Shown here piece by piece: positions 1 to 64,000 of a DNA stretch of 64,000 bases. Position 1 is the first letter of the stretch. Each line of letters starts with the position of its first letter. A program made the translations under genes and the position numbers. This DNA comes from Buxus sempervirens (lineage: Eukaryota; Streptophyta; Magnoliopsida; Buxales; Buxaceae): positions 12,746,221 to 12,810,220 of the forward strand of contig OX387192.1 in assembly GCA_947561395.2 (NCBI GenBank), read 5' to 3'. The notes beneath the pieces were generated by a model. That model saw only the letters and a program-made list of their open reading frames with translations. It had not been told where the DNA came from and did not search any database.

Positions 1-420
1 ACGTGTCCTCCTATTATGATGATGACCCACCTAGTCAAACTTTGGCTGTGTTGTACTTTGATCTGGATTTTGATTTACTTTGATGTTGTGCCCAACTTTT
101 GATGTATCTCGAACCTGATATTTCTTTTTTTGAAGACTTTGAGTTAAATGCAGTTTGAATTGACAAAACATGAACATGATATCAGCAATGAATTGAGTTT
201 GCAATTCCTTATGAAAAATTACCTTTTGGGTCTTTGACAGACCCCCATTCTTGCCGATCACGCGGGATCGCATTTTCTGGTCACCACAGACCCCTTTCCC
301 TCAAACCAATCATCTTGACTAAATGGTATGAACAACTTAGCAGGTGTTTCTTAGAAAACCCAAGAATGAGGTGATACCACACTTGAATATTTCTTTTAGA
401 CTTGGATTTAACAATCCTAA

Positions 421-735
421 TTGGTGGCGCCGAAAGCAGCCGACGAATGAGTCGGAGACAGGCTTAGGTGAGCCCAAGTGTTGCTGTTTAGCTCACCCCC
501 TGCGGAGACCCGACGAGGTCCAAAATTGGTGGCGCCAGAAGCAGCCGACAGACAGAGTCAGAGACAGGCTTAGGTGAGCTCGGGTGTTGCTGTTTAGCTC
601 ACCCCCTGCAGAGACCCGACGAGGTCCAAAATTGGTGGCGCCGGAAGCAGCCGACAGACAGAGTCGGAGACAGGCTTAGGTGAGCTCGGGTGTTGCTGTT
701 TAGATCACCCCCTGTGGAGACCCGACGAGGTCCAA
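421..735 (+). repeat. Three tandem ~105-bp units in element B leader, each with a GGTGAGC hairpin
   Basis: Units start at TTGGTGGCGCC near 421, 526 and 632, a period of 105-106 bp. Each unit contains an inverted repeat: GGTGAGC (468-474) with GCTCACC (491-497), GGTGAGCT (573-580) with AGCTCACC (596-603), and a third copy with one mismatch. The region between the arms (GTGTTGCTGTTT) is conserved. Confidence 0.85.
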
Positions 736-789
736 ACCAAGGTTCCCTTCCCTTGTTGCTTTTATGCAGCTAAAATAGGTCAGCATTTT

Positions 790-1150
790 TTAGGGTTCTC
801 TATCCCAGCCACCTCCAAGTGGCTAAAACAAATCAGTCTTCAAAAATCATGGTTCTCTTTCCCAGTTACCTACGGGTGACTAAAACGGATCAGTTTCATA
901 GGGTTCTTTTTCCCAGTTGCCTATGGGTGAATAAAACAGATCAGTCTTCAAAAACCAGGGTTCTCTTTCCCAGTTGCCTATGGGTGACTAAAACATATCA
1001 GTCTTCAAAAACCAGGGTTCTCTTTCCCAGTTGCCTATGGGTGACTAAAACAGATCAGTCTTAAAAAATCAGGGTTCTCTTTCCCAGTTGCCTACAGGTG
1101 ACTAAAACAGATCAGTCTTCCAACCTCGGGGTCTCTTCCCTTGTTGCTTT
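790..1150 (+). repeat. About six tandem 57-bp units in element B leader
   Basis: The motif CAGTTGCCTATGGGTGAC recurs near 914, 971, 1028 and 1085 with a 57-bp period. Variant units lie near 806 and 863 on the left and a diverged one follows on the right. Because 57 is a multiple of three, the repeat makes spurious ORFs. Each unit can fold: AGCCAC/GTGGCT in the first, AGTTACC/GGTGACT with one wobble pair in the second, AGTTGCC/GGTGACT with two wobble pairs in the others. Confidence 0.85.
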
Positions 1151-1368
1151 TAAGTAGCTAAACCAGATCAGAAAGCCAGTCTCGATTTGACCACAGCAAA
1201 GAGGAATTTGCATAAGAATCTACAAACAAGTTCTCTAAAAAAAAAAGAAGATAATTTTTGAATTCAGTTAATTGTCAATAAATTGCACTAATGCTTGTTG
1301 AATGATCATTAGGTACCAAAATTGCTCCCAGAAGCCCTTACTTGCTGAGGTCACGCAAGAAACTCGAT

Positions 1369-3010
1369 ATGGATGCACAAGGAAATCAGGCACCCCCAGC
1401 ACAACATGCAGCTGAGTCTAGTCAAGACCAAGTGATCAATGACCTAACAAACAAGGTTGAAACCATGGGAACATTGATCTAGTCTCTTCTTGCAGAGATC
1501 AGTGACTTGAAACAAGTTCCACTAGCCATTCATGTCGCTCCACAGCCACCGCCACAAGCAAAAGGGCCAGTTGCACCATTACCATTGTTCCATGTACACC
1601 CAGCACCAGTAGCACCACCTCCTCCACTACAGCCAGCTGCATCGCTCGTACCACCCGTAGTCATCCCTGGCTACCTTGTTCAGCAACCAGAGCAGTTTGC
1701 ACCTATGGCACCGATGCCTGCCCAGCTGGGGCAAAATGAAGAGGACTGGTATAGGGCACAGGAAGCACAGTTTGAGCTTCGCCTGGCAGCCATGAAAGAA
1801 GATTTACTAAAGCAGCTACAGCCGAGTACAGTAAAGAACGAGGCAACATTGGAGAACCTTTGCTTCTTCTTGGACATACAACTGCCACCTAAATTCAGGT
1901 GTCCGGAACTTCACCACTTTGATGGTACAGGCTGCCTCTAAATCACTTGAGGTCGTATTCTGGCGACATGTGCCAATACGCGAAAGACGAAAAGATTATG
2001 GTGCAGTTCTTTCAGAAGTCACTAACTGGGGCAGCCTACTCGTGGTTCCTGAGTATTGATAAAGAAAAGGTTAAGACTTGGAACGACCTTGCAGCAGCAT
2101 TTCTCCAACAATACCGCCTAAACAGCCAGATGGTACAGACAAGGGCCGAATTGCAAAGGTTGTCGAAGAAGAACCAAGAGACCATGAGAGACTGTGCCAA
2201 GAGGTTGAAAGAATTAGCAGCGTTGGTCCAACCTCCTTTACTAGAGCAGGAAATGACGTCCTTGTTTATTGCTTCACTGGGACAGCCATTCTTTACGTTG
2301 CTACTAGGGCAGAGTTCTTCGAATTTCAATGATTTGATCCTGACAGCAGATAGAATCGAAGACGCCGTGTGAGCAAGAAAGATAGACGGTAGTGGACAGA
2401 GTGCAACCCAGAGAAAGCAAATGGGAAGTCAAGGTTACAGGAACCAAGGGCAGGAACCGAAGAGAAATGAAGGTCAAGTGGTCAGTTATGTGCAGCCGAC
2501 ACACCCATACCACGTGTCTCAGGGACCTGTAGCAATAGTACCACAGAACTTGGGATAGATGGTGGCACCATACCAGGGACCCCCAGGAGAACTAGAGAAG
2601 AGATGGAAGCAAGGCTAAGGAGGGTGTTTACCCCACTTCCATATTCTCCAGTAGAACTGTTACCAACACTCTTGAAGGGGAGATATGTACAGCTAAAATA
2701 GCCAAATCCCAGGATGACTATGGCAAAGGGTTACAACCCTGCAGAGCGGTGTGAATACCACTCTGGGGCACAGTACCAACCGCTGCTAGGATCTAAGGCA
2801 CGACATCCAAGACCTGATTGACCAAAAGCGCCTTACGGTTGATCCGCCAGCACAATCGGCGCCAGCCCCAGCAGCTGGTGTAACCACTAATCCTCTCCCG
2901 GACCACTCCAAGGCCTCCACAAGCAAGACAGCGAATCACATCAGTATTAGTAGCATGCAGTTTGACCCTTCTATTCTGATTGGGCGGCCAAGACAAATAG
3001 TAGGAGTACA
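1369..3010 (+). pseudogene. gag: Element B gag (capsid and nucleocapsid part), decayed
   Basis: Gag would form the virus-like particle that packages element RNA. The ATG at 1369 starts MDAQGNQ; the equivalent ATG is at 12369 in element A. A TAG at 1480-1482 looks like CAG>TAG. A Pro/Ala-rich stretch follows, then the plant retrotransposon gag core (PPKFRCPELHHFDGTGC, then LRSYSGDMCQYAKD) up to about 2370. A one-base loss near 1935 shifts the frame, so the core is split between 1507-1941 and 1947-2372. A TGA at about 2370 and further stops and shifts follow. The segment ending RRVFTPLPYSPVELLPTLL matches element A gag closely and supports the reading. The nucleocapsid part ends around HDIQDLID (2800-2830). 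The gene cannot make a full protein. Confidence 0.85.
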
Positions 3011-3038
3011 CTTTTGATACGGGGTTGACAGGCAGGAG

Positions 3039-3848
3039 GTGAATATTGTGGAGGAAGAAGGCAATGCAAGAAACCCCCTACACCTCCCTCGGGTACACCT
3101 TCACCCTGAAATCAACATTGAACACCTCCGTCCCTCACCCATACCCAACCTAAACCTATCTACTCCTCTTGTCCCCCCACTGTACATCACCATAAGAGAC
3201 TCTGCCAACAATCCTTTCAACCTAGGAGACCTTCCCATACCAGAACCCACAGTTATCCCACTTGAACCACCCACCTTGAACCTTTCAACACTTAACCTTG
3301 AACCTCCAACGTACCACACAGTCCCCCTCCTTTATACCATTGACCCCGCCTATTACCAAACCACTCCCATGTACACTGAAGCCGAGGTCGATCGGATCAC
3401 CCGATCTGGCCGATATGTCAACTCAGACCCATTACCCGTACCCAAGGGAGAGACAGAAGAAGAAAGGAAAAGGAGGGAAAAAGGGAAGGAAGTGGCATCT
3501 GAGAAGCCACAGACCCAGAAAGGCAAGGGCAGAGCATCTAAGGAAGAGATCACTGACCTACATGACAGTATCCACATACCCGAGTACGACATCTTCCAAC
3601 AGCTCAATAAAATACCAGCGCAAATCCCCATCATGCGTCTCCTTGTGGACTCGATCAAACATAGAGATGCCTTGATGAAAGTCCTCGTAGATGCATATGT
3701 ACCTGAAGACACTCAGCCAGAACAGTTGGAAGCTATCATTTCCCAATCATGGCACCAAAGACCATCTCCTTTTCAGCTAAAGACCTACTGCCAGAAGGAT
3801 GTGATCATATTGAACCTTTGTACATCACTGTCAAGTGTTGTGATATGA
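3039..3848 (+). pseudogene. Element B gag-protease linker region
   Basis: This open stretch of 269 codons is Pro/Leu-rich at first (repeated LNLSTL and PPLYIT type motifs). It then has TEAEVDRITRSGRYV, a Lys/Glu-rich segment, and EYDIFQQLNKIPAQIPIMRLL before the protease. Such a spacer carrying a TRSGR motif precedes protease in plant Tat/Ogre polyproteins. The frame leaves the protease frame near 3745, so this and the next feature were once one polyprotein. The last ~35 codons are out of frame and not real protein. Confidence 0.7.
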
Positions 3849-4099
3849 TAGTGAAAAGAGCTATGATAGACAATGGTTCCGCCTTGAACATCTGTCCGAT
3901 AAGGACCTTTCACAGTCTACAGCTCGATGCCTCCCTCATTAAGCCGAGTGTCCACAATGTCAGAGGATTTGACAACTCGAAGAAGGAATCCCTTGGGGAG
4001 GTCATTTTGACCATAATTATAGCTGAAAAGCCCTTCACCCTTGTGTTTGAATTGATGGACATCAATACTTCCTTCAACCTGTTGATCGGATGACCCTGG
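3749..4099 (+). pseudogene. Element B retroviral-type aspartic protease, N-terminal part, interrupted by element A
   Basis: The protease would cut the Gag-Pol polyprotein. The sequence shows the substrate-side segment LYITVKCCDMIVKRAMID and the catalytic region as DNGSALNIC (usually D-S/T-G, here D-N-G). The flap-like VRGFDNSKKESLGEV and the hydrophobic NLLIG that normally precedes R-P-W follow. The codon after NLLIG is TGA where CGA is expected. Coding sequence stops at the insertion of element A after 4099 and resumes at 19643 with LHYAGAVPSSLHR, which completes the same motif. Confidence 0.85.
4095..4099. repeat. Left target-site duplication of element A (CCTGG)
   Basis: CCTGG directly precedes the LTR start TGTAAG at 4100. 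The same five bases follow the other LTR end at 19638-19642. Removing 4100-19642 rejoins the protease reading frame of element B. Confidence 0.97.
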
Positions 4100-4671
4100 T
4101 GTAAGAACCTTATTTTTGCACCCCTGGAAGTGCTGAAATTGAAAACCCTAGCAGAAAAGTCAAACCCTGAGGGGTTGAAAATTGACTTTTTGATCAAGTA
4201 AAAATTGGCCACCTTGCTTTATCTCAACGGATAGAGAATCCCGACACGAGTCCAACGCAACTGAGTTTGCTGGAATCGAAGTCCGGATGAAGGTTTGGTG
4301 GGTCGGTCAAACTTAAAGGAGAGCCGAAAGTTGACATTTCCTCGAACCCCGTGCCAAGTGCTTAGCCCTATGTCATTGAATAGAGGGGTCCGATACGAGT
4401 CTAACGCAATTGAGTTTGCTCAAATCGGAGTTCGGATGAAGGAGATATGAGCTATCGAAGTTTCCGCGCAGCAAAACCGGAAACTGCACACGTGGCGCAG
4501 GAACTACCCACGTGGCAGCCAACGCAGCAAAATATCTCGGGGACTAAATCTTAAATATCCAAAAATCTCAGGGACTGAACCAAAATTCACAGGGGGCAAT
4601 CCGTAGATATCCAAAAGTGTCAAATCGGTCGAATCGGTCAAGTCGATGGACAAATCCGTAATTTTTCGATT

Positions 4672-4943
4672 TGTATCCGGCCAAATATGCCGGATACACT
4701 TGCTTCCCTTTATATCCGGACTTAAATGTCGGATACAATGATTTGCTCGGCGAGATTCGCGCGGATTCCCCGACAAATTCGCGGCGGCATTTTAATTTTC
4801 GAATGATTATGTTTTGTATCCGGCATTGAATACCGGATACAAAGGGACCTGTGTGTAGTCGGCCATGGAGGCCGGTTATGAAGAGGTCTTAGTGTATCCG
4901 GCCTGAGTTGCCGGATACATTAAGTTGGCCTATAAAGGCCAAC
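4672..4943 (+). promoter_or_regulatory. Palindrome cassette 1 and TATA box of element A LTR
   Basis: Successive dyads: TGTATCCGGC (4672-4681) / GCCGGATACA (4689-4698), TATCCG / CGGATA (4713-4735), TTTGTATCCGG / CCGGATACAAA (4813-4843), TAGTCGGCC-type (4856-4878), and TGTATCCGGC (4893-4902) / GCCGGATACA (4910-4919). The last dyad, GTTGGCC (4924-4930) / GGCCAAC (4937-4943), has TATAAA (4931-4936) as its whole loop. Loops of the best arms are 7 bases. The position just upstream of and around a TATA box suggests promoter-proximal binding sites. The 3' LTR carries the same set. Confidence 0.8.
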
Positions 4944-5220
4944 AGCAGCCCAGTTCCGGGGTTGGCTCCTTTTGGGTTGATTCCATCCTTTCTCCCTCAG
5001 ACCACCTGCTCCGAAACCCCTTCCTTTTGGCCTCCTTTGGCTCCCCAAACCCTCCAAGCCTTACTTCAAGGATCTCCCACTCTCTCTTCCCTTCTTCTTC
5101 TCCATTTCCTCACAAGCAAGAAGAAGGCCTGCTGCTCTTGGTGGCACAAGGAGAGGTTCCAGCCACTGGTGAGCTTCAAAGAAGAATCTCTACACCACAC
5201 AAAGGCTTCAAAGCCCCAAG

Positions 5221-5226
5221 GTATTG
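5221..5226 (+). other. Putative splice donor in element A LTR
   Basis: CCAAG|GTATTG lies about 290 bases after the TATA box. The same CCAAG|GT context occurs after the TATA box in LTR C (57882), LTR D (60434) and the reversed solo LTR (42378-42379, minus), although surrounding sequence differs. The matching acceptor may be the AG at 12311-12312 upstream of gag. Confidence 0.45.
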
Positions 5227-5954
5227 TTCCCCATTACTATTTACACCATATATATGAAAATGAGCCTCTAGCATGGTTCTTAGAAAAAGTATGCTCTCTT
5301 TTTTTTTTTTTTGTTGAGTTATTTTCTTGCATAATCCCCATGTATTTCCTTTCCATTGGTATCCCATGGAGTTCTCCAAGGTTAGAGGATTTATGGGTGT
5401 GGTTCCACCGGAGAGGGTGAGAGGTTTTCATCACCCTATCAAGTCATTTGAGCTGCTGGAATCTCTGTTTGGCCATGATTATCCTCTTATTTGATAGGGA
5501 GCATGTTCCCTCTCCCAACAATCTAATGTACCCCATGTTAAACCCCCCTCAATCCCTTCTTTAAATGGTTTTATTCGAATGATTTTGCATGTATGCTGAG
5601 CACGAAGTTAGTGATTTAATGCATGAGCTTAGGTTAGATAATCTAGGTCATGTATTTCATGCATATTCCTTGGAAAGTATGCTCCCCATCCCCTTTTGCT
5701 ATATCCCCTAGCTAATGTTATGGACAGCATGATATTGTCCTCTCTCTAGCACATGCACACATGCATGCCTTCACACACCATTGGAACCATGCATCTCCCT
5801 TCCTGGCTTTGTTGTAAAAATCTCAAAAGAGATTGAAATCAGGTGATTCCTCATCTCCAGAACCACTGTGGGCTCACATAGGAGCCCACACCACCCCTGG
5901 AACACCCCAAGGAGCCTAAGAATCCAAGCCCATAGCAAAAATCCGAAAAAATAG

Positions 5955-6069
5955 CTTCTGTAGGTTGATCCGGCAACTCAGGCCGGATCAACAGAAGCCC
6001 ACTTTTAGCCGGCAAAAGATGCCGGATACACCGAGACTTGTGTGTAACCGGCATCTCAGGCCGGCTACA
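5955..6069 (+). promoter_or_regulatory. Palindrome cassette 2 of element A LTR
   Basis: GTTGATCCGGC (5964-5974) pairs perfectly with GCCGGATCAAC (5982-5992) and is extended by CTTCTG / CAGAAG outside a bulge. It is followed by TAGCCGGCA / TGCCGGATA (6006-6028) and TGTAACCGGC / GCCGGCTACA (6043-6069, one mismatch). The words are those of cassette 1, about 1 kb upstream. One, CCGGCAACTCAGGCCGG, is the reverse complement of the 4898-4914 core. Confidence 0.78.
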
Positions 6070-7125
6070 CTGCCAGAATGTTGTTTTTACTGTTTTGTGA
6101 TTTTGTGCTATTTTGTTGGTTTAATTGATCAATCCCGACGAACCAGAAGGGTTTTCGGGTCACCCGGAAACCCAAGATGGGCCATGGACCGACCCGGTCC
6201 AACTTGATTCCCGGTGGGCCTTCCAACGGGGCCCACCAAGCTCGACAAACTCATTTTGTTAAATAAAGACAAAATCAATCTAGTTGAGTGGGCCACACCA
6301 TTGGAGGCCCGCCAAAGCCCACTTGTGAAGCATGTTGATCATATTTATGCATGGTTTGGCCGAGGCAAAGGGCAAGGCCTACCGGGCCCACCAAGCCCAT
6401 TAACCAACTAAGGTTAGTGTTTCAAAACCCTAACTCAAGAAGTCTTGGGCTTTCAAGGCCAAGCCCAGGTAAAAGGGCCCCAAGCCCAAGGCCTGGCCCA
6501 TTTTGGCACGGATAATCAAAGATAAATTAAATCATTTGGCAACCAATATTGGGGCCCACAAAGCAATCCAGACTCATTCTTTGCATGGAAATCAAATTTA
6601 ATCAAACTTGAATTTCAAAATAAAATCAAATCCATTTGAACCAAGCCCAAAGGGCCTCTCAGGCTAGACCAAGGCCCACCAAGGGACACGTGGGCTCAAC
6701 CAAGCCCACCAAGGAATCCGCGGGCCTTCCAACGAAGCCCGCCTAATCCGACTTACATTACTTTAACTAAAAAGACAAAATCAAGTAAAGGGACCCACAC
6801 CACTTTGGCAGTCCTGCCAGACTTAAACCAAATTTGAATGCTGGATTAGGAATCGGGTGAGTGAGAGACCAGAGTTGACTCAAACCAGGGAAACCTATGG
6901 GACCCGTCACTTGACGGGGTGGACTGGGGTGTCTATGGACTTCCCTAGACCGCAACCGAGAACCTACTTAGAATCTCAAGCCGCAGACCAAGCCATAATA
7001 GAAAAAACTTAGGCACCCAGGTGTCTGCCTGCACCCCATCAGGCAGTGGCGACTCCAAATAATCCCGAGGGATGCATCGTTTTGCGTGCACCTCATCGTG
7101 CGACCGAAATCGGGTGGGCACAGCC

Positions 7126-7144
7126 TGGCGACTCCACTGGGGAC
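7126..7144 (+). other. Primer-binding site of element A
   Basis: TGGCGACTCCACTGGGGAC starts three bases after the 5' LTR. It begins TGG, as expected for pairing with a tRNA CCA end. It is not the initiator-Met type. Tat/Ogre elements are known to use other tRNAs, with Arg reported, and the complement ends GTCGCCA. Element R has nearly the same site at 56020-56036. Confidence 0.8.
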
Positions 7145-7260
7145 TTTTCAGCCCAATAGAACCCTTGGTTAGAATGAGTCAACCTAAGAGGGATTTAGTC
7201 GATTTTAGGGTTTTTACTGCCTTGCTTAGTAAGACGTGGAATACACGCAACTGCATATTC

Positions 7261-7265
7261 TGGGG
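7261..7265. repeat. Left TSD (TGGGG) of solo LTR in element A leader
   Basis: TGGGG at 7261-7265 is repeated at 9743-9747, immediately outside the TGTAAG...GTTACA termini. Confidence 0.95.
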
Positions 7266-7789
7266 TGTAAGACCCTGAATTTTGTGAATATTTATTTATT
7301 TATTTAGTTATTTATTCTGATGTATAAACTGTGTTTATCAGGTTATTTTGTGGTTTGAGGGCTTAGCCCATACTCATAAGTACAGGCGTTATATAGCCAT
7401 TTTTCCGAAAAATAGTATTATTATCATTGGTATTCTTAAGGTGTAGTTATGTGATTTTAAACGGGAATAGATGCTGAATAGGTAGTGTCTTCCGTAGGCG
7501 AACATGCATAGGATCAAGAAATGGGAGAGTATTCGAGCGAGCATGTAATAGGTAAGTAGACGAAAATGGAAAGTAGGGTTCGGGTTTATGAAAATGCGCT
7601 TAGCATAATTTCGGCAATATTTTCGTTAACCCTGGACATAAGGAAATTGGCGATTTCGGCTGGAGGGCGACTAGGGCTTTCGTTCGTGAAGAACCCTCTA
7701 TCGCGAGTGCTGGAAGAAGGATTTCGGAGCTGATTTTACTTGGGTTATTTCCCTCTGCTCGAGAAGTTTAGTTCGATAGTTTTTTTTCA

Positions 7790-7855
7790 TTCGCGCGCGT
7801 GGCCGAGAAGTGATCGGCCGGAGGTTTGCTCGTTCGGGAATAAACACAAGTGAGT
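7790..7855 (+). promoter_or_regulatory. GC-rich dyad and splice-donor-like site in solo LTR
   Basis: GGCCG / CGGCC arms flank AGAAGTGAT near 7801-7819. GTGAGTAGCA starts at 7850 and is conserved at 47606 and 53600 (GTGAGTAGCA) and 29101 (GTAGGTAGCA), which fits a 5' splice site. No clear TATA box was seen upstream in this copy. Confidence 0.45.
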
Positions 7856-8142
7856 AGCACTGTTTTATAACTGGGTTTGTGTTTTGGGTTTTTCTCGAGC
7901 TTATTCGGATGCATGTTTTGAATATTTAGTGATAGTATGAGGTTTTCTGTTTTCTGGGTTTTCGGAAGTTGCATGAACAGAGTATCCGGATTGAAGTTTT
8001 AATTGAAAATGAAAGTGTTTAGATTAATTTCAAATATGGTTGGGAAGTGTTCTGGGAGTATTAGGAGTGTATTGGAGCAATTACAGACCTAAACCAACCG
8101 GCCAGACTTGTAGATCTTGGAATAACAGAGAATGAAAAATCA

Positions 8143-8428
8143 CAGGGGGTATCCGCCTACCTCGCGCTCACCGGCGTTCACCTCGGAGGTAGGCGCCCTG
8201 TTAAAAATGACTTACCACCGATCTCGCGCCCACCTCGCGCTTATCTCGCGCGAAGTGGAAAACAAGGCGCTCATCTCGCGCGAATCCCGCGCCCATCTCA
8301 CGCCCACCTCACGCCCATCTCGCGCTCACCTAGCGTCGGGTGAGCGGCAGGTCGTTTTTAACCGTTTTCTTCACCGCCGACCGGCGCCCACCTCGCGCCC
8401 ACCTCGATAGGTGAGCGGTAGACCTATT
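8143..8428 (+). promoter_or_regulatory. GC-rich palindrome cassette in solo LTR
   Basis: The header AGGGGGTATCCGCC is followed by CGCCTACCTC (8154-8163) / GAGGTAGGCG (8186-8195), a perfect 10-bp dyad. Repeated words CTCGCGCCCAC, CTCATCTCGCGCG and GGTGAGCGG then run to about 8428. The flanks align with 47868-48115 in the other chromovirus LTR, but the words differ. Confidence 0.7.
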
Positions 8429-9030
8429 TTGCTTAATGAAATGGAAATTCTGACTTGACCAAGAGTAATTGCACTTCTTAGGGGTTAAACCACTTCACTA
8501 TTCACTTGGTTAGGAACCTGGGAAACCATTTTGCCTATGAAATTAATAGAGGAAAATGTTGTGAACATCTTATGAGTTTCAAGTTGGGTTTTAGGTTACT
8601 TATGAGTATTGTGCCGGACACCGAACTAGTAAGAGTTATCAGTCACTTTTCCCTTATTCTATACACTGCTTTGATTGAGAAGTTCTTGTATTTCTGGTTT
8701 CACTTGTTGGAAACTTTATACGTATTGAATGGTTTTCTTTGGTATGAATGGATTGAGTTTTACTTTCATATGACTTGTGTTATGGAAATGAGAAAGTACC
8801 GAATGTACTTGAGGCACTGCGTGGTCCAGAGGGACAGGTGATGAATTGTGATGAGAAATTTACATGATGTGGAAATGAATGGTTTGTTTTGATATTGAAA
8901 TCGAGATTATACGATGTTTACTGTTTTGGTCTAGCTTGTCCTGGATCCAGATGTTTAAGCTTAGTAATGTGATGTTATTGTTGGTTGTTGGAATTGCATG
9001 GCCTTGTGTGTTGCCACGACCGGTGTAGAG

Positions 9031-9153
9031 CAGCCAGAAACCCTGAGTAGGCCTGGTTGTCAATGCAGAAACCCGGGGAGTAGGCCTGCATTGGATGACG
9101 AAACCCTGAGTAGGCCGTCATTTCAGAGTATCCGAAACCCTGAGTAGGCCGGA
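9031..9153 (+). repeat. Four-hairpin array with invariant loop AAACCCTGAGTAGGC
   Basis: Stems: CAGCCAG / CTGGTTG (9031-9037, 9053-9059, one wobble), CAATGCAG / CTGCATTG (9061-9068, 9086-9093), ATGACG / CGTCAT (9095-9100, 9116-9121), TCCG / CGGA (9131-9134, 9150-9153). The loop is 15 bases in three units and 17 in the second. Stems differ completely between units while remaining paired. Confidence 0.88.
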
Positions 9154-9377
9154 ACTGTGTACATGGAGGTGTGGAGTGTCTACTTGGCATGTTTAATTTA
9201 TCAACCAAACGATAGTCATGACATTGACCAACCGATGCGTTATTGTATTTAACTGAGATGTGATTTGTTTGAATTGAACTTGGGAAATTGATGTTGGCTG
9301 TTTAAACGTATTGTAGTGTTGTCGATGCATAGTTTTAAAATGTGATTCAACTATTTCTGCATGCATGTGCTACTCGC

Positions 9378-9420
9378 TGAGATATTCGTATCTCACTATG
9401 TCGTTGTTCTATTTTTTCAG
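9378..9420 (+). other. TTCG-tetraloop hairpin and splice-acceptor-like site
   Basis: TGAGATA (9378-9384), loop TTCG, TATCTCA (9389-9395) form a perfect 7-bp hairpin. It is followed by a pyrimidine-rich tract and TTTTTTCAG ending at 9420. The same pair of signals is at 39452-39496 and, damaged, at 49188-49229 and 55191-55233. Confidence 0.65.
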
Positions 9421-9747
9421 ATACTCGTGGTGAGGCGATTACTGGGGTAGATCCTGCTGAGGCATATAGGGAGGAAGACTACTATTACCTTCCTTAGACT
9501 TGTAGGTTATCTGTTCCGAATTTGAGAACTTGAATTAATTGAGATGTATTAAAGTAATTGGGAATGAACCATATGATTTCAGTTCAGTTTAAATGTTCAA
9601 ATTTTGCATAAATGAGAATGTGCACTCTGTTAGGTTATAGATGTATGATTATCCAGCGATCATAAATTGATTAACGATCCTTGCCTAACCTCCGTGAGAC
9701 GTGTTATATCTTTAATGAACAACACGGATCCGGGGCGTTACATGGGG

Positions 9748-12312
9748 AGTCCTGTCACAAGGACATGATAATTGCCTAAGGAAAGGGGAATTTAAGCGGT
9801 CCCCTGTGACCCTCTACTTACCTGGGGACTCTCCTGGAACCTCGTATTGCATGCCAATTCTGCACCTTACTATACGAGACAGTGAAAATTCCTTTATCAA
9901 CAAAATTCAGCCAAATCTCACCTGGTTAGACACCGCACTCAGCCCAAATGCACATACGGGCACACGACCACACCGTGGATGGATTTATTTTCCAGTTTTG
10001 TGATAAACTGCATGGGGTGACACGCACAAGGGAGGATGCGTGAATGATCCGACCTCAAATGAATGAGAGCGGATATTACATCTTCTTTTCCAAAACCTAG
10101 ATCTCTCTAGCAGCCTACCCTTCTGATTCCTATGAACTGATCTTTGGGATGGTATTAGCACCTACGCTCCCGTGGCTTGCCGGGGAAAGCAGGGTAAACT
10201 CATCCCCCCAGTTTTCTGGAGTCCATTAGCACCACTGGTTTCTTGCCGTGGCACGCGAGGATCCAGTACTGGTCCAGACCCTTGTAGGCGTATGTCTCGG
10301 GCTGGGTATCCTTCCCCACCTAACGCTTCTGAATGAACCGCGTTTTGGGATTGTGAGATAGTGTGAATGATGAAATAAGAAGGAAAAAATCAAATTAAAA
10401 CCTAAGAGTCCATCAGGGGCAGCGAGCCCCGCTTTTTGCATCAAATGGAGTAAACCCTAGATCATGGGCTGCCTTAGCCCTAACTTAGGAAGTTAACCTA
10501 ACTTTAATCAGATGAAAGCATGCCAGATCAGAGTAGGGGCACCAAACCCTAGATTTAGGAATTTGTCTTACCCGCCTTGAAGCAAATTTGTATCCTTCCT
10601 TTTGGCTCCCAACAGCCTTAATGATGAATTCTTTGCAGAATTTTGAGAATATCATGTAAATTTTCGCCCTTGCTGGCAAGCTGTAAATTCTTTTGGTTGG
10701 ATACCTGAAGTCAAAAGCAGATGAAAGAAAGCAGACCTGGACTCGGATGTGCTTCCATACACAAGTGTGTCTAGAAGTCGTGCCCCGCGGGGCACCAACC
10801 TTTTTAGGGCTATGCACACACCCTTTTTGGTGTAATTTTCTCATATTCAATTTTGGATATAGGTTTTTGAATGGTAATACCATTTAGCCTTGGCTTTAAT
10901 TTTGTGCAAGCATCTTCATGCATCAAGTGCACACACTTCGATATCATTTGCACAAACATTTTGATTAAATCATCTCCAAGGGAAAGAATGCAAAATTTTC
11001 CAAAATCAAAGCTACACCGGGACTTGCTCCAATTCCCCGTGCCTCAATCAGCTTCGGCTTAATCAGAAAAAACACTGGCTGTGACTCAGCCCAAAGTAAC
11101 AAGTCAAGGGAAATCAAGGAGAAGCCTGACCCTTGCTGATGGCCATCAGCCAAATTGAAAGGACAAATGATGAAAAGAAGAGAAAGAAGAAATTTCAAAT
11201 CCAAGTAAAGACCAAATGTGTCAAAATGTAAAATCTTAGTCAAGGCCATTTTGCGCTTCTGCAGCCCTAGGAAATCATTTCGTGTTTCCCCAAAAACAGG
11301 AACTCTTCCCAAACCGGGACTTCTTCCCAAACAGGGACTTCTTCCCAAACTGGGACTACCCCCAAAAAAATCAGGGACTTTTCCCCTTGCCTCTGAATGG
11401 CAAAACCTTAGTGGAAACCATTTCGCATTTCCACTACTTTGAAACCATTTTGTGTTTCCCCAAATCGAAGCCATTTCGTGCTTCTGCTAATTTGAAGCCA
11501 TTTGGTACTTCCACTAATCTGAAACCACTTCGTGTTTCCAAATTGAAACCATTTCGTGTTTCCCAAAATCTTAGTCAAAAGCCACTTCGCGCTTCCGCTA
11601 ATCCGAAACCATTTTGTGTTTCCCCAAATCGAAGCCATTTCGTGCTTCCGCTAATCTGAAGCCATTTTGTGCTTCCACTAATCTGAAACCACTTCGTGTT
11701 TCCAAATTGAAACCATTTCGTGTTTCCCAAAATCTTAGTCTGAAGCCACTTCGCGCTTCCGCTAATCCGAAACCATTTCGTGTTTCCCCAAATCGAAGCC
11801 ATTTCGTGCTTCTGCAAATCTGAAACCATTTCGTGTTTCCCAAATCCGAAGCCATTTCTCGCTTCCCCAATTCGAAGCCATTTCGTGCTTCCACTAATTC
11901 GAAGCCATTTCGTGCTTCCCCCAAAATTCGAAGCCATTTCGCGCTTCCCCAAATCTCAGTAGTAGTCATTTCGTACTTCTGCTGCTTTGGAAATCATTTC
12001 GCATTTCCCCAAATTTGGTAGGAATCACTTACCTCGCAGGAATCAACTCTTGAAGTTCCTGGAGATCAAACACAGGGACTGTCCCATGGACATGTACCAA
12101 TATTTGGAAATCAACTCTTGCAGTTTCCAAAATTTGCAGAAATCAATTCTCGCAGTTCCTAAAATCAAAGCAGGGACTCTTCCTTTACCTCCGAAGGGGC
12201 GGTTAAAAAGGGAATCAAATAAAGAAAAGTCACCACAAATGGTCAGCACACGCATGCATTATATTTCATTGTAGTATGCATTCCGTGTACTGACTTATCT
12301 GTTTTCCCCAAG
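9748..12312 (+). other. Element A leader, right part
   Basis: This untranslated leader lies between the solo LTR and gag. 9748-11400 resembles, in reverse complement, the leader of element R (for example GTGCCCCGCGGGGCACCAACC at 10780-10800 against 46425-46445). It holds the hairpin array 11405-12010 and ends at an acceptor-like TTTTCCCCAAG|GTACC (AG 12311-12312). No credible gene. Confidence 0.7.
11405..12010 (+). repeat. Tandem short hairpins, loop CATTTCGT, in element A leader
   Basis: More than a dozen irregularly spaced units fold with an 8-base loop CATTTCGT or CATTTCGC. Stem variants include GAAAC / GTTTC (11441-11458), GAAGC / GCTTC (11467-11484) and GGAAAT / ATTTCC (11989-12008). 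The paired bases change together while the loop stays the same. Long blocks (for example around 11455-11600 and 11610-11780) are duplicated. Confidence 0.85.
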
Positions 12313-12368
12313 GTACCAAGATTGCGTATCGCAGTCCATACCTCCTACGCTCAAGAAGAAGGTTACGG

Positions 12369-13946
12369 ATGGATCCTGCTGAAGGACTCGAGCAAGCGCC
12401 ACCTCTCCCGCCTCATGGGCAGGAGGACTTGGAAGGCCACCCTGTGATCGCTGGTCTTAATCAGCAGATGGCCAACATGACCACCATGATGACTGCCATG
12501 ATGCAGCAAATGGAGAGAATGCAAGCGCCACAGCAGCTTGTACAGCCACCACCAGCGGTACCTCCGCCACAGCTGCCGATACCTCCGGTACAACAGCCAC
12601 ACCTAGAACAGCCACCACCAGTTCTCCCACAGTTGAACCTACAGCCGCCAGAACCACAGATCCCACATCGTTTGCCAGGCCAACTAGAGCAGCCCTTACA
12701 GATTCCGGCACCCCTGGCCGTACCACCATAGCAAGTAATGCCACAAGGAATGGGGCACGACGAAGAAGAGTGGTACCGAGCACGGGAAGCACCAGGTATC
12801 TCAGTCCAGGTGCAAGCGGATGTACAAATGCTAAAAGAACAGATGCGGATTGTGAACCAAGGTCCTATACCAAAGGAAGCCTCATTGGACAGACTAGGAT
12901 TCTTCCCTAATCTGCAACTTCCGCCAAAGTTTAGGTGCCCAGAATTTGTGAAATTCGATGGAAGTGGGTGCCCATTGTCTCACCTTAGGGCATATTACGG
13001 GGATATGTGCCAGTACGCCTATGATGAGAGAATCATGATCCAATTCTTTCAACGCTCCCTGATAGGCTCAGCGCAGAAATGGTTCGCCAATCTGGACAGG
13101 AACCAGATAAGAACTTGGGATGACCTGGCCAACATATTCCTTGAACACTTAAAGTTCAACACAGAGGTCTTGCCCACACGGATGGATTTACAAAAGATGA
13201 CCAAAAAGGGTACTGAATCCATGCGTGAGTATGCCAAGAGATGGCGAGAAATGGCCGGAATGGTTTAGCCACCCATGTTGGAAAAAGAGATGGTGACATT
13301 ATTCATCTCAACGCTGGGGCAGCCATACTACACATTGTTGCTGGGGCAGTTTGCTGCGAGTTTTGCTGATCTAGTAGTGGTAGCAGACAGAATAGAAGAT
13401 GGGGTGAAGTCTGGCAGAGTGGCTGGCTTTGCAACTGAGCAGAGAAGGACCCCTGTCAGTGGAAGGGGCATGGATAGAAAGAAAGAGGACGAAGCCGTCA
13501 ACTACGTCCAACAAAATCAGCCTCTCCACTTCTCGACACCCGACAGGAGGGAGAATCAGAATAGTGGCCAGGGGGCACAATCCGCAGGTCGGCCGAGGTG
13601 GACCAAGGAGGAATTCCAAGCGATGTTGAGCAGGGTGTTCACACCCCTACCTTATCCCCTGTCAGAATTGCTGCCAACCCTATTGAAGAAAGGGTACTTA
13701 CAGAAGAAGCAGCCAACTTAGCAACCGTCCAACAGTCGCTCCTATAACCCCAATGAGTATTGCGACTACCACATGGGAGCCCCTGGACATCATACCAATC
13801 GCTGCTGGGAACTGAAACACGATGTCCAGGACTTGATTGACAACAAGCGTATCTCGGTTGATCCCCCGGTATCGACTCCTCCCGCGGCCATCACCACGAA
13901 TCCTCTCCCGGACCACAATCGGGCGTCTTCAAGTGGCACCAGCTGA
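12369..13946 (+). pseudogene. gag: Element A gag, nearly complete, four in-frame stops including terminus
   Basis: The ATG at 12369 starts MDPAEGLEQAPPLPP. A Met-rich segment (about residues 35-55) and a Pro/Gln-rich segment follow. Next comes the gag core with LPPKFRCPEFVKFDGSGCP, LRAYYGDMCQYAYDERIMIQFFQRSL and VTLFISTLGQPYYTLLLGQ. The C-terminal zinc-binding-like knuckle is YCDYHMGAPGHHTNRC, then WELKHDVQDLID. All parts are in one frame. Stops at 12729-12731, 13266-13268 and 13719-13721 are all TAG and plausibly decayed CAG. The natural end is probably the TGA at 13944-13946. Its close match to gag of B and R lets the three be read against each other. Gag alone is retained, as expected for an element packaged or mobilised with help in trans. 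Confidence 0.88.
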
Positions 13947-16682
13947 ACAAGTTGGTAAAACTGCAAGACAAAGAATAATCCCAAAATCCAAAATCTTCAA
14001 GTCTACCATGACCAGGATAAGTTGAACTTTGCTTTTTGCACCAAGTATCCCTGGTAGGAGTGTCTGTTTTGTAAATATTTTAAATGCTTTTTACTTCCAT
14101 GCAAGCTTTGTAAAGAACCTTTTGAAAAAAAAACACAAAAAGAAAAGAAAATACCTTTTGGGAAAAAATACAAGTGAGTGGTCGGTGATGACACTGCTCT
14201 GAGACCACACCCTTTTTGGCAATGACCACGATCATGGAAAGAATGTTGAGTTGCTCAAAGGTGTCTTCAGCTGGGTGTAGTACACTGTCCCATGAGAACC
14301 TTGGCTGAGCTAAAGGCAATTCCTTCCTGATCCAGACCATAATTTTCTTCCTAAAAACCTACCTTTGCAATAGGGCAGGGCGATCCTTGAGAGAAAAGAA
14401 AGAAAGAAAGTGAAAGTGCAAGTGCAAGAACCAGTTAAGGGCCGAGGCCAGCTTTAACATCATGTCTCTAAGAAAGGATGAGAGGCCATCCTTCATGCAT
14501 CCTAAATTTTAAAATCCGCTAGTCAAAACACTTTGGGCTTGATCGTATTATTCAGATACCCGTGTTGTGTCTAGCCACCCCACACTGGGGCAAAGCTGAG
14601 AAAGAAAATAAAAAGGATGAATAGGTTCTTGGATGAATTTGCATGAGCATTCTGAGCTGTCGCAACTTCTGCAAAAGGAGGAAAGGCCATCCTTGCTTTA
14701 TTTCCCCAGTTTTCAAAATTATATCTCTAGACAAACCATTTGAGCCTAATCTTCTTTCTACTAACCCACTGAGTCATGAGCCCTAAATCTGGCGCTAGGT
14801 AAAGAAGAGAATACATGAATGAGCAGAAACAAAGAAGAAGAAAGAAAGCAGGAAATACACTGGGACTTGCTAATCAAAGCAAAAAGCCAAGTTGATCCCA
14901 TAGCAAAGGAAAAAGCGAAGGCCACAAAAGGCCCCAAAAAGGAAAATGAAGGAAAGCAAAAGGTATAGGCAAAGCCCAAGCAGCCAAGAAAAGGGTAGAA
15001 CATGACTCGACCCATTTACAAAGAAACTTTGAGCCATATTCCCTTTCTTTCATAAACTAAACACCTCAGCCTTTGTTTCGTCCTATCAAAAAGTCCTTTC
15101 TGATTGTAGAAAATGTGACAAATGGAATTCATACAGATTAATGATAAAGGAATCTAAAAAGGATAACAAGCTTTGGCAAGACACAGAGCAAAACCTGAAA
15201 ATGAAAGGATAAGAATTTGGGCCTTATATCCCTTCATGTCTTAGATTTAAAACCAAGCCAATGTTTCGTCCTAATATAAAGACCTCTTGGATCTATGGGA
15301 CATGATGCACAAGTCGGCCAAAACCCGTAAATCGGGACTGGCACTAACCCAAGGGAAAAGAAAAAGGGAAAAACCTTCAATTGCAAAATCCTGAAACCAC
15401 CCTGAAAAAGTGGATCAAGGTGTGAGAAAACCAAAACTGGGAAAGGGAGAGCATCCCTTGAGATGCCCTTCAATTTTCTAAACCTCTGCAAAGCCTTCAT
15501 TGGCACAAGTCGAGAATCTCATGAGATTGCGTGTCAAACACACCGTCCTGAAACACCTCAAGCTACAAGGCAATTCGCCATGGTTGTTGGTCTCACCTCT
15601 TTTTTAAAATCACCTGTACAAATTTTGAAGAAAAAAAAACTTTTGAAAAATGCTTCATTTCAGTCGTTTGCACTTAAGTCATAAGTGCCTGCAATTTGAA
15701 TTTTAGATGCCTCACTGCTTTGTGAGAATTTTGTAGACCCAGGCAAGGCAAAGAAGTAAAAGAAATCAAGAAGTATCAAAAAGTTGAGAGCAGAAGAAAG
15801 GCAGGACGAAGAAAAGCCAATGCAATAATGCACCGGCAGGGGAATTGCGAAGACTTCATCCGTCCCCAACAAATTCTTTTCCCCAAGCAGAGTGTCCAAG
15901 AAACCTGAAGTTGCATGTCAAGACCATGCCCAGTCTGAAGAAGCTGGTTTTGCAAAAGAAAGACAAATCCAAGAAAGCTTCCACAAACCCCCAATGGAGT
16001 AGTCACTTCTAAAGAAGTCCCAACACTGGCCTAAATGATGGCCCCCTCCCTGCAAGAACAAGAGCAGAAGTCAAAGAACTCCAGAGAAAAGAACCTCGTA
16101 AAGAAAAGTCTGATCAAAATCAGACAGATGGCCCTGCCAAAAGAAAGAAACGGCAGAAGAAAGAAGAGCAGAATGAAGAACTTTTTGGGCAAGATTGGCC
16201 CCATTTGTAAATTTTTGATTTCCCACTTTTGTAAATAGAATAGGACAGGTGTGTGAGCTCCCTTGAGGCACCGAGCAGCGCTGAGAGCACCTCCTCACCA
16301 AGAGCATCTCCTCCTTCGTTCCTTCCAATCCCTAAGCCAAACCCCTAAAAAAAAAAAACTAAGACTAAAATCTGAAAACGCCTAAAAGCTTTAATGGAAC
16401 AAACAAAAGAAAGAGAAAACTGTTGAGTGCCTTGCATCAACGTCGAAACGGGTTGATGAGCTTAAGTCCAACCCCATCCTTTTTAATCTAAATAAGAAGT
16501 TGCTCCGAAAAGCCCGAAGTGGGTCAGCAAACTTCGAAATCTTTGTAGAAACCATTTCGTGTTTCCATTGCTTTGAAAATCAAAAGGACTAAGCTCGTCA
16601 ATCATGACAACAGAAATGCAAGGCGCAAAAACAAGGTTCTTCTTTTTTCTTTGCCGTTCATCCCCAAGGTGACTCTGGCAAA
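13947..16682 (+). other. Element A 3' non-coding region
   Basis: No pol sequence is present. The stretch is A-rich and carries words shared with element B's 3' region, such as TTTCGTCCTA...AAGACCTCTTGGATC (15265-15295 against 25374-25402) and CACTTTTGTAAATAGA (16222 against 26465). It is therefore the conserved region between integrase and PPT, joined directly to gag by loss of pol. Short ORFs here are not supported. Confidence 0.7.
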
Positions 16683-16692
16683 GAGGGACTGC
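16683..16692 (+). other. Polypurine tract of element A
   Basis: GAGGGACTGC immediately precedes the 3' LTR start at 16693. It is a weak purine run, but it corresponds in position to the stronger AAAGGGGGGCAGC before element B's 3' LTR. Confidence 0.6.
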
Positions 16693-19637
16693 TGTAAGCA
16701 CCTTATTTTTGCACCCCTGGAAGTGCTGAAATTGAAAACCCTAGCAGAAAAGTCAAACCCTGAGGGGTCAAAAATTGACTTTTTGATCAAGTGAAAATTG
16801 TCCACCTTGCTTTATCTCAACGGATAGAGAATCCCGACACGAATCCAATGCAACTGAGTTTGCTGGAATCGGAGTCCGGATGAAGGTTCGGTGGGCCGGT
16901 CAAACTTAAAGGAGAGCTGAAAGTCGACTTTTCCTCGAACCCCGTGCCAAGTGCTTAACCCTATGTCATTGAATAGAGGGCTCCGATACGAGTCTAACGC
17001 AATTGAGTTTGCTCAAATCGGACTTCGGATGAAGGAGATATGAGCTGTCGAAGTTTCCGCGCAGCAAAACCGGAAACTGCACACGTGGCGCAGGAACTAC
17101 CCACGTGGCAGCCAACGGAGCAAAATATCTCGGGGACTAAATCTTAAATATCCAAAAAATCTCAGGGACTGAACCAAAATTCGCAGGGGCAATCCGTAGA
17201 TATCCAAAAGTGTCAAATCGGTCGAGTCGGTCGAATCGGTCAAGTCGATGGGCAAATCCGTAATTTTTCGATTTGTATCCGGCCAAATATGCCGGATACA
17301 CTTGCTCCCCTTCATATCCGGACTTAAATGTCGGATACAATGATTTGCTCGGCGAGATTCGCGCGGATTCCCCGACAAATTCGCGGCGGCATTTTAATTT
17401 TCGAATGATTATGTTTTTTATCCGGCATTGAATACCGGATACAAAGGGACCTGTGTGTAGCCGGCCATGGAGGCCGGTTATGAAGAGGTCTTAGTGTATC
17501 CGGCCTGAGTTGCCGGATACATTAAGTTGGCCTATAAAGGCCAACAGCAGCCCAGTTCCGGGGTTGGCTCCTTTTGGGTTGATTCCATCCTTTCTCCCTC
17601 AGACCACCTGCTCCGAAACCCCTTCCTTTTGGCCTCCTTTGGCTCCCCAAACCCTCCAAGCCTTACTTCAAGGATCTCCCACTCTCTCTTCCCTTCTTTT
17701 TCTCCATTTCCTCACAAGCAAGAAGAAGGCCTGCTGCTCTTGGTGGCACAAGGAGAGGTTCCAGCCACTGGTGAGCTTCAAAGAAGAATCTCTACACCAC
17801 ACAAAGGCTTCAAAGCCCCAAGGTATTGTTCCCCATTACTATTTACACCATATATATGAAAATGAGCCTCTAGCATGGTTCTTAGAAAAAGTATGCTCTC
17901 TTTTTTTTTTTTTTTTGTTGAGTTATTTTCTTGCATAATCCCCATGTATTTCCTTTCCATTGGTATCCCATGGAGTTCTCCAAGGTTAGAGGATTTATGG
18001 GTGTGGTTCCACCGGAGAGGGTGAGAGGTTTTCATCACCCTATCAAGTCATTTGAGCTGCTGGAATCTCTGTTTGGCCATGATTATCCTCTTATTTGATA
18101 GGGAGCATGTTCCCTCTCCCAACAATCTAATGTACCCCATGTTAAACCCCCCTCAATCCCTTCTTTAAATGGTTTTATTCGAATGATTTTGCATGTATGC
18201 TGAGCACGAAGTTAGTGATTTAATGCATGAGCTTAGGTTAGATAATCTAGGTCATGTATTTCATGCATATTCCTTGGAAAGTATGCTCCCCATCCCCTTT
18301 TGCTATATCCCCTAGCTAATGTTATGGACAGCATGATATTGTCCTCTCTCTAGCACATGCACACATGCATGCCTTCACACACCATTGGAACCATGCATCT
18401 CCCTTCCTGGCTTTGTTGTAAAAATCTCAAAAGAGATTGAAATCAGGTGATTCCTCATCTCCAGAACCACTGTGGGCTCACACAGGAGCCCACACCACCC
18501 CTGGAACACCCCAAGGAGCCTAAGAATCCAAGCCCATAGCAAAAATCCGAAAAAATAGCTTCTGTAGGTTGATCCGGCAACTCAGGCCGGATCAACAGAA
18601 GCCCACTTTTAGCCGGCAAAAGATGCCGGATACACCGAGACTTGTGTGTAACCGGCATCTCAGGCCGGCTACACTGCCAGAATGTTGTTTTTACTGTTTT
18701 GTGATTTTGTGCTATTTTGTTGGTTTAATTGATCAATCCCGACGAACCAGAAGGGTTTTCGGGTCACCCGGAAACCCAAGATGGGCCATGGACCGACCCG
18801 GTCCAACTTGATTCCCGGTGGGCCTTCCAACGGGGCCCACCAAGCTCGACAAACTCATTTTGTTAAATAAAGACAAAATCAATCTAGTTGAGTGGGCCAC
18901 ACCATTGGAGGCCCGCCAAAGCCCACTTGTGAAGCATGTTGATCATATTTATGCATGGTTTGGCCGAGGCAAAGGGCAGGGCCTACCGGGCCCACCAAGC
19001 CCATTAACCAACTAAGGTTAGTGTTTCAAAACCCTAACTCAAGAAGTCTTGGGCTTTCAAGGCCAAGCCCAGGTAAAAGGGCCCCAAGCCCAAGGCTTGG
19101 CCCATTTTGGCACGGATAATCAAAGATAAATTAAATCATTTGGCAACCAATATTGAGGCCCACAAAGCAATCCAGACTCATTCTTTGCATGGAAATCAAA
19201 TTTAATCAAACTTGAATTTCAAAATAAAATCAAATCCATTTGAACCAAGCCCAAAGGGCCTCTCAGGCTAGACCAAGGCCCACCAAGGGACATGTGGGCT
19301 CAACCAAGCCCACACCACTTTGGCGGTCCCGCCAGACTTAAACCAAATTTGAATGCTGGATTAAGAATCGAGTGAGTGAGAGACCAGAGTTGACTCAAAC
19401 CAGGGAAACCTATGGGACCTGTCACTTGACGGGGTGGACTGGGGTGTCTATGGACTTCCCTAGACCGCAACCGAGAACCTACTTAGAATCTCAAGCCGCA
19501 GACCAAGCCATAATAGAAAAAACTTAGGCACCCAGGTGTCTGCCTGCACCCCATCAAGCAATGGCGACTCCAAATAATCCTGAGGCACGCATAGTTTTCT
19601 GTGCACCTCATCGTGCGACCGAAATCGGGTGCGCACA
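16693..19637 (+). repeat. 3' LTR of element A
   Basis: It runs from TGTAAGCACC to GTGCGCACA. It matches 4100-7122 with few substitutions, one extra ~10-bp GTCGAGTCGG-type unit near 17222, and an 89-bp deletion relative to the 5' LTR at the junction near 19308-19315. Both palindrome cassettes and the TATA-in-loop dyad are conserved. Confidence 0.95.
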
Positions 19638-19642
19638 CCTGG

Positions 19643-20239
19643 TTACACTATGCTGGAGCAGTACCATCTTCTCTACACAGGATGGTAAGGTTCATTTTTG
19701 GAAATGAGTTGATAACAGTGCATGCCGAGGATCACAGAGAATTTGAAAGGATAGGGGTGCCCTACGTTGACTATGAGCTACCCACTTCATTGAACTTCCA
19801 AGCTGTGGAGATGATCAATGTAGTCAATGTCCCTGAACATAAAAGGAGGCAACAATCCAGGAAGAGAAAGAGAAATGCAATGTTTGGCGCTGCTAATTGC
19901 GCCAACTGGGGATTGCGGGCAGGAAAAGGATTAGGCCGTTACAAGCAAGGAATGAAGACGGCCATGCAAGTATCAGAGAAGGTAATTGGATTTGGAATTG
20001 GCTATGACCCAATCCCAGAGGATTATGCAAGACTTTTTGGGAGGCAATCAGAACGGAAAAGGGCTAGCATGGAAGGAAGGCAACCAGAGTGGCCTATCTA
20101 CATGCATGGAGACTTGTACAAGATCTTCACAAATGAGGCATTGAGGGCAGCCAACTCCCTAGAGAATATAGTTGCCCAGGATGGGGCGATGAGTTCCCAC
20201 CTTCACCGGAGAGATATGAGGACAACCTGGAAGGGATAG
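19643..20239 (+). pseudogene. Element B protease C-terminus and G-patch-like segment
   Basis: Reading resumes after element A with LHYAGAVPSSLHRMVRF, the segment that normally follows the R-P-W end of a plant retrotransposon protease. Downstream is NWGLRAGKGLGRYKQGM, which has the glycine spacing of a G-patch, followed by GFGIGYDPIPEDY. G-patch segments after protease are known in some retroviruses, where they bind nucleic acid; here the role is inferred. The apparent upstream codons (19601-19637) are LTR sequence and not part of the gene. The frame is open to a TAG at 20237-20239. Confidence 0.78.
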
Positions 20240-21650
20240 CACAGAAGTTTTGGGAAGAACCATCCGTTCGGGACTCGATGGAGATGGTCCTGGAAACTAA
20301 AATACCATCCCCTCACTGGTCACCTGAAGGTCTGCTGGAAATGTTTGAAATGAATGAACAAGTTGCTGAACCGCTGTCACCTACCGTTGTACCACTGTTC
20401 ACTGATTTCGTGATTACCACTGAGACTATGTGCTCTTGCCAAAGAATCCAAGACTGAAGAAAATCAGGATGTCTACATTTGTGTGATTAGTAATGAATCC
20501 CAAAGCAGTGAGGAAGTCTAGCGGCCCTGGCGCCCAATGGAATGTGGATGGCTCAATGAATCTCCGTCGCCCCCTCACAGGGAAGGAATGGGCGATTTTG
20601 GAGGATTGGAACAAATGTTTCAAGGCATGCCACATGTCTTAGCCCCGTTCACTGGATCCTCCAAAGTTCCCTTTCAAATGATTACCGAATGGCCTTTCAA
20701 CTGTATGTCTTCAACAAACTCGCCTCCACCAGAGCTTGATTTAACAACAAGCCCCAGTTGTTGTTCCCCCCCAGTTGAATAATGAATGGCCTCCTGATTG
20801 TATGTCTTCAACAAACTCGCCCCACGGATCCTTGTTGTCGTACCTCCACCGGCCCTCACTGACACACCATCGCAAGAGTTTGATCAGTCACAGCACGTCG
20901 CCCTCACCTCTCCCTCACAGGGGGTCCCCATGCGATTCGGTGCTCATGATATCTCGATCCAATGAGGGCCACCATCCACTCCCATCTTCATTGACATATC
21001 TAACTCAGAAGAAAGCGAGGATGAGCCTGCCTATGCAGCTAATGAGATCATCTACCTGTCAAGCGATGAAAGCAACCCAGATGAGTTCATTGGTATGGTC
21101 ATAGTGGGCGATGCTGAACTAAAGATGAATGCAGTTGAAACAGAAGATGCTGAGCCACTCAAGAACTAGAGTTCCACCCCTTTTGCGGTCAGCAAGGCTG
21201 ACCTTCCGCAGGGAGTTTCCACCACATCTTTTGATGTTTTTGCTGTAGAGAACTCTGCTCTTTTCAATGAATATCTGAATCAGTTCTTCTATTTGCATGT
21301 GTCTGAAAATGAAAGTAAAAACAAACATAACCATGCTAAACCCTATAATCCTAATGTTGATCTCGACGCAAACCCGAATGGGCCAAAGCACGAGATAGGC
21401 AATAAGGTTATAACGGAAGCAACTGCAAACCTAGGGATTAAACAATCAATTGAACATGCAGAAATAATAATGGAAGAGCACAATCAAGTGCTTAATGCAG
21501 AAAAAGAGCAAAACCTTAATAGGATGGACAGGGTCATATGCTCGCTACAGGAAAATGATTTAGACATCGTCCCTGATGCAGACCAAGACAAGTCTTTTGA
21601 GTATAAGGACGACGATGAATCATTGGAGACCCCACCTGAAATCCAGCTTG
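20240..21650 (+). pseudogene. Element B decayed polyprotein linker between protease and RT
   Basis: This region is broken by several stops and frameshifts. Fragments such as EGIAQKFWEEPSVRDSMEMV (20236-20300) and the Asp/Glu-rich segment before RT (21293-21650, HVSENESKNKHNH to DDDESLETPPEI) look like a poorly conserved acidic spacer. Duplicated words (TGTATGTCTTCAACAAACTCGCC at 20702 and 20799) mark a short repeat. I recognise no catalytic domain. Ogre elements are known to have an intron between protease and RT; I could not define one here. Confidence 0.55.
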
Positions 21651-21651
21651 C

Positions 21652-22851
21652 TTGGAAAGGCACGAAAAGGGTCTCCAGGCTAATATTGAGGAAACTGAAC
21701 CTGTTGACATAGGTGAACCAGCACAACCCAAAATTCTTCAAATCGGTAAAAAGCTGTCTCAAACATTAAAAAAGCAGATGGTTGAATTTTTAAAATCTTA
21801 CTCTGACGTGTTTGCATGGTCGTACGAGGATATGCCCAGATTAGACACGGACCTAGTTGTGCATCGGTTACCAACAAAGCCTGAGGCCGCTCCCGTGAAG
21901 AAAAAGCTCAGACGCATGAAGCCGGAATGGGCCCTAAAGATCAAGGAAGAGGTCACCAAACAGCTAGATGCTGGGTTCTTGCAAGTGGTTGATTACCCGG
22001 ATTGGTTAGCCAACATTGTGCCAGTTCCAAAGAAAGATGGAAAGGTCAGGATGTGCATTGACTACCGAGATTTAAATAGGGAAAGCCCGAAGGATGACTT
22101 TCCATTGCCACATATTGATGTTTTAGTCGACAACACTGCGACGCATTTGATGTTCTCATTTATGGACGGATTCTCTGGTTACAACCAGATAAGGATGGCA
22201 CCTGAAGATATGAAGAAAACATCCTTTATCACACACTAGGGTACTTATTGTTACCGTTTTATGCCGTTCGGTCTTAAGAATGCGGGCACAACATATCAGC
22301 GTGCAATGACTCTGTTGTTCCATGACATGATGCACCAGGAGGTGGAGGTGTATGTGGATGATATGATTGCAAAGTCAAAAGAGGAAGAAGATCATTTGGT
22401 GAACCTTAGAAAGCTATTCGATAGACTAAGAAATTTTAAGCTCAGACTCAATCCGAATAAATGCGTATTTGGAATTACCTCGGGAAAGCTACTTGGTTTT
22501 ATTGTCGGCAAGCGTGGGATTGAAGTTGACCCCGCCAAAGCACAGGCGATTCTGGAAATGCCACCCCCGTTGATAGAAAAGGAAGTTCGAGGTTTTCTAG
22601 GTAGATTGCAATACATCAGTCGGTTCATTGCACAGCTGACTCTCGTGTGCGAACCGATATTTAAACTGCTAAAGAAGGACAACCTTGTGGTTTGGAACGA
22701 AGACTGCCAGAGAGCATTTGATAAGATCAAGGCATACCTAATGAATCCGCCAGTGTTGATCCCACTAGTGCCAAGGCGACCATTGATCATGTATTTGACT
22801 GTTTCTGAAACGGCTATAGGGTGCATGTTAGGACAACATGAAGAAACCTGA
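21652..22851 (+). pseudogene. Element B reverse transcriptase
   Basis: RT copies the element RNA into DNA in cytoplasmic particles. It opens with the conserved pre-RT segment MVEFLKSYSDVFAWSYEDMP. Then come VVDYPDWLANIVPVPKKDGK, MCIDYRDLN (about 22052), FPLPHIDVLVD, FMDGFSGYNQI, RFMPFGLKNAGTTYQRAM, and the catalytic YVDD at 22351-22362. The thumb/connection segment follows (GFLGRLQYISRFIAQLT). A TAG at 22237-22239 stands where Tat RTs have Trp (TGG>TAG). Another stop (TGA) lies at 22849-22851. All catalytic aspartates are visible, so the decay is recent in coding terms but inactivating. Confidence 0.92.
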
Positions 22852-23180
22852 AGAAAGGAGCAAGCGATCTACTATTTGAGTAAGAAGTTCACCGATTACG
22901 AGACAAGGTACTCAACGCTTGAAAAAACGTGTTGTGCCCTAGCCTGGGCCGCACAGAAGCTCAGACATTACCTGCTCAGCCACACAGTTTTACTTATCTC
23001 GAATCTAGATCCATTGAAATACATCTTTGAGAAGCCAATTTCGACTGGGAGGGTAGCAAGGTGGCAAGTCCTTCTATCTGAGTATGACATAGTTTACACA
23101 ACAAGGAAAGCGATAAAAGGACAAGCAGTAGCAGACCACCTCGCCGCACACCCTTTGCCAGATTATCAACCGCTTCTAAC
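22770..23180 (+). pseudogene. Element B first RNase H (Ty3/gypsy type)
   Basis: RNase H would remove the RNA strand during reverse transcription. The domain runs from RRPLIMYLTVSETAIGCMLGQ across a stop at 22849. It continues to AIYYLSKKFTDYETRYSTLEKTCCALAWAAQKLRHYL and ISNLDPLKYIFEKP. It ends near the AVADHLAAHP segment, which is typical of the link to the second RNase H. Decayed, with degenerate active-site residues (the usual D-A-S is T-V-S-E here). Confidence 0.8.
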
Positions 23181-23209
23181 ACATTTCCCGGATGAAGATG
23201 TGATGTGTG

Positions 23210-23650
23210 CAGAGTCGATGGACGAGATAGATGAAACCAAGTGGAGAATTTTCTTTGATGGGGCAGTCAATGTTAGTGGAAAAGGAATTGGAGCCGTGCT
23301 AGTCTCCCCAGAAGGTGTCCATCACCCGATAGCAGCTAAACTCTTGTTTGATTGCACTAATAACATGGCAGAATATGAAGCATGTGTATTAGGCTTGCGA
23401 GCAGCAATCAAGATGCATATACGAGAGTTGGAAGTATTTGGAGATTCAAGCCTCATTATCTACCAAATAATTGGAGATTGGAAGACGAGAGACTCGAAAC
23501 TGGTTCCATACCAAGAACTGATCAAAGAACTGGAAGAGCAGATTGAGAGTGTGACATTCAACTATATGCCATGAATCAATAATCAGTTTGATGATGCCTT
23601 GGCAACACTCGCTTCCATGATGAGCATAATGGACAAGTCCCTAGTGTAGC
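23210..23650 (+). pseudogene. Element B second, archaeal-type RNase H (Tat hallmark)
   Basis: A second RNase H domain follows the first: KWRIFFDGAVNVSGKGIGAVL with the first catalytic Asp at 23257-23259, NMAEYEACVLGLRAA with the Glu, GDSSLIIYQIIGDW with the second Asp, and a final Asp in FDDALATLAS after a stop at 23572-23574. Gain of this domain is established for the plant Tat lineage and identifies the element. All four acidic positions are present. Stops at 23572 and 23647-23649 inactivate it. Confidence 0.88.
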
Positions 23651-23664
23651 CTCTAGAGATAGAA

Positions 23665-24971
23665 GTGCGATGCCTGCCGGTGTATTGTTTCAGTATTGAA
23701 GAGAACAGGCCTGAAGATGAACCATGGTATGCAGACATTGAGAGATACCTGAGAGATAGAACTTTGCCAGAGAATGCCATGGCTGTAGAGAGACGAACTA
23801 TACAGAGGCTTGCAGGGCAGTACTTTCTCAGTGGGGATAGAGTCTACAAGAAGTCATTCAACGATTCACTGCTGCTATGTGTTAAGGAGGATGAAGCTCA
23901 AAACTTGATCAATGAGGTACACGGAGGTTTGTGTGGCGCGCACATGAATGGCCACATGCTTGCAAGAAAAATCCTAAGGATGGGTTATTACTGGATAACG
24001 ATGGAGACAGATTGCTACACCCATGTTCAGAAGTGTCATCTATGTTAGGTCTATGCAGATAACATCTATGCACCACCAAACACATTACACTCCATGACCT
24101 CACCGTGGCCATTTGCTATATGGGGAATTGACATGATAGGCCAGATTCATCCGAATGCCTCAAATGGGCATTGATTCATCTTGGTTGCGATTGACTACTT
24201 CACCAAATGGGTAGAAGCCATGTCCTTTAGAGAGGTGAAGAAGTCCCATGTCTTGAGGTTCATCATGAACAACATCGTGTGCCGCTACGGTGTGCCTGAA
24301 GCTATCATCACGGACAATGCGATGAATCTGAATAATAAAGACATGGACAAGATGTGTGAAGACCTAAAGATCAGACATCTGAACTCCACAGCATATCGGC
24401 CTAAGATGAATGGAGCAGTAGAGGACGCCAACAAGAATTTGAAGAAAATACTGGAGAAAATGGCAATTACTTACAGAGACTGGCACGAGAAGTTACCCTA
24501 CGCATTGCACGCGTACCGAACATCAATCAGAACCTCGACTGGGGCAAGTCCTTTCTCTCTGGTATATGGAATGGAAGCAATTCTTCCCGTGGAATACAGA
24601 TCCCTTCACTCTGAATCCTCAAGGAAGCCGAGATTGATGACGTTGAATGGGAGCAGTCCATATTTGACCAGCTTCAGTTATTGGATGAGAAAAGAATCAA
24701 AGCATTGTGTCATGGTCAGCTCTATCAACAGAGAGTGGCACGGGCCTACAATAAGAAAGTAAAGCCACGACACTTCAAGGTGGGAGACCTTGTATTGAAA
24801 AGAATCTTTCCTCACCAACAAGACAACAGAGGAAAGTTCAAGCCAAACTACGAAGGGTCATTCGTAGTTCACAAGGTTCTGTCTAGAGGAGCACTAATCC
24901 TACAAGAGATGGACAGAGACATTTTTCTTGAGCCAATAAATGCAGATGCTATCAAATTATACTACGCTTAG
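23665..24971 (+). pseudogene. Element B integrase
   Basis: Integrase joins the cDNA to chromosomal DNA. The N-terminal zinc-binding segment HGGLCGAHMNGHM...CYTHVQKCHLC is followed by the core. Core residues are D in WGIDMIG (about 24127), D in ITDN (24313-24315) and E at 24421-24423 within MNGAVEDANK, so D-D-E is intact. Stops lie at 24046-24048 (CAG>TAG) and about 24174 (TGG>TGA). A frameshift near 24600 moves the C-terminal part to 24681-24971 (RHFKVGDLVLKRIFP, NYEGSFVVHKVLSRGALIL), which is the usual end of the polyprotein before TAG. Ordinary in domain order; non-functional. Confidence 0.9.
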
Positions 24972-27104
24972 GATCATCCTGATTGAGAAATGAAGAGAGG
25001 CCATTTTGAATTTCCCTTAAACTGTAAATCCCTTCGAGCACCTTGAAGTCTTTAACTCTAGTTAGACACCTTTGAGCCTTAATAAATTCTTTCAACCCAA
25101 CACATGTATTCTACACAACAAATTGGGCATTCCTGGAGAATAAAAATCAAAAAATAAATAAATAAATAAATAAAATCAAAAAAAAGAAGAAAAAGAAAAA
25201 AAAAAGAGGAAAAATTTGGATAACGAGTATCCAACAAAGAAAAATGAAAAATCAGGTTGTAAGCCCCAAAATCAATAAGAGGTAGAAACACTGTAAAAAA
25301 AATGAATGAACTCAACAAATCAAGCCTTTTGAGCCACTTGTCCTTTTTTTGATAACCTGGGACCTAGCCTACATTTCGTCCTATCTTTAAGACCTCTTGG
25401 ATCCCAAGAAGGATGATCTTGGCAAAAATCCAGTTTGCATTGGTTGGTGATGACAGGATCCATGGCTTCTAGAAAGGTCGGACACAGTGAAAACCCGAAA
25501 AAGGGTGCTGCGTGCAAAAATGACCAGTCGTGGTAAAAGAAAAAAAACAAGAACAGGATGAGTCGAAAGCAAAACAGAGCGGTGAATCGGGAAAATCTGA
25601 GAGATACTAGGGATGAACAAAGTGACGTGGAAAGGGCTCAAACCGGCAGACTGCGTCTAAGTCAAAGCACCACCGGCCTATGATGACAATGTTACTGAAA
25701 ACACCAAGCACCCTTATTCCCGTCTGATCCTGGGACCAATCCTCTCGGAATTTCAAACACTTGCACACACTAACACATCTGCTTTTCTTCTGCTTTTCTC
25801 GGCTTAACCGTTTTTGAAGTAATTTCAATTTGTGCTGCTAATCTAAGTATACAAGGTTCATGATCTAGATAAAAGGCCCTTATCTCTGCAGCAAGCAATG
25901 ATCAAGAAATAAAATCAAAAAGATTTTTTTTTGATGATACTCCTCAACGTGTCACAACTGAAAGCTGCTCTCTTCTTTAGGAACAATCAAGCAAGAGAAG
26001 GAGAAAGTGGAAAAGAAGACTCCTATCAACAAATCCCGAGCACGGTCTCAGCCAAAAGACGAATTGCCTATCACTCCAGAAGTACTCATGGCTCGACCCA
26101 AATGAGCCGGTGAAAAGAAGGCAGGAACACTCCCATGGAAAGAAGGACATCTCCCGTCAAATCCCCAGTGGAGATCCATCGCCGAGGGAATGAAGCCTAA
26201 GGTGAGAAGGACGTAAAGCAGCGCCGGAGCAACGGCCAACAAGAGAAAAGATGGCATGAAGAAGATCGACAAAGGGCTATTCCCAAAAATTCCCCAGCAA
26301 AGTCATCTTGGAATAGAAAGAAGTCTCACCCGAAGTAGGAAAGGAGTCATCCCGGGAAAGAAGACCTAAAGAAGAAGGAAAACAAAAGAAGATTTCAATG
26401 CCTGAAGAAACAGAAAAAGAAATTGTGGGAGAAATCCACCCTCATGTTGTAATTTTTTATTTACCACTTTTGTAAATAGAGTAGGTTAGGTGTACGGGCT
26501 CCTTGATGTGCAAAACAGCAGTAGTTCTTCAAAAACAAAAACAAAAAAAAAACACAAAAAAAAACAAAAAAAAAACCAAAAACAAAAACAAACAAACAAA
26601 CAAAAATCAAAACAAAACAAATATATATATATATAATATCAAAAAAATAAAAAACAAAAACAAAAACAAAAAAAAAAATAAAAACAAAACAAAACAAAAC
26701 AAACAAAAAGAACAAAAAAAAATCAAAATTCAAAGAGAGCTTAGAAAGACCATTATGGTAATCACACCCCTGGAAGCACTCGAAAAATCCAAATCTGACA
26801 AAAAGTAAGAAAGAACCAAGAATTGCATCCTCATTGAAATTTGGGAAATTGAATCAACTTGAAAACTCAAAACCAGTGTACCGACATTAAAGCAATGCAC
26901 AGGCACCCCAAAACCTGGAAAAGGTGCAAAGTATCGCCTATTTCCAAAAGCCAGAATCGGGAAAAGTACCACGCACGTAAAAAGCTCGCGCTAGGTGCTT
27001 TATCCCACAAACAAGAAATCAACTCAAAGCTCTCAGATGGACATGAGGAATGCACAATTTGGGCTCCTTTTTAACCTTTGTCGTTCGTCAACAAGTGACT
27101 CCAA
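24972..27104 (+). other. Element B 3' non-coding region
   Basis: No gene. It shares words with element A's 3' region, which shows it is a conserved untranslated part of Tat elements here. It contains A-rich low-complexity DNA at 25137-25215 and 26517-26735, the latter with an AT dinucleotide run. These explain the long Lys/Asn ORFs and their antisense Phe-rich counterparts. Confidence 0.7.
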
Positions 27105-27118
27105 CAAAGGGGGGCAGC
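27105..27118 (+). other. Polypurine tract of element B
   Basis: AAAGGGGGGCAGC runs directly up to the 3' LTR start TGTAAGCACA at 27119. It would prime plus-strand DNA synthesis. Confidence 0.85.
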
Positions 27119-27567
27119 TGTAAGCACACAAGTTTTGTTCGAACCAAAAAGTGCTAAACACAGCAAAACCCTAAGCAAGCTGAAACAAAGAGCTAAAAAT
27201 TTGTCATTTTGTTAGAAGCTGATTTGGCTAGTAACTCTTGCACCATTGAAAAGTACGCTTCAATACGATTCCAACGCAATTAAATTTGTGTGAATCGGAG
27301 TTCAAACAATGAAGTTATGGCCAAAACAGTTTAAAGGGCATTTTCATAAATTTATAAGATTTGGTTTGCCATGTGGCAAACCTATATGTCTCAAGCTTGT
27401 CATTGGGCAGCAATGTGTAAAAATAAAAATGAAAATAAAATAAATAAAATAAAAGGTAAAAAAAAATTGAAATAAAAAGAAAAATAATAAATATAATAGA
27501 AAAAGAAAATAAAATAAAATAAATAAAAATAAAAATAAAATAAAATAAAATAATAAAATTTTAGATA

Positions 27568-27870
27568 AAGGAGGGGCAAACCGCCCCTCCTTATTGAATA
27601 AGGATTGGATGGGAGGGGAGGTGGCCCACGTGGGCCTGCCTCCCCTCCTCCATTTCCTTCTCCCTTCTCTGAAGGGAGAACATCGTTTTTAAAATAAAAA
27701 AAGAAACGAACATTAAAAAAAAAGGGAAAATAAAACATAAAATAAATTTTATAAGAGGGAGGGGCGGTTCGCCCCTCCCTATCTAATGTGATTGGAGGGA
27801 GGGGAGGTGGCCCACGTGGGCCTGCCTGCCCTCCCTCATCCCCTTCGCCCTTCTCTTTTAAAGAGAAGGG
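27568..27870 (+). promoter_or_regulatory. Duplicated palindrome cassette with G-box in LTR B
   Basis: Copy one: AAGGAGGGGC (27568-27577) / GCCCCTCCTT (27583-27592), GGCCCACGTGGGCC (27623-27636, contains the G-box core CACGTG), TTCTCCCTTC (27658-27667) / GAAGGGAGAA (27671-27680). Copy two, about 190 bp on: AGGGAGGGGCG (27756-27766) / CGCCCCTCCCT (27770-27780), the same G-box palindrome near 27810, and CCCTTCTCTTT / AAAGAGAAGGG (27848-27870). The A-T pair in copy one is a G-C pair in copy two. Confidence 0.8.
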
Positions 27871-28651
27871 AGGGATGTTTTAAAGGGGAAAAAGGACATG
27901 AGTTACAGAGGGACAAAAAAAAAAAAGAGGATGAACAGAGGAGAAGACGAACAGAGGGAGGGAGAGAAAATTGAAGAAGAGAGAAGGAAGGGAATACTTG
28001 AACAACTGAATCTCCTGATCTGGTAGGTCTTGTTGGTTATATCCTTCAAGCATCTGGTTGTTATGGCAATAAGATAAAATGTTCTGTTTGTTACGGGTGT
28101 TGCACTTGTCCTTGGTTCTTGAACTCCTATACCCCAAATTCTTATATCATAATCTCTAAAAAAGGGAAGAAATGTGTTAACAGCCTCAAATACTTATAGA
28201 TTTTTTGTTGTTGCTGGGTCTATTGCCACGAAGCCTGATGTATTGTGCAATAGGTTTAAATTCTGTAATGCTATCCAGGTGAAGATGATCTGGCTATGGC
28301 ATGAGTAGTCCTAATATAAGTTCACTTCAATGCTGTGTACTTCCATGTCGTGCTATTATACTCTGTGTTTCTGTAACCTCTACCAGATCTCTATCTTCTT
28401 TAACCCCAGGCTATCTGCCAGAAACGGACATTACATGGAACCTTGTACACTACAAGGAAATATGGGAATTTTAAAAATGAGACAACTGAATAAGACAGAA
28501 ATGTGTGTAAATATCAGCTTATGCTATATACACTGTACAGTCAAACTACATTCGATTTCCTCCTGGATTAGCCTTATAAATTGTCACTTCCCATTTCTAT
28601 CAATCCGATACAGTGAGCTAATGTGCCTACTATTGTGAAGGATCTATGATA

Positions 28652-28656
28652 ATTTA
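28652..28656. repeat. Left TSD (ATTTA) of chromovirus-type solo LTR
   Basis: ATTTA at 28652-28656 is repeated at 39845-39849 just outside TGTAAAACCC...GGGGCGTTACA. Confidence 0.93.
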
Positions 28657-29276
28657 TGTAAAACCCCGAATTTTCCCAAATATTAAAATAAAATAACAAT
28701 TAATATTCTTTAGGATTATTATGGATGGAAATAATTTATTATTGTAGAGAATATCATTATTAATGAAGATCAGGAGTTTGGCGCAGATCGGAGCGTCTGA
28801 TCGCGAGTTATCGCGGTAAGATTAATATTTTAAAGCTAAAGTATTTTGATTGGGCAATGTGTGGAGTTTGATACACATGCGTTGCATGGAATCGTAGGTA
28901 TATAAATACACTAAAATGACCTAAACAAATAGGTTGGGAAGACTTGCTCGTATTTGTTAGCCGCACGACGGAGAGCGATGGTAAGAACGACCAAAGAAGA
29001 AGGAGGAAGAGGTTGCTCTGGTTTTCTTCATCCCAAAGGAGTGCTTTTGAGTCTGAGTGTTGCTGTTTAGAGAAGGAAGAGGAGAGCACACGTTCAAGAG
29101 GTAGGTAGCACCGATTTTCGTTTTGTTTTGTGTTTTGGAGGTTAATCGATCGTATTGCATGTTTTAGTGTTATATATACATGTATTTAGCTTGATATCAT
29201 TTATATAATTATGTTAGAATCATCCTGGACATGAAAAATCATATTTCTAAACATTTTATGTTCGTTTTTTGGAGAC

Positions 29277-29435
29277 CGCCTACCTCTCTGCGCTCGGCGA
29301 TCCTCGGCGCTCGTAGGCGCTAGTTATAAAAATTGAGGACGCCGGAGACCGCTTGAAGACGGACCGCGGGCGACCTATTTTGTACTACCGCTGACCTTTG
29401 AACGCCTAGGCGATCCTAGGCGCTCTAGCTAAAAA
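29277..29435 (+). promoter_or_regulatory. GC-rich palindrome cassette in solo LTR
   Basis: CGCCTAC (29277-29283) pairs with GTAGGCG (29313-29319). CGCCTAGG (29403-29410) / CCTAGGCG (29415-29422) is a perfect 8-bp dyad with loop CGAT. The flanks are AT-rich. It sits about 180 bases after the donor-like site, so inside the predicted LTR intron. Confidence 0.65.
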
Positions 29436-30285
29436 ATGCAATTTTGACAGTTTTTGATTCCCTTTTCTTCTCCAACCCTTTCCCAGACAACCCAAGCCTC
29501 TCGCATAGCACCCTTATTACATGAAAGACATTTAAGTAAATGTCCTGTGTATTTATTGCTCCATTTACTTAAGTCTTTACATGTAAATAAGGTTTTACCC
29601 CCCATTTGGAATCAATAAAAATACTTCCAAGGCCTAGTTCCCAGCCAATAAAAAGTCAACTTTCCAGTTCATGCCTAAATCCCGGTTTTTATCAAAAAGC
29701 CCGGTTTGGGTTTAATACCCAGATGAGTGATTCAGGAGCCCATAAAATTCTAGGAGATGTGTTTACCTTTCAATAGACTACAACCAAAATTTGAGCTCGA
29801 AACTCCTTGTAGATTTGTCTAGAAAAATTATATACCAAAAGTCAACGTTTTTAACTAGACTTAGAATATTTTTGGGGTCCGAAACTTTTTGTCTTAGAAT
29901 TGATTGATTATTGGTATGGTGACCTTATTAGGGACCCTAAGACTATTTCACTAATCCAAAATGTATTTTGAGAACTTTATGACATTCTTAGTCCCAAATC
30001 ATTATAAAATAGGATATTTGGATTTCCACCCCTTGTAACACTTCTCTAAGATTATTCTTAAGGTGTCCCTGAAGTCCAATTACACTAAAAAGTTTATATT
30101 AGATATTTAACTACCTTGTTTTATGATTTAGTACAATTTGGGGTTTAAAGAGGATCAAATTCACTTGAAATGGTTACAAGGATTCTATATAGGTAATTTC
30201 CTTCTGAAAATATAATTGGACCGTTGACCGAATGCCATGATGGCTATAAGAGATTGTACCATCTGCAGATGAGATATGTGACCAC

Positions 30286-30599
30286 CTGCGGGTGAGATGA
30301 CCTCCTGCGGGAGAGATGAGACCTCCTGTTGGGGGAGATGTGATCCTAATTGGATTGCATCCCACAGGGGAGAGACCACCTGCGGGTGAGATGAGACCTC
30401 CTGTTGGGGGAGATGTGATCCTGATTGGATTGCATCCCACAGGGGAGAGACCACCTGCGGGTGAGATGAGACCTCCTGTTGGGGGAGATGTGATCCTGAG
30501 TGGATTGCATCCCACAGGGGAGAGACCTCCTGCGGGAGAGATGAGACCTCCTGTTGGGGGAGATGTGATCCTGATTGGATTGCATCCCATAGGGGAGAG
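30286..30599 (+). repeat. 75-bp tandem repeat with long hairpins, left part
   Basis: CCCACAGGGG recurs at 30361, 30436 and 30511, a 75-bp period. Each unit folds as CTCCTGTTGGG...CCCACAGGGGAG around an inner GATGTGATCC / GGATTGCATC stem, beside a smaller CACC-TGCG-GGTG type hairpin. The multiple-of-three period creates ORFs on both strands that are not genes. Confidence 0.88.
30595..30599. repeat. Left TSD (GAGAG) of copia element
   Basis: GAGAG at 30595-30599 is repeated at 38905-38909, directly outside the copia LTR termini. Confidence 0.93.
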
Positions 30600-30727
30600 T
30601 GTAAGTGTGAAAACTCACACTCCTGTTATGGCAAATGATTGACAAATTAGGTTTCTAATAAAGCTTCAAGATGTACAGATTAAACAATGAAAATTCAGTA
30701 AATTCAGTAAAGAAGAAGAGTTGGTGC

Positions 30728-30953
30728 CACCACACTGCTACCACGCCGCTGCCACCCCGCTGGCAGCGCATAAGGAATTTCGTGTGTCAAAAGCAAGGAT
30801 CGTGCACCTGCCGCGTACTCTCCCGCTAGCAGCGCGCGTCTAACAGATTCAACTCACTCTGAGCGGGACATGAGTTCGCTACCAGCCGTCTACTTCGATC
30901 GCTTCACGACGCTACCAGCGCTCGATGCGATTTGTGTTTTATTCTTTAAATAG
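30728..30953 (+). promoter_or_regulatory. GC-rich cassette and TATA box in copia LTR
   Basis: CGCTGCCA (30747-30754) / TGGCAGCG (30761-30768) is a perfect 8-bp dyad. Words CCGCTAGCAGCG and CGCTACCAGC (twice) follow. The TATA-like TTTAAATAG is at 30945-30953. The word CCGCTGGCAGCG recurs ahead of the internal ORF2 promoter (35705-35715). Confidence 0.7.
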
Positions 30954-31139
30954 ACGAGTTGTAATTTTTAATTGTGACTTTTTTCTTTGGATCATTTTGA
31001 ATTCGGATCTTGAGAGATTTGAGATTCGATCAAATCGTCTTTAGAGAGTCGGCGATTGAGTGAGGGGGAGATTTGAGATAGATCACCTGGAATTGAGGTA
31101 GAGGATTCTTCTTCAATTCAGAACTTCATCCGATCGTGT

Positions 31140-31390
31140 GATCGCCTGGACTGGTGATCGACCTTGATTGATGCGTAGGTGGATTCCTACTGCATTGGAT
31201 CGTCTCAGTGGATTCTGAGAGGATTGCTGCGATCTGGATTGATCGTGTCCTGCAGCTTGTGGATTCAAGCTGTGTTGCAGTTCGTGGATTCGAACTGTGG
31301 ATCACTGGAGAGTGATTGTTTGCGATCTGGACTGATCGTGTTCTGCAGCTTGTGGATTCAAGCTGTATAGCAGTTCGTGGATTCGAACTG
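31140..31390 (+). repeat. Array of hairpins with loop TGGATT or TGGACT in copia LTR
   Basis: Stems around the same 6-base loop: GATCGCC / GGTGATC (31140-31159), GTAGG / CCTAC (31175-31190), TCTCAG / CTGAGA (31203-31220), CGATC / GATCG (31230-31245 and 31323-31338), CAGCTTG / CAAGCTG (31253-31272 and 31346-31365), CAGTTCG / CGAACTG (31278-31297 and 31371-31390). The 3' LTR has the same array. Confidence 0.92.
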
Positions 31391-31623
31391 TGGATTGCTG
31401 TTGAGTGAGTCAAATTGTAAAGGTTAAGTATGTTCTCCTTTGTAATTGTCTTCTCATTCAATAGTGGATTTTGAAGGGTTAGTCGCCTCATATAGACTCG
31501 AGGTTTTTCCTGGATCTGGATCCAGGTTTCCTCGTATAATTCTTTGTGTACTGTTTCCGCAATTGTTAAATTCTGAATTGTTATAGATCGTGGACCTTAA
31601 GAGTAGTCCTCTACTCTTTCAAG

Positions 31624-31636
31624 TGGTATCAGAGCC
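31624..31636 (+). other. Primer-binding site of copia element
   Basis: TGGTATCAGAGCC begins two bases after the LTR and is the usual plant initiator-Met tRNA complement. Confidence 0.95.
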
Positions 31637-31681
31637 TATTCACTTTGAATTGCTATACATAGTGTGATCTAGATCTATAGC

Positions 31682-34471
31682 ATGGATTTTGGAAAAGAAG
31701 GAGGATCTGCCTCTAGACCTCCTTTATTTGAAGGTAACAATTATTCTTACTGGAAAGCTAGAATGAGAGCTTACCTGAAGTCAATCGATGAGCGTGTCTG
31801 GCTCTCGGTTTGTAATGGTTATCATCCACCTGTGATCACAACAGATGTAGGTGTTGTGATTTCCAAACCTCATGATCAGTGGACTAAAACTGAATCTGAT
31901 CAATGTGGATGGAATAACAAGGCAATGAATGCCTTATTTTGTGCTGTTAGTGTTGAGGAATTCAGGAGAATTTCCTCATGTGAAGTCGCTAAGGAAGCTT
32001 GGGACATCCTAGAGGTCACTCATGAAGGAACCTCAGCTGTCAAGTTGTCCAGACTTCAGAGACTTACTACATCTTTCGAAACTTTGTATATGAAAGATGA
32101 TGAGTCTTTTGATGAGTTTTATGCTAAACTCTCAGATATTGTAAATTCTAGTTTTAATCTTGGAGAAAAGATTACTATATCAAAAGTTATTAGAAAAATC
32201 TTGAGATCTTTGCCTGAAAGATTCAGACCTAAAGTAACTGCAATACAAGAGGCAAAAGATGTAGATAATATGAGAATAGAAGATCTGGTAGGATCGTTAC
32301 AGACTTATGAGCTAGATCTCAATATTCCAAAAAGAAATAAAGGAATAGCTCTTAAATCTGTAAAATCTGTTAATACTGAAGAATCAGATAGTTCTGATGT
32401 TGATATGGATGAACTTGTCCTCTTAGCCAAAAAGTTTAAGAAAATGTTTAAAAAGAGACAATCCACTTCTTCATCATCCATTGACAGATCTAACAGGAGA
32501 TCTGATAAGAAAATGTCTGATCCAAGAAAGGAGAAGAAATCTTCTCAGAATGATGAGGTCCAATGTTACAAATGTAGAGGATTTGGACATGTTGCCTCTG
32601 ATTGTCCCTCAAAAGATAAAAAGAAAAAGACTAATTATCAGGTTACTTGGGATGACAGTAACACTGATAATTCTTCACAATCTGATGAGGATATGTCTGT
32701 TAATTTTACTGCTTTCAATTCTTTTTACTCATCCTCATCTGGTAGTTCAATCTCTGGAATTGCAGGAGATAACAAAGAGACTTTATCAGATGATGAAGAA
32801 GAACTACAAGAAGCATACAATCAGCTCTATAAGGAATTCAATAGAGCTCAGAAAAAAATCAAGAAACTGAGTAAAAAATTGAAGGAATCAGAAACAGAGA
32901 GAAAGAAAGCTCTTGCAGAAATAGATTCAATAAATCAGAAGTTACTTGAAAAACATGTTAAAGAAAATTCTCTGGTAACTTCTCTAACTGAAAAAACTGA
33001 AAAAATAAAAGAAAAAGAAGCTCAGATTTCTGAACTACAAGGTAAAGTAATTGAATTTGAGAAAGTTTCAAATTCAAGTAAATCTAATGCTTCAAATTCT
33101 TCTGCAGGAAATCTTCAAATTACTGAGGAATCAACTTCAAAGGAAGTTCCTGAAAGCTCAAATTCAGCTGGAAAAAGAATGAGAGTAAGTAATCAAAACA
33201 AGGAATCTTCACAGAAAATCTCTGCTGGAGAAGTAAGATCAACAGGTAAATCTTCAACTTCTGAGAAATCTAAATCTGTACAGTTTAGAAATGCTGGCAA
33301 GTCTAGAAATGTTGAGTTTTCTGAAAATAGGTTTATACCTGTATGCCATCACTGCAATAAAAAAGGCCATATAAGACCAAAGTGTTATGAACTGTATGGT
33401 TTCCCTGATGGATATTTTGAAAATAAGAGAAAGGTAAATCAAAGTCAGTCTCTGGACTTATACAACAGATTTGACTCTCTGTTAAAATTGACTGAAACAT
33501 TAAATCAGGAAGTCTCAAATCTATCTAAGAAGCTTCCTTCAAAAACTCAAGTAGTTGAAGAAGGTACTGTTCAGAAGACTGCTGAGAAACAGATTTGGGT
33601 AAGAAAAGATTCTTTGGTTGCTAATGTGGTTCATGTAGCTTTAAAAGCTCATGATGTCAACATGTGGTACTTGGACAGTGGGTGTTCAAGACACATGTGT
33701 GGTAGTAAGGCTATGTTCAGTACCTTTGAAGAATATTTTGGTGGAAGTGTTACTTTTGGTGATGGAAGCACTTCCCAAGTTAAAGGTAAAGGAACTGTTA
33801 CAAGTCCAAATGGAGTATGCTTAAAAAATGTTCTATTTGTATCAGGTTTGAAAGCAAATCTTATTAGCATTAGCCAACTATGTGATTCCAGATTATTTGT
33901 TAATTTTACCAGAAAAGAATGCAAAATATTGGATAAATCTGGTAGAACTGTTCTTGTAGGTGAAAGAACAAGTGATAATTGCTATGGGATTGTTGGAAAC
34001 AATGAGTGTGCTTTAAAATCCTCCATAGGCAATGAAATTGATTTGTGGCATAGGAGACTTGGCCACATTAACTATAGAGATTTGTCAAAAATCTCTAAGT
34101 CTGAGTTGGTTAGAGGAATTCCCAAGTTTGGGAAAAATAAAAAGAAAGGAATGTGTGGTCCTTGCAACCAAGGAAAATTTGATTCTAGAAGTGATGAAGG
34201 AATTTTTCTAGGATATTCTTCTTCTAGTAGAGCTTACAGAGTTTTCAATTTGCAGAAATCAGTTATAATGGAATCTATTAATGTGCTAATAGATGATGAA
34301 AGTAATGACAGTGAATTTATGCAGGCTGCAGATGAAGAGGATGAAATCAGAGATGCTTCCTCAAGCATTGAAGTGGTTCCTCTGGCTAGAACTCTCAAAG
34401 ACCACCCAACTGAGCAAATTGTTGGAAATATTTCAGATGGTGTCAGAACAAGACATCAGGTACATAAATAA
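31682..34471 (+). CDS. Copia gag-protease with truncated integrase (929 aa, open frame)
   Basis: The ATG at 31682 is the first after the PBS. The N-terminus PPLFEGNNYSYWKARMRAYL is the plant copia gag fold. Zinc knuckles are CYKCRGFGHVASDC (about residues 295-308) and CHHCNKKGHIRPKC (about 555-568), with a long coiled-coil-like Lys/Glu region between them. The copia protease begins at WYLDSGCSRHMCG (catalytic Asp about residue 665). The integrase zinc segment LWHRRLGHINYRDL...CGPC then jumps from NQGKF straight to DSRSDEGIFLGYS, so the whole catalytic core is gone. The frame continues to TRHQVHK and stop, where RT should begin. Gag and protease look intact and may still be made; integrase cannot be active. 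Confidence 0.88.
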   Translation: MDFGKEGGSASRPPLFEGNNYSYWKARMRAYLKSIDERVWLSVCNGYHPPVITTDVGVVISKPHDQWTKTESDQCGWNNKAMNALFCAVSVEEFRRISSCEVAKEAWDILEVTHEGTSAVKLSRLQRLTTSFETLYMKDDESFDEFYAKLSDIVNSSFNLGEKITISKVIRKILRSLPERFRPKVTAIQEAKDVDNMRIEDLVGSLQTYELDLNIPKRNKGIALKSVKSVNTEESDSSDVDMDELVLLAKKFKKMFKKRQSTSSSSIDRSNRRSDKKMSDPRKEKKSSQNDEVQCYKCRGFGHVASDCPSKDKKKKTNYQVTWDDSNTDNSSQSDEDMSVNFTAFNSFYSSSSGSSISGIAGDNKETLSDDEEELQEAYNQLYKEFNRAQKKIKKLSKKLKESETERKKALAEIDSINQKLLEKHVKENSLVTSLTEKTEKIKEKEAQISELQGKVIEFEKVSNSSKSNASNSSAGNLQITEESTSKEVPESSNSAGKRMRVSNQNKESSQKISAGEVRSTGKSSTSEKSKSVQFRNAGKSRNVEFSENRFIPVCHHCNKKGHIRPKCYELYGFPDGYFENKRKVNQSQSLDLYNRFDSLLKLTETLNQEVSNLSKKLPSKTQVVEEGTVQKTAEKQIWVRKDSLVANVVHVALKAHDVNMWYLDSGCSRHMCGSKAMFSTFEEYFGGSVTFGDGSTSQVKGKGTVTSPNGVCLKNVLFVSGLKANLISISQLCDSRLFVNFTRKECKILDKSGRTVLVGERTSDNCYGIVGNNECALKSSIGNEIDLWHRRLGHINYRDLSKISKSELVRGIPKFGKNKKKGMCGPCNQGKFDSRSDEGIFLGYSSSSRAYRVFNLQKSVIMESINVLIDDESNDSEFMQAADEEDEIRDASSSIEVVPLARTLKDHPTEQIVGNISDGVRTRHQVHK

Positions 34472-34853
34472 TCTTATTGCCTGGTTAAGCAAGAAACAAA
34501 ACTGTGTTTCTCTGAGTACTGCTGAAGCTGAGTATATTGCTGCAGGAAGCAGTTGTACTCAACTTATTTGGATGAAACAAATGTTATCAGATTATGGGAT
34601 AGATCAAGATCAAATGATTCTCTTCTGTGATAATCAAAGTGCCATAAATATCTCTAAGAATCCTGTTCAACACTCAAGGACCAAACATATAAATATCAGG
34701 CATCACTTTATAAGAGAGTTGATTGAAGACAAAACTGTTGTGATTGAATACATATCTACTGAAAAACAGTTGGCTGACATTTTTACCAAACCTTTAGATC
34801 AAAACAGATTTGAAACTCTTAGGAAATCCCTAGGAGTATGCTCTCAAAACTGA
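34459..34853 (+). pseudogene. Copia RNase H remnant
   Basis: Reading in a different frame from the polyprotein gives LIAWLSKKQNCVSLSTAEAEYIAAGSSCTQLIWMKQML, LFCDNQSAINISKNPVQHSRTKHI and KQLADIFTKPL, which are standard Ty1/copia RNase H motifs. The end, LGVC, is the usual polyprotein terminus. RT and the first part of RNase H are deleted between 34458 and this point, and the junction is out of frame. Confidence 0.88.
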
Positions 34854-35690
34854 AAATCAGGTTCTGTTTTGAGTTAATTTTTATGTAAAATGTCTCACAT
34901 ATCTGTTCAAAATGAATTTGTGTGTTCTTATTACTAAGATCTGTTTTCAGGAAGATTGAGTGTATGCATATTGACAGAAATGTCTTATTTCTAACCAGCA
35001 ACTTTGTCTGAAACACCTGTACGTATTGAAGCTTATTGTGTGGTAAAGCTTGGGATCTATAGGCTATCACCTTTGTGAAAAGAAAAGTTTTGGAAATGGC
35101 TGCCATAGAGATTAGAGTGAAAGCCACTGTAAATCTCAAAAAGAAAAAGATAAAGAAGGTATATTCTTGGAATGAACTGTAAACTCAGGTTTTTTAAGGG
35201 TCAATGCCTTCTTTAAAAAGAAAAAGAGATCAGAAAAGGCTACCTATCTCAGATGTGCGAAAGCCACCAAAATGAAGTTGGGATATGTCTATACTTTTCA
35301 AGATTGTTTACACTGAAATAGTCTTCTATATGTATGAAGTGTAAAAGTCAAAAATGTTGCTCATTTCTCACAAGCATTGACTCATTAGTATGCATATGTT
35401 CTTAATATCTTGAAGAAAATTTATAGTATGAGAAACCATAAATGAAATTTTGCTCTTTGATATGAAATGTACCACATCTGAATTAACTCTGATAGGTACT
35501 TCAAGATCAGTTTTGTGCTAAGTACTTCTTAGATTGAATAAGTTGATTATCTGGATGATTTTTGGGTTTAGCTAAAATCTCAGCTTCGTGTTTAGAAGTA
35601 GGAGGATGTCATGAAAAATTGTTCAATCCTCTTTTATAAGTTTATGCGTTGAATCTGTAGTTTTTGTTGTTTGTGCATGTGCACCTTCTA
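34854..35690 (+). other. Copia spacer between pol and ORF2
   Basis: This is AT-rich DNA without a supported gene. It separates the RNase H end from the ORF2 promoter-like region. The short minus-strand ORF is not supported by any motif. Confidence 0.5.
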
Positions 35691-35866
35691 CGCCGCCAGT
35701 TGCCCGCTGGCAGCGTATTTGAGTTTGTCTATATATAGGTGAAAGTGAGCTATTTTTTTTACCCCTGTTTTTTTTTTACCCTCTTCGCTTTTCCCTCGCC
35801 TCTCGCGTCGTGTCCCGGTGCTGCTATCGCTGTCACTTTCTTCCTTCCTGTCTACTCTTCAGGTAA
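35691..35866 (+). promoter_or_regulatory. Internal promoter-like region of copia ORF2
   Basis: CGCCGCCAG / CTGGCAGCG (35691-35715, one mismatch, 7-base loop) lies 15 bases before CTATATATAGG (TATA at 35730-35737). A donor-like TTCAG|GTAAAC follows near 35862, and an acceptor-like TTTTCAG near 35964 lies before the ORF2 ATG. The palindrome word is the one used in this element's LTR. A dedicated promoter would let ORF2 be expressed apart from gag-pol. Confidence 0.55.
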
Positions 35867-36033
35867 ACATTTTTTTTACTATCTTCGTCCTGCTTCTCCA
35901 TTTTTCTGCTTCCTAGTTCTGTAGTTTTCTCTCTTTATTCGAAGCTAGGGTTTAGTGGTTTTCAGCCATTAGGGCTTTCTCATTGTGTTGTTTGGTGCTG
36001 TCTGTTTTCTCTTTCTCTTCCATTTCTTTTACC

Positions 36034-37365
36034 ATGCCTCTCAAGAGAAAGTCGAGAACTGATTCTCCTTCAACATCGTCTCCTCCTGTGAGGTCTCCTC
36101 CTGTGAAGTCTCCTCATGTGAGGTCTTCTCCTGTTATTCCTTCTCCTCCTGTGAGACCTCCTTCCCCTTCTCCTTCTTCTGAACCATTTGTGGGGAATGG
36201 TTTATCTGATTTCAATACCTTCTTCAAGCACAGGCCTCTTCTTATGGAAAGGGCCATCCAGCTTAACTCTTTTTCTGAAACCCCTTTCTACTCATTGTTT
36301 TCAGAAAATGGTTGGAAAAAATTTGCATTGCTTGGGGGTTTTGCTTATCCGAACCTGGTCCGTAAATTTTACTCTAATCTTCATCATCTTCATCTTGCCA
36401 GTCAAGGCTCTGTAAAAGCCTATGTCAGGGGAATTTCTTTCGACTTCTCGAAAGAGCTTATTTCCTCTCTGCTTGAACTACCTCTTGTTGACTCTCCCTC
36501 CTTTAACTTTCTTGAGTCTCATTCTGATCCTCCTATGGAGTCCATTATTCCGTCTCTAATAGTTGAGGGTGCTCCTTCTTCCATTAAGAACAAGCCCAAC
36601 TATTTGCCTCATGGCTCTCTTCAAGATCTTCTCTGGATCTTGAACTTGTTTGTCTGTGCTTCTCTTGTTCCTTCTGATCATCACTCCGAGATCTCTCACC
36701 ATAGGGCAAGACTTCTTCATGCCATCTGGAACAGAGAAAGTATTTGTATTCCTTCTATTATCTTTCATCAGATTCTTCAGTCTCGGAATTTAAAATCCAA
36801 GACTGCTGCTCTTCCTTTTGGAATTTTCATCTCGTACATGTGTGTTCATCAGGGGGTACTCCCTGATCCTACTGAATTGATTATGCATCCCCGTCCTCCC
36901 ATTGCTTCATCCACTCTGACCCGCAGTAAACGTGCAAGTCCTTTTCGGGTAATGTCCTCTGATCCCTCCTCTTCTCAGTCCTCTCTGTCCAGCCCTGATG
37001 CTGTGGCCATCATAGAGAAACTGAATTCAATGCAAGCTTCTCAGGAGGCTTTCTTTTCAGAGGTTAGGTCTCACATGCTCATGATGAGCATGTTCAAATC
37101 CGAAACCCAAGAGAAGCTGGGGCAATTGCTGAAGGATGTTGATTTCACTTGTGGAGAAGTTCAAAGGGACGTTGCTGCTCAGCAACGTATGCAAAATGAA
37201 GCGGGTCATTTTCTGGAATGCATTCGAAAGACTCAGCTGGAGATGGATCACAAGCTCTGCTGGCTGCACTCCAGATCTCAAGATGCCTACAAGCACTACT
37301 CACGGTCTTGGGAACCCAAACACCATCCAGAAAGGGGGAGAAATTTGGATGATGGTTCTGATTGA
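36034..37365 (+). CDS. Copia ORF2: accessory 'plant transposon protein'-like protein, 443 aa
   Basis: The best start is the ATG at 36034 (MPLKRKSRTDSPSTSS); upstream in-frame codons have no ATG. Residues ~1-50 are basic then Pro/Ser-rich with repeated PPVRS units. A globular domain (~55-300) contains VRKFYSNLHHL, YVRGISFDFSKELISSLL, ISHHRARLLHAIW, CIPSIIFHQIL and AALPFGIFISYMCVHQGVL. Residues ~325-420 look helical or coiled-coil (LNSMQASQEAFFSEV onward). The domain aligns with the antisense gene at 49882-51447 (R-x-FYSN, RG-x-SF, I-x-x-PS-x-I, ALP-x-G, IS). Both resemble a family annotated as putative plant transposon protein. SIRE elements often have an envelope-like ORF here, but I see no signal peptide or clear membrane segment. 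Frame fully open; function unknown. Confidence 0.8.
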   Translation: MPLKRKSRTDSPSTSSPPVRSPPVKSPHVRSSPVIPSPPVRPPSPSPSSEPFVGNGLSDFNTFFKHRPLLMERAIQLNSFSETPFYSLFSENGWKKFALLGGFAYPNLVRKFYSNLHHLHLASQGSVKAYVRGISFDFSKELISSLLELPLVDSPSFNFLESHSDPPMESIIPSLIVEGAPSSIKNKPNYLPHGSLQDLLWILNLFVCASLVPSDHHSEISHHRARLLHAIWNRESICIPSIIFHQILQSRNLKSKTAALPFGIFISYMCVHQGVLPDPTELIMHPRPPIASSTLTRSKRASPFRVMSSDPSSSQSSLSSPDAVAIIEKLNSMQASQEAFFSEVRSHMLMMSMFKSETQEKLGQLLKDVDFTCGEVQRDVAAQQRMQNEAGHFLECIRKTQLEMDHKLCWLHSRSQDAYKHYSRSWEPKHHPERGRNLDDGSD

Positions 37366-37559
37366 TGGTTTGGCTGGGTGGGTACTGATGCTTGCGCTGA
37401 TGCTTGGTGTTTGCTGCTTGCTGCTGCTGATGTTTCGAATTCTGTTGTTTGCTTGATGTTTGGTGATGTTATTCTTGTTGTGGATATGATGGTTGTTTTG
37501 TTATGGTCTGTTCTGGGTGTTGTCTCCTGAATTTTTTTTGTATAAGGGAATGATAAGTA

Positions 37560-37695
37560 AGGGGGAGATAATGTCTGTCTTTCTTTCTTAATGTCTGTCT
37601 TTCTTTCTTAATGTCTGTCTGTCCTTCTTTCTTAATGTCTGTCTTTCTTTCTTAATGTCTGTCTGTCCTTCTTTCTTGCTGTCTGTCTTTCTTGA
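37560..37695 (+). repeat. TGTCTGTCTTTCTTTCTT tandem repeat
   Basis: About six copies of a ~21-bp pyrimidine-rich unit with AATGTCTGTC headers lie between ORF2 and the PPT. It looks like a simple microsatellite expansion. Confidence 0.9.
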
Positions 37696-37870
37696 ACAAT
37701 GTAAATGATTTTGTTATCTGTATATCTGGTTGTAAATGAATGAAACTCTGGATTAATCCAAATCACTGTGTCTCTGGTTAACAGTGTAGTTTTAAATTTC
37801 TTGAATGGATATCATCATTAACTAAGGTTGATTTTAAAATCTGATGTAAGGTTGTTGTCAGGCATTTGCC

Positions 37871-37881
37871 AAGGGGGAGAT
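37871..37881 (+). other. Polypurine tract of copia element
   Basis: AAGGGGGAGAT abuts the 3' LTR start at 37882. Confidence 0.92.
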
Positions 37882-38904
37882 TGTAAGTGTGAAAACTCAC
37901 ACTCCTGTTATGGCAAATGATTGACAAATTAGGTTTCTAATAAAGCTTCAAGATGTGCAGATTAAACAATGAAAATTCAGTAAATTCAGTAAAGAAGAAG
38001 AGTTGGTGCCACCACACTGCTACCACGCCGCTGCCACCCCGCTGGCAGCGCATAAGGAATTTCGTGTGTCAAAAGCAAGGATCGTGCACCTGCCGCGTAC
38101 TCTCCCGCTAGCAGCGCGCGTCTAACAGATTCAACTCACTCTGAGCGGGACATGAGTTCGCTACCAGCCGTCTACTTCGATCGCTTCACGACGCTACCAG
38201 CGCTCGATGCGATTTGTGTTTTATTCTTTAAATAGACGAGTTGTAATTTTTAATTGTGACTTTTTTCTTTGGATCATTTTGAATTCGGATCTTGAGAGAT
38301 TTGAGATTCGATCAAATCGTCTTTAGAGAGTCGGCGATTGAGTGAGGGGGAGATCTGAGATAGATCACCTGGAATTGAAGGTAGAGGATTCTTCTTCAAT
38401 TCAGAACTTCATCCGATCGTGTGATCGCCTGGACTGGTGATCAACCTTGATTGATGCGTAGGTGGATTCCTACTGCATTGGATCGTCTCAGTGGATTCTG
38501 AGAGGATTGCTGCGATCTGGATTGATCGTGTCCTGCAGCTTGTGGATTCAAGCTGTGTTGCAGTTCGTGGATTCGAACTGTGGATCACTGGAGAGTGATT
38601 GTTTGCGATCTGGACTGATCGTGTTCTGCAGCTTGTGGATTCAAGCTGTATAGCAGTTCGTGGATTCGAACTGTGGATTGCTGTTGAGTGAGTCAAATTG
38701 TAAAGGTTAAGTATGTTCTCCTTTGTAATTGTCTTCTCATTCAATAGTGGATTTTGAAGGGTTAGTCGCCTCATATAGACTCGAGGTTTTTCCTGGATCT
38801 GGATCCAGGTTTCCTCGTATAATTCTTTGTGTACTGTTTCCGCAATTGTTAAATTCTGAATTGTTATAGATCGTGGACCTTAAGAGTAGTCCTCTACTCT
38901 TTCA
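37882..38904 (+). repeat. 3' LTR of copia element
   Basis: TGTAAGTGTGA to CTCTTTCA, 1,023 bp. Differences from the 5' LTR that I can see are one A/G near 37958, one T/C near 38354, one inserted A near 38379 and one G/A near 38443. Confidence 0.95.
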
Positions 38905-38909
38905 GAGAG

Positions 38910-39185
38910 ACCACCTGCGGGTGAGATGAGACCTCCTGTTGGGGGAGATGTGATCCTGATTGGATTGCATCCCACAGGGGAGATATGTGACCTCCTGCGG
39001 GAGAGATGTGACCTCTTGTGGGGGAGATGTAATCACGATGTGATTGCATCCCACAAGGGAGATATATGCGATTACCACCTGCGGGTGAGATGTGACCACC
39101 TGCGGGTGAGATATGATGACTCCTGCGGTAGAGACCTCATGTAGGGTAGATGTGATTACTGCGTGATTGCATCCTACATGGGAGA
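38910..39185 (+). repeat. 75-bp hairpin repeat, diverged right part
   Basis: This continues the array cut by the copia element. Stems differ from the left part: CTCTTGTGGG / CCCACAAGGGAG around GATGTAATCAC / GTGATTGCATC, and CTCATGTAGG / CCTACATGGGAG around GATGTGATTAC / GTGATTGCATC. Both arms change together relative to the left units. Confidence 0.85.
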
Positions 39186-39451
39186 ATGTTGTTATCAGAT
39201 TGAGACTTACTATTAATTATGAATGACATGATCTACATTTGAATCAGAAGAGTTTGATTTATATTACATTGCTTTTCTAATTGAAACGAAGGTTACATAA
39301 TAAACTCTCTTTATTCCAAACACTGATTAGATGTTGGTTTCCTGTGGTGATTAATCGTTCTTATTATCGACCGTGACTACCTGATTATTTTATCGTGCAT
39401 GAATGATTACTTTTATATATAAACTGTTTCTAGCATGCATGTGTTACCTAC

Positions 39452-39496
39452 TGAGATAGTTGTATCTCACCCCTACTTCATATTCTACTTTTTCAG
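39452..39496 (+). other. Tetraloop hairpin and acceptor-like site in solo LTR
   Basis: TGAGATA (39452-39458), GTTG, TATCTCA (39463-39469), then CTACTTTTTCAG ending at 39496. It is equivalent to 9378-9420. Confidence 0.65.
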
Positions 39497-39956
39497 GTTA
39501 TCTTGGAGAGGACGCCACGGGTTAGACAGATAGTGGGTTGAAGTCTAGAAATTTCATATGAAAAGAGTAGGATGATTTTATATAGTTGTATTTATTTTAT
39601 TGGAATCGTAATAGATGATTGTGTAGGATATTAAGAGTTAGTTAAATTTGTAGTTGCCTTTCATTTGATTAGTGAATGTAATTGGATGATTCAGCTTCTA
39701 ATAAGTGATGTAAGCTTCCTAGTACTCTGATAAATCTTAGCTCTTTATTTCCTTATATTTGAACTGATTGTAATATACCACAAGTTAATTCCTTGATCCG
39801 AGTCAAAATGAGAAAAAAAAATGACCCGGATTCGGGGCGTTACAATTTAGGTAAAAAAAAATCGGTTCGGCAATAGCCAAACCCAAAAACGTCAACAAAA
39901 AAAGGGGGTATTGTTCATCGTTTGGAGATGATGAACAGTAAAACAACAAAAAAAAA

Positions 39957-40215
39957 TGTAAATATTTGTAAAAACATTCGACTACAAAAGCATGTTAGCC
40001 ACTTAAATGTAAATATTTGTAAAACATTCAACTCATGTTAGTCACTTAAATGTAAATATTTGTAAAACATTCAACTACATGTTAGTCACTTAAATGTAAA
40101 CATTTGTAAAACATCAACATGTAAATAATCGTAAAACATTCAACTACATGTTAGTCACTTAAATGTAAATATTTGTAAAACATCAACAACAAAAAGAAAG
40201 AAGTATTATTCATCG
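39957..40215 (+). repeat. AT-rich tandem repeat within LTR B
   Basis: AAATGTAAATATTTGTAAAACATTC-type units of about 45-60 bp, several with CATGTTAGTCACTT, recur about five times. The flanking TGTTCATC / GATGAACA dyad near 39912 and its TTCATC / GATGAA relative near 40210 bracket the array. Confidence 0.75.
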
Positions 40216-41746
40216 TTTGGAGATGATGAACAGTAAAACAAACAAAAAATAATAATAAAATAAAGAATACAATTGAAAAAAAAAAGAAAAAGAAAAGTAA
40301 CAATCGAATCTTGTTAGTCACTCAAATTTAAATATTTGTGCATATATTTCAATTATAGTCATTCCTTTCTTTGCATGTGTGTGTGGGGTCGGTCATTGAC
40401 TTTAATGGAATTTTTTTTTTATATATTGTTTATTTCAAGTGCCTATTTATATTGTTTATTTCATGTGTAGGGTCGGCCATTGTTTTTGTGCGCGCCTGAC
40501 TTCGGTTGCGTCACACTGGGTAAAAATGGGAAATTGGAGTCACCACCGCCTGATGAGGTGCAGGCGGACACCTGGGTGCCTAGATTTCCTATTAGACTGG
40601 TCTGCGGCTTAGAGATTCTAAGTAAGTTCTCGGTTGCGGTCTAGGGAAGTCCGTAGACACCCCAGTCCACCCCGTTAAATGACGGGTCCCATAGGTTTCC
40701 CTGGTTTGAGTCAACTTTGGTCTCTCACTCACCCGATTCCTATTCCAGCATTCAATTTGGTTAGGTCTTGCGGGACCGCCAAAGCGATGTGGGTCCCTTT
40801 ACTTGATTTTATATTCTTAGCTTGAGGTGAAATGGGTCTGATTGGGTGGACCCCATTGGAGGGCCCACGGGTTCCTTGATGGGCCAAGTGTGGTTCACAT
40901 GTTCCTTGGTGGGCCAAGTATGGCCCTTTGGACTTTGGTTCAATTTGACTTGATTTTATTTTGAAGTTCAAGTTGGGTTATTAAGTAATTTTCATGTAAA
41001 TGTGGGTCAGTTTGGTTCATGGGCCCATTGGGTGGGCCACACATGGAAGCCAAGTAATTTATTTAGATTTATCTTGATTAAGTTTCAAAAATGGGTCAGG
41101 CCTTGGGCTTGGGGCCCTTTACCTGGGTTTGGGCTTGAAAGCCCAAGACTTCCGGGGTTAGGGTTTTGAAACCCTAACCTTGCTTGGTGTTGTGGGCCTA
41201 GTGGGCCCGACAGGCCCTGCCCCTGGGTCTTGGCCAAACCACAACCTAATTTAAGCATGCATGCCCCACATAGGGCTTGGGTGGGCCTCAAGTGGTCTAG
41301 TCCACTCAAATCTTTTAATTATCTTAGTTAAGCAAAATTGAATGGTTCGGGCTGGGTGGGCCCCGTTGGAAGGCCCACTGGAAATCAAGTTAGATGGGGT
41401 GGTCTGGGTCCCATGTTGGGTTTCTGGGCGACCCGGAAACCCTACTGGTTTGCTTTGGTTTAGTTTGAGAGTGTCACTCACATGCAGCAGAAATCACAAA
41501 ATATACAAAAATCACAAAATACACAAAACATACGAAAATCACATCATTTGGGTCCAAGGGAAGGGACCTAGGGCCCCTGTGGGCGGAGCCCATGGGGCGA
41601 GGTCCCTCCCTGTGCCAAGGAACGAGTTGGACGCGCAGCGAACAATAGGGTTGGGGGTGCGGGGGGCTTCGCCCCCCGCAGTATTGTACAAGGGTATTTT
41701 CATATTTTAAAAAATATAAGCAATTCGGCCTTTTAAAGGGGTGCGT

Positions 41747-41905
41747 TGATCTCCGGGCGCTGGGCGCGAGGTCAGCGCGAGCCCGGCGGACTGAAGACGG
41801 CAAAAGAAAGGCACCCGCGCGCGCTAGGCCCTAGCCAGGAGGACCGAAAAGGCCCTTGCGTGCACGCAATAAGCGCGAGCCTCGCGCGAGCTCGGCGGAC
41901 ACCCT
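41747..41905 (-). promoter_or_regulatory. Palindrome cassette 2 of reversed Tat solo LTR
   Basis: Dense GCGC words (GGGCGCGAGGTCAGCGCGAG), GCTAGG-C-CCTAGC, and CGAGCCTCGCGCGAGCTCG. It sits beyond the donor-like site, as in the other Tat LTRs. Confidence 0.6.
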
Positions 41906-42713
41906 GCCCAAACTCGCTTCTCTGTTTTCTTGCTCAAACTCCATCAACGTCTGGTTTTTAACCTCTGTAACAGGTTTCTGGCAATCCTTAGACTCCCAGA
42001 AGACCTTTAATCATGCATCTAAATTAATGTAAGCTACTTCGAATCACGATTAAAAAAGGAAAACCGACAACTGCCCACACAAATACACACAAAAAGACAC
42101 CCAGAACGAGCACCGAAGTGGTCTTGCACTCACCACCCGTGACCTCTGGCAGGGCCGAACCTGGGCTCTGTGCTCAAGACCAGAGCCTCTAAAGAAGGGA
42201 AGGAGAATGGGGGGTTTATATAGGGGTACAACAGATGTTTCTCAATAGAGGGAACATGATCCCCACTTCCAAATCAAAACCAATAACAGCAAACAACTAA
42301 AGCCATTAGATCATGCTCAAAATACCATGCTTGGGCCTATTTTTATTCATGCTAGAGGATGAGTTGCGGGGAACATTACCTTGGGTTAACAAACCCTAAC
42401 AGGATGTGTTGAGCTCCTTGAGCACAAACGAATGCCAGAGCAGCGCCTCGCCTCACCAACAGTAACCTCATCGTCCTCTCAGTTGTGAGGCAACAGAAGG
42501 GAAGAAGGGGGTTTCGACTCGGGCGAAGTGGGGGAAGGCCAACTCTCTGTGGGAAGAGCCAACCCCAGAGAACACCACCGAAGGGAGTGAGAACTCTCTC
42601 TGCCCAGGGAAGAACTTTGCAAGAGAAGAAAGCCAGCCAAGAAAAATCCCGAACCCAAAAACAGCCCACCCTTGAACACGAATGAGGCTGCTGTATTTAT
42701 AGAGGAAATTCGG

Positions 42714-42775
42714 GGTATCCGCCGGGCTTGGCGCTGAGCTCACGCGGAGCGGCTGTCGCTCGGTGCGAGCGACAC
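42714..42775 (-). promoter_or_regulatory. Palindrome cassette 1 of reversed Tat solo LTR
   Basis: TGTCGCTCG (42754-42762) pairs perfectly with CGAGCGACA (42766-42774), loop GTG. Next to it on the plus strand is GGGGTATCCGCCGGGCTTGG, nearly the same as 47868-47880 in the chromovirus LTR. Confidence 0.7.
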
Positions 42776-43714
42776 AATGATTAAAACAATAAATGCGGCC
42801 GCGAATTCGTTCGAAAAATCTGAAAATGAAGATTTAGTCCCTGGGCACTTTTGATTTAATCCGATACTCTTGGATTTCTACAGATTTAGTGCCTGAGATA
42901 TTTGGGATGTTTGAATATTTACGGATTTGATCCCCGAGATATTTTCTTGTGCAAGCTGCCACGTGTGCAGCTTCCAACCACGTGCGCAGTTTGCCGGCTT
43001 TGCTGCCCGGGGATTTTGACAGCTCATATTTTCTTCATCCGGGCTCCGATCTGGGCAAACTCAATTGCGTTAGAATCGTATCGGAGCCCTCTATCAAATG
43101 ACCTAGGGGTAGGCATCTGGATCGGATTTTAGCCAAAAAGTCAACTTTCGGCCCCCCTCAAGTTTGACCGCCCGCAGAACCTTCATCCGGACTCCGATTC
43201 CTACAAACTCAGTTGCGTTGGAACCGTGTCAAGATTCCCTATCCATTGAGATGAAGCGAGGTGGCCAATTATCATTTGATCAAAAATTCAACTTTTCACC
43301 CCTTGGGGTTTGACTTTCTGCCAGGGTTTTCATCTTCAGCACTTCCAGGGATGCAAAAATAAGGTGCTTACAGTTTTGACCTCATGTTAATAACGTAGAT
43401 TTTTGTATTGCTGTCATGGGCCTAAACAAGCCTAATTTTAGGAAAAGCCTGCCTACAAATTAGTTGAGTCAACTCGCCCAAATTTCAACTCAAGGGAACC
43501 CGCTATCTAGCGGGGTAATTCAAGGTGTCTACGAACTTCCCTGGGTTACAACTGAACCCCTTATCCAAAGTCTCTGGCAGACCCTGCACATCAATTTAAG
43601 TCAAAAATTGGGTGACTGTTCACACCCTTAACAAGGAACAGTGGCGACTCCCCAAAAACAACAAAAAACCCACGGAAAGCCGGGCACAGGCATCGTGCGC
43701 CCCACGTGCGCACA

Positions 43715-45214
43715 ATGTCCAGGAGCTCCCATGTGGTACTCACACTCATTAGCATTGTAAGTGCGACTTTTAGTTGGTGGGTTGGCTGCTTCTTTTGTAG
43801 GTATCCCTTCTTCAGCAAAGTTGGGAGCAGTTCTGCCAGCGGGTAAGGGAGAGGTGTGAATACCCTATTCCACCTTGCATGCATTTCTTCTTTGGACCGC
43901 CTCGGCTGCCCTGCGAACTGTACCCCTTGGCCAACATTCTGATTTTCTCTCCTCTCTAGTGCTGAAAAGTGGAAAGGCCTACTTGACTAGACATAATTAA
44001 CAGTCTCATCCTCTTTCTTTATGTCCATACCTCTTCCACCATTTGGGTTCCTTCTCTGCATTTCCGGCTCTGAGAAACCTGCCACTCTGCCGGATTTTAC
44101 TCCGTCCTCTATCCTGTCTACCACGACAACAAGATCGGCGAAGCTTGCGGCGTATTGCCCCAGTAAGAAAGTGTAGTATGGCTGCCCCAGTGTCGAGATG
44201 AACAGTGTCACCATCTCTTTTTCCATCATGGGAGGTTGGACCATTGCGGCCATCTCTCGCCATCTCTTAGCGTACTCACGGATGGGCTCAGTCCTCTTCT
44301 TAGACATCTTCTACAATTCCATCTGAGTGGGCAACACCTCAGTGTTAAACTTGAAATGTTCGAGGAAGGTGCTTGCAAGATCATCCCAAGTCCTAATTCG
44401 GTTCCTGTCCAGACTTGCGAACCATTTCTGTGCCGTACCTGTCAATGAGCGTTGAAAGAACTAGATCATGATTCTTTCGTCATATGCTTATTGGCACATT
44501 TCTCCATAGTATGCTCTGAGATGTGACAATGGGCATCCACTTCCATCAAATTTCACGAAGTCTAAACATTTGAACTTTGGGGGAAGTTGCAAATTCGGGA
44601 AGAACCTCAGCCTATCCAGTGAGGCTTCTTTCGGCACGGGGCCTCTGTTCATGTTTTGCATTCCTTCAGTGCTTGTAAATCCGCTTGCATTCGAGCTGTG
44701 ACACCAGCCGTCTCCTGCACTCGGTACCACTATTCTTCTTCATGCCCAATTCCTTGTGGCATTACTTGTTGTGGAATAGCAGGGGTGCCAGAACCCTCAA
44801 CTGCTGCTCTGGTTGGACTGGTAAAGGTTGTGGGATTAGTTGTTCTGGAGGCTGAAAGTTCATCTGTGGAATGGCATGTGGTGGTTGCTCAGGTGGGACC
44901 AGAAATGGTTGAGGAGCCGGTTGTTGTGGTAGTGGAGCTGGTGGTTGCAATGGGGGTACTGGCTGCTGGGGCGGAGGTACTGGCAACTGTTGCTACGGCT
45001 GTACAAACTGCTGCGACGCTTGCAATATTTCCATTTGTTGCATCATAGCTGAATGTTGGCCATTTGCTGGTTAAGGCCAGCGATTACTGGATGGTCTTCC
45101 AGATTCTCCTGCTCTTGATGTGGAGGTGGAGGTTGTTCTTGTCCCTCGGCAGGATCTATTTGGAGTCTTCTTCTTGACGCAAGAGATATGGGCTGCGATT
45201 CGCAATCTTGAAAC
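43715..45214 (-). pseudogene. gag: Element R gag, decayed and truncated
   Basis: Minus-strand reading gives the same parts as element A gag: a Pro/Gln-rich N-terminal region (44986-44762), EASLDRLRFFPNLQLPPKF with DFVKFDGSGCPLSHLRAYYG (44650-44500), KRWREMAAMVQPPMMEKEMVTLFISTLGQPYY (44280-44180) and FTPLPYPLAELLPTLLKKGYLQKKQPT (43870-43790). The codon equivalent to element A's start ATG is ATA (near 45158). Stops and frameshifts divide it into at least four pieces. The sequence ends at the LTR of element B. Confidence 0.82.
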
Positions 45215-45319
45215 CTTAGTAAAATAAAAAAAGAGGAAACAAGTTAGTATAAAGAATTCATATTACATTAAGATATAATACATGTCAACATAGATTATTT
45301 GTGATCTTTTTGATTTCCA

Positions 45320-46140
45320 TATTTAATTGGGATGTGGAAACTTGAAAAGTTGATTTCCACTTGATTGGATTCTGGAAACTCGAAGAGTTGATTTCCAGAG
45401 GATTGGTTTTGAGAAACTTAGAGAGTTGATTAAAGGTTTTGGGTTTGTGCAAATGCAAAGTGTTGATTTCCACATTGGGATCTAGAAACGCGAAGCGTTG
45501 ATTTCCAGAGGGTTTTTGATTTCCCAAAAGTTTGGAATTGTGGAAACGCGAAGCGTTGATTTCCACATTGGGCTTTGGAAACGCAAAGCGTTGATTTCCA
45601 GAGGGTTGGGGTTTTGGGAAACTACAAGAGTTGATTTCCCTGAGCAGTGGAAACTCGAAGAGTTGATTTCCACTAGGTTTAGGTTTGTGAAAACGCGAAG
45701 CGTTGATTTTCACATTGGGCTCTGAAAACACGAAGCGTTGATTTCCAAAAGTTTGGGTTTTTGGGAAACTACAAGAGTTGATTTCCCTGAGCAGTGGAAA
45801 CTCGAAGAGTTGATTTCCACTAGGTTGGATTCGGAGACTTGAATAGTTGATCTCCAGATTGGTTTTAGGAAACTTGAAGAGTTGATTTCCTAAATGGTTG
45901 AAGAGTTGATTTTCACAAGATGGATTCGAAGACTCGAAGAGTTGATCTCCAGATTGGTTTTAGGAAACTCGAAGAGTTGATTTCCCTAAATGGTTTGGAT
46001 GTGGAAACTTGAAGAGTTGATTTCCACCGGATGGATTCGGAGATTCAAAGAGTTGATCTCCAAATTGGTTTTAGGAAACTCGAAGAGTTGATTTCCACAG
46101 GATGGATTCAGAGACTCGAAGAGTTGATCTCCAGATTAGG
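45320..46140 (-). repeat. Tandem hairpin array in element R leader
   Basis: Roughly 20 units of the type GGAAAC-TCGAAGAGTTGA-TTTCC (plus strand). An inner stem AACTC-GAA-GAGTT (45377-45389) becomes AACGC-GAA-GCGTT (45487-45499) in other units, so both arms change together. An outer stem alternates between GGAAAC / GATTTCC and GGAGAC / GATCTCC. Confidence 0.85.
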
Positions 46141-47139
46141 TGTTCTTGATTAGGATGAAGTTGGTTAAGGCACAGAGAATTGTTTTTGCCAAGCTTGATG
46201 CACATTCAAAGGCAATTTTGATCTTGAATTTTTTGTGTAGTTTTTTAGAATGATTTAATCAAGCATGCTTATGTGAATGATCTTGAAGTGTGTGCACTTG
46301 ATGCATGAAAAGATATACATGATTAAAGCAAAGGTTAAAGGATATTACCATTCGGCAAACTTGTGTCAACAAATGAATGTCAAAAGCACATCAAAGAAGT
46401 GTGTGCACAATCCTAAAAAAGGTTGGTGTCCCGTGGGGCACGACTCCTAGACATACTTGTGTACGAAAGCACGTCTGAGTCCTGATCAACCCTTTGTCTT
46501 TCATCTGGTCTTGGTGTCGGACCACAGCAAAAATTACAACTTGCCATCGAAGGCGAAATTTACATATTATTTACACAATCTACAAAATATTTGCCTTTAT
46601 GGTTGTCGCGAGCCCAAAAGGAGGGTACAAATTTGCTTCAAGGCAGGTAGGCTAAATTCCTAGACCTAGGGTTTTATGCCCCTATTCTGATTTGGCCCGC
46701 TTCTGTCTGACCGTCTGATCTAGCCAGCTTTCATCTGCTCAAAAGGCCAATTTGGACTCAGGGTGCTCCCAGAGGACTCAATGGGTCAAGGCCAACGGCT
46801 CACGAGACTCAGTGCATGGATCTGGGGTGGCTCCCTTGATCAAACTTTGGTTAGCTTCCTAAATTAGGGCTGAGGTAGCCCATGATCTAGGGTTTACTCA
46901 GTTTGATGCAAAAAGACGGGGAATGCTGCCCCTGATGGACTCTTGGGTTTTGAATTGATTTTACTTTTATTATTTCCAGCATTCACATTCACATCCACAA
47001 AATCCTAGTTTATTCAGAAACGGTAAGTGGGAAAAGGGTACTCAACCCAAGACATTCGCCTACAAGGGTCTAAGCCAAGTACTAGACCCTCGCGTACAAC
47101 GGTAAGAAACTAGTGGCGCTAAGGAATCCCGAAACCTGG
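46141..47139 (-). other. Element R leader
   Basis: This untranslated leader is homologous in reverse complement to 9760-11200 of element A. No gene seen. It continues on the far side of chromovirus B at 55443-56019. Confidence 0.7.
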
Positions 47140-47144
47140 GGAGA
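47140..47144. repeat. Left TSD (GGAGA) of chromovirus element
   Basis: GGAGA precedes TGTAAAACCC at 47145 and follows GTGTTACA at 55438-55442. Confidence 0.95.
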
Positions 47145-47867
47145 TGTAAAACCCCAGTTTTTAGTAGAAATTTAATTAAAGGATTAATTAAAAGATTTAA
47201 GTAAATTAATTGGTGTGGAGCTTTCGACAATTAGGGGGGCAAAGAAATAAGTAGAATTTTATTAAGTAAGCGAGTACGAAAAAAATAATAATAAAATAAT
47301 TAGTGCTGATGAGAAAATAAACAAATAAATATTTTACGTTAACCTCAACTTTAGGGAGGGGTAGATATGGAATCCCGAGGGTTAAGTTAAGGCCAAAGAT
47401 AAATTAGGTTAAGGGTTTGCGAAGTCTATAAATAGATTGCTAAGCTAAAAAGTTCAGAGGTTAGGGAAAAAGAAGTCAGAGGCCGAACTCATAGGTATTT
47501 CGATTGGTCGTTGCGTGGTACCTGAGGGCGTCGGCCCATAAGCTTAAATCTTTGGAGGAGTCTATCAAAAGGGTTGGAAGCTAGAAGAAAAGTGTTCGAT
47601 AACATGTGAGTAGCATCGTTTTAAATCTGGGTTTTGGTTTTAATCCGTGAGTTAGTCGTATTGCATAAGTTTTCTGGAAAAATACAATTCGAGCATGAGT
47701 TTTAGAAGGATTTCTAGATATGAATCTCAATGTGTTTAGAATAATTTCGAAACCTGTTTAAACGTCTTCTAGGGATAGTAGGAGGTTAGGAAAATTGTTA
47801 CAGACATTAAAAATTCAGTCAGTCATGGAGATTTTGCAATAACAGAGAGTTCAAAATCGTAGGGGGT

Positions 47868-48115
47868 ATCCGCCGGGTTGGCGCCTACCTAGCGCCAACT
47901 AGTTTGGTCGGCGCAAGTATTAAAATGAGTTACCTCCGAGCTCGCACCTATCTCGCGCCGAGCGGTTTAGTTAAGCGCGAGATGATTTTTCCTTACCGCT
48001 AAGCTCGCGCCTAGCTCTCACCTAGTGTATTTTGACTTAGCGCGACGTGTAGATTTTAGGATTGAGTTCTCACCGACCTCACGCCAAGTGCCAGAGGTCA
48101 GCACATCCCCTAATA
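47868..48115 (+). promoter_or_regulatory. GC-rich palindrome cassette in chromovirus LTR
   Basis: The header GGGGTATCCGCC is followed by GTTGGCGC (47877-47884) / GCGCCAAC (47892-47899), a perfect dyad with a 7-base loop. Further on is GACCTC (48075-48080) / GAGGTC (48094-48099), then CCCCTAA and TTTGCCGAAA. The last part matches Tat LTR C at 58326-58385. Confidence 0.75.
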
Positions 48116-48728
48116 CTTTGCCGAAAGGTGGATTTGACCAATCAAGCTAGATTTTTTATACTTTGAGGGTTCAAGCACTTAGCTATTGACTTGTTTAGGA
48201 CATTAGAAATATTATTACCTATTCAAACACTCTGAGATTATTAAGTGGAATTATTGGAAATCCTTAGGAGTTTCCGAAGTAAATTTTAAGGGCTATCAGT
48301 AGGTGATGTTACTGTTCCAAACACTAGGAGTACATGATTTAGTTTTCCCTTTGTCTATACACCGTACTTGATTGAGTTATTTAACCTGGTTTTATTTGAT
48401 TGCAAGTTCTGAACTACATTTGTAAAGTTTATCTTGGTGTTAGTAAATGGGTTTTATTACCAATGGTCTTGTGTTATGAGATTTGAGTAAATACGGAAAG
48501 TACATGAGGTACTGTTCTGGTCCAGAGGGACATGTGTTGAGCTATGTTGTGTTGTGCATGATGATGAGTATTGTTGAGTTAATATGATGTCAGAGATGAG
48601 TTTATACAATGGTTTGCTGTTTTGGTTTAGCTTGTCCTGGATCCAGAGTTTAAGCTTAGTAATGTGATGTCTCTTGTTTTATTGGTGTAATGGCATAGCC
48701 ATGGAGTGTTGCCACGACTGGTGTAGAG

Positions 48729-48850
48729 CAGCCAGAAACCCTGAGTAGGCCTGGTTGTCAATGCCGAAACCCTTAGTAGGCCAGCATTGGATGACGAAAC
48801 CCTGAGTAGGCCATCATTTCAGAGTATCCGAAACCCTGAGTAGGCTGTAA
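48729..48850 (+). repeat. Hairpin array with loop AAACCCTGAGTAGGC, chromovirus 5' LTR
   Basis: Four units as at 9031-9153. Two stems carry single mismatches (CAATGCCG / CAGCATTG, ATGACG / CATCAT), consistent with cytosine deamination. The 3' LTR copy (54727-54814) has lost one unit by joining the left arm of unit 2 to the right arm of unit 3. Confidence 0.85.
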
Positions 48851-49435
48851 CTGTGTACATGGACTTGTGTGGATGTCGCTCTGGCGTGTTGATTAACCAA
48901 TTTAAACAACTACATGTCATTGACCAAATGTTGCTTTTTGTTTTATTTAGCATGAGACATATTATTGGATTGTTGTAGATAATTTGGTTTTCCTCGAGAC
49001 GTGGTTATAATGATATTGGTTCTTATGCGATTATTCGGATTTGTTGACAACCGTATTCAGATTTAAATATACCTTGATTTCCATTTGCTATATCATTGTG
49101 TCTAATAAATTACTGGGAGTTTAGTCGGATTTATCGAGTTATTGCCATCGTTACTCATGCAATTATTCGATCCATATTTTTACAACAAGATATTCGTATC
49201 TCATTCATTTGCTTTGGTTGGTTTTTCAGATACGCCTGGAGAGCCCGATACTTGCGGTAGTTTACTTGGTCATGTGAGTTATTACTTTGGGGTTATTTTA
49301 GCGCACTCTGTTTCATAGTTTTTATTATATTCACGTTATTTCCTTCACTCTGATAATGTGATCCTGCTTTACATAATAACCTCTGGAGACAAGTTTATGG
49401 GTTTTCTACGTAACTCGGGTCCGAGGTGTTACAGA

Positions 49436-49448
49436 TGGTATCAAAGAC
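49436..49448 (+). other. Primer-binding site of chromovirus element
   Basis: TGGTATCAAAGACC resembles the initiator-Met complement TGGTATCAGAGCC with changes in the second half. Confidence 0.8.
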
Positions 49449-49881
49449 CTATCAGAGGTATAAAAGGAAACATGACATAGGACTAGGAAACTCTAGAATG
49501 ACCTTGGGGGATTGTGTGCTCGCTAGTTAGAAATTCAAAGAGTAGGAAAAATAGGTTGAGAGTATTCCTCCTACAGATCTGATTTATAATTTGTTATTAA
49601 CATGGTGTGATTTGTATATGTGATAATACGGCATTAAGATAAATTACCTGTATTAATGACAAATATTAAATTGTAAATCGGCTGGATTAAATTTGCAGCG
49701 TAAATGGCAGATAAAAGCAATTAAGCTTCCACATCGGGACAAAATATATATATAGACAAGAAGTGAACAAAAGGATCGGTAATATATATATATATATATG
49801 AAGCACAAGTACAAGGTTTGGAGTACAAAATAAAATAGTAAATAAAAATAAAATACAAAGACTCCAAGACATAAGAAAGGG

Positions 49882-51447
49882 TCAGCTAGAAGGTCCTGCA
49901 TCGTCCCCTCCATCACCAGTGCTCTCTCTTGCACCAACGTCACCATCTCCAGCCCCAGCTGCACTAGCTCCATCACCGTCCACTCCAGCTCCACCATCAT
50001 CACCTCCTCTAGGTCCCCTGTCACTAGAATCATCATTCGCAGCAGCCTCAAAACTAGATATGTCGTCGTCCAGGAAACACTACAAGAATCGGCGGTGGGT
50101 GGCATGCATAAACTGTACATGTCCCCGCAGGGTCGATATAGCCCATAACATCTCCACCTGGGTCTGCCGTATCGACGTCTGAACCCTCGACATCTCATCA
50201 ATACGCTGCTGCGTTGCTGTCTAAGCTCCCGACATCTCGCCCATGTGCCTCACCGTGTGGATCATGTGATGGCCCAGTGCCTTCACTATTTCCTGGAGTG
50301 TCCTCACCTCACCTGTCAAGGTAGTAACGACAGCAGAAATACCCTCAATAGTGGAGGGAGGAGGGTCAGAAGAAGGAGCAAGAGGAGCATTGAAAGAAGG
50401 GGGAACAGAAGAGGATGGGAGGTCAGTGAAAGAGGGAAAATAAGAAGAAGACGGGAAGTCAGTGAAGGATGGAAAGGAAGAAGAAGAAGGAATATTAGTA
50501 GAAGGTGGTAGAGCAGAAGCAGAGGGAATATCAGTAGAAAAGGAAAGAGATGAAGAAGATGGCATAACAGGTAAAGGGGGAGCAGCCACAGGAGTAGGAA
50601 GGGAAGTCGAAGGAACAGAGGGACAAGGCACAGCAGCAATGTCAGCAGCCCTCCTACCACGGGTGATACTCGTGGTGACTCTGCAAATAGGCTGACTAGG
50701 AGTCAAGGCAATGAAACTAGGATACACCACTGGGGAAGCAGAAATGAGCCTAGATATTAGACAACCGTAGGGTAAAGCCACCGATCGCCTACGATCATCA
50801 TAAACTCCAAGCATAACAGAGATGATCAGCGAAGGAAGGTCAATGGAATCACCCCTCCGTATGGCGTAAAGGAACAGTGAACGAGAGCTGGGAAGAGTAG
50901 AAAAATGAGAAACATGCCAAAGATCAGTAAAGACAATCCTCGAAAGAATATAGGTGTCAGCAGAGAATCTTGAGGTATGGAGAGGACCCACTCCAGTGTA
51001 CTCTATCGCCTGACTCGTAAGAACTGTGGCGACAGCAGAATAGTCGGGCATGGTCTCACTGGAGTAGGGATAGACTGGGTGCTCCACCCTAAGAATACGA
51101 AGGCTGGCAGCTATGAAGTCAAGGCAAATCAGAAAACTGGTACCTCTCATATGAACATGGAAGGAGGTATGATCGGGAGAGATGTCATAGATATTACTGT
51201 AAAACTCCCGCACTTGCTCCTTGCAAGTGGGAGTGAAGCCCTGAAAAATGGGTAGCCAACCACGGACTCAAAAAATATCCTCTATAGAAGGGGCAAAGTC
51301 CTCAAACCTAACCTCCCTCTCAACTAGAACAGCTCAACGCTGCAGATATCTCTCATATATCTCCCTCTCCTTGTCTGAAAGAAATCTATCATCTCTAGGT
51401 GCAACCCTAGCCCTCTTAGAGGGATTCCCGGAAGAGGTCCTAGTCAT
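49882..51447 (-). pseudogene. Antisense accessory gene of chromovirus element (~520 codons, four stops)
   Basis: The minus-strand ATG at 51447 gives MTRTSSGNPSKRARVAPRDD and lies directly after a splice-acceptor AG. Stops at 51334-51336 and 51268-51270 (both TGA, from CGA) and 50221-50223 and 50080-50082 (both TAG, from CAG) are the only breaks, and all remain in one frame. The globular part shows VREFYSNIYDI, MRGTSF, LPSSRSLFLYAIRRGDSIDLPSLI and SVALPYGCLISRLISASPVV. It aligns with copia ORF2 along the same core. A Ser/Pro-rich middle (about 50640-50350), a helical segment, and an acidic Gly/Asp-rich tail ending GPSS follow. This resembles the family annotated as putative plant transposon protein. 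The function is unknown. Confidence 0.8.
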
Positions 51448-52089
51448 CTAAGAGTTGAATCAAGATGAAATTGGGAATAGAAAATAACAAGAAACAAAAT
51501 AAAGTAGGGTTAGAAAATAATAGCATGTAGTAACGCAAATAAAGGGAACTAGAGAACATGTTCAAATATACAACTAAGAATTTAAAACCAATCGACAACA
51601 AAAATTGAAATCAAAGATCACGGTAGGAAAGTAACAGAAAAAAGCAAAAGAAAAAATATATATATATATTGGGTGCGCCAGGGTGGGCCGAGTGCCGCTC
51701 AGTCAGAGGGACTTGGCGCACAGTCGGCCGTAAGTAGAAGTTAGGGGGTTCTTGCCAAAGTAAGGGTTCACCCACCAGCAAAAATTTAGTTCGAATCCAA
51801 CCTAGAAGTATCTAGAAAGTAAGAGCAAATAGACGAAATAGAAAATCAGTTGCTAGCGCCTAAAAGCCGCGCCAAACTCTAGGGTTAGCGAACGGAAATT
51901 TGGGGGGTTTCCATGATTAGTGCAGTAAAAGCAGAAATCAGTAGCTAAGCCACGTCCAGATCAAAGGTAAGAGTGATCAAAACGTGGGAGAACAAGTTTT
52001 AACCAAATGCCAAAAATTTTTGATCAAAAAATCGAATTTTGGAGATTTCTGCCCTAGCCACAAGAAAAATCATCTAAAAGAGTGCGTAC
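51448..52089 (-). other. Predicted first intron of the antisense gene
   Basis: On the minus strand the donor CTTCAAG|GTACGC is at 52089-52084. A pyrimidine-rich 3' part ends in AACTCTTAG at 51448, immediately before the ATG. It contains palindrome cassette 2 (51673-51721). Length 642 bp. Confidence 0.7.
51673..51731 (-). promoter_or_regulatory. Palindrome cassette 2 of the antisense gene, inside its intron
   Basis: GTGCGCCA (51673-51680) pairs perfectly with TGGCGCAC (51714-51721). Between them lies CCGCTCAGTC, the word shared with cassette 1 near 52418. Confidence 0.65.
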
Positions 52090-52299
52090 CTTGAAGTAGC
52101 GACCAAAAGTTGAGTCGATCGATCAATTGGTGTTGGAAGGAGCTAGCGTCGATGTGGAAGAGCTCTCACCGAGTGAAGGAAGCTTGGCGGCAATGAAAAA
52201 TGGCCGAGCGAGGGTTTGCGCCGAGAGGAAGAAAAAAAAACGAAAAGGGGTTTAGCGGAGAGATCAGTGTGAGTGTGAATTTAGGGCGTGTCGGGTTGA

Positions 52300-52432
52300 G
52301 GGTTTATAAACTTTTGTTTTCTCTTGAGAACTGGCGGGTCAGTAGGATCGGTTGAGTCGGGTTAGCGTAAGTTGGGTTTTAAAACCCAAAGTGCTCGGCG
52401 GAAGCTACTGAGTTGGGCGCTCAGTCTCCCTA
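52300..52432 (-). promoter_or_regulatory. Promoter-like region of the antisense gene
   Basis: TTTATAAA at 52303-52310 is a minus-strand TATA box about 215 bases before the predicted donor. Upstream (higher coordinates) is ACTGAG (52407-52412) / CTCAGT (52420-52425) with a 7-base loop, embedded in CTCGGCGG and GGGCGCTCAGTC words. Confidence 0.65.
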
Positions 52433-53102
52433 AGCAAAATTTTTTTTAACAAGCAAATTAGGTTCAATTTAAAATATATATATATAATAATAAAATGGAT
52501 GCCTAAATGGGGATGCAAATTCAATAAGTTGAATTTCATCTACTCTATTTAAGCCCTAAATTGGCGGAAGGTGTCACAGAAATTTTAAATGTTATCCGAA
52601 GTTCACTAGTTGGATTTTGATAAATATTAAGGGTTGTAGGTGTAGAAGTAGACTTGTTGAGACAAATTATGTGATTATATAATATTAGTCAAGGATGAAT
52701 GCATACCTACAATTATTATTGTCGTATATTGTTTGATGCTTGATGAGCCAATTGCGTGGGGAACGTGTCAAGGTGTAGTGAAGCAGGGTACCATGTGGAA
52801 CTACACTGAGGGTGAAACCTGTGCAAATTGGGATATGTACTAGTATGAATAGGAAGTGTATAAATATATATGGCAGATATGGTTTTATATATATATTCAA
52901 GTTAAAAGCTAGTAGGAATTTGCAATTTTCTACTCAAACTTGCGTATAAGCGAACGCGTTTATATGTAAAGATTGAGGATAGAAGGCTTGCGGATTTCTT
53001 CTACAGTATTTTAGGAGTTAAGTAATATTTTGAGAATCAGTTTTGAAACCAAATATGAATTGCAAAATTTGACTTTTATGGTTAGCATGGAAGTAGTGTG
53101 TT

Positions 53103-53138
53103 AAATTTCGAGGACGAAATTTTTGTAGGGGGAGAGAA
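53103..53138 (+). other. Conserved hairpin and polypurine tract of chromovirus element
   Basis: AAATTTCG (53103-53110), loop AGGA, CGAAATTT (53115-53122) form a perfect dyad over the known Tekay/Del signature. The purine tract AGGGGGAGAGAA reaches the 3' LTR. Confidence 0.88.
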
Positions 53139-55437
53139 TGTAAAACCCCATTTTCTAGTAGAAATTTAATTAAAGGATTAATTAAAAGATTTAAGTAAAT
53201 TAATTGGTGTGGAGCTTTCGACAATTAGGGGGGCAAAGAAATAAGTAGAATTTTATTAAGTAAGCGAGTACGAAAAAAATAATAATAAAATAATTAGTGC
53301 TGATGAGAAAATAAACAAATAAATATTTTACGTTAACCTCAACTTTAGGGAGGGGTAGATATGGAATCCCGAGGGTTAAGTTAAGGCCAGAGATAAATTA
53401 GGTTAAGGGTTTGCGAAGTCTATAAATAGATTGCTAAGCTAAAAAGTTCGGAGGTTAGGGAAAAAGAAGTTAGAGGCCGAACTCATAGGTATTTCGATTG
53501 GTCGTTGCGTGGTACCTGAGGGCGTCGGCCCATAAGCTTAAATCTTTGGAGGAGTCTATCAAAAGGGTTGGAAGCTAGAAGAAAAGTGTTCGATAACATG
53601 TGAGTAGCATCGTTTTAAATCTGGGTTTTGGTTTTAATCCGTGAGTTAGTCGTATTGCATAAGTTTTCTGGAAAAATACAGTTCGAGCGTGAGTTTTAGA
53701 AGGATTTCTAGAGATGAATATTAATGTGTTTAGAATAATTTTGAAACCTATTTAAACGCCTTCTGGCGATAGTAGGAGGTTAGGAAAATTGTTACAGACA
53801 TTAAAAATTCAATCAGTCATGGAGATTTTGCATTAACAGAGAGTTGAAAATCGTAGGGGGTATCCGCCGGGTTGTCACCTACCTAGCACCAACTAGTTTG
53901 GTCGGCGCGAGTTTTAAAATGAGTTACCGGCGAGCTCGCGCCTATCTCGCACCGAGCGGTTTAGTTAAGCGCAAGATGATTTTTCCTTACCGCTAAGCTC
54001 GCGCCTAGCTCTCGCCTAGTGTATTTTGACTTAGCGCGACATGTATATTTTAGGATTGAGTTCTCGCCAACCTTGCGCCAAGCGCCAGAGGTTAGCGCAT
54101 CCCCTAATACTTTGCCGAAAGGTGGATTTGACCAATCAAGCTAGACTTTTTATACTTTGAGGGTTCAAGCACTTAGCTATTGACTTGTTTAGGACATTAG
54201 AAATATTATTACCTGTTCAAACACTCTGAGATTATTAAGTGGAATTATTGGAAATCCTTAGGAGTTCCCGAAGTGAATTTTAAGGGCTATCGGTAGGTGA
54301 TGTTACTGTGCCAAACACTAGGAATACATGATTTAGTTTTCCCTTTGTCTATACACTGTACTTGATTGAGAATCTATTTAACCTGGTTTTATTTGATTGC
54401 AAATTCTGAACTACATTTGTAAAGTTTATCTTGGTGTGAGTAAATGGGTTTTATTACCAAAGGTCTTGTGTTATGAGATTTTAGTAAATACGGAAAGTAC
54501 ATGAGGTACTGTTCTGGTCCAGAGGGACATGTGTTGAGCTGTGTTGTGTTGTGCATGATGATGAATATTGTTGAGTTAATATGATGTCAAAGTTGAGTTT
54601 ATACGATGGTTTGCTGTTTTGGTTTAGCTTGTCCTGGATCCAGAGTTTAAGCTTAGTAATGTGATGTCTCTTGTTTTATTGGTGTAATGGCATAGCCATG
54701 GAGTGTTGCCACGACTGGTGTAGAGCAGCCAGAAACCCTGAGTAGGCCTGGTTGCCAATGCCGAAACCCTGAGTAGGCCGTCATTTCAGAGTATCCGAAA
54801 CCCTGAGTAGGCCGGAACTGTGTACACGGACTTGTGTGGATGTCGCTCTAGTATGTTGATTAACCAATTTAAACAACTACATAACATTGACCAAATGTTG
54901 CCTTTTGTTTTATTTAGCATGAGACATATTATTGGATTGTTGTAGATAATTTGGTTTTCCTGGAGACGTGGTTATAATGATATTGGTTCTTGTGCGATTA
55001 TTCAGATTTGTTGACAACCGTATTCAGATTTAAATATACCTTGATTTCCATTTGCTATATCATTGTGTCTAATAAATTACTGGGAGTTTAGTTGGATTTA
55101 TCGAGTTATTGCCATCGTTACTCATGCAATTATTCGATCCATATTTTTACAACTAGTAAATTGTATTTGTGCATGCATGTGCTACTCGCTGAGATATTCG
55201 TATCTCTTTCATGTGCTTTTGTTGGTTTTTCGGATAAGCTTGGAGAGCCCGATACTTGCGGTAGTTTACTTGGTCATGTGAGTTATTACTTTGGGGTTAT
55301 TTTACCACACTCTGTTTCATAGTTTTTATTATATTCACGTTATTTCCTTCACTCTGATAATGCGATCCTGCTTTACATAATAACCTCTACAGACGAGTTT
55401 ATGGGTTTTCTACGTAACTCGGATCCGATGTGTTACA
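53139..55437 (+). repeat. 3' LTR of chromovirus element
   Basis: TGTAAAACCCC to GATGTGTTACA, 2,299 bp. A few percent divergence from the 5' LTR, mostly C/T and G/A at CpG sites. The TTCG hairpin is at 55191-55206. The acceptor CAG has mutated to CGG (55232). Confidence 0.93.
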
Positions 55438-55442
55438 GGAGA

Positions 55443-56019
55443 TGGGTTTACCCTGATTTCCCCGGCAAGCCACGGGAGCATAGGGCTAATACCATCCCAA
55501 AAGTAAGTTCATAGGAATCAAAAGGGTGGCTGCTAAAAAGATCTAGGTTTTTGTAGAGAAGACGAATTCACGAATCAATTCATTCAGGGTCGGATCATTC
55601 ACGCAGTCCCCCTCGTGCATGTCATCCCACGCAGTTTATTAAAGCAAAAAAAGTCATCCACGGTGTGGTGGGTGCCCGTGTGTGCAGCTAGGCAGAGTGC
55701 TGTGTATAATCGGGTGAGTTTGATCTGGATATTTGATTGATAATGGGTTTCTTTCTATCTTTTTATTGTAAAGTGTAGAATTGGCACACAATACGATGTT
55801 CCGGGAGAGTCCCTAGGTAATTGGAGGGGTCACAGCGGTCCCACTTAAAATCTAAAAACCTTAGGCAATTATCTTGTCCTTTATAATAGGACTCCCCAAA
55901 ATACGTAGTTGCGCGTATTCCATACCTCACTAAGGTGAAACTGAAAAAGACTCCCTAAACCAATCTATATCCTCCTATGTTGACTCTTTTCTAACCGGGG
56001 TTTGACTGGGTTGAGAAGT
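55443..56019 (-). other. Element R leader, PBS-proximal part
   Basis: Reverse-complement homologue of element A's 7145-7265 and 9748-10200 leader (shared TCCCGTGGCTTGCCGGGGAA and ATGATCCGACC words). No gene. Confidence 0.75.
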
Positions 56020-56036
56020 CCCAAGTGGAGTCGCCA
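56020..56036 (-). other. Primer-binding site of element R
   Basis: The minus strand reads TGGCGACTCCACTTGGG, three bases from the LTR end at 56040, matching element A's site. Confidence 0.82.
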
Positions 56037-57454
56037 GGTTGTGCGCAGGGTCGCACCGCAAGGCGCATGGGAGTGCGTGCCTTCTAAAGGGTAAATCAGG
56101 AAATCGGAGTCGCCATTGCCTGATGGGGTGTAGGCAGACACCTGGGTACCTAGGTTGGTCTATTTAGATGGTTTGCGGCTTGAGATCCTGACTAAGGTCT
56201 CGGTTACTATCCGGGGAAGTCCTAAGACACCCCGGTCCGCCCCGTCGGTTGACAGGTCCCTCGGGTCTCCCTGGTTTGAGTCAATTTTAGTTTGGTCTGT
56301 CTCACCCAATTCCTATGCCAAAACATGTACACTTTATTTTGAGTCTGGTGGGGACCACTTGAGTGGTGTGGGTCCCCTTTTACTTGGTTTTATCTTGCTT
56401 TTTTAAGTGATCTGGGTCTGACTGGGTGGGCCCTGTTGGAAGGCCCACGGATCCCTTGGCGGACTAAGATTAGTCCACATGTTCCCTTGTTGGGTTTCTA
56501 CCTAACCCTAAAAAGCCCTTCGGGTTTTGGCTAATTTTGCTTGCTTTTATTTATGGTTTGAGTAAAGAGATAATTAAAATTTATTCATGGTGGGCCTGGA
56601 TGGTCTATGGGCCCATTGGGTAGGCCACACAATGGTTGCCTTGAGATTTGGTTATCTTGTTTAAATTCTCCTCCAGTTGGGCTAGGAATGGGCTTGGGCT
56701 TGAAAGCCCAATGTAAGCACCTTATTTTTGCACCCCTGGAATTGCTGAAAATGAAAACCCTAGCAGGAAGTCAAACCCCGAAGGGACAAAAAGTTGACCT
56801 TTTGATTAAGTGATATTTGGCCACCTGGCTTTATATCATTGGATAGAGAATCTCGACACGATTCCGGCGCAACTGAGTTCGCAAGAATCGGGGTCCGGGG
56901 GAAGGTTCTGCGGGTGGTCAAACCTGGGCAGAGCCAAAAGTTGACTTTCTGCTAAAATCCGATCCAGAGGCCTTGCTTTATATCATTGGATAGAGAATCT
57001 CGACACGATTCCAACGCAACTGAGTTTGCAGGAATCGGAGTCCGGATGAAGGTTCTGCGGGCGGTGAAACTTGGGCAAAGCCAAAAGTTGACTTTCTGGT
57101 AAAATCCGATCCGGAGGCCTACCCCTAGGTCATGGGATAGAGGGCTCCGATACGATTCTAACGCCACTGAGTTTGCCCAGATCAGAGCCCGGGTGAAGAA
57201 AATATGAGCTGACAAAATTCCCGAGCAGCAAAACTGGCAATCTGCGCACATGGCAAAGAGCTGCACAGGTGGCAAGTTGCGCAGGAAAATATCTCGGGGA
57301 TCAAATCCATAAATATCCAAACATTCAAAATATCCCAGGGACTAAATCTGTGAAAATCCAAGAATATCGGATTAAATTGAAAATAACCAGGGACTAAATC
57401 CGAAAATTCGGATTTTCCGACCAAACGAGCGGCCGCATTAATGGTTTTTTAATC

Positions 57455-57547
57455 ATTCGGTCGCTCGTGCGAATGTGGCAGGGGGTATGCGCTCACCTTG
57501 AGCTGGGCGCCAAGGTGAGCGGCACCCCATTTCCCTTGCCTATATAA
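57455..57547 (+). promoter_or_regulatory. Palindrome cassette 1 and TATA box of LTR C
   Basis: CGCTCACCTTG (57490-57500) pairs perfectly over 11 bp with CAAGGTGAGCG (57511-57521), loop 10. It is bounded by GGGGGTATG and CACCCC. TATATAA is at 57541-57547. Confidence 0.82.
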
Positions 57548-58254
57548 GCCGCGAGAGTCTTCATTGCAGGGGGTTGGCTGATTTCGGGGTTCAAAAATTT
57601 CGGTGGGGGTTCGGAAATTTTGGTGGGAGAGTTCCAGGGTTCTGGACTTTTTTTTGGTTTCGGCATTTTGTTTTGGGGTTAGGATTCGAGGGTTCGGCAT
57701 TGTTTTTTCTGGGCTCGGGATTTTGAAGAAAAAGACCATACACACAGGTCCCCTCCCTTCCTCTTCTTCCTCGTCAAATCCGAAGGAGGCCGTGCTCTTG
57801 GTGTGAGAAGAAGGAGCCTTCCGCAGCAGCTCGTGAGCTCCAGGGAACCTCCGGCCTGCTTTGCAAAGGTTTGGAACCAAGGTGATTCTCTCTCAGTTAT
57901 TGTTTTTACATGTAGAAAGTGAGCAAGTTTTCCATCTCAGCATGCTATTTATGTTCTGTTTTGATTGATTCGAAGGGGGAGCATGTTCCCCCCATGAGTT
58001 CTCCCTCTCTGTTGTATCCCGATAAAGCCCCCAGTTCCCTTCCCTTGTGTGTTCTGTTAGTGTTTGGTTGTTTGGGTGTTCGGATTTGTAGGTTTGCAGA
58101 GAGGGTTGACCCTCACAACTTAGGTTAGATCAATTCCAATAAAAGTTAAAGTGTCTTCTGGGGAGTGGTCCAAGCCCTGGGAGGGCTTACAGAGCCTAAA
58201 AAACGATTACATAGCTTAAAATCAGCTAAGGAATGGAGTTTGAACGAAAACCGA

Positions 58255-58385
58255 GAGCATCGAGGGTCCGCCGAGTTCGCGCGAGCACTTTTCGCGCTTC
58301 GCGGGTTTTTTGGTCCGCCCGGCCCGCGCCGACCTCGCGCCTAGTGCCCGAGGTCGGCGCATACCCCTAAAAGCCTGCCGAAATG
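58255..58385 (+). promoter_or_regulatory. Palindrome cassette 2 of LTR C
   Basis: GCGCCGACCTCG (58326-58337) pairs perfectly over 12 bp with CGAGGTCGGCGC (58349-58360), loop 11. It is followed by ATACCCCTAAAAGCC and TGCCGAAA. It closely matches the chromovirus LTR at 48071-48115. Confidence 0.8.
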
Positions 58386-59934
58386 CTGTATTTTTGAAAA
58401 TTTCCGAAAATGCCCTTTAATGTACCGCGGGGGGCTTCGCCCACAGGGCCCCCGGGTACCTCCCCTTGGACCCAGCACAATGAGCCAATTTTTTCTTGAT
58501 AGAGTGTCAATCTTGTGTATTTTCTTAGGTGATTATTGCTGAATGTGGGTTTTATTTCCAAACCGAACCGGATGAACCAATAGGGTTTCCAAGTCACCCG
58601 GAAACCCAACATGGGGCTTGGACCCTTGGTCCAACTTGGTTTCCAGTGGGCCTTCCAACGGGGCCCACCAAGCCCGACCAATTCATTTTGCTTAACTAAG
58701 ATAATAAAAGATTTGAGTGGGCCAGACCACTTGAGGCCCACCCAAGCCCTAATTGGGCCATGCATGATTAAAGTAAGATATGGTTTGGCCGAGACCACGG
58801 GTAGGGCCTATCGGGCCCACTAAGCCCATGAACCCGACCAACTTAGGGTTTCCAAACCCTAATTCAGGAAGCCTTGGGCTTTCAAGCCCAAGCCCAGGTA
58901 AAGGGCCCCAAGCCCAGTACTTGGCCCGTTTTGGCATAGATAAGAAAGATAAAATCAAAATCACTTGGCAACCAAATGTGGGGCCCACTCAAGGGCCCAC
59001 AAAGCAATCCCGGCCCACTTTTTGGCATGAAATCCACTTAACTAAATCAACTTGAACTTCAAAAGAAAATCAATTCAAATTGAACCAAAGTCCAAAGGGC
59101 CACACTTGGCCCACCAAGGAAGGGATACCGTGGGCCTTCCAACGGGGCCCACCCAACCAGGCTCAGATCATCTTAATTAAAAAGATAAAATCAAGTAAAG
59201 GGACCCACACCACTTTGGCGGTCCCGCCAGGCTTAATCAAAATTGCATGCTGGAATAGGAATCGGGTGAGTGAGAGACCAAGGTTGACTCAAACCAAGGA
59301 AACCTATGGGACCCGTCACTTGACGGGGTGGACTGGGGTGTCTACGGACTTCCCCAGATTGCAACCGAGTCCCTACTTAGAATCTCAAAGCCGCAGACCA
59401 AAAGCCTTAGTAGAAGAACTTAGGCACCCAGGTGTCTGCCTGCACCCCATCAGGCAGTGGCGACTCCAAACAAACCCCGAGGCACGCGTCCTTACGCGTG
59501 CGCCTCGTTGTGCGACCGAAATCGGGTGCGCACACCCAAGGCTTTGCAAGATAGGGTCTCTTGAGTTTCTAGGGGTTGTGTGGGCCCCTGTGTGGGCCCA
59601 CGATGGTTCGGGAATGAGGGGGAAGCCTCATGTGGCCATTCGGGTGGGTTTCTTTGGAATCCAAGGGAGAGGGACTAAGGCTTGGGGCCTTGTCCCCCTC
59701 TTGAGTTAAACTCAATGGGATAACAAGGACCATGAGTGTCCCTATTATGGTGTTGCAAGCATCTCTCTTCCTTCCACGAGGAAAAGGAGGAGAGTGGCCC
59801 GGATGGCCTATGCTTGGGTTCGATTGGCCAAACCAAGCACACAAACATACACAAAGAAATAACTCATGAAGATAAGTAATTAAGATTCAAGACATGCTAT
59901 AAAGCAAAGACTAAAAGTGTGGTGTATGCACACA

Positions 59935-60160
59935 AGTGTAACCAAAATATAATTTCGGTTCTAAGGATAAGGCCCCCAGATTACACTGACAGATTTTCTG
60001 ACATTATCTCTTAAAAAATGATTTATAATTTGATGTGTTTGTAACCGAAATTATATTCTAGTTACAAACAACTTTAGTATAAACGAAATTATATTTCGAT
60101 TATACTCAATTTTAGTGTAACCGAAATATAATTTCAGTGACATTAATTTTGGCTATATAA
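59935..60160 (+). promoter_or_regulatory. Palindrome cassette 1 and TATA box of LTR D
   Basis: Four imperfect dyads: ACCAAAATATAATTTCGGT (near 59940), TGTAAC / GTTACA around CGAAATTATATTCTA (near 60040), AAACGAAATTATATTTCG (near 60083) and ACCGAAATATAATTTCAGT (near 60120). TATATAA is at 60154. Confidence 0.72.
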
Positions 60161-61396
60161 GGGCTCCAGCAACTCATTTTGAGGGGTTGGTTGATTTTGG
60201 CTTGCTCCAACCCCTCTACCCTACTCGTCCCTCTCTCTTACACCCCTCCTCCACTCTCCAAGCACTCAAACCCCATCCAAACCCTTCCAAATCACTTCCC
60301 AACCACTTCTTCTTCAACTTTAACCAAGGGAGAAGCTTGGGAATCACCTTGGAAGCTCAAGAGGAGGACCCCACCTGTTGTCTAGGCTTCAAAGGAACTC
60401 CAAGGTACATCAAGGAAGCTCTCCCACCCCAAGGTAAGCTTCCTAAACTTCATTTGTACAATATACATGAATTTGGAATCAATATGGGCATGTTCTTCAT
60501 GGTTTGCTGTTTTATCTCATTCTAGCTTGTTTTCCATCTTCTTTTCTTCATCTTCTTCTTTATTTCCTCAATAAAGAAGGACTCTCATGGTAAGGAGAGA
60601 TGAATAGGCCGAATGGGAGGAGTTGAGAGGCCACTTGAGGGCTAGGCCACATTCAAGTTCATGTCCTTATGTATTTTCATGATATATTAATTGAAAGGAG
60701 AGCATGTTCTCCCCTCCCTCTTTCAATCTCATGTATCCCTTAAACCCCCCAATCCCCTTCTTTTATTTGCTTTTAAGTTTCCCTCAAGCATGCTCTAGTT
60801 GCTATTATATCATGAGATAAGGTTAGATAAGCTTCTAGGATTGCATGTTTAGGCTTTATCCCTTTTTTTTAAGCTCTCTTCTTATTATCCCTCACAACCA
60901 CACCAGGGTGGCACATGCATGCCATTCACCACCCCCAAGCCATGCATGTTTAGTTCCTTTACTATTAGTATTGTCATCATGCACACCACACACATTTGTA
61001 CCATTTTACAGCATGTCCTAAGTCCCCCTTAGGTTGTCTTTGAGCACTTTCGTTTACTTGTTTGAGCATGTTTCATGGTTTGGCCATAAGGACCAAGGCT
61101 TGGACCATCTGGGTCACCTCCTCTCTTCTCCTCATATGAGAGGGGAGGATGCCTTCAATACCAAAGTAGGGATAGTTAAGGTCCCTATTTAAACCCTTGA
61201 GTTTCAACTCAATGAGGGGGGAAAAGGCCCCAAGCCTAAGCCCCCCTCCCTTTGATCCAAAAAAAAGTAATGAAACGAGCCAAATTTGTCTCATCCTCTC
61301 AATCACAAACCACAGTGGGCCCACACAATCCCTGGTTATCCCCAAGAACCATGGAACCCAAGCCCTAATAAAAAATTTGCAAAAATAGTTTTTATA

Positions 61397-61505
61397 AGCT
61401 TGACCGAAAACATAGTTCGGTCAAGCTATATTTTCTCCATAACCAAAATTATATTTCAGGCATGCCTTTTTTTTTAGCATGATCGAAATATAATTTCAGT
61501 CATGA
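61397..61505 (+). promoter_or_regulatory. Palindrome cassette 2 of LTR D
   Basis: AGCTTGACCGAA (61397-61408) pairs perfectly over 12 bp with TTCGGTCAAGCT (61416-61427), loop 7. It is followed by AACCAAAATTATATTTCAGG and a GCATGATCGAAATATAATTT-type dyad. The words match cassette 1 of the same LTR. Confidence 0.8.
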
Positions 61506-62187
61506 ACAAATCAGCAGAAAAATCCCAAAAATGCTTTTTTGCCTCTTTTGATCATTTTAATTATCTTTTAATAAAACCAAACAAAGCCAACAAGGTTTTG
61601 AGTCGACCCATGACCCAACATGGGCCTTGGGCCCAATGGACCCAAATTGAGTATACATGGCCCTTCCAACGAGGCCCACCCATTCCAAACCAAATAAACC
61701 AAAACCGAAAGGGGTTATCCAACGTAACCCCAAACGAGACTTAGTCTTTGTCTAAAGCCTAACTTGGCATCCGATGGGCCTCCCAACGGGGCCCACACTC
61801 CAGACCCATGTCGCTTGATCTAAAAAGATAAAATCCAAATAAAGGGACCTACACCAAACATGTGGTCCCACCAAAACCCAATCAAAGAAGCATGTTGGCA
61901 TAGGATGGGTGAATTGAATCAAATCAAACTTAACCAGGGATAACCCATGGGACCCGTCACCCGATGGGGCGGACCGGAGTGTCCATGGACTTCCCCGAAC
62001 CGTAACCGGGCACTTAAACAAAATCTCAAAGCCGCAAACCACCTTATAGAAAACCTTTTAGGCATCCATGTGTCTGCCTGCACCCCATCAGGTGGTGGCG
62101 ACTCCCATCCCCCATTTTCTCCCGAAGGAGATTCCCAGCCATCAATAAGACGTGCAGCCCGCGGATCTAATGCGCGCACACATATAT

Positions 62188-62519
62188 TATAGGAAACTCA
62201 ATGATGCCACTCGAAAAGATCACTTCCCATTACCTTTCATTGACCAAATGTTGGAGCGCCTTGCAGGTCATGCATATTACTGCTTTCTAGATGGTTATTC
62301 ATGATATAATCAAATCCCTATAACACCGGAAGACCAAGAGAAAACCACCTTCACATGTCCCTATGGCACTTTTGCATATAGGAGGATGCTATTTGGACTA
62401 TGCAATGCACCGGCTACTTTTTAGCAATGCATGATGGCAATCTTTTTTGACATGGTGTAGAAATTTATGGAAATTTTTATGGACGATTTCTCTGTTTTTG
62501 GTTTTTCTTTTGATGCTTG
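62188..62519 (+). pseudogene. Athila-type RT fragment
   Basis: Translation from 62188 gives YRKLNDATRKDHFPLPFID, MLERLAGHAYYCFLDGYS, ITPEDQEKTTFTCPYG, MLFGLCNAPATF and FMDDFSVFG, which includes the F-x-DD catalytic motif. Three in-frame stops are present. The fit is to Athila-lineage Ty3/gypsy RT rather than the Tat RT at 21652. Both ends are cut by Tat LTRs. Confidence 0.88.
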
Positions 62520-64000
62520 TGTGCGCACCTGATTTCGGTCGCACGACGAGGCACATGCAAAACGATGCATGCCTCGAGATTGTTTGGAGTAGCCACTGCC
62601 TGATGGGGTGCAGGCAGACACCTGGGTGCCTAAGTTTGTCTATTAAGGCTTGGTTTGCGGCTAGAGATTCTAAGCAAGTTCTCGGTTACGGTTCAGGGAA
62701 GTCCGTAGACACCCCAGTCCGCCCCATCGAGTGACGGGTACCATAGGTTTCCCTGGTTTGAGTCAACTTTGGTCTCTCACTCACCCGGTTCCTATTCCAG
62801 CATGCACATTTGGTTAAGTCTGGCGGGACCGTCAAAGTGGTGTGGGTCCCTTTACTTGATTTTATCTTTTTTAGCTTAAAGTGAGATGAGTCTGCGTGGG
62901 CGGGCCCTGTTGGAAGGCCCGCGGGTTCCTTGGTGGACTAAAACCAGCCCATATCTCCCTTGGTGGGCCTCAGACTAACCTGAGAGGCCCTTTGGGCTTT
63001 GGTTCAAGTGAATTTGACTTCATTTTTAAGGTTCAAGTTGAGAATTATATAGCTTTCATGCCAAGTGGGCCGGGATTGCTTTGTGGGCCCTTGGGTGGGC
63101 CACACAATGGTTTGCCAAGTGATTTTGTGTTATCTTGATTAATTATACCAAAGCGGGCCAGGCATTGGGCTTGGAGCCCTTTATCTAGGCTTGGGCTTGA
63201 AAGCCCAAGGCTTCTTGAGTTAGGGTTTGGAAACCCTAACCTTGGTTGGGTTCAATGGGCTTAATGGGCCCAACAAGCCCTGCCCGTGGTCTCGGCCAAA
63301 CCAAGCCTAAATCTAATCATCATGCTTCCAAAATGGGCCTCAAGTGGGTTCGGCCCACTCAATAAATTTAATTGCCTTTATTTAACAAAATGGGTTTGTT
63401 GGGTTTGGTAGGCCCCGTTGGAAGGTCTACTAGAAATCAAATTGGACCGGGTCAATCCATGGCCCATCTTGGGTCTTCGGTTGACCCGGAAACCCTACTG
63501 GTCTACTTGGTTTAGCTAAAAGGATTGCAAAAATGAGTTAACGAGCTGAAAATCAACAAAATGGAGCCTCTGTACTATAGCCGACCTGAGTTGTCGGCTA
63601 CACACAGAGAAGCCTGTATCCAACCTTAAGCATCGGATACACACAGAGACACCTGTATCCGATCCGGTTTGTCGGTGACAAAAGAAACTCTACTAATCCG
63701 ACCTGAGTTGTCGAATCTGCTAAAAGATGCCATTTTTTGGATCTCTACAATGGGCTTGGGTTTATGGGCTTCTTGGGGTGTTCTAGCAGTGGTGTGGGCC
63801 CCTGTGTGGGCCTACATTGGTTCAGGGAATGAAGGAGCATGCTTTTTGGTCTCTTTTGGGGGTCTCCATAACAAGAAAGAAGAAAAGGTATAGGAAAATG
63901 CTTTCTCCCCCCTTGCACCTCATGCAATGGCTAAACAGGGACCATGTCGTCCCTGTTTTGGTCTAGCAAATCACACCAAACAGCAAGCTGAAGACCATCA
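62520..64000 (-). mobile_element. Reversed Tat-type LTR E, runs off the window
   Basis: The minus-strand LTR end TGTGCGCACC starts at 62520. The conserved terminal block and the CCGACCTGAGTTGTCGG-type palindromes follow. The LTR start and any TSD are beyond 64000, so solo or complete status is unknown. Confidence 0.82.
63583..63722 (-). promoter_or_regulatory. Palindrome cassette of LTR E
   Basis: TAGCCGAC / GTCGGCTA (63583-63604, loop CTGAGTT), TGTATCC / GGATACA (63616-63641), TGTATCCGA / TCGGTGACA (63655-63679), and a fourth diverged copy near 63696. The first has the same loop as element A's 4893-4919 dyad, but with an A-T pair where A has G-C. Confidence 0.75.

Follow-up and report, generated by a model that had tools for sequence, protein, structure and literature searches.

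Phased CCG-N11-CGG palindrome arrays in Ty3/Tat-type LTRs of Buxus sempervirens, a possible counterpart of Sirevirus repeated motifs

Why do LTRs in one stretch of the Buxus sempervirens genome carry clusters of inverted repeats (here called cassettes), one around the TATA box and another farther downstream? From the sequence alone, an initial annotation suggested that they may form a family-specific recognition system. The window analyzed here is that whole stretch of 64,000 nt (GCA_947561395.2, contig OX387192.1, 12,746,221-12,810,220, forward strand). Further loci were chosen via the word of LTR A (L005-L024), via the word of LTR D (L029-L036, mostly for paired D matches 1.3-1.5 kb apart), or via U5 similarity (L037-L071, except L058, which continues window LTR G). 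LTR copies are related, so dyad counts are not independent, and dyad filters were not uniform among counts.

Cassettes in the window

The array is best preserved in LTR A and is also found in LTRs D and G:

4100..7125, + strand: LTR A, 5' copy, 3.0 kb, followed by the PBS TGGCGACTCCACTGGGGAC
4671..4920, + strand: A cassette 1, five dyads in the CCG-N11-CGG frame, four intact and one with TCG
4931..4937, + strand: TATA box of LTR A
5216..5222, + strand: CCAAG/GT donor-like site of LTR A (putative splicing)
5964..6070, + strand: A cassette 2, three intact CCG-N11-CGG dyads with a 39-bp period
16693..19637, + strand: LTR A, 3' copy, cassettes as in the 5' copy (about 17273-17522 and 18568-18674), 8 of 8 cores intact
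60037..60143, + strand: D cassette 1, three TAACCGAAAT-word dyads in 38/39-bp steps, cores decayed
61398..61504, + strand: D cassette 2 (dyads about 61392-61508), three dyads with a 39-bp period, the first intact
63574..63721, - strand: cassette 2 of G, a reversed solo LTR, four dyads with a 39-bp period and a CCGAC/GTCGG-like word, two intact

The dyads of A cassette 1 are centred at 4685, 4724, 4828, 4867, and 4906 (spacing 39, 104, 39, and 39 bp), and the final centre lies 24 bp from the TATA box. In the fourth dyad, TCG replaces CCG in the 5' copy; the 3' copy has CCG. Cassette 2 follows downstream of the CCAAG/GT at 5216, with centres at 5978, 6017, and 6056. In D, the TATA (about 60153) lies ~24 bp past cassette 1, a fourth dyad is found near 59950, and both CCG cores are intact in one of six phased dyads. 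The promoter side of G falls outside the window. The palindromes are real and more regular than first described. Within the window the cassettes are confirmed in A, partial in G, and mostly decayed in D; the main evidence comes from the wider genome.

Element A encodes PF03732 Retrotrans_gag; the gag of the window copia element is PF14223, copia-type. The PBS TGGCGACTCYRCTGGGGAC comes after both A and K LTRs. PF03732 and this PBS are Ty3/Tat marks, and A-type elements are taken as probable Ty3/Tat members on these two features.

Other LTRs and genes of the window carry clusters of a different kind:

57490..57521, + strand: C cassette 1, CGCTCACCTTG-N10-CAAGGTGAGCG, with a TATA (57540) about 20 bp on
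58326..58360, + strand: C cassette 2, a GCGCCGACCTCGCGC palindrome that aligns with chromovirus LTR sequence
42708..42773, - strand: E cassette 1, containing inverted chromovirus cassette sequence
41653..41903, - strand: E cassette 2, GCGC-rich
47877..48105, + strand: GCGCC-rich cluster of chromovirus LTR H1
30744..30925, + strand: copia LTR, repeated word CGCTRGCAGCG ahead of a TATA-like TTTAAATAG
35689..35717, + strand: palindrome of the copia ORF2 promoter, TATA-like box at ~35729
35956..37365, + strand: copia ORF2, Transposase_32 (PF20167)
50221..51267, - strand: antisense ORF within a chromovirus, Transposase_32 (PF20167)

The C and E cassettes are off the CCG-N11-CGG frame. GCGCC-rich clusters also occur in chromovirus LTRs H2 (~53870-54100) and B (~8150-8420). 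When cassettes were compared with target sequences (n = 45), at most 4 of 200 shuffles were as good in 10 comparisons, none of them with A, D, G, or the antisense gene.

We counted symmetric 30-bp windows (10 of 15 pairs) over each whole LTR and over 30 shuffles. Symmetric windows numbered 15 in A (5.7 in shuffles; 9 of the 15 within cassettes), 17 in D (5.3; 8 of 17), 12 in C (5.3, maximum 11; 3 of 12), 8 in G (2.5; none within its cassette), and 7 in E (5.6). Since few or none of those in C and G lie in cassettes, A and D are the only LTRs whose excess comes from the cassettes. The antisense chromovirus gene was borderline (8 versus 3.7, maximum 8). No excess was seen in chromovirus LTRs B, H1, and H2 (7, 7, and 4 versus 4.2-4.6), the copia LTR (2 versus 1.3), or the region upstream of copia ORF2 (1 versus 2.0). 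The proposal that every LTR family carries cassettes is not supported, as the chromoviruses fail this shuffle test.

A constant frame with variable words

Ty3/Tat-type LTRs have CCG-N11-CGG as their unit, with a period of 39 bp or, in some families, 28 bp. The frame is constant and the neighbouring bases vary (TATCCGGC, TAACCGAAAT, CCGAC, CCCGTAC, and CCGCACA); it is present in A, K, D-word, G-like, M, and L069 LTRs. The window holds 25 such sites, compared with 1-13 for other spacings. Of these, 17 lie inside the two A LTRs, and the remaining 8 (versus 1-9 for other spacings) make N11 unremarkable in the window once the A LTRs are set aside. Across 35 word-independent loci (95 kb), 65 distinct N11 sites were found, versus 2-32 for other spacings. 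Genome-wide, patterns permitting spacers of 0-10 (A word) and 0-11 (D word) matched 7595 and 1339 sites, and the reversed controls 0 and 2. Among the first 50 matches listed of each, the spacer was always 7 for the A word and 3 for the D word, which places N11 between CCG and CGG in both, regardless of an inward stem (D) or none (A). Two exact A/D chimeric dyads were found genome-wide, with spacers 0 and 2, neither on the N11 frame; reversed controls of this pattern gave 7 and 11, so such chimeras are no commoner than chance.

This constancy bears on two rival explanations. First, the cassettes could be RNA or cruciform hairpins, in which folding of the LTR transcript or DNA is selected (to serve, for example, packaging, processing, or the generation of small RNAs) and the words can drift because pairing alone matters. 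Yet the N11 spacing is fixed despite variable stem length, and the CCG core is retained across N11 families. Alternatively, they could be a mutational by-product of little function: tandem duplication and template switching during reverse transcription would perfect and copy quasi-palindromes, and gene conversion would spread the words from one cassette to another. Tandem arrays and shared words fit this model, but the constancy of the CCG-N11-CGG frame does not follow from it.

The position of the arrays is likewise regular. The last unit lies ~23 bp ahead of the TATA box, and a second array follows 0.9-1.5 kb on, past the donor-like site. Namely, TATA follows the last dyad at 23-24 bp in four A-word loci, five of eight D-word loci, and five of 12 loci with an A-type U5; the distance is 23 bp in L065, 24 bp in family M, and 22 bp in L069. 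Family M follows the A plan (two dyads, a gap, three dyads, TATA) with a period of 28 instead of 39 bp, about one helical turn shorter. In only 7 of the 35 word-independent loci does a TATA match have a symmetric N11 dyad no more than 60 bp away, six of them at the usual distance, which in this count runs one base longer than in the others. Truncated or disrupted fragments, together with LTRs of the C type, probably account for part of the missing arrays and TATA-linked dyads. In family K, the array lies 150-218 bp ahead of TATA, and no second array was seen. A distance of 22-24 bp retained in A, D, G-like, M, and L069 LTRs alike is not expected of a mutational by-product. As for hairpins, periods of 39 and 28 bp would better suit phasing on the DNA helix; moreover, cassette 1 lies upstream of TATA, so a transcript would hold it at the 3' LTR only.

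The two cassettes of one LTR share words, as the initial annotation stated: in the 17 of 34 LTR loci with two scorable arrays, 0 of 5000 shuffles agreed as well. The 17 include A1, five A-word loci, and four D-word LTRs mostly pre-selected for two D matches; without these four, 10 of 5000 shuffles were as good. Together with the fixed position relative to TATA, which holds in the A and D families, word likeness favours the annotated claim in these families, at loci partly chosen by word. A and D, alignable elsewhere, do have different words at homologous positions; however, words of A, D, G, M, and L069 share one frame and so are not wholly unrelated. Nor does each family own its word: the unrelated LTR families A and K have the same one, and LTRs C and E share cassettes with chromoviruses. 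In L046, an A-like U5 accompanies two C-type cassettes. The coupling may thus reflect a co-inherited module of roughly 1.4 kb, and joint receipt of both cassettes by L046 also agrees with the by-product model.

Possible readers of the arrays

Variable outer bases covary within dyads, with 769 pairs versus 674.7+-12.3 in within-locus shuffles (0 of 1000 as high). This pattern speaks for both hairpins and a mutational by-product. G.T mismatches are not in excess over A.C (96 versus 75; shuffles, 106 versus 88), and wobble pairs were rejected as support for RNA hairpins. At inner positions +5 and +7, complementarity falls below that of shuffles, which also opposes a selected stem. Palindromes of Sirevirus LTRs are reported to be small-RNA hotspots (PMC5311732, PMC10760457), in favour of hairpins; on balance we regard hairpins as improbable. 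CpG observed/expected ratios are 1.0-1.2 in the cassettes of A, C, D, and E and 0.24-0.59 in the remainder of those LTRs. A by-product does not predict such retention, and we give that model little credence. CpG retention in CpG-poor LTRs may hint at methylation protection or selective maintenance.

A third rival invokes self-encoded recognition: the element would supply a VANC-like accessory protein, perhaps Transposase_32, that binds the word of its family, lifts silencing, and coevolves with that word. Transposase_32 ORFs occur in two different retroelements of the window, and the copia LTR shares CCCGCTGGCAGCG[CT]AT with the promoter of its ORF2. VANC motifs, located upstream and within introns, differ from family to family and change jointly via tandem repeat formation (PMC5735166). 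Yet Transposase_32 was not found in the Tat-type elements of the window when ORFs of at least 200 aa were scanned along with 8 of the 22 smaller A and E ORFs, and LTR family A has its word in common with family K. In VANC21 arrays the motifs all point the same way, and "palindrom" does not appear in PMC5735166. Such a self-encoded reader seems unlikely. A search for proteins homologous to copia ORF2 gave no significant match among 4748 candidates. Insertion-target palindromes were rejected; those at target sites span 5-6 nucleotides (PMC6911290).

We consider it reasonably probable that a dimeric DNA-binding regulator uses the cassettes as operator arrays and that its flank specificity drifts. 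Each dyad would be a homodimer site, with one CCG read per half-site, 14 bp apart, and with contacts to 2-4 neighbouring bases that depend on the lineage. Arrays of up to five such sites, at a near-constant family distance ahead of TATA and in many LTRs repeated downstream in the leader, might serve Tat-type LTRs as promoter and intron enhancers or as anti-silencing seeds; a VANC-like anti-silencing role is possible. Protein binding, dimerisation, enhancer function, and the intron status of the cassettes are what we infer here. The outer-base covariation exceeds what short protein contact requires and counts against the operator reading. LOB-domain factors are presumably candidate host readers, and the literature on their motifs yielded no usable motif for CCG-N11-CGG. 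More tentatively, and with considerable doubt, the arrays might constitute a Ty3/Tat recognition code: a dimeric regulator whose CCG-N11-CGG geometry is fixed and whose flank specificity can evolve, promoter and leader-intron operators re-spelled in concert, and non-cross-reacting groups that switch in one step through swapped modules (C/E-chromovirus, L046).

Comparison with known systems

In Ogre, Retand, and similar Tat elements, the 3'UTR carries hypervariable tandem repeats. Those are tandem and in Tat elements, like the present arrays, but belong to the internal region and not to the LTR promoter or leader. Our literature search found no description of such palindrome arrays in Ty3/Tat elements.

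Like the Buxus arrays, VANDAL/VANC systems have short, family-specific tandem motifs in upstream regions and introns, with co-changing repeat units; they differ in being DNA transposons with one-orientation motifs and a known encoded protein, whereas the Buxus unit is itself a dyad (PMC5735166). Maize Sirevirus palindromes (Bousios 2016, as described in citing papers) lie in the cis-region of the LTR and are described as rapidly evolving and as small-RNA hotspots; they share the LTR location but belong to a copia element. In maize Ty3 elements an obvious structure peak is generally missing (PMC10760457).

The closest likeness is to the repeated motif (RM) boxes of Sireviruses (Ty1/copia), described in Bousios 2010 (PMC2829016). 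These are palindromic, present in many copies, with a CGG-CCG core in all but one element; they lie upstream of TATA, form CpG islands, vary in word between elements, and recur upstream of the ENV gene. There they are termed Sirevirus-specific and are absent from the classic copia elements compared. The Buxus dyads similarly have CCG/CGG cores, cluster upstream of TATA, and show CpG-island character; the Citrus RM AATCCGGCTWRCCGGATT resembles the A word, and RM copies before ENV recall the promoter word of the window copia ORF2 (PMC2829016). In contrast to RM boxes, with their variable spacers, the Buxus arrays occur in Ty3/Tat-type LTRs, keep N11 constant, are phased at 39 or 28 bp, have a second array past TATA, and place different words at homologous sites. 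Given the PF03732 gag and the PBS, and not the copia-type PF14223, the arrays would work like RM boxes but are not classed as Sirevirus RM. Our best reading is that they are the Ty3/Tat equivalent of Sirevirus RM boxes. Palindromic regulatory boxes have been described for copia Sireviruses; the Ty3/Tat-type version appears stricter, phased, and two-position, with several lineage spellings of one frame, and suggests a control logic common across plant LTR elements.

Elements of the window

In self-comparison, nested plant LTR retrotransposons fill the 64 kb window. Their LTRs, with alignment-derived limits, are as follows:

4100-7125 and 16693-19637: LTR pair A, 3 kb LTRs; element A sits inside another element
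30592-31621 and 37874-38904: LTRs of the copia element
40523-43372, minus strand: LTR E
56712 to about 59534: LTR C, solo, with CCCAA on both flanks
about 59860-62118: LTR D; C, D, E, and G are related LTRs
62519 to past the window end, minus strand: LTR G
LTRs B, H1, and H2: chromovirus-like

From their common LTR ends and PBS, we take A, C, D, E, G, and a further family, K, to be Tat-type. According to our ORF scan, element A encodes a PF03732 gag, the element enclosing it retains RVT_1 and RNase H pieces, and the copia element has a copia-type gag. Of the 22 ORFs of 90 aa or more in the internal regions of A and E, 8 were scanned; the gag at 12732-13268 was their sole Pfam match. Element A may be gag-only and non-autonomous. 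A tandem repeat array embeds the copia element on both sides (30290-30599 and 38905-39117), the left side having a 75-bp unit, 4.1 copies, and 96% matches. In the internal parts of A (11401-12014) and E (45285-46141), tandem repeats with a period near 27 bp and near 35 bp, respectively, carry other dyads of the GGAAA...TTTCC type. At 419-736, a 106-bp tandem repeat of 3 copies bears GGTGAGC...GCTCACC-like palindromes, and its third unit holds CCGACAGACAGAGTCGG, a CCG-N11-CGG site.

Frame and phasing of the palindrome arrays

The palindrome arrays are a real, ordered feature, most likely a cis-regulatory one. A scan for inverted repeats (arm length 8 or more, 1 mismatch tolerated, loop 3-16) found 154 in the window versus 52-70 in five shuffles, a count that takes in both copies of A and the tandem repeats. 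The palindromic sites (dyads) of LTR A have a single common frame, CCG, 11 bases, and CGG, and are intact in 7 of 8 cases in the 5' copy and 8 of 8 in the 3' copy. Those in cassette 1, the cluster before TATA, are spaced by 39, 104, 39, and 39 bp, with TATA 24 bp past the last centre; cassette 2, the downstream cluster, follows about 1.07 kb on, with three sites 39 bp apart. Upstream of TATA, LTR D carries three sites spaced by 38/39 bp, and a further three lie beyond it; only one of the six has both cores. Two of the four downstream sites of G are intact. The A LTRs account for 17 of the 25 CCG-N11-CGG sites in the window; elsewhere in it, N11 is not special (8, against 1-9 for other spacings).

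We searched the genome (676.5 Mb, 247 contigs; window at G000:C15:12746221-12810220) for the A word, TATCCGGC...GCCGGATA with 0-10 spacer bases, and found 7595 sites, against 0 for the reversed control. The spacer is 7 bases in each of the 50 sites listed; where neighbouring sites on this list lie within 2 kb of each other, the distance is 39, 78, 117, or 142 bp, except for one pair at 712. The D word, ACCGAAAT...ATTTCGGT with 0-11 spacer bases, occurs at 1339 sites (control, 2), with a spacer of 3 in all 50 listed, again giving N11. In 35 loci (95 kb) not picked by word, we counted 65 distinct CCG-N11-CGG sites, against 2-32 for other spacings, and the commonest inter-site distances were 39 (16), 78 (9), 143 (7), and 28 (5). 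Our weighting of the readings below rests on these genome-wide results, unaffected by the decay of D, the location of the excess in G, or the strength of N11 in the window alone.

The distance to TATA recurs as well. TATA starts 23-24 bp past the last dyad centre in four A-word loci of the A family; in L007, whose last dyad has a broken core, it lies at 62. The distance is also 23-24 bp in five of eight D-word loci; in the other three, no TATA match had a dyad within 60 bp. Promoter dyads are present in 6 of 12 loci chosen by an A-like U5, five with TATA at 23-24 and one (L040) with no TATA match found. In L065, from a set of ten loci chosen by a G-like U5, both cassettes have words of the CCGAC type and TATA is at 23. 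In L069, from a set of three chosen by a D-like U5, CCGCACA...TGTGCGG dyads are spaced by 28 bp, TATA is at 22, and the word recurs in a downstream dyad. Family M, represented by L061, follows the two-gap-three plan of A with a 28-bp period: its dyads lie at 740, 768, 878, 906, and 934, and TATA comes 24 bp later. In seven of the 35 loci, a TATA match is preceded within 60 bp by a symmetric N11 dyad. Six of them show the usual distance, and the exception, L069, lost its last dyad to the filter. In family K, as many as four dyads with 39-bp spacing lie 150-218 bp upstream of TATA, with no second array seen in its LTRs; at the threshold used, its LTR aligns with A only at the dyads and short flanks.

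Words within and between LTRs

Flanking sequence (TTAGTGTA upstream; ACATTAA and TTGGC downstream) allows the final promoter dyad of A to be aligned with that of D. Core and interior nevertheless differ at 10 of their 17 bases, the word being TATCCGGC in A and TAACCGAAAT in D. An exact A half and an exact D half combine in one dyad twice genome-wide, with spacers of 0 and 2 (against 7 and 11 for the controls); counted in this way, the two words, which have one frame, do not mix within dyads above chance.

The cassettes of C and E are instead GCGC-rich. C cassette 2 aligns with chromovirus LTR H1 (score 56; maximum 27 in 200 shuffles), as does E cassette 1 when inverted (39; maximum 24), indicating that lineages and orientations share cassette sequence. 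The initial annotation had extended the cassettes to the chromovirus LTRs; by the count of symmetric windows, which are not in excess over shuffles there, this extension is not supported. The C word before TATA is kept in four of nine C-U5 loci (L049, L050, L052, with an extra palindrome, and L055) and partly in L051; L054 has a palindrome like that of L046 (below), and L053 and L057 are unreadable. In L056, an unrelated palindrome, GGGTACGCGCtgaGCGCGTACCC, lies roughly 15 bases before TATA, where other copies of C carry the word GCTCACCTTG.

Agreement between cassettes was scored over the four bases inside the CCG core in the 17 of 34 LTR loci with two phased clusters 0.7-1.7 kb apart. The mean was 2.709 of 4, versus 2.097±0.147 for shuffled partners (0/5000 as high); without the four D-word LTRs, 10/5000 were as high. 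In L039 the cassettes do not agree, with CCGAC upstream of TATA and mostly CCGGC beyond it; L032 is a partial exception. Co-inheritance alone could produce this agreement: the LTRs are related to one another, some of them were selected by their word, and a single stretch of about 1.4 kb holds both cassettes. L046 (G000:C11:19726608-19729578, minus strand) is a case in point, with a U5 93% identical to A and two C-type cassettes, an apparent swap of the promoter-leader module.

Candidate readers and known systems

We favour the dyads as candidate sites for a DNA-binding dimer, given the constant frame despite varying stem length and the period shift of 11 bp. In 103 phased dyads (88 unique once oriented), selected by CCG-N11-CGG and spacing rather than symmetry, complementarity spans about -9 to +4 and then ends, falling below shuffles at inner bases +5 and +7. 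The outer variable bases covary (769 versus 674.7±12.3 in within-locus shuffles, 0/1000); covariation at unconserved positions is unexplained by a dimer and counts against it. As for the alternative, a hairpin, nothing in these dyads shows pairing within one RNA strand, since G.T mismatches are reduced no differently from A.C mismatches (96 and 75, versus 106 and 88 in shuffles).

The copia LTR and its ORF2 promoter have CCCGCTGGCAGCG[CT]AT in common, each before a TATA-like box. Copia ORF2 (35956-37365) and the chromovirus antisense ORF (50221-51267, minus strand) are both Transposase_32, with 27% identity over the aligned part; these are accessory ORFs in two unrelated retroelements, one sense and one antisense. 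For a sunflower Athila element, PMC11728184 reports an accessory ORF that resembles Transposase_32 and has a predicted nuclear signal. These ORFs and that report leave room for a putative element-encoded regulator. The arrays may form a recognition system.

According to Bousios 2010 (PMC2829016), Sirevirus repeated motifs are palindromic, have a CGG-CCG core in all but one, occur in 8 to 32 copies, sit before TATA and upstream of ENV, and form CpG islands. This layout matches the copia element here, and the Tat arrays resemble it. As far as our literature searches go, what is new is that the arrays lie in Ty3/Tat elements, keep N11 invariant, are phased at 39 or 28 bp, recur downstream of TATA, and have different words at homologous sites. 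The closest functional analogy is with the VANC motifs, described in PMC5735166.
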